This document shows positions 1 to 64,000 of a DNA stretch of 64,000 bases, piece by piece. A program made the position numbers and the translations under genes. The stretch is from Sistotremastrum niveocremeum HHB9708 (Eukaryota; Basidiomycota; Agaricomycetes; Sistotremastrales; Sistotremastraceae): assembly GCA_001630475.1 (NCBI GenBank), contig KV419411.1, positions 124,001 to 188,000 on the forward strand, in the 5' to 3' direction. A model generated the notes under the pieces. The model searched no databases, was not told the origin of the DNA, and saw only the letters and a list, made by a program, of their open reading frames with translations. The first letter of the stretch is position 1, and every line of letters starts with the position of its first letter.

Positions 1-1014
1 ACGAGATCATGCTGACAATGGTGCCAACGATTGAAACGACAGCCGCGCAGCGAGGGTACAAAATCAAAACAAGACCAAATTCCGGGCATAACGCGCGCTC
101 GACCGTTCCGGTTTAGGTGGGGTACAAACAACGAACACTGTCCGGTTCAAAAGTTACTAATGTTTCAGGACGAGCCCAATATTTTCACAACAGAGACCTA
201 ATTCCTAGAGACCACGCTCTTTATCTTCTCAAGAAAATTCTGGAAATTGCCCCTCAGCAATCGGCAGGGATCGCGGCTTGACCTCGTTGGATTTAGTCTG
301 TTTACTGATTCGCTGGGCCTTGTGAGGCTACTCATTTTGTTCGGACTGATACGCGGTACGGCATATTAGCAGGAAGAAACCAGGCGTCAGTCTCGGGTTC
401 TATGACCGTAACGCTATCTTGACATTCTAGCGCCGAGGTTCCTGAATAATATGCTTCTCCCTCACAGATGTATACTTGTGGTACCTGTACATAATAGTAT
501 TACATGCACGCCCAACGACCCTTTGAAATTTCTGAGTGCTCAGGCTTCGATCTGAGACGTCTCATTGAAAGCTCCCGTATTAAGTGTTTTACCATTATTG
601 CGGGCGGTTCAGGGGGATATGGTACCTCACTTGACGATTGACAGGTCATCTCTCGTAAAGCGTGGCTGACGCCTGGGCGTTACGATCGTATGATAATTGC
701 AACTGCTGAGTCCATTTCGGTGGAATTTTTATTTGAAGAACACCCATTAACGAGCGTTTCGGGTCCATTCCTTTAGTTACTCTACACAGTCACTTGTCTC
801 GCAAGAGAGAAGGGGTTGCGATTCCAGCCCGTCGCCGTATAGCTGAGACAAGAACTCCGCCTCTCTAGCGAATACGAGCGTCAGCCTCCTGTAACACGGT
901 CAATTGGTTCCGCTACTCTGATTTTCTTGAAACCGTCTGTCTTTGGCAAGAAAATGTTAGTGCATAAATAGCAAGCAAAGTGAGCAGAATCCTAGATATC
1001 TCAGCTATAACATC
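1..1014. other. Intergenic, left edge
   Basis: No open frame here shows splice continuity or a recognisable domain. The last 50 bases are taken to be the promoter of the terpene synthase that starts at 1015. Confidence 0.6.
963..970 (+). promoter_or_regulatory. TATA-like box of TPS-1
   Basis: CATAAATA lies about 45 bases before the ATG at 1015. The other three terpene synthases also have a TATA-like motif 45-105 bases before their ATG, which supports the call. Transcription start not known. Confidence 0.35.
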
Positions 1015-2241
1015 ATGTCTATTGCCTCCTCGGACACCTACCGCATCCCCGAGATGCTTAAAAATTGGCCCTGGCCCAGACGCATCAATCCACATTTCAA
1101 AGGGGCCAGTTCCGCATCCGCCGCTTGGCTGGAGCAGTTCAAGCCGGAAAGTCCTGCGGTTCAAAAAACATTTGCCACCGATAACTCACGTACGAGCGTT
1201 ATATCATTTCTCTTCCCCAAGCTGATAAATCATTTCAGACGGCCTGCTATCATCATTAGCATACCCTACTGTAGATCCGAGTGAGTATTTACTTCTTGCC
1301 TCAATCTGATTGAGGGATAGCGAACCGTCTTCCAGAAACACTTCGCGTGGCTTGCGACTTCCTAGCCGTCCTGTTCATCATTGATGACTCCACCGATCCC
1401 GAAACCTCCTCTGAAGTTGGAAGCGTGGTGGAAAGAATTAAGGATGTGTTCAGAAGTCCACTCCAGGTTCGCCAAGAAGACATCGTCTCGGAGGTGACCC
1501 GACAGTAAGCCATCGCTTTGACATTTGGACCATGCCGTAACAATGCAGTGCAGATTCTGGGTAAGAGCGAAAGAAATTTCAAGCACTGCTCAGCAGGAGC
1601 GTTTCATCAAGAGTTTCAGTGCATACCTCGATGCAGTGGTAGTTGAAGCTCGTGATCGAGATATTCACCATATCCCAGACTTCGATGAATACCTCACCGT
1701 CCGCAGGAATACTGGAGCAGTTCGCCCATCGTTCTGGATCGCAGAAGGCGCAGCCGGAGTTCCAGAGCATGTTCTTGAACATGAAACTTTAGCCACATTG
1801 ACAACCTGCGCCGTGGACATAATCAGCATCTCGAACGTACGTGGTTTTCTGTTGCAAATGAAGAATCGAGTCTCACTTCAGAGGTAGGACATGCTCTCAT
1901 ACAATAGAGAGCAATCTCGGGGCAGTCTCCATAATATGGTGGCAATAGCAATGAAGAGGTTGGATCTGTCGTTGCAAGAGGCAATGGATTGGACTTCGAC
2001 ACGTCATGATGCCCTTGTCAGCAAGTTTCTGAATAGTTTGACTGAAGTGCCATCGTGGGGGAAAGAGATCGATGCGCGTGTTACGACCTATATAGATGGT
2101 CTGGGATATTGGGTTAGAGCTAACGAGGCTTGGAGCTTCGAGGGTCCGCGATACTTCGGAAACGATGGGGCTGAGATACAGAGGAGTCGGTTGGTAAAGC
2201 TGATTCCAGCTGGACGTGTGGTATTAGATGAGGTCGATTAA
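1015..2241 (+). CDS. Sesquiterpene synthase TPS-1 (class I)
   Basis: Predicted soluble class I terpene cyclase that ionises farnesyl diphosphate and cyclises it to a sesquiterpene. Five exons: 1015-1189, 1239-1280, 1336-1504, 1554-1836, 1888-2241, giving 340 aa, usual for basidiomycete enzymes. The N-terminus has WPWPR and a NPHF segment. The metal-binding motif is DDSTD (residues 89-93) and the NSE motif is NDMLSYNRE (223-231), with R in place of the usual K. PRYFG near the C-terminus supplies the Arg-Tyr pair. All motifs are present and no break is seen. Exon sizes match TPS-3 (55914) exactly for the first four exons, so these two are the closest pair. The N-terminal signature resembles the protoilludene-type clade, but the product cannot be predicted from sequence alone. 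Confidence 0.93.
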
Positions 2242-2698
2242 GTAGACCACAAGATTAAAGGGAATTATTGGGCAAGCCTAGCAACTCGTAGAGCCAGATA
2301 TAGATAAATGCCGATGAATGTCACTGCGTAAAAATGTTTGGGCGCCAGTTTACGGAAAGTGCCACGTGGCGTGTTGAATATTGTCTCACAACGTTTCATG
2401 GGTTTCGACGCCCAAATTTCCAACGACTGAATGATGCTCTCTCACGCAGCTCTACCTCCTTCTTCAATCTTTTTCATTCCTTCATTCTTGGCAATCAACG
2501 AGAATATATTGACCGTCGCCGGATGCATTGGTCGGATGAGGATCACAGCCCCGAACTCGCACGTTCGAGCTGACTTGGTCTTCCCTCAGGCTAAAGCTAG
2601 TTAATCAGTATTTGTTTATAGATATGTTGACCCGGCTTGAAGACAAATGAATGTCCTATCACAAGATTGATTTTCTCTTTCCTGCAACGCCAGTGAAT
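2016..2698 (+). repeat. Segmental duplication, copy 1 (TPS-1 3' end and flank)
   Basis: The end of the last TPS-1 exon and about 450 bases of downstream flank recur, diverged, at 5641-6276 and 7911-7960. Shared landmarks are 'tttacggaaagtgccacgtgg', 'atgcattggtcggatgag' and 'gattttctctttcctgca'. This copy keeps the working gene. It was later interrupted by the MITE at 2701. Confidence 0.75.
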
Positions 2699-2700
2699 TA

Positions 2701-3081
2701 CTGTACCATTTTGACAACGCCGGCGGCGGGTTTGGACACGGACATCGATGAGACACTGCGGCGGAGCGGCTGACAGGTTGGGGGACATGGGACATTATGA
2801 ATTTTGGCGGCGGCGGCTATCAGTGCAACGGCGGCTGGGCTCGAATATCAGTCTCTTGAGGTCTCATATGTATAGTAACAGTGTTCCGAGCAATTTCATT
2901 CTTCAAAACACAATACTACACTTGTATGTAGTGCTATATTGAAGAGAATACTATTTGTCGGCGTGATGTCATCCTACTTGTCCCGGCGGATGTCAAGCTC
3001 GGGACACGGAAATTTGTGTTTTAACAGGCGGCGGCGAGGCTCCGGGACATGGGACAATCCGGCGTTGTCAAAATGGTACAG
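2701..3081 (+). mobile_element. TA-flanked MITE (Tc1/mariner-type), copy 1
   Basis: A 381-bp non-coding element with inverted ends: it starts CTGTACCATTTTGACAACGC and ends with the reverse complement. It is flanked by TA on both sides (2699-2700 and 3082-3083), the target duplication used by Tc1/mariner elements. An almost identical copy of the same length lies in opposite orientation at 37973-38353. No transposase is encoded, so it is a non-autonomous element. The near-identity of the copies suggests recent movement. Confidence 0.88.
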
Positions 3082-3083
3082 TA

Positions 3084-3660
3084 CTGTAATGAAAACCGTT
3101 GTTGACCGGTTAGAATGATGGGCTCTCTTCAAGACCGATGACTACTCAGTCTATGTGAATCCTAAACACGGTTGTGTCTGAAGTACAAACCGAGACAAGT
3201 CAATGGCTCAAGATATCGAGCTTGTCTCGGATGGCTGTCGGAGCGCCCAACGGACCCGAAAACTTTCGTTCGAACCATTTGGTCAAAGCTTCTGGTTTTC
3301 TATGGTCATGCACTAGAATCAGCTCTCTGGGATCTTGTATCGGTATTCTCGTCGGAGCGCCCACGGTTCCTGGCGTTGGCATTGTGTTCTTCCTGGATTC
3401 CTGGCCAGTCGTCGGTATCCCCGGGTTTCGTCATCAGGCGTTCGAATCTAACGAATCTATGTCTTTGCTTCTTTCTGATCCGGGAATACATCTATCTAGT
3501 CACCTGAGTCGTTTGGGGAAGTGAATTCTGATAACGCCCTTTTGGTCCCGTTGAACGGTAACGTCAACATCCACAGTATTCTTAGTTCTGTACAAAACTC
3601 GGCCGTCTTCCTTGTTCATCTCTTCTTTACGAGGTTCCCCAGAGCTCGATTCGACTTCAT
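3084..3660. other. Intergenic spacer
   Basis: Two overlapping plus-strand open frames (3172-3524) are present, but neither has a domain, a splice pattern or a paralogue here. I treat them as chance frames. The end of the spacer holds the promoter and leader of the CBM1 peptide. Confidence 0.45.
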
Positions 3661-3661
3661 C

Positions 3662-3990
3662 ATGGTTACGTTCATCTCTATATTCGCCATCTTCGCCTCG
3701 ATGAGCGCAGCGAACGCTCTTCCTTCTCCACAGACCAATTCGACGACCACAACTTCGACAATCACGAGTTCGACGACCACGAGTACATCGTCCACTACGT
3801 CTGCGAAGCCTTCGGGTGTTCCTCATTGGGGGCAATGTGGTGGTCAGGGATGGACTGGACCTTCTGTCTGTCAGCCTCCTTATGTTTGCACAAAGGACTG
3901 CACTTTCGTGAGTTCCAATGACATCAACTGTCTGTCCGATAGGATTTGCTGATCCTCTTCGGTAATACTTAGTACAGTCAATGCTTATGA
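3662..3990 (+). CDS. Secreted CBM1-only peptide
   Basis: Two exons, 3662-3907 and 3973-3990, encode 87 aa. The start at 3662 gives a clean signal peptide (about residues 1-19, ending in SAANA); an upstream in-frame ATG at 3521 would bury it. Next comes a Thr/Ser-rich linker (about residues 25-50). A family 1 carbohydrate-binding module completes the protein: [15 protein letters not shown], further Cys residues, then YSQCL. The last five residues come from the second exon after a 65-nt intron (GTGAGT..TTAG). The planar aromatics and Cys pattern fit cellulose binding (family knowledge). There is no catalytic domain, so it may be a free-standing binding module, an expansin-like helper, or the remnant of a larger enzyme. 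Confidence 0.82.
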
Positions 3991-4379
3991 TTCTTAGAGA
4001 TTCTGGAGGTTTCAGGCTTGTAATTCGATTTGGAACAGTGACACGAATATGTAGCTCGCAGATACAAAATGGCATGTTGCAATCTTGTTGCAATCTAGCT
4101 AGTCGTCCAAAACTACATAATCAATCGATTATGAGAAAGAATTGTGTGGAAAGTCAAATCGAAAATAGTTTCAAATGATTCAGGAAAGGAAATAAACAGC
4201 GGGAGACCAGACTCATAGCAAGCTCAGCGAAAGCGCGGTCAGACCGCGTCTCGCCGACTTTACGGCTTGTCTAATCCCCTTTCCACAACATTATGAAACA
4301 ATTTCACAATTTACATGTAGCTTTCCTAGTTGGATGATGCCCTGTCAGATCACTACAATCAATCAGCTCCATCTAAGCA

Positions 4380-5463
4380 CTACATTGGGATATCAACGGC
4401 ATACCGGACTCTTTGAGCCACAAAGGCTAGGGATTCGTCTTCGTCGTCAGGCAGTTTCTCTGAAGGGTCGAAAACATCCCTGAGTTCTTGCATTGCGACG
4501 CGCTCATTCGCGCTCTCAAACCCAGCGTCCGGCTGATCCCAGGCCTCAGTATCGTCAAGTGAGATGGAGAGCGCAAGATGAGCACGAATGTTTCACAATA
4601 CAACTCACCGTGGTTGGGGTTAAAATTTCCATCAATCGCTGCCCCCACCAAGTCGTTTAGGTCCCACGATCTACGGGCTACTCTTATCTCCACTGAGATG
4701 TCCTCGAATATCCCCAGCGCGACCCTTGGCGCTTCCGATGCATTTTCGATTACTACCACGTTAGAATCATCGTCGAGCCGGATAACGACCTGCGTCCGCA
4801 TGCCATCAGTTTCAGTGGGTAGTATGCAGTGAAATACCCATGGAGGGGTAACCGCTTGGACTAGATTCTGGTTCGTTGTGCAAGCTAGATTCGGCCTGAC
4901 ATCGCTTTCTATGGAGATGACTGTCCGACGTGAGCGAGAACCGAGGGAGATTTCTGACATTATACCTGGGTGCAAATATTTTCCAAGGGCAATACTGTTC
5001 ATGCTCTCTGCTAGAACCACATGTAGCCTTTGATCTTCCCATCTGTAGCGTTCATGCATTTCGGAGACCTTCGGATCATCCAGATAAAGTATACCGGCAG
5101 AAGCATCCTTTGCATTATCGTTGACTAACGAAAGATTTGGAAGGATTCAGAAGATTGAGCTGATGAGAACATAAATCAACGTGCCTGCCATTTCGCAGTT
5201 TGCCAGTGCGGGGAGCTCCCGGCCGTCAAGATGAGATTGACTGGTATTGGATGTCGAACAGCACGAGGGCTTCCTGAAAGATGCAAAGCGAACAGAATTT
5301 GGGTCAAGAAACCGAAAGAATATTGAGTAAGGCTTTCAGGGCTGATATTGCAAGCGAACTTACTGGCACGAATTCTGGACCTGGGTATGACTCTTGGGCG
5401 TATATGTCTTCGAGGGACCCAATCATTACAAAGATAGTGCACATGGTGGATTATCGTCGATAG
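4380..5463 (-). pseudogene. Unrecognised gene with interrupted frames
   Basis: The core open frame (5059-4427) extends upstream in frame to about 5125 (SAGILYLDDPKVSE). It reads like real protein (VVIRLDDDSNVVVIENASE, GIFEDISVEIRVARRSWDL) but matches no family I know. Near 4600 the coding signal moves to another frame (AHLALSISLDDTEAWD) and continues to a stop at 4380. Near 5125 a similar frame shift leads into QYQHVDLCSHQLNLL and, across a GTAAGT intron, to an ATG near 5442. No canonical intron resolves both shifts: the GTGAGT..CTGAG intron near 4608-4545 is the right length but leaves the wrong phase. I infer a recently decayed gene with two frameshifts, or one with unusual splicing. Confidence 0.42.
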
Positions 5464-5640
5464 TCGTTCGAAACGGCGGACAGCTCTACGAACAAGAGGG
5501 GAGTTGAAATATTTCAAGCCAGCCTATTCCGACCGCTAGCTCCTCGAGAAGGCCAGTATTTTTACCTATGCCAATCCCAGAATCGGTCGAGGTTCTTCCC
5601 GTCCGGATCCGTCAGTGTGGTCATAGCAGTCATTGCGTTG

Positions 5641-5867
5641 TCGTCGAGTTCCTAGATACTCTGAATAAAGTGCCATCCTGGCCGCCTGGCGAAAAGATAT
5701 CAACGAACGTCTTATCACCTATATGGATGGTTTGGTTATTGATTCAGAGCTCAAGAGGATGGAGCTTCGAGTGCCCACGACATTTCGGCCAGGATGGGGC
5801 TGGGATACAGAGAGGTCGGCTGGTAAAGCTGATTCCAGCCGGACGTGTGGTAGATGAAGGGGCTTAG
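5641..5867 (+). pseudogene. Terpene synthase relic (3' part of last exon)
   Basis: Only the last third of a terpene synthase final exon remains: a LNKVPSW segment, GWSFECPRHFGQDG, and a C-terminal RLVKLIPAGRVV that matches TPS-1 almost word for word. The middle has drifted and no upstream exon (DDxxD, NSE) is present nearby, so it cannot make an enzyme. It is part of the duplicated TPS-1 tail. The conserved Arg-Tyr pair has become Arg-His. Confidence 0.85.
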
Positions 5868-6276
5868 TTAGGCGACGAGATCAACACCGAATTATCGGGA
5901 ACGCCTTAGAATGAGATATTGATCATTGCCAACCCAGGATGTCGTTGTGTAAAAATGTTTGAGCGCTCGTTTACGGAAAGTGCCACGTGGCATGTTGAGT
6001 GTTTTCTCCCAACGCTTCATAGACGCGATGACTGGGGTATTTCGACGCTCACTGGCAGATATCTATTAGTTGAATGACGCTCTTTCACGCATTCCTACCT
6101 TTGTCTCTCATATTTTTCATTCTTCCATTCTTCGCAATCACAACTTGAATATGGACCGTTGAATGCATTGGTCGGATGAGAATAATAATCTCGAACTCAT
6201 AGGCTCGCTGACTTAGTCTTCTCTCAGTCCGGAGCTCGTTTAAGAGTGTTTGTTCATTGGTATGTCAAGACGTCTT

Positions 6277-7910
6277 ATGAAGGAGATTTGGGTCGCGGTC
6301 TGGCATCTCGGCCGCATACGGCATGTCGACAGCGACCCCGAGCACTCTCCGACCGCGCGAAAATCTCAGCTGAAGACGTGCTCACCGCTGGATCGAGCTT
6401 CATCCATGCTGCCTTGTCAAGAGTCCATTGATCCTCTTAGGCACCTCAAGATCCTCACCGTACCTCACGCTTGATAGAAATCAGAAACCTCCGACTTACC
6501 AGTAAACTGCCTACCATTACCGTTGAACAGCTCAGTCTTATACTATTCAACATCGCCCGAAATCGTTCTGGACTTCCTAGACCCCTCGATCTTCTCTATG
6601 GCGTGGATGATCTTTCTGACTGAAACAACCGGTGAAGATGGCGCCTCATGCTGATTTGGATACTTACCAGAATGACAGAAATGATCGAGGCTTTGGTATC
6701 GCCTCATCACTCTTCGAAGGATAGTCAGATAGCCGTTGCAATAGGACGACAGCACGAAAGGGAGGAGAACATCACGGCGGTATCAGAATGCGGTATGAGG
6801 ATCGGGGCAGGCGTCCATAGACTTGGTACGAGGCGCGTTCACGATGTCACTCTCTTTCTTGCAATTGCTGACTTCGCCAACATCTAGTTCAGGCCCTCTC
6901 AATTGCGTTACTGTAATATCGTGCTCTTCGCTCCTGAGCTCTGTACCTGTCTCTCTGGTGCTCTTTGATTCGACTGTCTTCTGCTGCTCTGTCATCTCCC
7001 CATCACCCTTCCCGTCTGTCCGAGTCTCACATTCAACTCTGCTCGCATGAGTCGTTTCTCGTTTCTCGCGCTCACATAGTACTCGGAAAGCAAGACATGA
7101 TCTGCGAATCTCTGGTGTCCAATACTCGCTATAAGATTACGTATTCTCAAAACACGTTGAGACTTCCAATTTGTTTACTATCTTTCTCTTATTTCGTCGA
7201 GTCCAGGGTTGAAGAAAGTTGCCGTTGTCGTGGTCAAGATACAATTCCTCTCGACGCTTTCCGATTCTTGTTTACAACCATCACATCACTTAATCACAAT
7301 GCATCAGTAATTCTGGCCACTCCTATGTCTTGAACACTCGATCTGAGCATGAATTCGTCTTCTCACATGACGACTTCTCCCTGCCAAATCCCGTGTCTCG
7401 TCCGGGCCTCCATCTGAGTCCATCAAGCCTCGACCTGAGCACCGACGTATTCAACACAGAGATTTGCACTCCTGACTCGGAGGCAAGATTGTAGGAAGTT
7501 GTAAGCTTTGGCTAGGTCATTCTCAGACTTGTTCTCAAGTCGATCTCAGCTCAGCCTCATTCTGGAGTTTATGCATTCAAGGAGTACTAGTATCATGAGT
7601 GTATGCATGTATTGAATTTCAATAATCAGGTATCGACGCATTGTACATGTTTGACAGTAGGATTGATGAATACGTGGCGCCTAGAGCACAATGGAGATGA
7701 CTCTTAAATCGATCCTGGAAATCCCCGAGCTCACCGGACTAGCCAAGGATGATCCTCTTGTCAAATTGGGAGTGTCGGAAAATCTGTTTGAGCAGATTAG
7801 GAAAGTCGACTTGGGGTCCGGGAAAATAGAGTTTGGGCTGAGTGTGAAAACACCGGGGCGGCAGGGGGACTAACGCCGTGCCGCCAGACCGCGACCCAAA
7901 TCTCCTTCAT
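6277..7910 (+). mobile_element. Non-autonomous hAT-like element
   Basis: A 1634-bp unit with perfect 28-bp terminal inverted repeats (start ATGAAGGAGATTTGGGTCGC; end is its reverse complement). It is flanked by an 8-bp target duplication with one mismatch (GACGTCTT at 6269-6276, AACGTCTT at 7911-7918). Comparison with the intact paralogous flank at about 2630 confirms it is an insertion. The 8-bp duplication points to the hAT superfamily. No transposase is seen. A 60-codon frame at 7691-7873 with good codon texture may be a captured host exon. Confidence 0.78.
7691..7873 (+). other. Possible captured exon inside the hAT-like element
   Basis: An open frame of 60 aa (starts MEMTLKSILEIPEL, ends in KTPGRQGD) lies near the right end of the 1.6-kb element. 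It has an amphipathic, protein-like composition, no similarity to transposases, and ends almost at the inverted repeat. It may be a host gene fragment carried by the element, or chance. Confidence 0.3.
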
Positions 7911-8317
7911 AACGTCTTGCAACCAAATGAATATCTGATCGCAACCGTGATTTTCTCTTTCCTGCAGCCGCCAGCAAACTAACGATACCGAAGAAAGCTT
8001 CAACGCCCTTTGACTTTTCCGGAGAGTCATAATCATTGGAGGACACCCTGAACTCCTTTCTCATCTCATGGCCCTAAACTGAGAGCGTGATTTAAACATC
8101 GGGGCATGTCGGCCCCTATTCTCAGCTGCTGTAGTCGATATCTCAGTTCGGACGGTGGCACGAATGTGATCTCTGGACCGGGATCGTGCTTTCTGATAAA
8201 GCTACTGGAGTGAGCACTAAATCACATCCCATTCGTCTCAGTCTCTTGACCCTCGCAGCCTTGGGTTCTTCTCACAGGCAGTTTATCCGCTCAGACGCTT
8301 GAGCCATCTTCACGAGG

Positions 8318-10404
8318 ATGTCAACTTCTTCAATCACAAAGTCGGAGGGGATGGAAGATGAGTGTGAGAAAAGTTCGAGCGGTGAACAACTTGAACCTGC
8401 GGAAGGCGTGCATGTGCAGGCAGTGCAGGGACATGATGCCGTTTCGGAAGGTGGTTTCGATGGGTGGATGACCGTTATTGGAGTGTAAGCCAGGATCCCT
8501 TTATACTTAGAACGCTGATATTGAATGTCTTCAGTTGGTGCGCTCAATTTGTTAGCCTGGGGTAAGTTCGCCTTCCACACGAAATACGTATATCTTATAT
8601 TCCTCAGGCATGCGATGGGATTCGGAGTCTACGAGTCATTCTACAAAGAAAATTATCTCAATAACGAGTCTAGTTCTGCGATCTCGTGATTCTCCCCGAC
8701 CTTGTTCTCAACGAAAGCTTCGCACTCAGGCCTTCTCTCAGGTGGATCGGAAGTATACAGCTGACCTTGATCGGAGTTGTGGGTCTTCTGGCTGGTCCAT
8801 TGTTTGATAAAGGGCACTTGTACGAGTCCCTCCTAAGTCTGTCGTTGGGATGTCACTAACTTCCTCTGTAGCCGCATGCTGTTGTGGGCTTCGACGGCTC
8901 TTTATGTGTTTTGCAATTTCATCTTGTCAATTACTCAACCGCATGAGTTCTATCAGGTGCGAGGTTTCGTCAGCCATTACAGAGTTTTCGTTAATGAATC
9001 GTGAAAAATCACAACAGATATTCCTCGCCCAGGGAATAGGGATGGGCATCGCCATGGGTGCTATGTACGGCCCGACACTTGCGTTGATCGGACAACATTT
9101 TCGGACTCGCCATCGAGCACTCGCCTTGGGCGTTGCTTCTACTGGCAGCTCAATCGGTGGCTTCATAGCCGTCATAATACTCAATAATCTCATCAATCGT
9201 GACGGAGAGGTCTTTGGAGCTGGTGGCACACCCGCGTCTTTTCAACGAGCAATCAAAATACATGCCGGCTTGAATACTGGCTTATTACTATTGGCTAATT
9301 CGTTGATTCGGGAGACTAAGAGTCGTGATGGAAGCAAGAGTACGTCGAATGTCGATCTGCCGGGGATTTTCAAGGACCGTACCTTCGTCATTGTGTGCAT
9401 GGGGTTGGTCGTTCATTTTTTATGTCAGTTGGAGTGACTGACATCGGTTAGGACTTTCATCGCATTGTGGGGTGAAATATTCCCTGTGTTCTACGCTCAG
9501 CTCTTGTCCATCACAAAAGGACTGTCTCCCATATTTTCTTTTTACACGGTGCGTTGCCCCCCGATTGGGCGATATGGACGGGAATTTAATATTATAATGA
9601 ACGATCTTGCAATAGCTCCCTATCTTCAACGCATCTTCGGTTGCCGGAAGAACCGTTCTTCCTTTCTTCGCGGACCGGTTTGGAGCTCTAAATATGCTCA
9701 TCCCTGTGACGTTCATCTCTGGAGGAGTTTGTTTCGGCTATCTCGGCGTTCACACTGCGGCGGGGGATGCCATTGTAACGGGCTTATTAGGATTCTGTTT
9801 TGGTGCTTGTAAGTGTTCGACATAACGTCTCTGTGATGCGATCAACTCTAATATGGACCTAGGGAATTCGCTTTTAATCACAACTGCAGCTGATCCTGCT
9901 CGGCATCAAGGAGAGATAGGGTATAACTTTGTGTTCCTCTCTTAGATACGCCGCTGACTCGACTTTTGGTCCAGAACACGAATAGGAATTATCACACTCT
10001 GTCAATGTATGTTTGCTGTCACGCTCTGCACCTCGCTCGACTAACCGACGACGTAGCACTATCCGATCTCGCAGGACCTCCTATCAATGGAGCCCTTTTA
10101 ACGGACAAGTTCCTGTGGTACAGACCTATAATCTTCAGCGGGGTGAGTCCCGTGAACGACCTCATTCCATCTGTTGTGCTGAAAACCTGATAGGTCTCAA
10201 CACTAGGCGGCGCAAGCTTGTTCCTTCTCGCACGGATCACGGAGGCTCAGCACAAGCATATCTCGATTCAAGCAAATGATAGAGCGCCAACGGGTAAAGA
10301 ATGGTTCCTAAATCGACACTGTTTCATCCTGAATGTTGACATTAGGGGCGCCGTCACCAGACAAGACAAAGAACGAAGACGCAGGTTATGAGACCATCGT
10401 CTGA
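8318..10404 (+). CDS. MFS transporter, monocarboxylate type (MCT-1)
   Basis: Thirteen exons splice cleanly to 481 aa: 8318-8484, 8535-8561, 8608-8685, 8742-8819, 8872-8956, 9018-9403, 9452-9548, 9616-9808, 9863-9920, 9975-10006, 10057-10142, 10194-10293, 10346-10404. The protein is a 12-helix major facilitator of the SLC16/MCT group. An acidic N-terminal tail leads into GWMTVIGVWCAQF and GFGVYESFY. The middle has FLAQGIGMGIAMG and RALALGVASTGSSIGG; later helices carry SSVAGRTVLPFFADRFG and the conserved GPPINGALL. Such carriers move monocarboxylates, riboflavin or secondary metabolites; the substrate is unknown. Two paralogues at 49412-51652 and 52177-54246 share most intron positions. The final intron is inferred; without it the C-terminus would be basic instead of acidic. 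Confidence 0.9.
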
Positions 10405-12280
10405 ACAAGGGGAACGCCCTGAATCCGCTGCCTCGAGTACATCACGAGGCCGCCAAGCTCGGAGCAACAAGATGTTGGCTGTATAGCCATTGCGGGGAAA
10501 TAGCTGCATCATAGAGCATCTCTTCTGTGGCGGAGAACTCAAAATTAAGCGGGTTCATGTATACCTAGCCGACCGGATACGTCAGAGGCAGTACTCATCG
10601 TTCATCAAGACTCTTCAAAAACAACGTGTTCTGAACTTCGATGCCATACCGTACTAGTAGAGCGCCTCTCGAGTGCGCGACGCTTGAACCTATGCCCAAT
10701 AGGACTAGCTTATGAAGGTTATGCGAACCTACGTATAATGGCCGACACAAGAGATGCACGGGTCAGGAGAAGTCAACATCGGCGTATGTGATGCGAGTCA
10801 TGTCGGGGAAGCGCAGGGATCCGTTTGTCGTTAGCAGGATTGTAGGATTACCCCGCATTGAAGGCTAATCCTCGAATGGAGAACAAGGTAATCGAAGACG
10901 TCATACGGTCCTGAGCATGCCTACGGTGAATTTCGAGTCAACAGAGAGATGAAACGTTGTATATGCACTTGAAATGAACCGAGGAATAGCAACCCGACGT
11001 CGCCGGGTTTGTGAGTCTCGCGATGCAAAACAAGGTACACTAAGAGTTGTGCCAGGAGTCGCAAGCTGTATGAGTGTCAACCCAGTCCTCGTGTTGGACC
11101 CCTCTCTCGCTACCGATGTCAGAACTCGAGGCGGTTCAAGTTGCGCGTAAAAGGCCGAGGACGTCAAACTGAAGAGCCGGCGACGCACAACTCATCGGAG
11201 CAGGAACGAAGCGATGTTTAGCGAGTTTAGTATGCCCGTGACAACACCACCACACGGGTCCGACTGCGCTCTCTTGCGACCGCATGTTGTCGAAAAGAGG
11301 CATGCGCGAACTACAAGCCAGACGACACGAGTTTTAGGGAGCTGCCGAAAAGCCGACATCTCCGACGATAAGACATGCGATAATTCCCACGTGCCCTAGG
11401 CTCCGTTACAGGGACTGATTATCGATTACCCCTCGACGGGCCCTTGTTCACTCCAATTGCGAAGCCAGCTCGAAAGAAGAGAACCCAGCCGCTAGCGTGT
11501 CATTGGTTGGGTGTGGGACAATGATGATGGCCGCGGCGCTTCAAGACGCGCTCAGACGTACCGCGCAACGATGAAAGTTTTTCGAGGCGGACAGCGTGGA
11601 TCAGTTAGGATATATTGCGCACACTGTCTGTCGTCGCAAAAGAGCGATTAGCGGCGTCGGTAGCTTGTCAGGGCAACAGGGTGCAATAGTTTCCGCGAGC
11701 TTATCGACAATGCCGGCATCGAGGAGTCAAAGGAGAGACTAAGCCCAACAAGACAGAATGATGTGAGAGTAGCAAGAAGACGTAAGATCAACATAGCAAG
11801 CCCCGATAATGCTGGTCTTATAGCACCATGGTAGCGCTAGGCTACATTTGCCGCTCGAGGTGATGGAGGAAGTCCAAAACCGCAAAAATTGAAACTCCGA
11901 TGGGAATGTGCTCCCTCAATGGCCATCCGCAACAGCATCACGAGGCTCACATCTCCAACCGATCGATCTGAATTCCTCGGTGCACGTACATCTGAAGATT
12001 GCCTAATTAGAACTTTAATTTCGGTCTGAGGACCCTGTTGGGCAGGACGTCCCTCATTATTCTCGGCCTCTTTGGAAAGGGGTCAGGTTACAGACCATTT
12101 CTTGCTGCATTAGTGGCGGAAAATGAGTTGTCGTGTCGGTGGGCGTTCTACTCGGAACACTGGAAGAGACGCAAGCATGTATAAGAATCCCGGGTTTCCC
12201 CAAGCTATATCAGCATCATACTTTCTCGCACACCCTCATCTTTCCACTCTTCTCCCTCGATCTGCTCGAAGAAGACCTCC
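10405..12280. other. Intergenic, 1.9 kb
   Basis: Short open frames on both strands (for example 10901-11188 minus) show no domain, signal peptide or splice continuity. No inverted repeats with target duplications were noticed. Confidence 0.5.
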
Positions 12281-13528
12281 ATGACGATGGGAGATGCTCT
12301 GCACGTCGTAGTCCCTTACATCAAACTCGCCCGTCTTCACATTCTGGCTGGTCCCAGTCTCGTTTGGTGGCCATGTGGTACGTTACAAACCTCGGTCGAC
12401 TGTGGGATAATCGTCATTGAACGGGTCATCTCTTGGTAATAGCTTGGGCGTTGACCTTGGTCGCAATATCGACTGGAATGCCGACCATAATTTTGATAAA
12501 AATGTTGTCGCTCTTCTTCATAGGAAGCTTCACGCTCCACAGCGCTGAGTGTGTTTGGAACGACATATGCGATGTCGATTTTGATCGCAAAGTCGGTGAG
12601 TATTTTTTTCGACCATCAACATCGTTTCGAGATCCTAACATCTGCCATAGAGAGGACCAAAAACCGACCATTAGCCGCCGGACAAATATCGCTCCAGGCT
12701 GCCGGGCTATTCCTCCTGCCCCAAGTGTGCCTGTGTCTCGGCCTTCTGCTATTGACCTCAGCCGAAACGTGGGTAAAATTGGCGAGTTGAGTCTCATATT
12801 CGCACTGATTCCGTGTTCTAGGATCTACGTTGGCCTATTTGGCCTCTTCTTCCTGGACACGTTGTACCCACTTATGAAGAGAGTTACGTATTGGCCGCAG
12901 GCATGGCTCGGTGAGTTATCTACTTATGATCATCGCCATGCTTCTTTGCGCCTCGTTGCGATCGAGGCAGGGTCTCTATATAGATCATCTGTATTGATAT
13001 CATGCTTGCAGGCATCGCGATCAACTGGGGTATCCCCGTGGCAGGGCTCGCTGCGACAGATCGACCAGATTGGCGCATGCTCGGGGCTCTCCTGGTGGGA
13101 GCGTGGTGGTATGCATCTCCGGCTTATTCGCTATTATTCTAAATCACTAATCGTATCTTCGTTCTTCGTATAGCTGGACGCTGCACTACGACACGTGTTA
13201 TGCTTTCCAAGATAAGAAGGATGACGTCGATGCCGGTGTGAAATCGACGGCCCTCTTATTCGGCCAATGGGGACGGCCCTTCCTCCTGTTCTTTTCCGTT
13301 GGTTTCATTACTTCTCTATGGAGCGCTACACGACTTGCCAACATGGGAATGCTGGGCACGTTCCTGAGTATCGGCGGCGCCGCGTTTCATCTCCTCTGGC
13401 AATTGTTGACTATTGATCCGGAGAACCCGATGTCTTGCGGATCCGTATTCAAATCCAACGGAGAGCAGTTAGGGTGGATCGTTTGGTCTGGTATGCTTCT
13501 CGATTATCAACTCAAACAATTTGCTTGA
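12281..13528 (+). CDS. UbiA-type aromatic prenyltransferase (COQ2-like)
   Basis: Six exons (12281-12377, 12443-12595, 12651-12768, 12822-12910, 13012-13108, 13174-13528) give 302 aa. The multi-helix membrane enzyme has both Asp-rich diphosphate/Mg motifs: NDICDVDFD (72-80) and YDTCYAFQDKKDD (190-202). It also has the family's RTKNRPLAAGQIS and PLMKRVTYWPQAWL stretches. UbiA enzymes attach a polyprenyl chain to an aromatic acceptor such as 4-hydroxybenzoate. The protein begins almost directly at the first helix, without the long mitochondrial leader expected of housekeeping Coq2. With terpene synthases and an aromatic FAD hydroxylase nearby, a secondary-metabolite (meroterpenoid) role is plausible. 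Coq2 itself remains possible if the true start lies upstream. Confidence 0.9.
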
Positions 13529-14680
13529 TTGTACGCTGTCCGGTTAATCCTACTTTGCACATAGATGTATAATCTGTACATAGAGTCTCTCTTGTATAAT
13601 CCTGTTGTAGTTGTCCTTGTTCTCGCGCATGACCTCTTAACATGAAACGTTGATTAATGAATTTCCCTGTCCTATTCAATGACCATAATCAGAGCCCTCG
13701 TCTCAGCGACCGTGTCATCTTATCTCCGCATATATGGCAGGGTGTTAGCTTCTTGCGGGATAGGTTCTCGAGCTCAAGAGGAAATTCTGCGCACACATCG
13801 GCCAAATGATGCTTCATCATGCGGTCCGTAACATCAAAGTGGCCTGCAAGACATTTTGCTTCCCAGAATAGGGAATGAAGGCTCTACAAAGCCCGCCGTA
13901 GTTATTATCGCATGAACGGCCCATAGACCGGCTCCAGAACACATGGTTAAGCCCTTAGCATAAACCAATAACTTGAGATCCACGAAAAGCACCCAAAAAT
14001 GTCTTGTTCTTGCTGTAGCTCATCGGTACCACTCCGTTGCTCTTAATCGTTCCCGACTTCAACGGAACGCACGTATATGAAAGTCAAAAGCTCTCAGCAT
14101 GTGGCCAACGGTAGTTCATCGCTGGTACTCAGAGATCATGGGATGTGCTCATGTTTTCATGCCGTTGCTCTCTATGGGAGAGATCAAGTCTCGAAAAACT
14201 CGGTATTTTTAGAGATCGGCTTCCACAGTTATCATACTAACTATAGCGCTCTCTTTCACCTAAGAGTTCGACACACAGCGTTTTAGTCAACGTGCAATGC
14301 AGTCGCCATGAGGATGCAGGAACAATGACTCGGCTTTACCCGATTTGGTCGAAAAATTGCCCCGATTAAGTAAGAATATTCTCAGACGACTCACAGAAGT
14401 CGAAAACGCTTATGCATATCGGCCATACAGTCAGAGTCGTACATTCAGCCGCGTCTGACCAAGCTGAGTCGTCGTGAAGCGATGAGCGAGCCGAGGAGCT
14501 CTTACCCGATTAGGAGCGATCGAGCCCCGATCACGTGACATAATGCTGACGTCAGGATGAGGCAGTGCCCCGGTTGGGGCCCTTCAAGTCGAACGACTTT
14601 TAGAGGGCGCTCCATTACGACTTCATTTCCTTCTTGCTCTCTTACCACAACCATCTCCCGCTCTCCTATCAACTATTAGC
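13529..14680. other. Intergenic with promoter of MARVEL gene
   Basis: No gene recognised. The last 160 bases carry an E-box and a CRE-like palindrome (listed separately). Confidence 0.5.
14532..14554. promoter_or_regulatory. E-box and CRE-like palindrome
   Basis: CACGTG (14532-14537, within ATCACGTGAC) is followed ten bases later by the perfect palindrome TGACGTCA (14547-14554), about 130 bases before the MARVEL gene ATG. CACGTG is the classical bHLH site and TGACGTCA a bZIP (CREB/ATF) site. Function inferred from position only. Confidence 0.35.
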
Positions 14681-15414
14681 ATGGCTTTCGACTCTCATAT
14701 CCGCCGTGGTCATCCCAGTAAGCACAAGATTGTCTCTGAATGTGCATGTTCTGACGGTGACGGCCACAGTTACCTTCGGCCTCATTTTCTTCTTCGCGGT
14801 CGTTGAAGCCTCACTCGCAACCTGGCTGTCCGTCCGGTTCCATCAGCATCACAATGCCTTCAAGAGCGACGTTAAAACCCGTGCTCACTTCCTGTGCTTT
14901 ACTGCCTGGTGGACGGTCCTCTTCTCTTTCCTCTATCTCGGTCTGTTCCTCCACTCTGCGAGCACCGGAAGTATAGCTACTAGCGTGGCATCTCATCTTG
15001 GATGGTATGTTTCCTCCTCTATCCAAACTTTCGTGACTCATTGACGTCTCAGGCTCGCATTGACGTGGATATTCTGGACGGCGGGTGCAGCAGCGATTAC
15101 GCAGGCGCTTGGAGGTGGCTTGAACTGCAGGTAGGCATTTCGGACTCACAATAACTCTTTACTTGGCTAACCGAATGACGGCAATACAGTAAAATTGACT
15201 TCGAAGTTGCCTATTGTAATCAGCTCAATGCTTTGGAAGGCTTCGCTTGGGCCACGTGGTTCGTCTCACTCTTCACTTTGCTTACATTCCACCATGACCA
15301 ATGTATCGCTTCTTCAGGATCCTCATCACGTTCGCTTTGATCGTCGTCCTCCTCCTCGGCGTTCGCGCAGTCCGCAGAGGTGAAGGCTACCGCGGTCAAC
15401 TCGTCGGGTATTAA
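14681..15414 (+). CDS. MARVEL-type four-helix membrane protein
   Basis: Five exons (14681-14717, 14770-15004, 15053-15130, 15190-15258, 15318-15414) give 171 aa, and every junction keeps frame. Four hydrophobic segments are visible: ITFGLIFFFAVVEASLATWL, the FLCFTAWWTVLFSFLYLGLF region, WLALTWIFWTAGAAAITQAL, and the C-terminal ILITFALIVVLLLGV. A Cys-containing loop (LNCSKIDFEVAYCNQL) precedes the last helix, and a short basic tail follows. This layout is typical of fungal MARVEL-domain proteins of the plasma membrane or vesicles. The start is set by the short first exon MAFDSHIRRGHP. No substrate or partner can be inferred. Confidence 0.87.
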
Positions 15415-16187
15415 AAGTCCCAATATTATCCCCGAGTCTTCTGTTGCACAGCGACTCTAAACGCAGTAACGACAAATTGAACGATGACCCCGTATTATTC
15501 ATGTTCTCCTATCCCGCTGTTTCTTGTACGCTTTTGAAACGGTTAATTGTTGTCTTAATTCCCCTTTACGATTCCACAACGACTCTTCAACCCGCATACA
15601 TATCACCGATTCTGTAGCTAATATTCACTTCTGTGCACCCAATAAAACTGTTTCCTATTGCTAGTTACTGTTGCAAATCAAGGCTGTATACACTGAACGA
15701 TGGTAATATGACGAGCAACATGGATTTGAATGCCCGAAATCGAACGGCGATCGCGAGGGATCCGCTGCCGGGATGTCCTCAATTGCTGGAAGAGATGAAG
15801 GAATGTTGGCTATAGCTATCAAAATTCTGGATGCGGTTCTGAATGCGGAAGTAGCGGGTCACGAATGGTTTGCGGTTCCAAGGCAGAGCTTTTGGCTAAT
15901 CTTTTGGCTAATATAATGAGACAGAACCCCCGAAACGAAGTAAAGGCCTCGCGATGTTTTGCCAGCCCTTCGTTCTGTCCTTCCAGTCAGGTTCTCTGCG
16001 TATAATAGTCCCAATGACTCTTTGGGAAGAAATACGACTTTTCATGTATGATTTTCTGATTCCTTTCTGACTATGAGTCCGCATCGCAACCCTGGCTCGG
16101 GGAAATAGCAGCGTACAGATCACGATGACATCACGCTCAGCGACGACCTGTTAATTCGACAATCCACATTCACGTCGAGGAGTCGAT
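15415..16187. other. Intergenic between convergent genes
   Basis: 3' flanks of the MARVEL gene (plus) and the first F-box gene (minus). No supported gene. Confidence 0.5.
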
Positions 16188-17853
16188 TCAAGTGTCAGGC
16201 AGCCAAGGAGATCGTCCATACAGCGCCAAAATATTTCCGTCGATCGGCTCCAGGACTCCGTCACCGTCAGCCATAAACTCTCGGAAGTAGATATGGAGGA
16301 ATTTGAAAGAAGGTTCGGTCGTATGTTGGGGATTTAGGAGGGTGATGATGTCCCCGATTTCGAGGGACTCTTGGCTGTGCAGAGGATTGGACGAGATAGG
16401 TGTGAGAGGTGCGAAACGGGGGAGAAATCCTTCTAAATTGCATTCAAGTTCGACATCGAGTGACAAGCCTTTGATGCCCCTGACTATCAGTGGGACCAAT
16501 CGATGCAGCTCGTCGCAAAACAACCCAATCCAGTAAAGGAATGTTGGATCGTCAAGAGATGCAATGCGGATGTTCTGTAAGCGACGTGACTTGTGTGGAG
16601 CAAGCTCAATGTTAAAGAAGATCCAAGGGTTGATATGCAACCAGCGGAATTCGTGATCCAGGAATGGCAAGCTGGCTATGACTCTGGACAGATTGTCAAG
16701 ATGACCCATTTGTCGGTCATGAACTGGTGTTTCGATAGAAAGAGTAATGAGAGAGGGAAGTCGCAGACCGGAGAAATTGATGTTGCGAGGGTACCAGCCC
16801 TTGTCAGTGAAGGTGAAAATTTCGAGTTGCGTGAGTTCGAAGGTACGGGAGGCGACATCCGTTGGCATGCCAACATCGATCAGTTGAAGGTCTTGAAGGC
16901 GAGTGAACTGCGATGCCGCCTGAAGGAACCCTTCCCATCGCGACCTGGGGAAGTTATGCTCACCCGCGCTCAGGCATAACTTTCGTAGACCAACACACGA
17001 AAACGTGAAAGGCTGTAGCAGTTCAGTATGGCTGATGGTGAGCTCCTGTAGCACATTAGGATATTCCGATAATCCTTGGGCCACGGAGTTTTCGTTACCC
17101 CGGGCTCCCATCCTCCTAGTCACTGTCAGCGTACGCAAGTGCTGTGGGGAGAGGGACAGTCTGAGCGTCTGATTCAAGTTATTCAAATCCTCATACATGC
17201 TCAAATCATGAGCACGTGAGATGAGGATTTTCAGCTCATCAGCAGAGATTGTGGGGTACCAGAGAGCATCGTAAGGTCTTTCATCATCAAAGAGCAAGTT
17301 CACTTGAAGAGGAACTTCGCCCGATCTCCGGACAAAAATGTCACGTATCTGGGGCGGCCAGATCGCCTCGATGTAAGACCAAAATCCTGGAGTCCTCAAG
17401 GCCGTTTTGCGCCAATACCAACACCTGGAGACGCTAGAACATCAGTACACGTAAACCCAGATGGGCCGACATACACTCTGAGGATATCGAACCACTTGTC
17501 ATATGAGATGGATTCCTGTTTTCTTGTCCGCAAATAGATCCCGTGATATTCGAAAATACGAGACAGGATTTCGGGAGGGAGAACAGAGATCGGCAGTTGA
17601 GCATTAATTTTGCAAGCTGCCTCCTGCAACACTAGGGAAATCTGGCTCTGAATTCGCTGGTGGGCGTCATGCATCTTTATCGTAGCTTTCTTTGCCCCTT
17701 CGAGACCCAGATATGAGCTTAATTGCTCATCACTGCGATCAACACAACATTAGTGACAGGGGAAGTTCGACCTTGCATCGCAGATGATGCTCACCAACCA
17801 GGGACGATGAGGCGACGTATAAGCAATCTCAGTTCCTCTTCGGTAGCTCCCAT
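16188..17853 (-). CDS. F-box protein, tandem copy 1
   Basis: Three exons (17853-17795, 17732-17475, 17424-16188) give 517 aa. After a short N-terminal exon (MGATEEELRLLIRRL), a helical stretch leads to an F-box-like motif around residues 68-115: SVLPPEILSRIFEYHG, then WFDILRVCWYWRKTALRTPG and FWSYIEAIWPP. The long C-terminal part has irregular leucine-rich segments (LRKLCLSAGEH, RLQDLQLIDVGMP) such as F-box adaptors use to hold substrates. It would act with Skp1 in an SCF ubiquitin ligase (family knowledge). The exon pattern is identical to the two neighbours, so the three arose by tandem duplication. The end motif LYGRSPW is shared by copies 1 and 2, with CGRSPW in copy 3. Confidence 0.85.
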
Positions 17854-18249
17854 CCCCGTGGGTTGATACTGAACGTCGATAGAGCGCCAATTCCTGAATA
17901 CCGGATGGCGGACACGCGCTGGGACCGGTGCGAGAGGACGAAGAAACCGTGTTGGGTATTGTATCTTATGTAACCAGTGCACAGCCCGACACGACGAGTG
18001 AGACTACCGTGATGCTGACTAATCTGTCGGCACCGAAACCGCATACTGTATCAAGCTCTTGCGAAACTACTATTCAAACCTCTGCTATAACACTTTGACA
18101 GAAAATAGAGATCGAGGTGAATGCTATACTACAGGGCATTTTGCTCGTTTGAAGTACATGTCCATAACGGAGCATCACTGGCTCAAGCACTGGCTTTACA
18201 GGTAGATCTCGCATCAGACATCAGGCGTGACCATAAGTACGTGCCACAC
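17854..18249. other. Spacer between F-box copies 1 and 2
   Basis: Nothing coding seen; it should hold the promoter of copy 1. Confidence 0.5.
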
Positions 18250-19947
18250 TCACCTCAAGGAGTCAACTAGAGTGTCAGAAAACCAAGGGGATCGACCATA
18301 TAGCCCCAAAACGTCTCCGTCAATGAGTTCGGAAACTTCTTCGCCGTCGGCAAGAAATTCTCGAAAGCAGATAAAGAGGAGTTTATAAGGACGTTCAATT
18401 GTATGTCGGGGATATAGGAGGGCGATGATGTCTCCGACTTCGAGGGACTCATGACTGTGCAGAGGATTGGACAAGATAGGTGTCAGAGGGGTAAAACGGG
18501 GAAGAAGTTCTGCCAAGTCGCATGCAGTCTTGACATCGAAGGACATCCCCATGATGCCCTTCATTATTGATGGTGCCGTTTTGTGCATCTGGTCGCAAAA
18601 TAAGCTAATCCAGGTGACGGAAAATAAGTCCTGTGTTGTCGCGATGCGGAGTTTCCGTAAATGTCGTGAGTTACTTGGTGCAAGCTCGATGTCCAGGGTG
18701 AGCCAAGGGGCTATGTGTAACCAGCGGAACCCGTGATCTAGGAAAGGGAGCGTTACTATGTGCTTAAAGAGGTCGATCACAGGGATTGTGTCATCGACAT
18801 CGATTGGTATTTCGAGAGATAGGGCAGCGAGGGAGGGAAGTTCTAAACCGGAGAAATTGATGTCGAAATGCGGATACCACTCGCAGCTTGTCACCTCGAA
18901 GGTTTTAACCTGGCCAAGTTCGAAAGTACGGTAAGCCGTATCTTTTGGCATGCCGGTGTTGACGAAAAGAAGTTCTTGAAGCTGAGGCAGCTGCGACGCG
19001 GTTCCGAAAAAAGTATCCCACTGATCCCTCGAGAGGTTTGCATTAGCTCTGAGGCACAGCGTTTGTAGGCTGGCACATGCAAGACTGAGAGGCTGCAGCA
19101 GGTCGACGTGGCTGATGGTGAGCTCCTTTAAATTATTGGGAGATAGAGACACTCTCGTGGCAAATGGATTTATGGGAAATCCAAACAAGTGTCTCTTGAT
19201 CAAATTTAGCTGACGCAAACTCGGGGCGGACAGTGATGCTACCGGGTTTCCACTGAGTCCAAGGAGGTCCTCATAAGTGCTCAGTTCTTCGGCATGAAAC
19301 AGCAGCTCTTCCATCTGGAAAATGGAGATGTAGACGGTATAATACTGAGAAGTATGGTCCCCCCAATTCATATTACTGAGCAAGTTGACTCCAAGGAGAA
19401 CGTTCCCACTCCGCTCGAGGAATAAGGCACGAACTCGAGGCGGCCAGATGACTTCGATATAGGACCATAGTCGCGGGATTCTCAGAGCCGTCGTGCGCCA
19501 ATGCCAGCACCTGGGGAAATCAGGATAATAGTATGAGGCGACAGTACATAATTCGGATTGGCTGACGTACACTTCGAGGATGTCAAACCAAGCTTTGTGT
19601 GAACTAGGGTCTTGCCTTCTCGTTTTTGAATAGTCGCCGTGATGTTCCAGGATTCTAGAAAGTATTTCTGGGGGAAGAACAGATATAGACAGCCGTAGGT
19701 TGATGTTAGACGCCGCTTCCTGGTACAGCGAAGAGATCTGTCGCTGAATTCGCTGATGGACATTATCCAGATATATAGTAGCTTCTTCAGCCCCTTCAGG
19801 CCCCATATATGATGTTAATCGATCATCACTGCGATAGACATCAATTCAGCCACCTCAGCTTTACATCGAAGCCTTTTCAAGTGCTCACCAACCCCCGACG
19901 ATGAGTCGATGCAAAATCGCTTTTAGTTCCCCTTCAATGTCTTCCAT
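18250..19947 (-). CDS. F-box protein, tandem copy 2
   Basis: Exons 19947-19889, 19828-19571 and 19510-18250 give 525 aa. The F-box is SVLPPEILSRILEHHG followed by WFDILEVCWHWRTTALRIP and LWSYIEVIWPP. The C-terminal region is leucine-rich and aligns along its length with copy 1 (FRWLHI.PW, SNPLHS.ESLE.GDII, LYGRSPW). The second intron (60 nt, GTACGT..CCCAG) is a multiple of three and contains no stop, so the unspliced frame stays open from about 19806 to the end. I choose the spliced form because it restores the VCWHWR motif found in both paralogues. Confidence 0.84.
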
Positions 19948-20432
19948 CTCGATGGACTTATAATTAACCTCAACAGAACTGCGATTTCGGTGCCACTGAG
20001 CACTGAACGTTGAAGTTGAACTCGCGCTGAGACCGTTGCGAGAAAGCGTGGATGTGACCACCGTGATGCTGACAAATTCGGCGGCATCGAAACGGCTGAC
20101 TCAAAACCACGCAAGCTGTGAGAAAAGCCTTGACAAAAGATATAGAAACGAGTATGGGTCAATTTATAGGGCGCTTCAACTACTCCTCTGAATCAAGTTT
20201 ATATGTCAATTATGGATGAGTCAGCACAATGAACAAAGCCCTCTCCTTCGCTCTAGATTGCGCATCAGACGGGATCATAATTTCATACCAATAAACCAGG
20301 CCTCGGTTCCATGAAGGACGAAAGAATGATTTGTGAGGCTGGGACTAGTCTTTCTGGGCGTCCATCATGTAATTCGAGGGAGGAGATTCCGGACTTCAAC
20401 CTCCAGAGCTCGATGAACCATACACTGAAACA
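19948..20432. other. Spacer between F-box copies 2 and 3
   Basis: No supported gene. It should include the promoter of copy 2 and the terminator of copy 3. Confidence 0.5.
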
Positions 20433-22151
20433 TTACGAACACGGTCCAGCTGAGCGCCAAGGAGATCGCCCACACAGTACCAAGACATCGTCGTCATTTG
20501 ATTGCGGGATTTCTCCAGCGACGGAGTCTCGGAAATAGACGTGGACGGAATTATACGGAAGCCCAGTTGCTGGATTTCGAGATCGCACACGGAGAAAGAC
20601 ATCTTTCGGGCTGATGGGCGACTCGACATGTGGCAGACTCGACGAAAATGTGGTGAGAGGAGTAAAATCGAGAAAGAATTCTTCCAAGTCGAGCGCAGCA
20701 TCCGCACTCAAAGACAACCCCATCAGACCTTTGAATCTCGATGGTACCATCTCGAACATCGTGTTACTAAAGGTGATAATCCAGGATGTCAACTCCGAGG
20801 AGTTTGTCGCTGTGACGTGAATATTCCGCAAACGATTAGTGTCGTCGGATGCGAGCGTGATTTCGATGTCGAGCCAGCTCTTGATTGAGAACCAAAGGAA
20901 TTGGGGAGTTAGACACGGAAGGGTACATAAACCCGTGCAGATATCTTTCACCATATCTCTATCGTCGATTGACGATTGCAGACTCAGCATGGTGAGCGCT
21001 GGAAGATCGACACCGGAAAGGTTGATGTGACGCATGGGATAATACTCGTCATACTTGAAGTGGAGAGTTTTGACATGCGCGAGTTCGAAAGCACGGGCCG
21101 CAATGCCGGCCGGCATACCTGTCTCAATGATGTACAGTTCTTGGACTTGAGGGAGCTGTGATGCGTTGTCCAAGAAATCGTCCCAAAGATCTCTCGGAAG
21201 ATTTTTGAAAGCTCTCAGAGACAATTTCCGCAAGCCGGAGCAGGCCGGCTTGAGAGCTGGGAGTAGTTCGACGTGACTGATGACGAGTTCTTGTAATGTA
21301 TCGGGAGACAGAGACAATCCCTTTATCAACGGATTCATGTCGATGGGGATTCTGGGAATCCCTCTCCTGAGCAGCCGCAGCCGATGCAATTTTGGTGCAG
21401 AAAGTGTCAGTCCGCTCTCGGCATCGGACCCAAGCAGATCCTCATACGTGCTCAGCTCATTCGAATGCAAGAACAAATCTTGCAACTGTACCCCAGTGAT
21501 TGGGGATGTCCAACGAGAGAAGCGGTCGTGATCTTCCCAGTTGATGTTCGTGAGGAGGTTGACTCTCAGAGGAACTTTCCCAGCGTGTTTAAGGAAAAAG
21601 TTACGGATTGGAGGTGGCCACACGACTTCGATATTTGACCAAAGTCGCGGAGTTCTCATAGCCGTCGTGCGCCAAGACCAACACCTGAAAACGTCGAAAA
21701 CGTCGGGATATGAGATGTGTAGATGATTTGGATTTCGACCACGTACACTTTGAGGATGTCGAACCAAGGTCTATATGAATCCAATCCCGGACTTTTCACT
21801 GGTAGTTCATCTCCGCGGAGATGGTCTCCGTGAAATTCGAATATCTTGGACAGAATCTCGGGCGGAAGAGAAACTGGCAACCGAACGTTGATCTTGGATG
21901 CGGCAGCCTGGTACAAGAGGCTAATCTGTCTCTTAATTCGCTGATGAACATGATGGAGATGTATCGTGGCTCTCTTTGCTTCTTCGCAGTCCAGTCGTGA
22001 ACCTGGTCCATTTTCACTGCGAATGGCATCAGCACAAGAACCTCAAAAACTCTCTGCAAGCGCTGCTATTGCAGTCTAAAGGTTGTGCTCACCGACCGGC
22101 AGAGACAAGCTGACCTAAGAGCGCTTTGAGTTCATCTTCGTTGAATTCCAT
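20433..22151 (-). CDS. F-box protein, tandem copy 3
   Basis: Exons 22151-22093, 22016-21747 and 21684-20433 give 526 aa. The N-terminus is MEFNEDELKALLGQL. The F-box region reads SLPPEILSKIFEFHGDHL, with a four-residue insertion relative to the others, then PWFDILKVCWSWRTTAMRTP and LWSNIEVVWPP. Leucine-rich C-terminal segments follow (LRKLSLRAFKNLP, VQELYIIETGMP). It is the most diverged of the three copies. The identical phase-2 introns in all three confirm common origin. Target proteins are unknown. Confidence 0.84.
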
Positions 22152-22684
22152 GGTTTTATTCCGGAGAAAACCACTTCCTGGACGCTGGATGTCGAACACG
22201 GAAGCTGGGACTCGCGTGACACGACGACGCAGTCAACGCCAAACGTGACCATCGTGATGCGTGACAAGCACGCTGTTAGCACGTCAACGCCGTTACGGCA
22301 AATTCCGACCCTTTGCCTCCGCGACGCATTCTTCAACGCTCTTTGATGCGTTGGCCCAGTGTTGGCCCGGCTTCTTCGTCGAAAACCTGGTTGGAATGAT
22401 GATCCAAGCCAAACAAGCCCCCAACAAAACACAAAACCTGCTTTATTATCGGAACGTCTGTTATCTACGAATTTATTCTCTGTCTGCTTCAGTAATCCGC
22501 AGCCGGTTAAGGAAGCTGACAATCTTAGATGCTCTACCATGTCATCCCGCATCCGGAAAATCTCTTTCAAAAACTTAACAAAGCTCCACACGAATCTCGG
22601 TGATCCCGAGATGGATTTTTCTGATGCCGTGCCGCCGATCATCAAATCGACAGTCGGGGGGCCGATGCGAATCCGCGTAGGTCT

Positions 22685-22998
22685 ATGGCTAATCATAATT
22701 GTTCACTGCGGAACGACGTCATCTACGACTGCCCCACGTCCATCAATTGCATACACGCATCTAGTGAGTGCTATTCTTGTCCACGGGTGAACATTCCTAA
22801 GAAGGATACTACTCCGTCGACCAGATATTGGAACCCTTTGCCAGTGCCACAAATGTAAGTCATTGTCGACTTGAGAAGAGCTAAATCTACTGCTGTGGAT
22901 ACCTATACAGAACTCCCGCTCTTCGAGATCCGAGCCACTCATCAGTCGACCTCTCGGATCCACAACTTCTAGAGTCGATGATCGAATTAACCGCCTGA
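22685..22998 (+). CDS. Possible small Cys-containing protein
   Basis: Two exons (22685-22854, 22911-22998) joined by a clean GTAAGT..TACAG intron give 85 aa. The first exon contains NDVIYDCPTSINC and SSECYSCPRVNIPKK; the second has SSVDLSDPQLLESMIELTA. Codon texture is good, but there is no signal peptide and no known family. An overlapping frame just upstream (ATG at 22540, DPEMDFSDAVPPIIKS) also looks protein-like. One of the two must be spurious, or the locus is decayed. Confidence 0.33.
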
Positions 22999-24855
22999 CC
23001 ATCGCGTACCTCGTCATTGGAGACGCTTGAATTATCAAACCTGGGCCCCACAAGATCAGTTTGCAGCGCGCTACGTCGATACGCGAAGAGCACTTGACCG
23101 CCGACGAATCACGGGCTTAATATTACATGGAGGTCTCGTGCCTTGGAAAATATTGACCTTTGGCTCTGTTAGCTCTGGAATTATCGCATTGAGCTCTGGT
23201 TTATCTCGATCGTATTGCATGATGTATGATGCAGCGATGAAGAACGGAGTTGTTGGCAGCTGGTCTCGATGCCTCGTACTCGGAACCCAGCTACCATCTC
23301 ACTTGGAGGACCCTGTGCAGCTCTGAATTTCAGCGGAACGAAGCTTGTGTTTTTCCATGTCAGCTACCAGCCTTTGTTGGAAAAATTTCACCCCGATTGA
23401 ATGAGCGTATACGTTATCTCCTTCATCTTGGCAGCCTTCAATTTTCTTCCGAGCCGACTTGGTCGGACTATCGTTCGTCTGCATACTCGTTTGAGGGGCA
23501 TTCTGTACCTTCGTTCCAAGCGTCTGTTATCTGGACATTGCTTCTCGATCTTCAATAATTATGACTAACAATCTTCACACTCCTTCAATTCAAATAATCG
23601 CCAATCTGTCAATGTTCACTTCGTTTCTACGCAGTACGTACGAACTGATCTTCCATCATGTGTTGAAAGGCGCTATCACGGTGCAATAACGTATAGACCG
23701 CAAGATAGTAAGACGGGACGCCACATCGTAATGTTTATGACACGATCTCAGCGACGTTCGTTCCGTTCTCATCGACGACCTGGACAGCAACTGTGATGAC
23801 TACAAACACTCACACAGCTCTATACGTACAACCTCTCCTCCGTTCTCAAGAATGAGACGAAACGAGGTAGATAACGTCCTATCATCTTCGCGAAAGTAAT
23901 CAACATCATACAGTCAACAAGTTATCCAACACGGCTTTCCCAGGTTCGAACCAACATCCGCTCTTCTCCAGATGATCCTCATCACGGCATCCACCCCACA
24001 TTCTATCTTGTTCCTCATTCCTATCTCCCGGTCAACGATCACCGTGATGAGCTCAATTGTTCATTAGGAGGGGCGGCAAGGATGACTGATAATGGGATCG
24101 TCCAAGATGTACACGCCTTGTGATGGTTCCTCGAAGTCGGAATTATTTTCCTTTTTAGTAAAGATGAAAAGATTGGGGTAACGAAGCACTATACTAATAA
24201 GCACTAAGCGCTACACCAGAGGCACTTTATTTTCGGTTAGTTCACGCACTTCTAGAGAAGTATTATGTAGCTTTCTCATGAACGCAGTCAAAGAACGTCG
24301 TACCGAAGTTCACCCGTTGTTCATATGTGACCATATATAGAACTATCAAAATTGTGAAAGAGAAAGTACAGGTTAACGCAGCAGCAACGGGGAACAGGGA
24401 TGATTTCAAAGCAGACCTAAGCGCGCAAAGCTGAACGCACCATTTGCGGGAAGCCGTTAGCTTCGGCTTCGATCCGGGAGAACCCGGATTGAGTCCGAGC
24501 CTCAGTTCTGCTTCGTACCTGGAACGATGGTTTGTCACCTCCTTGGATGACTCTGGTCGCAACGCGAAATGAGGACAGCATCACATCATTCCATTTTCGG
24601 GAGAAGTTATTACTATACAATGCATGTTCTGTGATTAGATGTGGCTAATAACTGATACAGTGATATCGATGCGAGAAAAATGACCGGCATGGGATAGCCG
24701 AGATACACGAGTGAAAGAGTAAGAAAAAACGACATGAAAAGCGATCGTGCGTATTGAGTACCGGTACATCGAGGATCCGAGAAGGAAAGCAATGCAACAG
24801 AAATGGATGAGAAATGACGTGAAGACGGAAGCGGAAGGGAATTGGTTTTTTGTGA
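22999..24855. other. Intergenic, 1.9 kb
   Basis: No frame here has support from splice sites, domains or paralogues. A tRNA-like T-loop at about 23943 was examined and rejected. Confidence 0.5.
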
Positions 24856-26058
24856 TCATGAGCCGACCGAGGGAACCCGTTTTATGGGAATGCCAGACGA
24901 CGACCGTGTGATCGCCACCGACATTGGTACGGATCCTGGCGACGCGGGACGAATCTTAGCTCGACATGTTGGACACGTCTGCTGACGTTCGACCCACAAG
25001 TGCAGGCACTGAAGGTGGAATAGATGACCGCAGGGTAAGAGGGCGGGTGATTCAGGAGATGATGATTTATCCGAGAATGAGTCCGGTGAAATGTCTTCGC
25101 GACACACCAGACAAGTCAGATCTGCCTCTTCATCGGACGCAGCAGAGTCCGAAGCGACGTGGCTGTGTTCGGGTTCTTCGTACTGCTCGTCGAATAGAAG
25201 GTTGTTCTGCAATAAGAGCTTGTCGAGGTCCATGGAAGCAGTTCGACTGCGCTGGATCTGAGTGAATGCTGCGTGTGCGTTCTTGGAAGTAAGATACGCG
25301 TCGCGAACGATGTGAAGAGGGAGGCCGTAATCCCTAAGGCACAAAATGAGTGCAGGGAGGTGAACTGCGCATCGTAATGAATTGTCGATGACTTGGATGA
25401 CGAGGGCGAGATTGCGTAATGGGAATGTGGGGAATTCGAGAGATGAGGTGGAGGCTTGGGTGTAGGAAGTAAGAAGGTGTAGGAGCCCTGAATTGATGAC
25501 GGCGATGACAGACAGGACGAGCTCAGGCGCGAAGACGAGACGCGCGGCAAACGATGTTTGTCTGGTGAAGAGAAGGTATAGAGACGCGATATCGGTGGCC
25601 GCTAGGGCAAGTGAGGTCAGGGCGACCCGTGCATGGGCTAGGACGGTGGGCCCTGGGGTTGGGAGCTCGCTCAATCGCTCGACGCGCGACGTCAACGTCT
25701 TATGCATGATCTTGAGTGGCATAAGCAGCACGAAGCAGATCGAGAACTGGGGGGTAATGGATGCTCGAAAGAGCGTCAAAGTGAGCAGCGACTCTGCTAT
25801 CATGGGTAGCATCATCGAAACCAAATCTCCACTCTCCGACTCGTGCAGTTGACCCAATAAGACAAAGATGACCAGCTTGGTGACGAACCAAAGGCCCAAG
25901 GCGACACCGTTGGCTACGATGAACAGGTTGAGTCGGTCGTCCATCATGGAGAGGAGAGTCTTGTTCGAGGTGTACGACTCATAGACGATGCTGGATGTAA
26001 GAAAGGTAATGGCTGTCGCATAGAGCCATTGTGGACGAGTAAGTTTCGCGACAGACAT
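24856..26058 (-). CDS. Multi-pass RING-H2 ubiquitin ligase (Hrd1-like)
   Basis: Single-exon gene of 400 aa from the start MSVAKL at 26058; an ATG ten codons upstream (26088) is possible. The N-terminal two thirds carry several hydrophobic helices (AITFLTSSIVYESY, FIVANGVALGLWFVTKLVIF, SLLTLTLFRASIT, VLSVIAVINSGLLHLL). An acidic linker follows, then a RING-H2 finger: CLVC, LPCGHLFHLQCLHLW and CPTCRAKI. This is the architecture of Hrd1/synoviolin, which marks misfolded ER proteins for the proteasome (family knowledge). It is somewhat shorter than yeast Hrd1, so another transmembrane RING ligase is possible. Location in the ER membrane is inferred. Confidence 0.86.
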   Translation of the reverse strand: MSVAKLTRPQWLYATAITFLTSSIVYESYTSNKTLLSMMDDRLNLFIVANGVALGLWFVTKLVIFVLLGQLHESESGDLVSMMLPMIAESLLTLTLFRASITPQFSICFVLLMPLKIMHKTLTSRVERLSELPTPGPTVLAHARVALTSLALAATDIASLYLLFTRQTSFAARLVFAPELVLSVIAVINSGLLHLLTSYTQASTSSLEFPTFPLRNLALVIQVIDNSLRCAVHLPALILCLRDYGLPLHIVRDAYLTSKNAHAAFTQIQRSRTASMDLDKLLLQNNLLFDEQYEEPEHSHVASDSAASDEEADLTCLVCREDISPDSFSDKSSSPESPALLPCGHLFHLQCLHLWVERQQTCPTCRAKIRPASPGSVPMSVAITRSSSGIPIKRVPSVGS

Positions 26059-26088
26059 GAATTGCAAGGGGGGGAGATTGCATTGCAA

Positions 26089-27163
26089 GCAACCGGCATC
26101 TGCAATTTTAACTAACCTGTGATCGAGCGTTCAAACTCCGCTCACCCCTGACACCACTCTCACCTTCAAGGGAACCGATATGTCCGTGTTCTCTCCAACA
26201 CCCCACGGATCCAATTGCGTCTTCATCTTCGCTAAAGTGAGCTGTTTCATGTCATTGGTTCAGCCAAGATGCATTGCCTCATATGCAGCTGTTAGCAATA
26301 ATAGCGACTCATAGCGAAACAAAATCACTCAGAAAAATAAAAATTGCGGGATTTCCGACGGTGAGTCTTCAAGTTCGTTTGGAGAATGCTCGATTTTTTT
26401 CCCCAGAGTCGATCGGCTCGGTAATCAAGACCTCGAGTACTCATCGAGCACCTCTTCCCGCTCTGCTGACGCACGGAGCGGTCCACCGATGACTCTCAGT
26501 CTCTGACTCGTCCCGAACCCCAACGATTCTGTAGCTTGTTCACCAGCATTGGTGAGCCCGACTCGTATTGCAAAACTGCGACGTGTTCATAGGAATACCA
26601 TGGAACGCTATTGAATCCGGCCATTGACGGTCTCGACAAGATCCAGCGGTCGCGCTTAGCTAGACCAGAATTCACCGTGCACATCCGGACCATGACCCAG
26701 ACAAAAACGCTGCATCATGATCCTTGGAAGTCGGCAAGCGAAAGCCCTCTCCACCTCGAGCGGAAGAAAAACCGCCAGACGAACGTCAGTCCTTCTGATT
26801 AATAATCTGCTCGTCTGACCCCTTCTCACCGTCATCGTCATCTCGAGCAGCCTGTGCATCTTCGTAACTGCGCCATAACACGATCAGAGGTGCCAGAGTG
26901 ATACTCAGTGGCCAAAGCCGATGGCCTGAATCGCCGTCTGATACAACCGTGTGGCTGTGCCTAGTTCAGATACAAAGGCACCATTGTCCGTCTTCGCGCG
27001 CAGATTTTCCTTATCTGGAATACATCCATTCTTCGGCAAACCGGCAACATCTATTATCCAGATCCCGAGCATGGCACGACCATCTTCCAGACATCTGGAT
27101 GCCAGCTCCACTTACTGCTAACAGCACATTGGCTGGACCTTGCCTCGACTGAAAATTTTCCAG
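26089..27163. other. Intergenic or unresolved 5' exons
   Basis: Contains an open plus-strand frame (26611-26802) without introns or a known domain. It may hold 5' exons of the unrecognised gene that ends at 27702; I could not connect them. Confidence 0.4.
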
Positions 27164-27702
27164 GGAACTGTGTACGACCTATCACAAGACAACGATCCAG
27201 CCCCTGGATCTATTAGTTCTTCCAGGTAGTTCAAGTCTTCTAGAATTCGCTAACGATTTACGCTTCGATCTATGAATAGGGGGTCCGCCAATTTACTTCT
27301 GAGCCAATCGTAGTTTTCAACGTTTCTCCAAGCCAACATCCAAGAAACCGCAGCTTGGACCTGTCTACTAGAGCACCGGTTTAAGCGCGCGGCGCAGTTC
27401 AATAAAGCGACCATCTTTGCCTTCACCCCTGATCACGGACCCTTATATGGGAACTTCTCATCTTCCGTCCCGCCTGATGACTTTCTCATTGGCAAGAGCG
27501 CTGTGGCCGTGGGACTTGGTCTCTTGGGTAATTCTCTAGGCACACTGGATTCCGTCGAGGCGCACGACATTGATACCAAGTGCGGATGATCGTCAAGAGG
27601 AATTACTGGACTCACTATCAACTGAGGTATGTTACGAACATCATGGCGATCTGGTACCAGGACGATGAGATCCCGCTGATCACAGATCCCAATTACCAGT
27701 AG
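27164..27702 (+). CDS. C-terminal exons of an unrecognised gene
   Basis: Two exons are well supported: 27314-27579, and 27627-27702 after a GTGCGG..CTGAG intron, ending in a stop. They encode WTCLLEHRFKRAAQFN, ATIFAFTPDHGPLYGNF, LIGKSAVAVGLGLLGNSLG and MAIWYQDDEIPLITDPNYQ. A likely preceding exon (27164-27225) reads GTVYDLSQDNDPAPGSISS, but its phase-2 end does not fit directly onto the next exon, so a further exon or a break lies between. No family recognised and no start found, so it may be a truncated or decayed gene. Confidence 0.4.
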
Positions 27703-29115
27703 TGTGATAACCACTTATTGATAGCACGAACCGCCGAATTCGCATCGATATCAGCAAAGTAGCTTCGTTCGTCTACCTCGTGGAAAGGGGGGTACACAAG
27801 ACGGAAGGAATCCCTGCATTCCCATTCATTCAAGCCGCGCTTTCGTTTCGTTCGTGATCTCAGTAAGCGAACGGCATTTACAGTTATCATAGGTGGGAAG
27901 AGCTACACATTCAGTTCAGGGCATCTATTCTCGTTCTTTGCCGGTGCACTGTCGGTCCACCATCGTGTCGACACTTTGATGTCTTGGCCAATCATTGGAC
28001 CATCGATTTTTTGCGCATCCGGTTAGGCACCTCAGTTGGCTTGAGGACCTTAATAGTTCTCGAGACATGTGGACAGTGAGACCAGAGCTCCGAAGATCTT
28101 CAAATCTTGCGAAATCTAGCGTTCCAGGCCCTACTTCGTTCTCGCCCCGTTATTTTAAATATGACATTCAGACACGCTCTGATTGGCCAGTCCTTATCCT
28201 ACTTAATCCAATAATGCTGGCGACTTTCTATTGGTCGGGAGCCCTCATCCGTGAAAAGCAGGACTCTCAACGTCCACTCGTCCCATTCGACCTCTGGTGT
28301 GTTCGTCGGAGGACAGAATGGAGCAACGACTCGAAAAGAACCTCTGCATCGCGATAGGAAAGGAAGACCATCCGAAGACTCCCGAGATCGCATAGAGATC
28401 GCGTATAAACTAGATCATTATCCCCTTTTGCTCAATTATCTCCGGCGAGTCTAACTCTCAAGGTAGAGTTTACAATACGTCATTGAACCCTGGTATGGTG
28501 CTCTTCTGAGTCTCAGGGATGGACTTCTGCGCCCCTCGATGCTTCGTGATGCTTTCGACAACCAATCAGGAAGAACTGTTCTCTTGAGAGGCTGACTTCG
28601 TGGGGCTTTTGCTATGGGGTTGCTGTTAACTCGTGCATTCTGCTTTGCTTGGTCTGCATATGATTCTCTGCGGCATCGAGTTCCAGGTTACAGTAACACG
28701 AGTTGACCAATGGATTTCACGAGACCTGCACATCTGCTTCTTCACTATACACTATCAATTAAATCTCAACTCACTTCGGAGAATAAATAGGTTGCGACCC
28801 TGATTTGAAGTACATGACTTTTGATTTTTTACCACGTACATTGAGAGCGACGGATCAGATGAGAATAATCACCAAGACTGAATCATCAGTCATCGTTCTG
28901 GGAAGTCGTATAAGGTATCGATTGCACATGACACTGCATTTCGATGCACAACGATCGGAACATTCGTCCCGATCGCCGTCTCTACTGAGGTTAATCGTGT
29001 CGATTTAAACTTCCTTCATAAAGTTTACTATTCCACGGCTCTGATCGAATTACATTACATTAGGCGGGGGTTCTACTGAAACAGTTCCGTTATAGAATTA
29101 GATCACGAGATGAGA
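27703..29115. other. Intergenic, 1.4 kb
   Basis: AT-richer than the neighbouring genes; no supported coding region. Confidence 0.5.
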
Positions 29116-31343
29116 TTAGAATGCAACTTCAAGTCTCCTGAAATATTCGTCCACACCATCGATCGACGAAATATATCCTCCTACAACGCCATCCGGACGG
29201 ACGATGACGACAGTGACATCTTCACTTGCGGTCACTCCGTACTCTTTGAACGCCGATCCGTCAGTGTCTTGAAGAACAGTGACATCAGACGGAAGGGCGC
29301 CTCCATCAACGGTGGTGGAGACCGAAGAAGCCGGGAGAACGACAACAGTCTTCAAAGGAATGTGAGGTTGGAACTTGGTTGAAAGATGCTCCACCAATCC
29401 CTTAGCTGCCTCCGACGATGGCGAGAACACCAGAGCAGTATGATGCTCAGGCCCGAATATCGAGAACAATCTCTGATGTTCCGAATCTCCGATCCGAAGG
29501 AGGTGGATCGCATCTGGCGCTCGATCTCCTGCATGGATGCCGTCAGGAGATGCGCTATATGGATTCCCAGCTTCGACGGTTCTGTCAGCGGGTGACCGCT
29601 CGTCATAGATGATACGACTGGCTCTGTAGTTGATCCCGAGCTGGTGGAGGGTGGCAGGTCTGTGCATGACCTTTTGATAGGATTCGGCTGCTGCAGCGGA
29701 AGCAGCAGCGACTGCTTTCTCGTCCAAAGACGCGGATTGATCTCCAGCCTGCGATTTTTGGAATGCGCGAGTGTGAATCGCGGTGGAGAGATTAAGCATC
29801 TCGGCGATAACGGGTAATCGCTCCGATTCGTATGAGTCGAGGACGGTAGGTGCTGAAATGCCTTTGTAGACGAGGGCTATCTTCCATGAAAGGTTCAGCT
29901 AAAGCAAGAAATCAGATAAGCGAGACAAAATTCGAAAAGGATCTGACGCACCGCGTCTTGGACACTCGTGTTCAGTCCCTGTCCCCCAGTGGGCGAATGA
30001 CTATGACCAGCATCTACAAAATGAAGACATTAAGGTCGGGAAGGTTTTAGGCAAACACTAAACATACCTCCGACGAGGAAACAGTTGCCCACTCTGAAAT
30101 GTTCGGCCAGGCGAATATTAGCCCTTGAGAAACAGTATGAGATTAAGGCAAGTTGGCTGACAGTCGATTGAGCTCACCTCCACTCCGTGATCCAAGTGCA
30201 TTTTCTGAAGACGATGTCCGTGCGTTTGCTGATCTCCCAGAAGATATTCTGGATGTCTTTCAGGGTACGCCCCTCTTCGTGCCAGTGCTTCATGTCGGGT
30301 CCGATAACTTGCATCTGGAACTTGTTGCCCCCAAGGGGTTTCAGACCAACACTGAGATCTTCGATAAGAAGCTGCCTAGAATCGGAAGGGCGGGAATATA
30401 ACTTACCCTTGGCTCTGAATGCTTCCCCACATATGCCAGTACTGTATTTGCCCTTAGAATACTGTTCGAACAGGGTATGGAGAGTGCAACTTACGTCGGG
30501 GGTAATGTCGTCCGTCTCGACATCTGCGATGAGGAGACGATCTGATTCTTTGGTTTCTCCCACAAAGGCCAATCCAAGAGTCTTCCTCGTAGGACCTAGT
30601 CGAGATGAATTTGTTAGGCCTCGACATAGACGGAGAGGTTCGCGGACAAACCTTTGGCCCCGTCTGCCCCTATGAGATATTGAGCTTCCAAAATCTCGAC
30701 ATCAGATTCGTCGGCTCCAACGCGGCGGAGGGTGGCTTCAACGAAACCGTCCTTCTGGACGAAAGTGACGAGTTCCGTCCCTGACTCTGGAAGCGTTCCT
30801 AGTTCTTCCAATCTATCGCGAAGCAGAGTCTGAGTAACAGACTGAGCAATCGATCGTGGTGTTTTCTACGTATACTTCATTAGGGTATGCTCGTAGATAA
30901 GGTAAGGAGTGGACGCACCCAGGGGACGCTATCGTTGTAATTACCAGATTCTGCCATCCTGAACTGTTTCACGACCGTTTTGCCGTCCGGACCGCCGTAG
31001 GCTCTCATATCAGATATAGCTCGAGATGACTCGAGGATCTTGTTCGGGGGAATTCCTAGACCTTCTAGCAGTTCGAGGGTTCGAGGCTAATGCAGATATG
31101 TCAGATATCGACGTCGGCTAATCAAGAGATAATTGGAAGCTTACTTGGAGGCCAGTCCCTCGCGAACCAGTTAGGTATTCCGTGGAACGGTCAATCAATC
31201 GAACTGGGATCGAGTTTAAACGGAGGACGATAGCAGCTACAAGGCCTGCAGGTCCTGAGCCAACCTATATCCACACAATGAGCGCCCTACAGAATATCAA
31301 GAGCAACTTGTCTTACAATCAAGACTGGTCGAACATTAGCCAT
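29116..31343 (-). CDS. FAD-dependent monooxygenase, phenol-hydroxylase type
   Basis: Ten exons keep frame throughout (31343-31317, 31264-31145, 31086-30919, 30865-30652, 30595-30495, 30441-30407, 30351-30178, 30123-30068, 30013-29952, 29898-29116), giving 579 aa. The Rossmann fingerprint is VGSGPAGLVAA near residue 10. The mid-protein motif LIGADGAK (a DG motif) and the second FAD motif GNCFLVGDAGHSHSPTGGQG (about 290-311) are present. A Trp-rich YWHMWGSIQ segment is encoded by a tiny 35-nt exon. The C-terminal 150 residues resemble the thioredoxin-like domain of phenol hydroxylases. Such enzymes hydroxylate aromatic rings using NAD(P)H and oxygen. The second FAD motif has G where DAAH is usual. 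Neighbouring terpenoid and prenyltransferase genes make it a candidate tailoring enzyme. Confidence 0.91.
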
Positions 31344-34028
31344 GATTATCGCGAACTTGGAGTTGTTGGAGATGTGTGTGTAGTGAATCTGGGCGAGGAA
31401 GTGTTGCAGAGACCCATCTTCATCGCGACGACTTTATAGCAGATGGTGCAAATGACGATATCTGATATGAAACTGAGACGGCATTGGCTTTGATGCGACG
31501 CAGCTCGCAGCGTCGACTTCGTTGGCTCGAAACTGGTGATGCCGGCGATTTGCGCAAGTCTTTTCTCGGCCGGCACGGCCCAAATTTGACGTAAGCCACT
31601 CTTTTTTCATTATGCTGCGGCGCCGACGACTTGCTTTCTGCTGCTACACCTTCCGTATACTCGTCACGACATCGTCAAGGGTGCCGATGCATATCGGGGT
31701 CGCTGCTACTAGTAGTGAGTGCCACTCATGCTCGAGAGCCTGCGGCGCTGAGCCATTTGAAACTGAGCTGCGTCGAATTTACCCCTAGGTTGAGAATCGC
31801 CGGTTGGCCGTCGAGACACATTTCAAACGCTCGATTCGGGCAGACAGACCACTCAGCGGCTAGTACCACTTCTTGACAGATTGTACTTACAGAACATAGG
31901 GCCCACAATTGATAAAGCGCAATCTCGCTCCGACAACAACTGTACAACAATGTCAATTTACTTGCAAGAAGACCGACTATCCGATATAAATGGCATTGGC
32001 ACTCTTCTAATGTGAAAGCTGCCAAATTGTGCTATCATACTGTGGACATGCGTTCAAGCTGATTTTTTTCTTCCTCGACAACTCGCAATACGACCTCATG
32101 CACGGCCCAAGCTCTTTCTAAACTCGAGTCTACATCACCATCTATGGACATTGAAATGTCGACGCGACCGTCTCCCAGTCCTCCTCTGCATATGACCCTT
32201 GTCAATGGAGACCTCTGTTTCCCTTTACTGCGGTCATCGCTACGATCAGTAGAGATGCGCGTCGTCGATCTTGTTGAAACTCAAAGGTCTGGCCCTCGCC
32301 TTATCAAGGACAGATTGAATTGAAATTCCCGTTCTCCACTTCACCGTGCTCCATAATGGCCTGGTTAATCTGTATGCCCGCCCTACTTTGCATGCCTTTT
32401 GATGGAAAATGTTCTTGATGGTCGTGTATAGGATACGTGAAAACAAAACTTTCACTGGAGGTGCTCCGCCTCGAACTCTCAAGGCCCGAGAATCAGAATG
32501 ATGAGGTCCACGCTTGCCAGCGGATTAGACTGAAAGTCCTTCATACCATCACCAGACTCTCATTGGATAATATCACTACGCCCCGACACGCTCCAGACCT
32601 TTGGGAGAACTATCTTTGCATCTATGATTTACCCTCGATCAAGCGGAACAACTTGGAAGCAATGCAATCAAAACACTAACGAGTAGATTAGATGGAAGAT
32701 CTCGAGGAGCCTACGAGAACTACTGAGTCCCCATAACGGCGCCGAAACACTGGTTGCCAGAATTGATGTTGAAGTGTCAGAACGCGATACGCTCCGAATA
32801 CTACCAGTCGGTTGGGGGATTGGCTGGTACCCTCGCCGATAAAGAAAATTCGTAGAAAATATTGAAAAGCCTTCAGACAAATATTCCCATAATGAATCAC
32901 CCGCACTTATCGATGTTCGAAGAAAAGATTGGAATATATTCAGCGAACTCAACCTTGGAAGCTCAGGCACATACTTGTTTCATCGGGAGCGTTCGGACCC
33001 ATCTTGGGCCTTCAAAACGCCCAAATGGCCGACGGCGTGCCGATCCGAGACCTCCGTTTCCATTTATGAGCTTCGGCGTTATCGACCGATAACAACGCCA
33101 TTCAGCTTTAATTTCGGCCGGAAGCAAAGCAGCACCGCTCACGCCACGATGCCTATGAGAATTTTGAGGCTGCTATATTCCCGACTTTGGCAGGGCGAAG
33201 ATCTCATTCTGGGGCGTTTACCAATTCTTCGGATTCTTTAGTCACGCTGATCTTCGTCTTTGAATCGTGCTGTAAACGTGGATCGATAGCTGGACAGTCG
33301 AGCCTTTGGCCTGCGAGGCCTGCATCATGACGGATCTGAGGAAGCCACACATAACGGTCGCCGGTGCTTGCTCTTTCTGGTGTAGCAAATTATATACGGA
33401 AGCACCTATGCCTTTACTAGCGACGGGTCCACATATACTGCGAGTGCCATACCGGCATGCTATAATGGTGTACGCAGCACTATCCTGCTGTGATGCTGTG
33501 ATGATTGAAGATGCCAGAGTTGGGCAACCAGCCGGGTGCTCATTCGAGCTCATCTCGACCTTGTACGTCACACATCCGACTTGAATCCTCTCTTTTTAAT
33601 AATGAGCTAACGCATGAGAGGCAGGTAGATCGCGAATTGGCTTGTATCGTTTTTGCGTCGAATCGTCGGGCACCCACATTGTCCGATTGGACAAAAGAAG
33701 ACGGACCCTTCCGGATCTATAGACGCTGACCATGTGAGTGTTACAAATCCCGGTAAAGCAGTTTCATTTTATCGAGATAAGGCACCTCATAGCCCCGGCC
33801 CTGAGGCTAAGCCGCTCGTCTCGACTTCCGCCAGCACTCGTTTCAGCACAATGCCATGCACGGAACCATCAGAAGACCTGGAGTAGATTCATCCATCCTT
33901 ATACGACGATGGATCAACTGGGGGGCTTATAAAACACTTCAAACGCGCCTTTGGACGGGGCACTCTTCCCTCCACCACTTTCTTCCCAGTCCTTTGAGTT
34001 TCGTTTCACGTGTCTTATCGTTCTCACC
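31344..34028. other. Intergenic, 2.7 kb
   Basis: Short open frames (for example 32437-32679 and 33306-33584 on the plus strand) have no domain or splice continuity. Possible old gene fragments cannot be named. The last 100 bases hold the TPS-2 promoter. Confidence 0.45.
33928..33933 (+). promoter_or_regulatory. TATA box of TPS-2
   Basis: TATAAA about 100 bases before the ATG at 34029, in a stretch otherwise rich in C and T. Confidence 0.4.
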
Positions 34029-35326
34029 ATGTCTTCGTCGTCATTACCTACCATCCGTCTGCCAAACATGCTCGATAACTGGCCGTGGCCACGAACACTC
34101 CATTCCCAATACGAGAGTCTACGAGCCGATTCTGCCGCCTGGCTATCCCAGTACAAATCGGAAAGTCTGGGTGTCCAAAAAGTTTTCGCCGGTGGCAATT
34201 CAGGTGAGACGCCCGACCGTTTCGCCTCGACATCTTTTTGACAGAATCTCCCCACAGAATCGCTCTTGGCCTCTCTAGTTTGGCCTGACGTTGACTATGG
34301 TAAGTATGAGTAATTTTGTCGTATCTGATTCTCCATCGCTGACAAACAACTACTTGATAGAGTCTCTCCGAGCGGGATGCGATCTAATCAGCTCCGTCAT
34401 TATCACGGACGATTGCCTGGATGTTGAGACTGGATCCAGTGCGGAGGCGATCATCGACGCTATCCTCCATGCCTTCCACCATCCCGAAGTTCCGACACCT
34501 GCGAGTGCACCCATTGCTGCGGAAATCACCAGACAGTAAGATACTCCATCTGCGTCTTGTTCTTTTTATATATTGACGCTCGCGTCTCAGGGCATGGACT
34601 CGGGCGATGAAATTGGGAAGTCCGAGCCAGCGAAGAAGATTCATTCAAAAATACGGTGACTTCTTGAGGGCTATTACAAAAGAAGCAGAAGATCGCGATA
34701 CGGAGTACGTGCGCGATATCGAAGAGTATATGCAAGTACGCCGGGACACGATTGCTTCGCGGCCTGCGTTCTGGGTTGTGGAGTGTCTGTCTGGTATCCC
34801 GGAACACATCGCGGATCATCCGAGCATATTGAAGCTGTCGGAATATGCTACTGAGCTTATCATCATCACCAATGTGCGTCTTGAAATCAGATCCGACCAT
34901 CTCGTTGATTGACAAAGTTTACAGGATGTTGTTTCGTACAATAAAGAACAAGCTCAAGGATCCATCCACAATCTCGTTGCTATCGCCATGCTCAGTCTCA
35001 ACCTCACAGTCCAAGAAGCCATGGATTGGACAGGAGCCCTCTTCGAAAGCATCGTACAAAAATTCCTCGCAGCCCTAAACAAAGTACCATCATGGGGTCC
35101 AGACATCGATTCGAAAGTCGCGGTCTATATCGATGGACTTGGGAACTGGGTGAGGGGACATGAAGTCTGGAGTTTTGAATGTTTGAGATATTTTGGGAAG
35201 AAGGGGAAGGATATTCGGAATAGTCGATTGGTGACGCTGTTGCCTCCTCGCTCGGTCACGGGAAGAGCCGATGCTCAACTCCCTCCACCGCTTGTCACGA
35301 GTCCTCCGGCCGCTACGGTGTGTTAG
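34029..35326 (+). CDS. Sesquiterpene synthase TPS-2 (class I)
   Basis: Five exons (34029-34203, 34258-34299, 34361-34535, 34591-34873, 34925-35326) give 358 aa. The N-terminus has LPNMLDNWPWPR. The metal motif is DDCLD (89-93), an unusual DDxxD with Cys at position three. The NSE motif is NDVVSYNKE (225-233) and the Arg-Tyr pair is replaced by LRYFG, which keeps RY. The last exon is about 48 nt longer than in TPS-1 and adds a Pro/Ala-rich tail. Exon 3 length matches TPS-4 (59786), and so does the NDVVSYNKEQAQGS segment, so these two form a second subfamily. Farnesyl diphosphate is the expected substrate; product unknown. Confidence 0.92.
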
Positions 35327-36644
35327 AAAATCCACTTATTTAATCTAAATTAGAATTGTAGCTCATATCCGACATGTAATTCTTTTTCTTGTCATTCGCG
35401 CCCGCCAACTTTAGTAGTAAAGCGAGAGTATACTGTAGTGATGCATTTTTTTGGTCCGTCGCGCCGAGATACGAGTACGTTCATCCATGACTAGTCAAAG
35501 CTGTGGAACACAGAATTTTTTGGAAATTATTTATTGAACACACGAAAAAAAACCTTGAAAGGAAATCATAATGTCGCATACATTGGAAGAAACTCGCCCC
35601 ATAAATACTAGTATTACAGTTATCTCTGCACGAACGAGAGACGATATGGTGTCCCTGTGGGACTTGCCTCACTGCTCGAGTGGGATGGTTAACCTACTCA
35701 GAATATCAGAATGTTGAACAGCGGGGAATCCAAGGCATTTACTAACTTACCCTTCGGTTCCATTCTCGAGACCCACATGGTGCAAGAAATTGAAGAGACC
35801 GAGAACGCTTATGCGAATCTGATCAAGTTGAGCGACGAGCTCTTCGTTGCGATGTTGTAAGATCTGATTCTCTGCTTGCAAAGTCCTAGGAGCATAGATC
35901 AATGTCAAACCTCGTACAGTTGGAATATGAACGCACTGGATGACATGCGCACTGGCATGTGCACTTTCTGCTCTGCGAAGAGGTTAGTCTCGAGAAGTGT
36001 GAGAAGCAATATTTCCTACCTCATGATGTCCGCAGCAATGAAGAGAATATTAGCTTGCCCCTTGACCCCATGCCCATGGCCACGTTGATGAACTTGAGCT
36101 TCGACAGCTGCGAAAGCTAGATCCTTCTTTTGTCTGGACCTTTTTTCGGCCATCGATGTCGGTGTACAGATAGCTTGGCGGGTTTCTAGAGAAGTCTAGA
36201 TAATGTTTGGTACCACAAGGCCTTCATGACTCACAATGCTTCAGTATGGTCACAATCAAACGGAAAAAATTCAGACAGGAGCAAAAGGAATCGAGGACCG
36301 CAAAATAGTGAGACGTCCGGGTGGCCCTTGAAGCGAACTCTCCTCAAGGTCTTATACGCAAGCATCAGCGCTCTTTCCGACATTGACAGTAGTTACATGG
36401 GTCAATCGAAACAAGAATTTGTTCTCATAGGAGGCGACCACTAGGCGACCGTGGGGGCTAGTGTGGGAGCGGAACGGCCTTCGTGACGCTTGTCGTGACG
36501 GACTCTTGAGTCTTTGAGATCATGTGCAGATGGATTACTACTTCGATGTCTCAAAGTTCAACGTGAAACGGGAATCCCACCCATCACCATGAGGCTATAA
36601 TATTTGGACGTGCTAGTCCCTGCTCTAATGCCCCTTGATTCTAG
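35327..36644. other. Intergenic, 1.3 kb
   Basis: No supported gene. AT-rich in the first 300 bases after TPS-2. Confidence 0.5.
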
Positions 36645-36778
36645 CCTGAGATCTCGAGAACCTCAAGCTCATTCTGCGAAGGGCACTCACGGAGATAAAC
36701 TCCGATGTATTTGCGTATTTGGTCGCTCGCGCCAAATATGGCAAACCTTCGCAGAAGGGAGCTTGGGCAGGACCCTGG

Positions 36779-37171
36779 ATTATATCAGAATATGTCGGGT
36801 ACGATTTCGGACATCCAACCCAGGATTTCACAGAAATGTCAGGTACGATTTCGGACATATGAGCCCAAGACAGCCGGTATGTCGGGTATAATATCGGACA
36901 TGCGACGTGTGCCGGTACGGATGTCTCAGGCGTGTGTCGGACATGACCTGCCGACGACAACAAACTTCAACTTTATTCACTGTATATGGTCTATGTACGT
37001 TGAACGTTGATAAATGCAGTCTAGTCGCCAGCAATGTCTCTACAGTGGTTCGGACGTGGAGGGCCAAAATTCAGATGTCAGGTAGGATTTCGGACATCGA
37101 GCCCAAAATTTGGTTCGGACATCGGACATCCGTGTCTGTACCTGACATATCCTGACATAATCCAGGGTCCT
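36779..37171 (+). mobile_element. hAT-like MITE A
   Basis: A 393-bp unit with imperfect inverted ends: it starts AGGACCCTGGATTATATCAG, and the other end read inverted is AGGACCCTGGATTATGTCAG. It sits between perfect 8-bp direct repeats GCTTGGGC (36771-36778 and 37172-37179). The uninterrupted sequence exists in the inverted duplicate at about 38450. The interior repeats a 'gatttcggacat' motif several times. Eight-base target duplications fit the hAT superfamily. No coding capacity. Confidence 0.85.
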
Positions 37172-37208
37172 GCTTGGGCAAGTTACTCAGAAGGGCCGTC
37201 CTCACCGC

Positions 37209-37717
37209 TAGTGTTCCAAGGTCCAGTTGCCGTGACCGGTGGCAACCGGCAGTCGCGACCGGACCATGACCGGACCGCAGTTGCCGGTTGCCTAGGTTCT
37301 TGGAAAATCAGGCAACCGGCAACCGCAGTCATGACCGGTCGTGACCGTGGTCGCAACTGAGGACCCTTAAGGGTCCCCAACCAGGGTACTCAGAGGGTAT
37401 TTTGGGTCCCAAATGGGGGTTTATAGTGACATATCTGGTGTATATTGGTCTCTATATGCATGTACCACATCATATGAGGTGTATATACAGTATATACAAT
37501 ATAATAATGATTAAAATACTGATAAAAGACCAGTTGTGACTGGAAAAAGTGGCCATGACTGGTTGCGCAACTGGTCGCAGCCGTGACCGGTCGCCGGACC
37601 GCAACCGCAGTCGCAGTTGCCAGTCACGCCAAATTTTGGACAGCAACCGGACCGGCAGTTGCCAGTCACACCCTCCGGGGGTCAAAAGTCCAGTCGTGAC
37701 TGGACCTCAGAACACTA
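37209..37717 (+). mobile_element. hAT-like MITE B
   Basis: A 509-bp unit flanked by perfect 8-bp direct repeats CTCACCGC (37201-37208 and 37718-37725). Its ends are inverted repeats (TAGTGTTCCAAGGTCCAGT and, inverted, TAGTGTTCTGAGGTCCAGT). Sub-terminal arms are filled with short CCGGTTGC/GACCGG-type motifs that pair with one another, while the centre is AT-rich. It lies only 30 bases from MITE A in the same host sequence. Different ends show that it is a separate family. Confidence 0.84.
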
Positions 37718-37972
37718 CTCACCGCGCTGCCTCAAACAGTTAAATAAGACCGCTCCCTTCGATCCTCATCTGGGCGCAGAAAAGATCATGAATGGCTATT
37801 TTAAGTCATGTTGGAATCTTCCGACATCGCCTGTCAATTTTGGAGAGTTCTCGGACAATATCCTGGGTGACTTGGGTGATTTCCGTGCACGATGTTGCTA
37901 TCGGGTATATATCAGATTCGATACTTGTATAGTCCTTATTACTCATAATTTTTTTCTGAACGGGTGAAGATA

Positions 37973-38353
37973 CTGTACCATTTTGACAACGCCGGATTGT
38001 CCCATGTCCCGGAGCCTTGCCGCCGCCTGTTAAAACACAAATTTCCGTGTCCCGAGCTTGACATCCGCTGGGACAAGTAGGATGACATCACGCCGACAAA
38101 TAGTATTCTCTTAAATATAGCACTACATATAAGTGTAGTATTGTGTTTTGAGGAATGAAATTGCTCGGAACACTGTTACCATACATATGAGACCTCAAGA
38201 GACTGATATTCGAGCCCAGCCGCCGTTGCACTGATAGCCGCCGCCGCCAAAATTCATAATGTCCCATGTCCTCCAACCTGTCAGCCGCTCCGCCGCAGTG
38301 TCTCATCGCTGTCCGTGTCCAAACCCGCCGCCGGCGTTGTCAAAATGGTACAG
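37973..38353 (-). mobile_element. TA-flanked MITE (Tc1/mariner-type), copy 2
   Basis: 381 bp, the same length as and nearly identical to the element at 2701-3081 but inverted. Ends CTGTACC..GGTACAG lie between TA dinucleotides (37971-37972, 38354-38355). Non-coding. Confidence 0.88.
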
Positions 38354-38419
38354 TACAACAGACATATAGAAAAACAAAAAACCCCGGGCTCCCGAGGCCA
38401 TCAGAGAATTTGAAACCGC

Positions 38420-38580
38420 TCAACGATGGACGGCCCCCCTTCTAATGAACTTGCCTCAAGCTCCCTTCTGCGAAGGTTTGCCATATTTGGCGCGAAAGCC
38501 AAACATGCAAATACATCGGAGTTTATCTCCGGCGTGTCCAACGCAGAACGGTGCTTGAGATTCAGGCCACCTTGATTCTT
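38420..38580 (-). repeat. Inverted duplicate of the 36.65-37.2 kb remnant
   Basis: Read on the minus strand, this stretch repeats the sequence around 36690-36778 and its continuation at 37180-37200 ('gagataaactccgatgtatt', 'aatatggcaaaccttcgcag') without MITE A. It therefore records the empty site and shows that the duplication predates that insertion. Confidence 0.72.
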
Positions 38581-39075
38581 GAGTTTCTCCGCAACTTTCA
38601 AGAGACCACATCGATAAGCGCATCCAGCAAAGACATACATCACCGTACCTCGTTTCTTCCTCATCAACTTGCCCGAGTGCATAGCAAGGTGCATAGAATG
38701 GAAAGCATTTGGCCTTGCATAGCAGGTTTAATGGCCAGGACCTTGGCTATTGAAGGGTTCTTTAACTGAGAATGTAACATATGGCACCCGTCAGACGTGA
38801 TGTTATCAGAGAAGATAATCAACTGCAATTAGTTCCATTCGTCTCTCGCGATCGTAATCGTACAAGAGAAATAACCTAACCGAACACAAGAAAACTACAC
38901 AAATAAACAAAAGAAAAAGAAAGGGGAGGGGCTTTTTAGAGCAAAACGTATAACAGAGATGCAAGAAAATGAGAATGAGAGATTCAAGATGATCAATATA
39001 TATATGTACTTTCTTCAGCTCACCCCCGCACCAACGTCGTCAGCGTCGTCAGTCAATCAGTTGGACCGCCGATGA
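38581..39075. other. Intergenic
   Basis: No supported gene; A-rich stretch at about 38880-38940. Confidence 0.5.
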
Positions 39076-40453
39076 TTAGTTTCGTCCAAAGCCGTCATCG
39101 ACATGCTTGTCGATAGTGACTTTCACGCCGCCCATCCCGTATCCTCCTCGTGCACCGTTACCTCTCTCAACACTCTCTTCTCCGAAAGATCCACTCTCAT
39201 ACCCGAGACCCTCCTTTCCCTCCTCAACAACGCTGCTCTTCCCATCATCGACCCATTCACTTCGCTCTTCTTTGCCAATGGTGAACATCGGTGCACCGAT
39301 TCTGGCACCTGAACCGGGAGTGATAGCGATGACACCGTTCGTTCCTTGAGAACGGGTAGTGTGTGAATGAGTAGGGACGGAGAGGACGTGAGGTCCTGGA
39401 CCGCCTGAACGACCAGTGCCTGATGCACCGTTCGAATGAGATGAAGTGCCGACAGTCGATCCACCGTTGAATGAACCGCCGCTAGCGAGGGGTCCACGAA
39501 TGGAGAGGATAATGCGGAGAGTCATGGTGGTGGTGAGAACGGCGGTCATGGAAGTAACGATGGTCTTGATGGTATCGGCGTTATCGGTGGGTTTAGCGAT
39601 GAACCAGAAGAGCATGTTGACCATGTTAACGAGCCAGATCGCTCCGTAGAGGTTCAATCCGTCACGAAGCATGAGTTTCCATGGGGACAAGTGCTTCTGG
39701 TGGAGAGACTTGAAGGAGCGATTGAGTGCGAGAACCAGGGAAACGGTGTAGAAGATAGTGGGAAGCAGCCAATAGATCCCGACCCAGTTGTCTCCGAACC
39801 GGGGTCCTGCGATGCAACCTTGTCCTTCCTTCAAAGGTACATCTGGAACATGATGAGTGTTTTGAAACAGGACAGGAGTGAAGCTGACGTACATCGGTAA
39901 AACGCACAACAGACGCCCATGACAACGACTTGAGCGGCGAAAAGAGCGCCCATTCCTCCTAGGACAGCTCTCGACTTGTCGTAGATAGCATGTACACGAA
40001 TGACATGGACGACTAAGAACAGGAGTTAGTCGGTGATAGGAGAGTGAGACAGGGGGTAAAACATACGAGAACATAATGAAACCAGGATGGCCGTGCATAT
40101 GGGTTCGAACAAGTAGAACTTGCTACACATCTCTTGACTGAAATGCGTATCAAAGAACGCAACAGCTGTCCGAGAAAAAAAGATAAAATCGATTAGCATC
40201 GTCACCGCATCATGAGCTGTGCTGATAAGCGCTCACCGACGATGATGAATTCTGCAGGCATGAAGAGCCTAAGGAAATGGAAAAGAATTTTAAGGAGAGG
40301 CCATTCTTTGGTTTTGAGCAGACGCCATGTGCGTGGTGAAAGAACGAGGGTGTCCCAAGCAGCTACAGTGAGCGTGCAGACGAAGAAGTACTTGTGCGCA
40401 GACAAGTGGGGAGGCAAGTTAAGGGAAGGGGGGAGGTCGTCGGCGAGACTCAT
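39076..40453 (-). CDS. Multi-pass membrane protein, basidiomycete 7-helix type
   Basis: Four exons (40453-40237, 40165-40067, 40012-39893, 39842-39076) give 400 aa. The first two thirds contain about seven hydrophobic segments (YFFVCTLTVAAWDTLVLSP, ILFHFLRLFMPAEFIIV, FEPICTAILVSLC, GALFAAQVVVMGVCCAFY, WLLPTIFYTVSLVLAL, WLVNMVNMLFWFIA). The C-terminal 140 residues are Gly/Ser-rich and low complexity, as in a cytosolic tail. The first helix with its Trp-Asp and the layout recall the fungal DUF6533-like family; that name is an inference. A receptor-like role is possible but unproven. All splice junctions keep frame. Confidence 0.83.
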
Positions 40454-42404
40454 GGCTTATCCTCCTTGTGAACGGGTTAGACGATGAGCAGAGGAGGGAG
40501 TATCAGCGGGGAGCTGGCTGAGGAGGGGACGACGAGAAGGAGATTTGATTTGAAGGCCCCAATTCGGACTCCGCGTATCCATATGCACCCTGGCGGAGCT
40601 TCAAATTTCGATCAGGGAATTACCCGAATAAGCGACAGAAGCGTGCGTCGTCTCGTTTCGGAACGTGTCACTTGCTTTGATGCGGGGGCTGATGCCCATC
40701 GACACTGATGGCTGATGTCTGACATAGCCATCTCAGCGACATTAACAATTTTTCGGCCGTCAAGTGGACAAGATTCTTTTTTGAGCAAGGCGTGGCGGTC
40801 TTGCGGACGTTTATTGAGAATACGCGATAAATTGAAAAGGAACATTCCGATCGTAAAGGTCCAGGCGGGGGCGGTCTAAAAAGTGCTATTGCTCGGTTTC
40901 GGGGGAGCGGCGGCTCAACCTATCCCTGGCCAGATCCATAAACTAGTCGCCATCGTCTCCATCGACACCATTCCGCTCTCATAACACCCTCGACGTCGCC
41001 CACCTCATCGGGTGCAGTTCACCAGCCTCGAAAAGTGATCTATCCGAGCATAGCCGCCGGTTTTGATGGAAGTAGATCCTCAGTTGATCCGTGACGCAAG
41101 ATTACCTTAAAGACTATGGACTGGCGGACTGTGGTACCTATTTTGATTCCATGGGCTGATGGGTTGATCAAGATCAGCTTCATCACATCGCCTCGGCGGT
41201 CATGATATGCTACGTATAACAAGAAAAGGTTCCATCATCTGTGTAGAGACTAAGCACAGCCCCAAGCGTTGACGATTTCTGACGCCTGTTCTCACGATCC
41301 CCCAATATCAAGATCTGTTTTAGCCTTCTATGATCCATCTTGCTCAAAGCTGTTCCTGCCACCATGCCACGTTAACAGTGCAGATGAATATCTCTCTAGC
41401 TTTCAAGGACATGGCTCCGATAATCTACCTCTGTCAAAGTTGAGCTACTGGGACACGTTGCGATACGTAAAAATGGTTCTTCCGATGCGCGTTCTCAAGA
41501 GGTTGCGTTGTGGGCGCACTCATGTGGCGAAGGAAGTACAGTGGAGAACACTGATTTCACACTGCGTCGAGAGCTCTACCTGAGCACTACCTCGGTCGCC
41601 TCAACTTCCACAGAGGTTGACTCACTTGAGACGCATCTTCTGCCCCATCATTTTCGCACTTCTTCTTGATGCTCTCGCATGGGAATAGCGTGGAGTGGGA
41701 GCTATAACTTATCCACCGCGACTCAGATGGTTCCATTTATGAGATGCGGCTTTTCGACCTCTTCTCTTGGATCTTTTCGCCCCCTTTTCTGTCTCTCAGT
41801 CGATAAAAGAAAGGTCGAGACTCGTAATTTTGGGAACCCACTTCGGCACGCCTCTTGTCATGCCCTGCACTCCATTCCTGTCACGATCGCACCATTCGTA
41901 TCGACTACGTGAAAGGGTTTATCTGAAGGCTGTAAATCTTGAAAAAGTCCGGGCCTCTTTTTCGTTCGGCCTATCGGTATCCCTCTCTATGTCGCCTTAA
42001 ACATTATCAGATCGAACAAGTGCATCAAGACGGTCATTCTCCGTCACTTGACGATATTTCTTTCAACGTCTATCCGGTTTCACTCTCCTACAATATTTGG
42101 TACTGTTACTTCAGACGCATGCTGCCTCCCAGAACTTGCTTTGTTGGTTAGGCGCCGCGATGTGACTTCGTAAATGTTGTTGTGTCCTTTCGTATTCGAT
42201 GAATATCAAGCAGATCCCTACGGCGCTGTGTTCTGAAGTAATTCGAGCATTTTTTCAGCGCCTCAGAATAATTCGAGGCCAGTACTGAAAGTCTGGACGC
42301 GACAGATCAGACGCGTACTTGGTCAACAGTGAAATTTGGAAAAAATTGTGAGATTTGAAGACAGATACACAACGATGATATCGGGATTGCCGTGCGTCAA
42401 CTCA
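40454..42404. other. Intergenic, about 2 kb
   Basis: No frame with domain or splice support was found (41269-41583 plus is the longest). The first 400 bases should hold the promoter of the membrane protein gene. Confidence 0.5.
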
Positions 42405-43827
42405 ACTTGACGAAGCATATGTATTCGTCGATGGTGAACGTGTAGGGTACCTCGAACGGGGCCTTGTCGAATAGTGCTATATCAGAGATAATTTCAGTTC
42501 ATTTTCGAGATACCATATACTGAAATTCATAAATACCTTGTGGCTGCTCAAGAAGAATTATGCCTCTGCGACTTTGCCGGACGAGCCGGGCAGAGGTCTC
42601 TCCTCAGATTCGTGGATAATACTATTTGGCAACCCGGTTTCCGGGGTTGCCATGATTAATACTTGATTTCTGAAGTAAGCAGGATCATGAACGTTGAACA
42701 CGGCAATTGCCGATAGACCTTCGTCTCGCCAGGACCGAAGTTACTGAAGGCTCATCGGACGCTGCCTCACGGGTTCATCATGGGTTCAGACTTCAACTCT
42801 GGTGACTACCTCTATTCTCGTCGACCCGCACTTATCCTTCCGTACAGTTATTGTATGCAACAGGTGGTCTGGATTGATGGCTTCGTGGGTGCGGCTCAAG
42901 ACGCGACGCTCGCTAATGAGAGAAGGCATCTGTATCTGGAGTCTCTGCAGATTGATTGTATGGAGAAGATGACGAGAACGGGTGAATACCTCGCGAGGCT
43001 CATGAGGTACGTTTATCGTTTCGTTTCGTACTTGGCCAGGAGCGCTGACTATATCTGTCCCCTTCGCTCTGGCCGCCTCGTCACCTCAACTCCCACCTCG
43101 ACGATCCCATCCCACCTCCATCATTCAGCATTGGCCGATGTCATTTCCTCACATCCCATCCACGTCTCTCCATAACTATTGGGCCATTGTCTTCTTCTCC
43201 TTGAAGTCTTCCCGCGTATCTCCAATCCCAGATCCGTTGCAAACTCCCTCACTCTTTTATCGTACACTTAGAATCTCTGTACCTCATCTCTGCAGCCTGA
43301 AATATAATTTACATCGAACTTCGGAGTTAGGGCACCACTATCCCGTTATCATGATTTGTAAGAAAAATTGAAGCAACCCCGGAAACCGGGTTGCCAAATA
43401 GTATTATCCCAGATTGGTACCCTTCCTCCTCCTCCTCCTCTTCGTCCTCCTCATCATCATCGTCATCTTCAAGACCCTCTTCTTCCAAAAACTTGGAAGC
43501 TCTATCCATCAACTGAAGAACCTCTTCCCTAAAACTAGGATCCTCCTTTATCATGACTGCCATATGCCGCAACTCCGGGTTTTCCTCCAACCTGGCTAAG
43601 ATGGAGTCTATCTTGGCCTGTTTGATAGCCTCCGCTTCGGCATCTTCTGATGCTATGAAGCTTGGAGATTTGGATGATGTAGGATCTTGCGATCCCAGTG
43701 GAGGTGACGCCCCTTCTACCGGCATGGTAGGAGTCTCAACGGGAGTGGTGAGGCGAGACTCGCGAGGAGATGACATGGACAATTGCTTCGTCGAATCGGC
43801 GAGTGAGTCAATGCTTTTGGAAGTCAT
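42405..43827 (-). pseudogene. Acidic protein paralogue A, split by a Mutator-like element
   Basis: Degraded paralogue of the gene at 44054-44964. The 5' part (43827-43410) encodes MTSKSIDSLADSTKQLSMSS, a charged middle and a long Asp/Glu run. The second exon survives at about 42475-42405 (FDKAPFEVPYTFTIDEY), aligned residue for residue with the start of exon 2 in copy B. Between them sits the element at 42614-43409. The coding remainder between the element and the intron has an in-frame stop, and exon 2 is cut short by a stop after FVKLS. It is therefore no longer able to make the full protein. Confidence 0.75.
42614..43409 (+). mobile_element. Mutator-like non-autonomous element
   Basis: A 796-bp unit with perfect terminal inverted repeats of about 37 bp (start GGATAATACTATTTGGCAAC). 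Each end folds further into a small hairpin (GGCAACCCGG..CGGGGTTGCC). It is flanked by 9-bp direct repeats with one mismatch, CAGATTCGT (42605-42613) and CAGATTGGT (43410-43418). Nine-base duplications and long ends fit the Mutator superfamily. The interior has a protein-like open frame at 42780-43010 (DYLYSRRPALILPYSY, NERRHLYLESLQ) ending at a splice-donor-like site, consistent with a captured host exon. Confidence 0.82.
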
Positions 43828-44053
43828 TGGATTGACGCTGTTGGGATGCAGAATTTCTGTAACTTTGTGGTGTTGGACAAAGCAAGGCAGAGTTAACTCG
43901 TGTTTGGCCTGCATTGTTGGCAAGTTGCCGAAAACGGCGAAAAGTTCAGACACCGCGAGATGAAGTCTTCATCCTCAATATGAGATATATCTTACACTGA
44001 CGACTCGGAAGAATATCAGGAAGCTGTTTACATGAACAACAACACGTATTCGA

Positions 44054-44964
44054 TCAAAGACCCAAGTTCGTTGCGCCCCGCAAGAACAAAGCAGCGGATT
44101 CGGCGGAGAGCTCACCACCACCCCAAACCTGGTTGAAGAGCAGACTGAAACCACCACTTCCATCTTTCTTAACAAAATGAATCGTGCTTATGGATGGATG
44201 CCAAGGCCATAATGTTCCTGACTTCTTAGTAGGATTGACTTCTCGGTATACGGATGTTCGCCCTCGCTCGATGTAGACTTTGAACGGGAGGTCATCGGAT
44301 GGTAGCAGCGGCTGTCCATTGCGAGAGACCTGTATACCGTAACACGGACCCATCCCAAAATCTTGAATGAGTTTTACGACGCCTTGGAATTCGTCGAACG
44401 AAAAGGTGAAGGGCAGCTCGAACGGGACGGAGTTCGTTTTCACTGAAGCGAAGATGAGACTCGACCATAGACATTTAATAAAAACATACCTTTCGGTGAC
44501 TCAGAAAGACGAAAAGTCTCCTCTCTGGCTTTCTGTTCTTGGTCGGCAACAGCAATAGCTTCCCATGCTCGAGATCCGTATTCTTCTTCTTCCTCTTCTC
44601 CCTCTCCCCCCATGTTTCCTTCCTCTCCTAGTTCGGCTATATCAGCCAGATACTCACGTATTTCGTCGACCAATCCGCGATCTTCCACAACTTTTAGAAC
44701 AATGTCCCGCAAAGCCCGATCGCGCTGCAACTCGGACACAATGTGTTGTATGGTCTGCCAACTCAGCGGTGAGTCGGCTCCAGATGCTTCGTGATTCGCC
44801 GGAGATCGAGGCGTAGAAGCTGGCAACTCAGATGGAGGCGACATGGCTGACGTTGCCTTCTTCACGTGTGTGGTCTTAGTTCCAGCGGGATGAGCAGGAC
44901 CAGAAGGCTTAATAGACAAATGTTGCGTCGAATCGACGAGGGCGGCGATACTGTTGGAAGCCAT
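44054..44964 (-). CDS. Acidic protein of unknown function, paralogue B
   Basis: Two exons (44964-44490, 44442-44054) joined by a GTATGT..TTCAG intron give 287 aa. The N-terminal half is low-complexity Ser/Pro/Thr-rich (SIAALVDSTQHLSIKPS), followed by a helical segment (VSELQRDRALRDIVLKVVE) and a Glu-rich run (about residues 120-130). The second exon is well structured: PFTFSFDEFQGVVKLIQDFG, CYGIQVSRNGQPLLPSDD and GTLWPWHPSISTIHF. I do not recognise a family. The C-terminal half looks like a folded beta-rich domain. A decayed paralogue lies next to it (42405-43827). Confidence 0.68.
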
Positions 44965-46650
44965 AGGATGGACACTGCTCGAATATCGATTTTTTGCAAC
45001 TCTCTGGCGGTGGACGAAAGAAGGAAAAGTTGATGCTTGTTTGGCAGGTCCGTCAGGTTGCCGCAAACACCGCGAAATGAAATCATCACGTGCATCTAGC
45101 GTTAAGCGAATAATTCAGTGAAACTGTGACGCCGAACCAGATCATGCGAAGGACTTTGATGACTCTCGGACTGGATTCCGAGATGAATTTTCTTGAACCA
45201 CGCTCACCCCAACGGTCGCGATAACTTGACTTTATATTGCTTTGTAACAGGACTGGGAGCTGAGTCTGGGACGGAGACGCATAGGTTGGTGTCGACTCCG
45301 AGAAAGTCTGATAATTTCGAGTTCCGAAGAGGAACGATCAGAAAACCCACCCTCTCAGAGCCGAATGTTGAAACCTGGGATCGTTGAACTAACTGGTGGT
45401 AAGCTGTCAGATTTCTGCACCGGCTGGGATCCACTGACGTGTTTGATATTGCGTAGGTTGACGCAACTGCCCTCATAGTTTGAATGCGAAGCAATGCTAT
45501 TGCAACGTGTTTCGAAAGGAGAAGCAGCTCAGGGGGAATGGTAGACAAGGGTATCCCTATATATCTTAAAATCGCCTAATTGGCCTAATTCAAGGCCTAA
45601 TTTGAACGTAAGTCTAGGCACGGACCGGTAAAATATCAAGACACCGTACCGCAATAACCCCCGTAAAGAAATGGTGAGCCGGAAATATGTCTTTCTCGCT
45701 GATTTTCCCATGAGTTGATGCGCTGACGTGCGGACCCTGCTGTTTACCTCATGGTTTACCTCGTTGTTCCAAACATTAGCGCCCTCGGTAACTTCCGGAG
45801 TTCTGAGCGTCTCGCCGTGGCGCTCGCAAAGACGCTGAAGTTTCGAGATTAACGGATCGCGTACCGAGCACAGCTTGAAGAGCTCAACTTGCCCCAGCAG
45901 CGTGCAGAGGTCGTGCTCGGATAATCTCATCAGGAACTGAGATAACAAGCAAATTGATTTTCGAAGCTATTGCTCGAATACAGCTGGTAGGTACTACGCC
46001 GGATCGTCCGGGTAGGGATATTCTATCATCCACTGATGAGTCTGCTTCTCAGTCTCATGGAAAAGCTACGGCAGTCTGCAGATGAAGTTCAGTAAAGCGC
46101 AACTCCGACATTGGGTCTCGCTTGTGAGGGAATTAATTCTAGATGTTCTACTCCTGAGTCCTGATGCGTGTAAGATTTTGGCGACCAAATTTCTCTGATC
46201 CTCAACTGATTTTTGGTACGTTCGTGCAAATCAAAATTCTTAGGACTGGGATCCGGAGGATAAGCATCTATCAGTGTATTCCTGATGGATCAGATCAGCG
46301 AACCGAAACCGGCTTTATCTTCTTCTTCAAGGGAGGTCTTGCACAAGCGAACCCCCCGGCCCTCGTCAGTAAACCTATTGCCTGAGTTACCCGTTCCGTC
46401 TGTCTCACATGCTCGTCTCTGGCGAGATGCAGCGGGGATGAAGATGTTGAGCTCATAATACCGGTGCGTCCACTGGCATAAATGAATTCGTAAGTGCACG
46501 ATGCGTTGTCTTCGACGACAATAGTGACAGATATCATATCCTCCCCATTGGTACAGTACGAGGTGGAGGGTCAGTTTCAAAACTATATAAGGAGATGGAT
46601 CTTGGTCGTCACCGATTCATTCCCCAAAACAACTGCCCTACGAAACACCC
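44965..46650. other. Intergenic, one weak coding candidate
   Basis: On the minus strand, 45948-45760 has a protein-like stretch (RLSEHDLCTLLGQVELFKL, SKLQRLCERHGETLRTPE) ending at a GTAAAC donor-like site. I could not find a convincing next exon, so it is not called a gene. Confidence 0.35.
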
Positions 46651-47148
46651 ATGCCCTCCGCCAACCCAGATCCTCATCGCCGCGACATCGAACGTAAATC
46701 GAGAGACAAACGAAGCGACGCGTTGGAGCTCGTCATTCAGAGCCTGATAGACCGCGGTGTCCTCAACCCTGACCATCGTATCATTCAGGCCGATGTTCTA
46801 CTTATTGCCGACGAGACCTTGAGGTTCGTTTTTATTCGAAGGTTATATTCAAAAGGCTAATGATGATATCCACGTGTAGGACTGATGCCCAAACTATTAA
46901 GTATACCGTCAATTATTGTTATGCTTCTCTTTCGTTGATATGCAACTCGTGACTCTAGCGATCTGTCGAATGAACTTGAGAAAAGTCGAGCGGAAATTCG
47001 CCGCTTGACAGGAGTCGTCATGAAGATCCAGCAGGATATGATCGCTTACTCTGCTCCTCCGATCGCTCGCAGTAAGTGCCGCTGCAACGGTGTAGTCCAT
47101 TCTGGGACTCTGAATGCGTGTTTCCAGGATGATGATCGGGCAGGTTGA
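46651..47148 (+). CDS. bHLH-like small protein, copy 1 (gene model uncertain)
   Basis: The first exon (46651 to about 46823) reads DPHRRDIERKSRDKRSDALE, then HRIIQADVLLIADETLR, the basic region plus helix 1 and the start of helix 2 of a bHLH domain. A GT..GTGTAG intron continues into TDAQTIKYTV. A coiled-coil exon (about 46960-47148: DLSNELEKSRAEIRRLTGVV) ends with a stop. This parallels the neighbour at 48685, but the second intron does not keep frame with any canonical donor I can find. The copy may therefore be decayed or spliced differently. Confidence 0.5.
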
Positions 47149-48684
47149 CGATAAACGGGGCTCCAACCCCGTTTCCTGACACGCGTTCAATCGCCATACA
47201 AGGTTTCAGGCTTGATCGATATCGTTTAATGACATAATTCTGTGCCACTGCTATTGCCGATCCTGATTTTTCACCAACTCCGAGTCGCAACTGCCGCCTC
47301 GGTTAGCACACTTCAAGGGAGCGGATCCTAGATTCGTCGAAACTCTCTATCGTCAGACTCCTCTTGCAGGAGATCCGGGGGCAGAGTGGGTTGATGAAGT
47401 TGTGTTCCTAGCCGTGCTTGAGTAAGGTCCGCAGCCATCATCTACTCGTACACCGTTCCCACACTTGCCTTCAAACGTAACGGAAGTCTAGATCTTTCGT
47501 CCCTTCTTCAATTGAGATGGTTGGTCCTCGAGTCTACGGGCTGGGGGGCTGCATCATCTCAGTGTGCAGGGAGCGGGCACTGCTGATTGACGACCGAAGT
47601 AAAAATAAGCGCTCGTTTTGAAAAACTTCCAAAATAAGCCGGTGATGGCTATCGATGTGAGTGGCTTCGAAAGAGCGCCTTTATATGGGTCTAAGAAGCT
47701 AGAGGAACTCTGCAACCAGATTGCAAATGTCGCTCACCTACGAATTTCTTCCAGAATCTCCTGGGTCCTCGTGACTCGAGAGGCCAATCATTGCCGCTCC
47801 GCTAATGATTGAGATGCAGGCAGGGATGCATTGTGACTGAATCAACCATTTCAGCCTGAAGCGTGGCTCCGCTCAAGCCCTCAATTTTGGATCAACTAGA
47901 TACAACTTTTCAATGACGGGGTTGCGAACAGAGTTGCCTGGATGCGGCTCGGCAATATCGGTGTCGGAGAATGAATATTATCTTCATCAATCCCGGCCTT
48001 GATCCCGACCACCTTCTACGCATGCACTTTTTGTCTTCTGGACCTTGACGTGGCAGATAGGAGTCGTGATCGCGGCGCCACAAAGTTTCCGCAACTCCCA
48101 CCCTCAACGTCTTCGCTTGTTTCTCTTCAAATTGAAAAGCGTCTGGCGTTGGTTCGAGTCAAGACTGTCAAGCCCAATCTCTCTTGCTGCCTTCGTGGCA
48201 CAAGCCGACGCATCTTCTCGCCATCCTACGCGCACTTCGGCCTACCCTTCTACCGTGGAAGATGATGACAAATTCTTGCAGATTGGACCAACTACTTTAG
48301 TCCCTGTGCCAAAAATCCAGCTGATTGCTCGTTCCTTTCATTTCCCAATGACAGCAGCTTCCATCCCCCACCAAACCTGCTTATTCGCATCCAGTCTTAG
48401 TGTAATAGGGAACCTTAAGCCTGCCGATCCTACCTTCAGCGACTACGATGATTGTGCGGAAATGAGCGCCGCACTCCCCCCTGAGGTGCATCAACCCTCA
48501 TTGCCGCGTGCCGGACTTCGCCCTTGTCAACACCGGTATCTTCCCTTTAGTTCTGGATCTCGCGATGAATTGCTGTTCAGATCATATAAATAGTAGACAT
48601 GCAGCGAAGAGTTATCCGATCCGACTCCCTCTACCACATCCATCGCGGCCGTCACCTTATCGTCAGCATCACTCACTCTCAGTA
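47149..48684. other. Intergenic, 1.5 kb
   Basis: A long plus frame (48045-48593) has no domain and overlaps the likely promoter of the second bHLH gene; not called. Confidence 0.45.
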
Positions 48685-49200
48685 ATGGAAGGCCCAAATT
48701 TCGAAGACGAACATCGCAGAGAAATCGAACGCAGAGCGAGGGATAGAAGAGCTCGCGCGTGGGACCTCCTTGTCGAACACCTCCGGTGGCGCAATCTGCT
48801 CAACGCTCATGGGCATCGTACCAGCCAAGCCGACATCCTCATCCTCGCTGCAGATACTATGAGGTATGCGATCTCTTCTCGAGTAGTTGATGACTGGCTA
48901 ATTTATGACTCCCTTATTAGCGGGGATATGAGGACAATCGAGTACGTCAAGTTCGTTGTACTAGTGTTGGACTCCGTCATTGATTTGTGGACATCACGTT
49001 TGTATAGATCTCTCAGAGCACAGCTAATGGAGTGTCACAACGAGGTTCATCGCCTGAACAACATGGTGATGGAAATCGAGCAGCGGACTGTCGCGAACCG
49101 CCGAGCTCAACGAGCTCAGGCTCAGGCTCTTGTGAGTATGCAGACCAATAGAATTCTGTCGCTTCCTGACGTTTCCAAGTACTACCAACAAAGCTTTTGA
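48685..49200 (+). CDS. bHLH-type transcription factor, copy 2
   Basis: Three exons (48685-48863, 48933-48950, 49008-49200) give 129 aa. The basic region is EDEHRREIERRARDRR (H10, E14, R17/R18 spacing as in E-box binders). Helix 1 is AWDLLVEHLRW, a loop follows, and helix 2 begins QADILILAADTMR and continues after splicing as TIEYVKSLRAQL. A leucine/hydrophobic coiled coil follows (HRLNNMVMEIEQRTV). The tiny 18-nt middle exon is inferred from the helix continuity. Small bHLH proteins bind CACGTG-like sites as dimers (family knowledge). A CACGTG site is present at 14532. The upstream in-frame extension to 48508 lacks domain support. Confidence 0.7.
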   Translation: MEGPNFEDEHRREIERRARDRRARAWDLLVEHLRWRNLLNAHGHRTSQADILILAADTMRYAISSRVVDDWLIYDSLISGDMRTIEYVKFVVLVLDSVIDLWTSRLYRSLRAQLMECHNEVHRLNNMVMEIEQRTVANRRAQRAQAQALVSMQTNRILSLPDVSKYYQQSF

Positions 49201-49411
49201 CATCACGCCGAAGCGAGCACATCGCAGCGGGAAAGCTCGCCAGCGACCTCAGTCCATGTCAAACTTCCAGCTTCCCTCACTATGCCCTTGTAGTATAAAC
49301 GCCTTCCAATGTCTCTGCGAATCGACCTCGATACATCGAAGACTCTGGATCGTTTAGCTCCCTGTTCACGCTACCCCAGATCATCTGACACTCTCCGTCG
49401 TCGACTTCACC

Positions 49412-51652
49412 TCAGGGGGTGGAGAGTGTCGGTGAACTCGCATCCACAGTCCAGTCTCGCGCGACCTCTGTCATGGTGTCGATATCGTCTTCTTTGCGAG
49501 ACCCTTTCTCATTCTCAATCGCGCGATCGAGCTCGGATGGAGTCCGAACTTTTACTTCGTCGTCTGCAGAGATGGTTGGTTCTCGAGCGTCATAGCTGGG
49601 GAACCACATACCATCCTGTCCTCTCAGAATTCGGCGACGCTCGCGATGAACCAACACCCGAGCACTTAGGTAACAACAAGCGCCAGCCATGGAACAAATC
49701 TGAGCCGCGGAGCTCACGTGAGTGAAAGCTTACGCGGCTCAATCCCGAATGATTTTGTGAAGTAGGACGTACCCCTGAAAATAAGATAGGCGGTGTCCAA
49801 TTGAAGTTACTCCCAAGCAACGCTCCGCTGATTGGAGGACCTAATTTCATATTACCTGTAGGGACCATCTTCATCTGAAGGGGGTATATAATTACCTCCG
49901 AGGTACGCAATCGCTGCTCGATTTGTTCATATTGACACTGTGCAGACATCAAGAAGTACGATACCTATGAAAGATGTGGAAACCCCTACTCGAGCGCTGA
50001 GAATGATCGTCTGAGAATCGGCTGAGATAGCGAAGTGAAAGAACTTGAACTGACCCGACTTCCGAATCGTGCTTTGCGAGGCTGGCGAGTACCGGAGTAC
50101 ATAATGTGAAGACTGATTATTCGATGTTAGAGGAACGTTCACCGGGCCGGTAGCTACCGTAGACCCGCTCACAAGTTCCTGAGAAGAATCCGTAGAGGGC
50201 ACCGGCGATGGCAACACCGGCCACAGTCTTGACACCGAGGAAAGCGAAGACCGAAATACTAAGAACGAAAATTCCTGGAAGGATTATGTTGAAGGAACCA
50301 AATCGATCCGCAAAGAAAGGGGGGACCAGTCTTCCAACGACGCTTGCACCATTGACAATAGAGAGCTGGCTCTTCATTTCAGCTCGCCGAAAAGGATAGA
50401 TGAGTTTGACTGACGGAGTAGAAAGAGAACGTAGAAGGGAGACCCTTGCTTGTAGAAAGCAACTGTATGTAAATGACTGAAGAGAAATCCGTCAAGTGCC
50501 TAAGTTTCGAGGTCTGGAACTATCGCACCTGGGAATGCGATGCCGATTCCTAACAAGATCTGCCTGTTATATCGTCAACACAACTCTGCACTTGGTAGAT
50601 GCCGGAACACGGACCCTACGGTGATCAAAACGTAGGGGGCCTCTCGAAAGAACGATAGAATGACAGCTCTCTTTTTGTAAGGAGGGAGTTCGGTACGCTT
50701 CATGTTTGAACCCGAAGGCATGGTCATGAGGAAATTGGCTACGATTAGCAGTGCGGTATTCATGCTCGCCGTGATGCGGGTGGCATTTGGGAAACCGATT
50801 GAAGAATTAAGAAGCTGATTAATCATAATGGTCTGTACAAGACCGCTGATGCCAGATCCCGAACAGACAATGCCCATTGCTAGCGCGCGACGTCTGCGGA
50901 AGTGAGCTCCTGCAGCAGCCATCGATGGGGCCCAAGTTAGACCCATAGCAAGGCCCATTCCGACTCCTTGAGAAAGGAATATCTAGTAATATGTCGTTAT
51001 GACATCAACTCTCGGCCATCGGAATTTACTGACTTGATAATAATGGTTCTCTTTTGCTAAGGAAAGCATGAAGCTGGATAATGCATACAACAAAGTCGAA
51101 GCAATCATCAGGTGTCGGCTATTGAAGTCAGTATGGAGGATGGGAGAGAAACGGGAGAATGTTAAGAACGTACAAATATCCTTTGTCCATTAGAGGACCG
51201 GATAAAATCCCCAGAGCAAGAAGCAACGTCCATTGCGCGCTTCCAATCCAACTGAAATGATGTACATCAAATTTAGACTTGCGGAAGACTTCATATAATG
51301 AGACCATGCCTGATGACGGAACTGGACTCATCCGGGAGATAGCGTCGCTTATAGAAATCTTCATACACTCCGAAGCCATTGAAGCTCCTACACATACGAT
51401 CAATCGACAGTGATCATACGCCTTCAGTAATTATACACACCCGATTCCGACGAATTGTACAAGGAACCTAGAGCATAATATTTTCAGTCGTGATCTCCTG
51501 CCAGCACAACAAGCGCAAGAACAAGGAACATACCCTCCGGCAACAGTCATCCAAGCCCGCGTTCGCGTGTCAGAGTATTCTGAGTCATGCTTAACTCCAG
51601 TCGAAGACGAAGAGCTGGAGAGATCTCCTTGAGGGGCCTTCGCACTCGCCAT
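49412..51652 (-). CDS. MFS transporter, monocarboxylate type (MCT-2)
   Basis: Multi-exon paralogue of MCT-1. It starts at 51652 (MASAKAPQGDLSSSS), and the first exon ends at 51534 with RTRAWMTVAGG. Later exons carry GFGVYEDFYKRRYLPDESSS, FLSQGVGMGLAMG, RRRALAMGIVCSGSGISG, IYIQLLSTSKGLPSTFSFYS, ASVVGRLVPPFFADRFG, LASLAKHDSEVG and LGPPISGALLGSNFNW. A long hydrophilic C-terminus follows (about 80 aa, DAREPTISADDEVK) and ends at 49412. One intron has a GC donor (exon end 51310, AG|GCATGG), required to restore SSSVISWIGS as in the other copies. The last intron near 49620 is a multiple of three and optional. Substrate unknown; likely an exporter or permease. Confidence 0.86.
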
Positions 51653-52176
51653 CTGAGGTCAACGGGGGAAGAGAGGCAATGATGCAGTCGAGCAGTTCTG
51701 TCGGTCTCAACTTAAGTAGTCGCACGGCATCCTAACGGCATCTTGTCCCTAGCTCGCAATGGCTCAGGTCTCCTCAGTCGTGCACCTTGCTCGAAGGGGT
51801 TATAATATTTGGCTTATCCGTAACTAGCACCGGAGATCTTCAAAAGGAGCCGAGCCCATAGAGTTCCGTGCCTTAAAGAGTAAAAATGTAGAAGAAAAAA
51901 ACAAGTTCAAGCACAGGGAGCGATACCGAGAGTACAAGAATGGTCTCAGTGAAAAGCAAAGTCGAACAAGGAGCTAATGATTTATCGAAGATATCCGGGG
52001 CAGGAGCTATTCCGAATTCGGGTCCGTGTTCACGGAGCCTGCTGACGGTTTGTTGATGACTCTCGATAGGAAAATACTATGAAGCGAAGAAAAGAGTCAT
52101 TGACTGCGACCTAACGTCCAGGAGGCGCAGTATGTGCTAATGGAAATAGAACAGATAAAGATATCGAGAGAGTGCG
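51653..52176. other. Spacer between MCT-2 and MCT-3
   Basis: Promoter of MCT-2 and 3' end of MCT-3; nothing else seen. Confidence 0.5.
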
Positions 52177-54246
52177 TCAATTCTGTCCAGAGATAGTGCT
52201 CGAGTTTTCGTCCTTCCGAAAATGCGATATCTCCGAGGAGGCCGAGGACGCCGTCGCCGCAGAGACTTCGGTGGTGTGGTAGTATTTTGCCACCACCAGG
52301 CAAATACAACCGAGCATGATGCATGCCTGGACGACAACGGATACATTAGCCCGGGCCGGGAATATCGCAAGTTGCTTACACCGCTAAATATAATAGGCTT
52401 TGACCAGGTATATTCATTTCCCAGGAGTACGCCGTTTATTGGAGGCCCTGACAGGTACCGATAAGCAAGGTGTGCACGCTAATTCACTAAGGCACAGCAC
52501 CTGCAAGACACGAGATCGCTAACGTATCCGAGGACTTAGTGAAATCAACGATAGAATAAACGGAGACTGCTTACCGGCGAATGTGATGGCGATACCCATT
52601 CGAGCACTAGAAACGCCGTCTGAGTATCGATATAGTCATGTCTCCAGGATAACATACCCAATCTCTCCTTCACTCTTCGACATGCTCGACATAGTCGGGG
52701 CGAGCAACGCAGAGTCTATATGACGTCATCAGTTACTATTCATCATGTCGAGTCGATAGGCTTACAAGCACCGGAGAAGAATCCAAAGACAGCTGCTACG
52801 ATAGCATCGCCAGCGATAGAAGATACTGCTAAGAAGGCGAACATGCTAACTCCTACAGAGAAGCAGATCGGAATGAGGACGAGAAGAGGATCATGATGAT
52901 CTGCGATAACGGGGAGGAGAACACGTCCCAGGACGCTTGACGCGTTGAGGATCGCTAGCTGTGAGAGATATTAGTGAGATTGGTAATGAACATGGTGATT
53001 GTGCCTTACCGAATAGAAAGAGAACGTCCTTGGGAATCCTTTATTGAATGAGAAGAGTTGTATGTAGACGGCTATCGAGGGTTGAGCATGACAAAGTATG
53101 GTAAATTGGTTGGACTGGCCTGGGAAGAAGAGGCCGAGATTAATGACTACGCCCCTAATATGTAGACGTTAGACCAAGAAGCTGCCCGCTGGGAAGAAAC
53201 GAACCCAGCAATGACGATCATATAGCCAGCTTCTCGAAAGAAGGACAGAACATTGAGGCACGACTTGTTCCGCCTCTCCTCCTCCGGCTTGACCATCCGA
53301 GGACGACACTTGATGGTGAAGCACGCGATAATCAGCATGCAAGCATTAAGCGACGCATTAGCGCGAATGGCGCTTTGAAAGCCCAGGGATTCAAAAAGGT
53401 AATTGAGCATGATTGTTTGAAAGATAGCCCCTATCGCCGCTCCGCCAGCGACAATACCCATCGCGAACGAGCGCCGACGGCGGAAATGGTGACTGATCAC
53501 ACTAAATGAGGGGCTGTATATGAGACCCATAGCAAGGCCCATTCCTAGACCTTGGGAAAGGAACAACTGGAGGGAATAAGAACTATATGTGCACAGCTCC
53601 TTATATGGCTTACCTGGTAGAATTGATGGGGTTTCGCCAATGAGAGTATGAAATTGCATAGGATATAAAGCAGGGTCGACGTGTACATTTGGAACTTACT
53701 ACATTGAAAGCTACGTCAGAAGCGATACAAGCAGAGAAGGTCGGTACGTACAAACGGCCCTGGTCGAACAGCACACCTGCTACAATACCCAAGCCGAACA
53801 GCAACGAAAGCTGAGTACTTCCAATCCAGCTGTTTCAATCAGGATATTTAGTCGAGGACCGCAAGTAGAAGCTTGAATAAGGACCTTATAAGAGAGCTGG
53901 ATTCCTCGCTGAGGTATACTCGCTTGTAATAATCTTCGTACACGCCAAAAGCGTTCACATGGCTGCGTGAAAGGTCAGGGGGCTCCTTGCGTTGCACATT
54001 TGGATTGACTGACCCCATAGTTGCAGCTTGGATGAGAAAGCTGACCGAAAGATCAGTCAAAGCCTCCAGACATCAGTCGAAAACGCACCCTCCGAATACA
54101 GTCATCCAGCCGTCCAGACCACCATCGTCTCCCTCTCCAATTACACTGCATTGTTCCACTTCGGATATCGTCGTGCCCAATTTATCCGATCTTGAAGATA
54201 TAGACCATCGTCCGTCGTTAAATGTGTGCGGTTCCGAGATGGACAT
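52177..54246 (-). CDS. MFS transporter, monocarboxylate type (MCT-3)
   Basis: Third MCT paralogue, tandem with MCT-2. The start MSISEPHTFNDGRW at 54246 was chosen because it leads directly into the acidic tail and GGLDGWMTVFGG. Conserved segments follow in order: FGVYEDYYKRVYLSEESSS, GSTQLSLLFGLGIVAG, FLSQGLGMGLAMGLIYSPS, RRSFAMGIVAGGAAIGA, NASSVLGRVLLPVIAD and GPPINGVLLGNEYTW. A Ser-rich tail ends at 52177 (stop TGA). One intron near 53110 appears to use a GC donor (CCCAG|GCCAGT), which gives LFFPAVYIQLFSFNKG as expected from the paralogues. The intron before the GPPING exon is unusually long (about 120 nt). Confidence 0.86.
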
Positions 54247-55913
54247 TGAAATGGGAGTGTAGGACCTTCTGTGACGGCCGCGAAGAAAGACAGACAGCGA
54301 AGAGGGCATGTCACCCATGTACAGGAATTATTTATGTTCCAGATTATTGCCTCCATGAGTCCCGCCAACAACCAGCCGCGACTGTCGGAGCGGGTGCTAA
54401 AGCTGTGTGTTGCCGCACTTTGCTGCGCTGTATCCAACGGAGTCACGAAGACGCATGATAGCACCATGGCTCAACCACGAAGGTCGGAAGCTCTTGATAT
54501 AATTCTCGATATAACATCCTTTCAAGCATGTAAGAGAGCGAGCTTGTCTAGGGGAAGCTAATCGCAGTGCTGAGCTGAGTTTGAATGTTGAGCCTGTGTA
54601 CTTTCAAAATTTTCGGCCTGCATACCTTCACTTCACGAGCAGCTTTCAGAAGCGCGCACCATCATGCTCACATCAATTTGCATCGCAACGAGAGTCTCGA
54701 ATTTCTCGGGCCCGTAATGACTCTACACCAATATTTCGCTCCCGCATCGGACATTGCTTTCCTACCGTCGGCCCATTCCCAAATCATTCCTAGCTCAGAC
54801 TCATATTTTCTGTCTGGGAGCGCTCTCGGCATTAACGATGTACGAGGAGTCATTACCTAGCCAGGGGCACACAATATCCCATCCCGTATTTCACCAAGGA
54901 TGCCGTTCCTTTCACCGTCACGTCACAAATCGAAATTCGGCGGATCGGTGGACGTGTATTCTTCTTGGAAATCATATGAGCCCCTTTGAAGAACGGTGCT
55001 ACGCGTCAAACAAGATATACGTTGCCATGGTCGTGGTCACACATTGCTTTGGGCTCCATCGTCTACAGTGAAATATCGGAGAAGTAAATTGCGTCGTCGG
55101 GCTCGATGACCGAACCAGTGTCTAAATCCCCATCCCTGAAACTGAGGTCCAAGGACTCCTTATCCTGCATCGCGAGAGTGGAACGCGCATTGAGATACAT
55201 TCCAGGAACCATCACTCAAGATTCTCAGTTATCATCGGTCGAGACAAGCCGAAGTCATGCCACAGAATCTGTGCGCTCCTTCGAGAAGATATGCAAGAGC
55301 GCTTTCGCAGCTAAGGTCCCGCCTATGTAACTCAAACGTTCAGCGTCGGGGGAGCTGTCACCGCAACGACCAACTACATTTAGAGCCGGAACACGATCCG
55401 ACGGCGCTTATCCAACAATGGGTCGCTCTCTTCGCACCCCTTCGAATGTTGAGCTGAGCTATGTAGCGATTAACTTGCAGGTGATCCTTGAGGAGTGACA
55501 GCTGAGCGCTACGGATGTTATCTCGCGCCTCTCGACTCCCCGTGCCTGCTGTGCGCTGGCGGGTAGAGGTTTCAGCTCCTGAGTCCATGGGGACGGACCA
55601 GAGCGAGTCCTTGGGCATCTAAAAATCAGAAACCCGTAAAGTCTTCCCAATTCGAAGTGCAACTCTGGCTCAGGGTCAGTTGGAAAGCCCATCTGTCAAT
55701 TGATTTGCTCCGAAACTACAATATCTGGCCGCGAATAACCGTGAATCTGCAAATCTATCCCTGTTGTGGGATTGTGGCGTCTGATTCCTGACAATAAGCA
55801 GACTAATTCTTCATTGCAGGGTCATCTGGGGATGATGGTACTCCCGTCATCGTCCGTTTTTTGTATAAAGAACGATAGGACTTGAAGTTTATGAGACCAC
55901 ACCTCACAACTCA
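54247..55913. other. Divergent intergenic region MCT-3 / TPS-3
   Basis: 1.67 kb between divergently transcribed MCT-3 and TPS-3. Open frames at 54271-55071 have no support from splicing or domains. Confidence 0.5.
55864..55869 (+). promoter_or_regulatory. TATA box of TPS-3
   Basis: TATAAA preceded by a T-run, 45 bases before the ATG at 55914. Confidence 0.42.
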
Positions 55914-57132
55914 ATGTCCTCCCTCCCTGCTAGAACATTCGTCCTTCCTGAAATGCTCAACGAGTGGCCATGGCCCAGAGTCCTGAACCCACACGCTGAC
56001 GATGCAGGTCCTGCGTCTGCGGCCTGGCTCGAACAATTCAAGCCAGAGAGCCTTGCTGTACAGAAGGTTTTCGCAGGTGGTAACTCAGGTGAGAATTTAG
56101 CGCGGCGTGTTCGTCGTGATCTTAAAATTCCGCAATAGAGGGCCTCTTGTCGTCGTTAGCATATCCAACAGTGGACAACCGTAAGCCTTTCTATTTTAAT
56201 TGAAAGTCGAGGTTGACCTTCTCTTATCAGAAACGCTTCGGGTGGCTTGTGACCTCATGAGCACTCTTTTCGTTATCGATGACTATACCGATCCCGAGAA
56301 ATCAACCGACGTTCAAGCCGTAGTTGATAGGATAAAGGATGTATTCCGTGATTCAGTCACCGTCAGAGACGGGGATGTGGTTTCAGAAATCACTCGACAG
56401 TGAGTCGCCACAACTCAAATATATAAAATAGCACTGATTCCCCTTCAGATGTTGGCTGAGAGCCAAGGAAATTTCCACCCCAGCTCAACAGGAAAGGTTC
56501 ATCGAACAATTCTGTGATTACCTCGATGCTGTGGTCCTTGAAGCCCACGATCGCGACGATGACAATGTGCGAGACTTCGAAGAATATCTCGCCGTACGCA
56601 GAGATACCGGTGCCGTTAGACCGTCCATTTGGATCGCGGAATGTGCCGCCGGCGTTCCGGAACATATTCTGAATCATGAAACTCTATTGACGTTGACCAC
56701 TTGTGCCGTGGATCTTATTATTATTTCCAATGTAAGAATTAATTTCTCTTCGCATTTCCTAAGCTAATCCTTTTCTTGTAGGACATGTTCTCATATAACA
56801 AGGAACAAGCTCGCGGAAGCCTGCATAACATCGTCGCCATTGCGATGAAGAGGATGAATCTATCTCTCCAAGAAGCTATGGATTGGACTTCGGCTCGCCA
56901 TGATGCCGTAGTCGACAAGTTCCTGTCCACCCTGAACGAAGTGCCGTCATGGGGGGAGGAAATGGATGCCCGAGTCGCCAACTTAATTGATGGTTTAGGG
57001 TATTGGGTCCGAGCTAACGAAGCTTGGAGCTTCGAGTGTCCGCGATATTTTGGAAAGGATGGTCCTGAAATAAAGCGGACCAGATTGGTGGAGCTAATTT
57101 CAGCTGAGAGTGGTGCGAGGAACGGAGCGTGA
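55914..57132 (+). CDS. Sesquiterpene synthase TPS-3 (class I)
   Basis: Five exons (55914-56088, 56139-56180, 56231-56399, 56449-56731, 56782-57132) give 339 aa. N-terminal LPEMLNEWPWPRVLNPH, metal motif DDYTD (89-93), NSE motif NDMFSYNKE (223-231) and ECPRYFG with the Arg-Tyr pair are all intact. It is the copy closest to a textbook enzyme, and the sister of TPS-1 by exon sizes and by shared stretches such as AWLEQFKPES and the LHN..AIAMKR..LSLQEAMDWTS region. It likely acts in the cytosol on farnesyl diphosphate. MCT-3 is its divergent neighbour and an AA9 gene follows convergently. Confidence 0.94.
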
Positions 57133-57499
57133 GTCGGCCATATTCGGTATGTAATATGCATCACAAAGTTAGTCAAACAAGCCTCGGAGATCTCCTCTAT
57201 CAATGTTTGTTTTCAATATATTGCAACACATACGACGGTTTTCGCTGGAAGACTCGTCGTCAAAGACCTTGCTCGAAAGACTTTTTGTTGACGGCCTCAG
57301 TAACTAAATAAAGCTGATGGCTCTCAGCGCTAAGCCTTTAGCAACGGCCATGGACACCCGGCTACTAGTAAGGTACCGGCACTGCCAGTAATGATGTGCG
57401 TAAACTCAGGAGTGTTGCATTGATTTCGATCATAGTACAAATTACAAAAGAGGAAAAGAGTTGTGTCATGTGAGATTCAGAATCCGGATGCGAGCACCC

Positions 57500-58573
57500 T
57501 TACTCTCCAGTCCACACAGGCTAGAACGCAATAGTCAGTGACTTGTGGGATACAGCATTATTGTTCCGACTCACGGGACCGGGCTGAGTGTAGTTGGCGG
57601 GGATGGGATAGTTGATGTTGATGAGAATGCCCGGTTCCTTGTCGAGAATATCAGTCGAGTCCCAGACGAAAACGAACAGCTATAGGCGCTTACATAACCA
57701 GTATAGACGCCGGGAATGGCGACGAGAGGCCCGGGTGTGCCGCTTCCGCCGTTAGTGACTTCAACTTGGCCACAACTGATGTAGAACTGGGCTCCGCCGT
57801 AGCTTTGAGCGACGTGGAGGGCAATCGCTTCGATGCGGACGAGATATCTAGAGTGCCAAATGGTCAAAGATTGTGCTGAGTCCGAGAGGCAGATGTACGA
57901 CTTACTGTCCAGAGGGAAGAGCTGTGGGGAGAGGGAAGGAGACGCCGGGAAGATCTGTGAAAGATGTGAGATATGGTAAAGAAATGTCGCGTACAACACG
58001 TACTCTGAGCAGGCCAAGAAATCGATTCTCCTCCGTTCGTAACAGCGGAGATTTGGTAAACCTTGAACCAAACATCGCCATCTCCAGCCCAGCTAGAGAC
58101 ATCGGTCCCGTCTGGAGCTTTCGCCATGTAAATGTTTACGACCTTATAAGATTCGACTTGAATATCGAATGACGTATGTATCGGAGATATCACGTACACC
58201 AGGATGATAGATGGTTCCGTCGCTCTGCAGACCGATAGTAGAACCGGCCGGAACAGAAACGTAGGTTTGTGCAGTAGGGTTGGTTGCCGAGTCATAGCAT
58301 CTCAAGTCAATGCTCGTGACATCGGTGACCTAGCAAGATAGCTGAGTTAAGGCGAATAAGCATGTTCGGAAGTCCTACCGGAGCCTGAGTGTTGAAGTTG
58401 TTCGTCTCACGAACGTATTCCCAGTCGGAAGTGATGGTGGACCCCACGATAAGGGAAGGGAAGGTGTCTGAATAGCATTTAGCAATATGCGATGAGTGTT
58501 TCAAAAGCAACTCACAATGTGCCGCCGCTTGAGCGATGACAGACGAGACAATCAATGAGATGAAGGACTTCAT
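57500..58573 (-). CDS. AA9 lytic polysaccharide monooxygenase (no CBM)
   Basis: Eight exons (58573-58516, 58467-58379, 58329-58198, 58142-58004, 57954-57906, 57847-57694, 57637-57575, 57520-57500) give 234 aa. An 18-residue signal peptide ([18 protein letters not shown]) is followed directly by His19, the copper-brace N-terminal His of the mature enzyme. The second copper His is in GTIYHPG (H91). The family signature [13 protein letters not shown] and [14 protein letters not shown] supplies the axial Tyr (Y178). The C-terminus [19 protein letters not shown] is typical. AA9 enzymes oxidatively cleave cellulose or related glucans outside the cell. There is no CBM1; a separate CBM1-only peptide lies at 3662. 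The exon coding the last six residues is only 21 nt. Confidence 0.93.
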
Positions 58574-59785
58574 GATTAAGCCTGAGACGTGTGTCGCTTT
58601 AGCTTGAAAAACTAGGGCTCTCGTCTAGGATTTATATACTTTTCTGTCATCCCAACAACGCTGAAACCTAACGGCAAACGGTGGAGCCCAAGGCGAAAAA
58701 TAGCTCTTCATTCAGCCTTTCGGCATGACATAGTGGCGCGAAGGTAGTTGTACATGTGAGTCCATCATGCCTCTGAATTGAATGGCGCGAGTCGTCGTTA
58801 ACGAGAAGGCTCGGAGAAGCAGCCATGGCCGACAAGTTTACGAAGCTTTGCCTAATTCTTCCCCGCAGGATTAGAGATTGCAAGGCCTTGAAATGGTAGA
58901 ACTGACGTACCAACAAGACTGAAAATGATATGCAGTGTTGACTGCTCGGAATAGCACGATCTTCAAATTAGAATGATAAACGTGGCAGCAGGAAGGGCTC
59001 GGATTTTACGGGTTCATTCTCTGGTCATGTTCAAGATCATTTTTCGAACTCCGATCGCCTCGTCTTCGCCCACTTTGCGTGCTGCATTCTACTTGCTATC
59101 CAGCCTCTGGGCCTGTTTAACTTACCATATATGCATGAATCTATGTCGACGACCTTTATAATCACAGATAAAGCTAAAGGAATAGACGTGAGCTCTTTCC
59201 TAGTCACAGCTCGGTCACCTCGGTCTTTGCTTTATGATCATAGGAGCACTGGAGCTACTTTTGGATATGTCTTGGTTCTTCGGAACAGCTTCAACGTTTT
59301 CAAGCTTATGTGAAAGAAGTAATTAGACTGTCAATTTACGGAGGAACATCGCATTGAGCCAAAACGGTACATTCGGCATCTGGGTGGCAGATGTAACCCG
59401 ACGCGCTACTGTATTGATATAATAGCTTCTCAGAAGGATGAAATAACGCTGGGGCTTCACACTATCCCGCTCGTGATTGACTGAATCTCCCTCAATCCCG
59501 ACAACTGTGCGTTCCTGAAGCTGGGCTCCACTCGCTGATGACGAAGTCGGTGGGGCTCCCTTCCAAAATGTTGTGAATTCTGGCGAAGTATCTGACATTC
59601 CCATCAGACCTGACATTCATGCCGTATATGAGTTGTCTAATCCTGGAATCAATCCGATATCAAGATGGCGACTTGTTACAAGTGTGGCATGTCATCAAAT
59701 CTCTCTCGCGTCAATTTCTAGATACCAAGAAAGTACATTTTCTATATGCTAGGACGTCACTGCATCTATTCCCATACACATGTCT
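58574..59785. other. Intergenic, 1.2 kb
   Basis: A minus frame at 59616-59323 (MSDTSPEFTTFWKGAPPT) looks mildly protein-like but has no partner exon or known domain; not called. Confidence 0.4.
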
Positions 59786-61038
59786 TTATCTCGTCCCATC
59801 ACTCCGACCCATGACTGAGCGAGGAGGCAAGAGTTGTACGGTTCGGCTCCTGCGCGCTTCCAGTCCGGAGTTCCCGAAATATCTAGGAGACTCGAAACTC
59901 CAGACCTCGTGCCCACGTACCCAATTTCCCAAACCTTCGATATACTGCTCTACTCGATTGTCAATATCTGGACCCCACGAAGGTACTTCCTCCAAGCCCT
60001 TGAGGAATTTTTGAACAATGTCTTCGAACAGACCGCCCACCCAGTCCATCGCGTCCTGAATACTCAGGTTATATTGGTTCATGACAACCGCCACCATATT
60101 GTGCACAGATCCTTGTGCTTGTTCTTTGTTGTATGAGACCACGTCCTGCGAGAAAGCACACTGTTAGTCAAGACTACCTTCAGCAATAGATCGCAAGCTC
60201 ACGTTGGTGATGATAACGAGGTCGGTGGCATGATCCATAAGGGAGACCAGACTGGGGTGGTTGAGGACGTAATTCGGGAGATTCAAGGAACATTCGTTGA
60301 TCCAGAAGGCTGCTTTGAAAGCAATGGTATTTCTGCGGACAGCCAGGTATTCATCGAAATCTCGGATTTTGTCATCGTCTCTATCGGCTGCTTCAATGAC
60401 GACGGCGTTCAAGAAATCGCCGTAAAGCCTGAGGAATCGGGGACGCTGTGACGGGGTTGATAGTTTCATCGCTTTCAACCAGAATCTAGAAGCGCGATAT
60501 GAACACTCAGACATGGGAGATGGAGCCATGAGTACTGACTGTCGAGTGAGCTCTGCAATTACTGGTCGATCCCGGGGCATTTTTACATGAGGGTTGTTGA
60601 AGCCCTCATTAATTGAGTCGACAATAGCCTGAGCTTCTTCTGCGCTCTCGGTGTCTCCACTGTCGTCCGTGACTATGACGGACGTCAGGAAATCACTTTC
60701 CACGCGCAACATTTCTGCAATCATTCCGCTGTTAAGCTTCCGGAACATAATCATTTCGAGAAAAGATGAGATTACCTGCGTTGGCAGTGGGCAACACCAA
60801 AGCAGCGAGAAGCGCCTCTGTGGATTGATAAGTAAAATGTATCGTGCCAACAATTGATGCACCTACCAGAGTTTCCACCTTTGAAAACCTTCTTGATCCC
60901 AAGATTTTCGGGGTTGAATTGCTTCACCCAGTTCACTGAGTCTTGGCGCAGCTGCTCGTAGCCTGGGTTCAACCTTCGGGGCCACGGCCAGTTGTCGAGC
61001 ATCTTGGGGAGTCGGATGGTCAGGGATTCGAATGACAT
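59786..61038 (-). CDS. Sesquiterpene synthase TPS-4 (class I)
   Basis: Five exons (61038-60867, 60817-60776, 60714-60540, 60485-60203, 60145-59786) give 343 aa. LPKMLDNWPWPRRLNP opens the protein. The metal motif is DDSGD (88-92), a weakly typical DDxxD. NSE motif NDVVSYNKE (224-232) and SPRYFG with the Arg-Tyr pair are intact. The third intron has the rarer donor GTCAGT. It is the sister of TPS-2 by exon-3 length (175 nt), the NDVVSYNKEQAQGS segment and the shared ending LLPPRSV.GR. Substrate farnesyl diphosphate expected; product unknown. The start MSFES is preferred to an in-frame ATG 19 codons upstream because it aligns with the other copies. Confidence 0.92.
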
Positions 61039-61106
61039 GATGAGGACGAGTGAAAGATGAAGAGAAGTGTTCAAGGGCTGATGCTCTCCGTCCACCGTTA
61101 GATGGA

Positions 61107-61114
61107 CTCTTATA
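61107..61114 (-). promoter_or_regulatory. TATA-like box of TPS-4
   Basis: On the minus strand TATAAGAG lies about 70 bases before the ATG at 61038. Confidence 0.35.
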
Positions 61115-62372
61115 CCTTGCTCTTGGCCCAGGCAAAAAATAGATCAGACCCTACGCACGAGGATTTCGAGGTATCTTCCATGAGATCGAAATCCAGTGTA
61201 GGTCACAATGAGGGTCTGAGTTTGGGAGTAAGTTGTTGTACAATGCGGACCAGAGTTGCTCAACTACCGATTGACGACATTAATTTCAGGGGGATACACC
61301 AATGAGCCGTTACCCAGACAGGCGAGGATCTGAGCTCGACACCGCAGTTACCAGCAAGTCGGCCCTCTAATTCGCAAACCCGATGGAGAACTCGTACCCC
61401 GGGCGAAAATAGCGGTCAATATCAGAGGCCGAATATTACGGTGGGAGCGGCTTCATAGAAATGTTTCCAGCCTGGATCGAACGCAGCCATCCTGGCATCT
61501 CTTCGGGCTTGTTCATGCACTCGGGGTGTACTGTATCATGGCTGTCATCTGCTTGATTCCTGAAAATTTCAGAGGTCCATTAGACGCCTGACATCCAAAT
61601 ACAATATAAGACTATCCAAGGGCGAAAAGGGAAAGAAATCATCCAATGCATAGCAGACCGCAGGCGTGTTAGAGAGGCTGTGCAAGGCTGTGCCAACTCG
61701 ACTTTTTGAGTCAAGCGCCAAGCGCCACGCGTTCCGAACGAAACACTCGCTAGGCGCTTACAGAGATCTATTACATGTGCATAGTACTCAGTGTTCCTGG
61801 CTCACTCTACAGTCGACCCTACAGCCTAGAGTCGGGGCACCAGCTCCACCGCGAAACGCGTTGCGAAAGGAAGATAGAATAAGGCGAGGCACTATCCGAG
61901 TGTTGACATTAAATAGTAACGCATCGTTCCACCAAATCACCGTGAATTTCTCATGGGTGCTGAGAGAAACTGCTCGAAGAGACGGTCTTTACACGGGGAT
62001 GCGTCCCGCTCCATAAGAGTCTGGAACGTTCAGACCAGATAAGAAACGTATGCTTGTGGGAGGGGCGATGTAAGCGAATGCACGAATGATTGACAATGCT
62101 TTATTGCTTTATTGCGATAGCAAAGCAATTTTCGTTTGCCAAATACTGCCGATGGCCTCGGTGAGCTCGGCTGGGTGTTGAATACTTCTCGATGCGGACC
62201 CTCAGAAACAGGCACATAGGCCGACATGCAGTCTGACGTAGCTAACTCAGAACGACGAAACTGCAACAGCTTTCAAGCTTCCCAGGAACCGTAAGGTACG
62301 GATAGCTCAAGCAGGACCACAGGGAGAAACAGAGAGACAAAGCTAGAAGATCAGAGACATCAGCTATAGCTC
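61115..62372. other. Intergenic, 1.3 kb
   Basis: No supported gene. The plus frame at 61666-62016 has no domain or splice signals. Confidence 0.5.
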
Positions 62373-62970
62373 TGATAATCCAGTGATAAGCTCTTGGGAC
62401 CAATCCAGATCTAAGGCGATAACGAAAGTGGAGGCGAGGGGTAGACAACTTCCCACAGCGTCCACGACGACGAATTCCGTAGCTCGGCTGTACGTAGCCT
62501 TCGTGCAGATCTCCATCCCTGACTATCCAGAAACGGCAGATCCATCGTTGAATATGTTGACGGGGCCACCTATGGTCGCGTCGTTGTCGTCGGAAGTAAG
62601 TTGCACCATAACAGAGCCAAACAGAGACACGTTGCCGCTTCTCTCCGTAAAACGGGCTGTCGAACGTTACATCCGACTTTGCCACGTGTCCACACTTCGA
62701 TGGCCAATGGAGGAAAGTTGACCTTTCTCCTTTCAGAGCCTGAACGGCGTTTGCCGCGGGCGTAACGCTCTCTTCAGCTGCCGCGATGTCGATGTTACAA
62801 ACCATCGATGCTATTTTCCAGCGGTCCGTACATCACGTCTTGCTGATTCACATGCGACGGCAATTCGTAGGTCGAATAACCGGATTTCCTCTCACTTCTG
62901 CAGCTAAGGGATCCCCCTCAATTCCGTTGGCGAACGACATGTGTACGGTGTGGGGAGTGAGGAGTTGGGC
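62373..62970 (-). pseudogene. Unrecognised gene relic
   Basis: A start-like exon (about 62940 downward, MSFANGIEGDPLAAEVRGNP) is followed by coding-like stretches in different frames: PSKCGHVAKSDVTFDSPFYG, then VMVQLTSDDNDATIGGPVN, then EFVVVDAVGSCLPLASTFVI. The last two share a frame but are separated by an in-frame TAG, and the first joins them only with a frame change. No intron I can find repairs both. I infer a decayed host gene of unknown family. Confidence 0.33.
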
Positions 62971-63866
62971 TTCTCCAAGGCGCCACTGTGTCGCGAGGAT
63001 CTGCATGGATGGCGTAGAAAGGAAGCAGGGATTAGGGTGTTAAGGTTGGTTGACCGATATGACGTTATTGCTGAAACGACTGCTCGTAGGATCCAGGCAC
63101 ATAGCGCGGGATTGACCGTATCGCTGACAAGAAAGGCTGAGACAGACTCAGCAGAAGGGCGCTGAACACGTTCTATGATGAATGTCAGACAATCAGTCTT
63201 TAATACTAAGGACAGCGCTGATGATTGGCTTTGTCATTTGTAAGTCAGTTTCTTTCTTGGTACGCGATGAGTTTATCCGTTCTGGTGCTGCATGTGCAGC
63301 GCCACGGTTACGTTTCGTTGCTCTTCTATCGGCACGCTCAAAAACGTCTATTGATATCGCCATTCTTTCTCACCTCCCTGTCCATTAAAATATTGATCCC
63401 ATCTCATTTGCAGTTGAGCGCAGCGCTATACGACTATTACGAGACAGCTCCCAATGGGCCTGGAATGGCGGGGAAGGTGATACTGCATCACAGGAACGCG
63501 GGGAAAGGTATAAGTTCTGCGCCAAGTTAGCAGATATAGCATAGATGACTGATACTCTGCGAAATTTGTCGGACATCTCGCCACGTTCCAGGCGCCCCCC
63601 AACATACTTACGGTCTTCGGACACGAATCATACCTCACTCAGCCACACTACGCCATCCCAGTGACACTTCTATACAAATTAACTCCTCGATTTCTCCACT
63701 TGTTTAAAACTATTCTCACATAATCTACCTACTTCTTGCTTCTCTTCCCTACACCGTACTCCCGTTTCTCAGATCTCTCTTCCGCTGTTCATCCTCATAC
63801 CATCCCTTTCAACTCTTCCCTCATAGCAGATCTCCCCAGAAACACCCTCTTCCCCAAACATTTCAG
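62971..63866. other. Intergenic with CT-rich leader
   Basis: From about 63660 to 63866 the plus strand is strongly pyrimidine-rich, as in basidiomycete core promoters and 5' leaders of well-expressed genes. It runs up to the ATG at 63867. Confidence 0.5.
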
Positions 63867-64000
63867 ATGGCGAGCCATGATATGTCGCCCACTTCATCTA
63901 CGGATTCAGATGTCACTCGGGTCGGATCCCCCGTCTTCAACTCGACTGAAGATTTAGAGATCGCAAAGCCGGTCGTGATAGCACCGGAGAGTATGATCCT
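63867..64000 (+). CDS. First exon of a gene running off the window (partial)
   Basis: An open frame starts MASHDMSPTSSTDSDVTR and stays open to the edge (44 codons seen). It follows a CT-rich leader and an A-rich TTTCAG context just before the ATG. The Ser/Thr/Asp-rich N-terminus is typical of the disordered start of a larger protein. Product cannot be named from this piece. Confidence 0.55.
   Translation, partial: MASHDMSPTSSTDSDVTRVGSPVFNSTEDLEIAKPVVIAPESMI

What the first reader, a model, noticed from the sequence alone, without database searches (positions are those of the whole stretch)
1015..61038. Four intact sesquiterpene synthases plus one relic in 60 kb
Four five-exon terpene synthases with identical intron positions, all with DDxxD, NSE and Arg-Tyr motifs, are scattered through the window with a fifth in ruins. 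Exon-3 length and the NSE flanks split them into two sister pairs (TPS-1/TPS-3 and TPS-2/TPS-4), so at least two rounds of local duplication occurred. Such density at one locus suggests ongoing product diversification.
Basis: partly seen in the sequence, partly recalled or inferred. Interest (0 to 1): 0.75.

Follow-up and report, generated by a model that had tools for sequence, protein, structure and literature searches.

The report
Old fungal sesquiterpene synthase gene array
A fungal chromosome stretch carries an array of related enzyme genes of the kind that make scent and defence terpenes; the array is real, older and larger than first thought, and of a kind already known from mushrooms.

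Summary
The window has four open five-exon class I sesquiterpene synthase genes (T1-T4), each with DDxxD, NSE and Arg-Tyr motifs and intron phases 1,1,2,0. The fifth is an exon-5 fragment at 5637-5867, beside T1. T1/T3 and T2/T4 pair in the tree (96/93 and 100/99). The window cuts the array short: three more copies lie within 35 kb to the right, giving seven in 97 kb that form one clade (100/99) among 19 loci of the genome. Synonymous differences are saturated for 20 of 21 pairs while amino-acid change stays well below, so the copies are old and constrained; recent, ongoing birth is not supported. What is recent is decay: copy T7, outside the window, is split in exon 5 by a 796-bp element identical to one in the window at 42614-43409. 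Distinct products are plausible but only inferred. No P450 haem signature was seen in 164 kb. Nearest solved enzyme: a Delta6-protoilludene synthase. Tandem synthases are common in basidiomycetes (25.4% of genes, PMC10210940): a new member of a known kind.

The parts
1015..2241 (+). T1, sesquiterpene synthase, exons 1015-1189, 1239-1280, 1336-1504, 1554-1836, 1888-2241; about 340 aa
   Evidence: Spliced alignment; motifs; PDB 8h72 at E 1.2e-82 with the first T1 model
5637..5867 (+). Relic: later part of exon 5 of a T1-like synthase, middle out of frame, RY pair reads RH; no exons 1-4 found
   Evidence: window 5638-6265 matches 2015-2627 at 71%
34029..35326 (+). T2, sesquiterpene synthase, exons 34029-34203, 34258-34299, 34361-34535, 34591-34873, 34925-35326
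   Evidence: PDB 8h72 at E 8.8e-78
55914..57132 (+). T3, sesquiterpene synthase, exons 55914-56088, 56139-56180, 56231-56399, 56449-56731, 56782-57132; pairs with T1 (71.5% aa)
59786..61038 (-). T4, sesquiterpene synthase, exons 61038-60867, 60817-60776, 60714-60540, 60485-60203, 60145-59786; pairs with T2 (58.8% aa)
42614..43409 (.). 796-bp transposable element with 37-bp terminal inverted repeats and a 9-bp target duplication (8 of 9 bases alike); identical at 796 of 796 bases to the copy that splits synthase T7 at C18:220904-221699

Best explanation
The window holds four of seven members of one locally duplicated family of basidiomycete-type class I sesquiterpene synthases. Each enzyme is expected to bind farnesyl diphosphate through Mg2+ held by DDxxD and NSE, to ionise it, and to cyclise the cation in a pocket shaped by aromatic residues and the helix-G break; 1,11 cyclisation (the clade III, protoilludene type) is the likeliest first step. 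The array grew by old tandem duplications, its copies were kept under constraint on the protein, and they have diverged far enough that different products are likely. It still loses copies: there are two exon-5 fragments, and one copy is freshly split by a transposable element. Shown: gene structures, motifs, one clade, saturated synonymous sites, the insertion. Inferred: selection, substrate, first cyclisation, distinct products, expression.
For: Gene models and motifs. Best solved relative is Delta6-protoilludene synthase 8h72. The seven C18 copies form one clade, 100/99, in a tree of 24 rows; T5 and T7 pair at 100/99 (T7 by exons 1-4). pS 0.75-0.87 with pN 0.17-0.47 for 20 of 21 pairs; T5/T7 (exons 1-4) dS 1.10, dN/dS 0.15. 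The helix-G effector position is Ala in T1, T2, T3, T4, T6 and Gly in T5 and T7; changes at that site alter products in other synthases (PMC10563020, passages). T7 is split by a 796-bp element with 9-bp target duplication TATATTCTT.
Against: No transcript, enzyme or product data. Only one protoilludene synthase (8h72) could be put in the tree, and the fork that joins it with the C18 and C4 copies and 8gy0 is modest (90/89), so the cyclisation type is not settled. Effector-site Ala also occurs in AcCop4 and C4_b by the script, and in C4_a by eye (the script's pattern caught an earlier Arg pair there), so it is not unique to this array. dN/dS cannot be computed for 20 of 21 pairs, because synonymous sites are saturated.
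Confidence: 0.85

Rival explanations
1. Redundant copies: the enzymes make the same or nearly the same product and differ in when they are expressed (dosage or regulatory division of labour).
For: PMC10210940 (section 16) reports that 85% of tandem synthase genes fall in one clade and are predicted to share the cyclisation mechanism; the metal-binding motifs are kept in T1-T6.
Against: 59% and 72% protein identity in the two window pairs, 36-57% in the other pairs among T1-T6, and differences in the helix-G break.
Confidence: 0.25
2. Ongoing, recent product diversification: young copies under relaxed or positive selection.
For: Several copies and fragments at one place; fresh insertion in T7.
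Against: Synonymous sites saturated in both window pairs, pN far below pS; the fresh event seen is loss, not birth.
Confidence: 0.08
3. Part of a conventional biosynthetic gene cluster in which neighbouring oxidases finish one compound.
For: MFS transporter exons, a phenol-hydroxylase-like flavoprotein and a UbiA prenyltransferase lie in the window.
Against: No P450 haem signature in six frames of C18:74001-238000 (no positive control was run, and a signature split by an intron would be missed), and no C18 place among the 111 P450 matches listed genome-wide, where 92 of 301 candidates were scored. Other neighbours (Hrd1-like, AA9, unassigned tandem genes) have no evident link.
Confidence: 0.1

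Closest known systems
Delta6-protoilludene synthase of Dendrothele bispora (PDB 8h72), clade III type
   Same: Near full-length match, 39-43% identity to T1-T4 (first T1 and T3 models), same motifs (8h72 DEHSD at the aspartate site)
   Different: 8h72 has Gly at the helix-G effector position, T1-T4 have Ala; products of T1-T4 unknown
Tandem sesquiterpene cyclase genes of Basidiomycota (PMC10210940, passages and section 16)
   Same: Local duplication within one clade at one locus; 25.4% of the genes in that survey lie in tandem
   Different: Here seven members spread over 97 kb with unrelated genes between them, so some may not meet that paper's rule of four genes up or down
Psilocybe cubensis terpene synthase set (PMC12247026, passages)
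   Same: 20 terpene synthases, nine in clade III, against 19 PF19086 loci here
   Different: CubD and CubE there are 95.6% identical in protein; the two window pairs here are 59% and 72%

Membership tests
Class I sesquiterpene synthase, basidiomycete type (PF19086) | PF19086 match over the curated cut-off | tested here: met
   T1-T4, 4 of 4 over the cut-off
Class I sesquiterpene synthase, basidiomycete type (PF19086) | Aspartate-rich DDxxD and NSE (NDxxSxxxE) motifs | tested here: met
   T1-T4, 4 of 4
Class I sesquiterpene synthase, basidiomycete type (PF19086) | C-terminal Arg-Tyr pair | tested here: met
   RYF in 4 of 4; the role of the pair is recalled
Class I sesquiterpene synthase, basidiomycete type (PF19086) | Converts farnesyl diphosphate to a sesquiterpene | not testable with these tools
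   needs an enzyme assay
Clade III (1,11-cyclising, protoilludene type) | Groups with characterised clade III enzymes in a tree | tested here: inconclusive
   8h72, 8gy0, the two C4 copies and the seven C18 copies group at 90/89, but 8h72 is the only protoilludene synthase among the 24 rows
Local (tandem-type) array | Copies at one locus are one clade against the rest of the genome | tested here: met
   7 of 7 C18 copies, 100/99 (T7 by exons 1-4)
Terpene biosynthetic gene cluster with P450s | Neighbouring P450 tailoring genes | tested here: not met
   no haem signature in C18:74001-238000 (pattern scan without positive control); no C18 place in the partly scored genome search

The most novel reading that the evidence does not exclude
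The C18 clade is a distinct branch of mushroom-type synthases in which an Ala-for-Gly change at the helix-G effector, with reversal to or retention of Gly in T5/T7, opened new scaffolds; the array would then be a natural series of effector-site variants with different products.
Probability: 0.15. Interest if true: 0.5.

Novelty: new member of a known kind. Interest (0 to 1): 0.3.

Why it matters
A set of old paralogues at one locus, differing at a site that steers products in other synthases (PMC10563020, passages), is a convenient natural series for linking sequence to terpene scaffold. It also shows birth and death in one view: six open copies, two exon-5 fragments, and one copy freshly split by a transposon whose identical twin sits within the same array.

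Tried and rejected
Rfam gave 0 matches in the window. The trichodiene-synthase family PF06330 gave 0 matches in this genome and in the 14 controls, so it is uninformative. My first T1 and T3 intron-2 acceptors were wrong and were replaced. A P450-bearing cluster was considered and set aside. Gene conversion within T1/T3 and T2/T4 was looked at in 30-codon windows: 56-79% and 47-71% nucleotide identity, no block of sudden near-identity. C50_a and C50_b have 692 and 874 extra bases in exon 5 without an inverted repeat of 15 bases or more; the 576-base first intron of C50_a has a 20-bp inverted repeat; their nature is left open. The species was not identified.

Papers: PMC10210940, passages and section 16; PMC10608071, outline with abstract and part 1 of 2 of section 11; PMC10563020, PMC9948225 and PMC12247026, passages only; all others only as search listings. 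I make no claim that something is absent from print.

Full report
Check of the observation. The window is C18:124001-188000 of a 34.7-Mb assembly of 111 contigs. A search with PF19086 gave 30 matches, which I grouped by position into 19 loci: seven on C18, five on C50, three on C41, two on C4, one each on C17 and C70. In the window I modelled T1-T4 with a spliced protein-to-DNA aligner written for the purpose and again with a profile of T2, T4, T6 and 8h72. All four are open, with the same intron phases and the same exon 2 and exon 4 lengths. DDxxD, NSE and RYF are present in 4 of 4.

The relic. At 5637-5867, about 3.4 kb past the end of T1, only the later part of exon 5 survives, its middle out of frame and its Arg-Tyr pair changed to Arg-His. 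Window 5638-6265 matches 2015-2627, the end and 3' flank of T1, at 71%, so it is debris of a tandem copy of a T1-like gene. A tblastn of C18:74001-238000 with nine C18 and C4 proteins and 8h72 found no exons 1-4 there. A second fragment, like T6 exon 5 (34 codons at 88%), lies at C18:217985-218092 outside the window.

Beyond the window. T5 (about C18:191816-190589, -), T6 (about 212035-210891, -) and T7 (from about 219986, +) continue the array, so seven copies lie between C18:125015 and about 222037, 97 kb. With C50 (five loci in about 45 kb) and C41 (three in about 35 kb), 15 of 19 loci lie in three clusters. Of the 19, 16 have models without stop or frameshift in the aligned stretch; T7, C50_a and C50_b are broken or doubtful.

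Tree. With 24 rows (19 own copies, five PDB chains) the C18 copies are one clade, 100/99; T2/T4 100/99, T1/T3 96/93, T5/T7 100/99, T6 with T5/T7 100/100 (T7 by exons 1-4). T1/T3 group with T5-T7 at 90/86; a T1-T4 clade is not rejected (AU p 0.143). An earlier tree, with uncorrected T1 and T3 and a T7 string read across its insertion, gave the same groups among the C18 copies. By position and phase T6 lacks the first intron, as do the two C4 copies.

Age and selection. By Nei-Gojobori counts pS is 0.75-0.87 for 20 of 21 C18 pairs, which my script reports as infinite dS (it stops correcting at 0.74); pN is 0.17 for T1/T3 and 0.29 for T2/T4. T5/T7, on exons 1-4, has dS 1.10 and dN/dS 0.15. These are old copies with constrained proteins (inference). 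This argues against recent, ongoing birth of copies, though not against divergence of products.

Recent decay. T7 is interrupted in exon 5, within the NSE-coding stretch, by a 796-bp element with 37-bp terminal inverted repeats and the 9-bp target duplication TATATTCTT. A second copy in the window at 42614-43409 is identical at 796 of 796 positions and has its own 9-bp duplication with one mismatch. Other loci of the genome share mainly the ends, at 82-92%; two, on C12 and C27, also share an interior stretch at 71%. The 9-bp duplication suggests a Mutator-like non-autonomous element; that label is recalled, not tested. T7 is therefore most likely a freshly disabled copy in this assembly; another nucleus or strain may lack the insertion.

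Function. The best solved relative is Delta6-protoilludene synthase 8h72. I placed the helix-G effector position by the Arg-Arg-x-x-x-x stretch, four residues after the second Arg (recalled placement). It is Ala in T1, T2, T3, T4 and T6 and Gly in T5 and T7; Gly in 10 of 10 copies on C50, C41, C17 and C70; Ala in C4_b, and by eye in C4_a; Gly in four of five PDB chains and Ala in AcCop4. The review PMC10563020 (passages) tells that changing this residue altered the products of 10-epi-cubebol synthase and of Gdol11S. This site and overall divergence are the only evidence here for distinct products, and they are indirect.

Surroundings. I gave Pfam 20 of the 44 open frames of 120 aa or more and made a coding scan. 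Found: MFS exons, a UbiA prenyltransferase, an Hrd1/synoviolin-like RING protein, a phenol-hydroxylase-like flavoprotein, an AA9 monooxygenase, three tandem single-frame genes without Pfam match, and by eye a CBM1-like secreted protein. No P450 haem signature was seen in six frames of C18:74001-238000 (no positive control, and a split signature would be missed). This does not look like a conventional oxidase-rich cluster.

Comparison and verdict. PMC10210940 (section 16) reports that 25.4% of basidiomycete sesquiterpene cyclase genes lie in tandem and 85% of those share a clade; PMC12247026 (passages) counts 20 terpene synthases in Psilocybe cubensis. The array fits that known pattern. It is a new member of a known kind, of modest interest; its best use is as a natural series of paralogues for enzymology.

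Noticed in passing
window 2699-3083 and 37971-38355: 385-bp element with 25-bp terminal inverted repeats, two copies 98% alike in opposite orientation; nine full-length places listed in the genome at 74-100%.
   Followed up: partly
window 42614-43409 and C18:220904-221699: Two identical 796-bp transposable elements; relatives elsewhere share mainly the ends, with differing interiors.
   Followed up: partly
window 16188-21767, -: Three tandem single-frame genes of 403, 518 and 444 aa, related at DNA level, without Pfam match.
   Followed up: no
window about 12445-13450, +: UbiA prenyltransferase-like gene in several exons, one of five UbiA places found in the genome.
   Followed up: partly
C50:37988-82718: Second cluster of five synthases plus a fragment near C50:80281-80768; two of the five have 692 and 874 extra bases in exon 5.
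   Followed up: partly
C41:89129-89419 and C41:100424-135235: A P450 match lies about 11 kb from the three-synthase cluster on C41, unlike the C18 array.
   Followed up: no
window 43327-45066, -: Two neighbouring 208-aa frames of similar make-up by eye, without Pfam match; the first overlaps the end of the 796-bp element.
   Followed up: no
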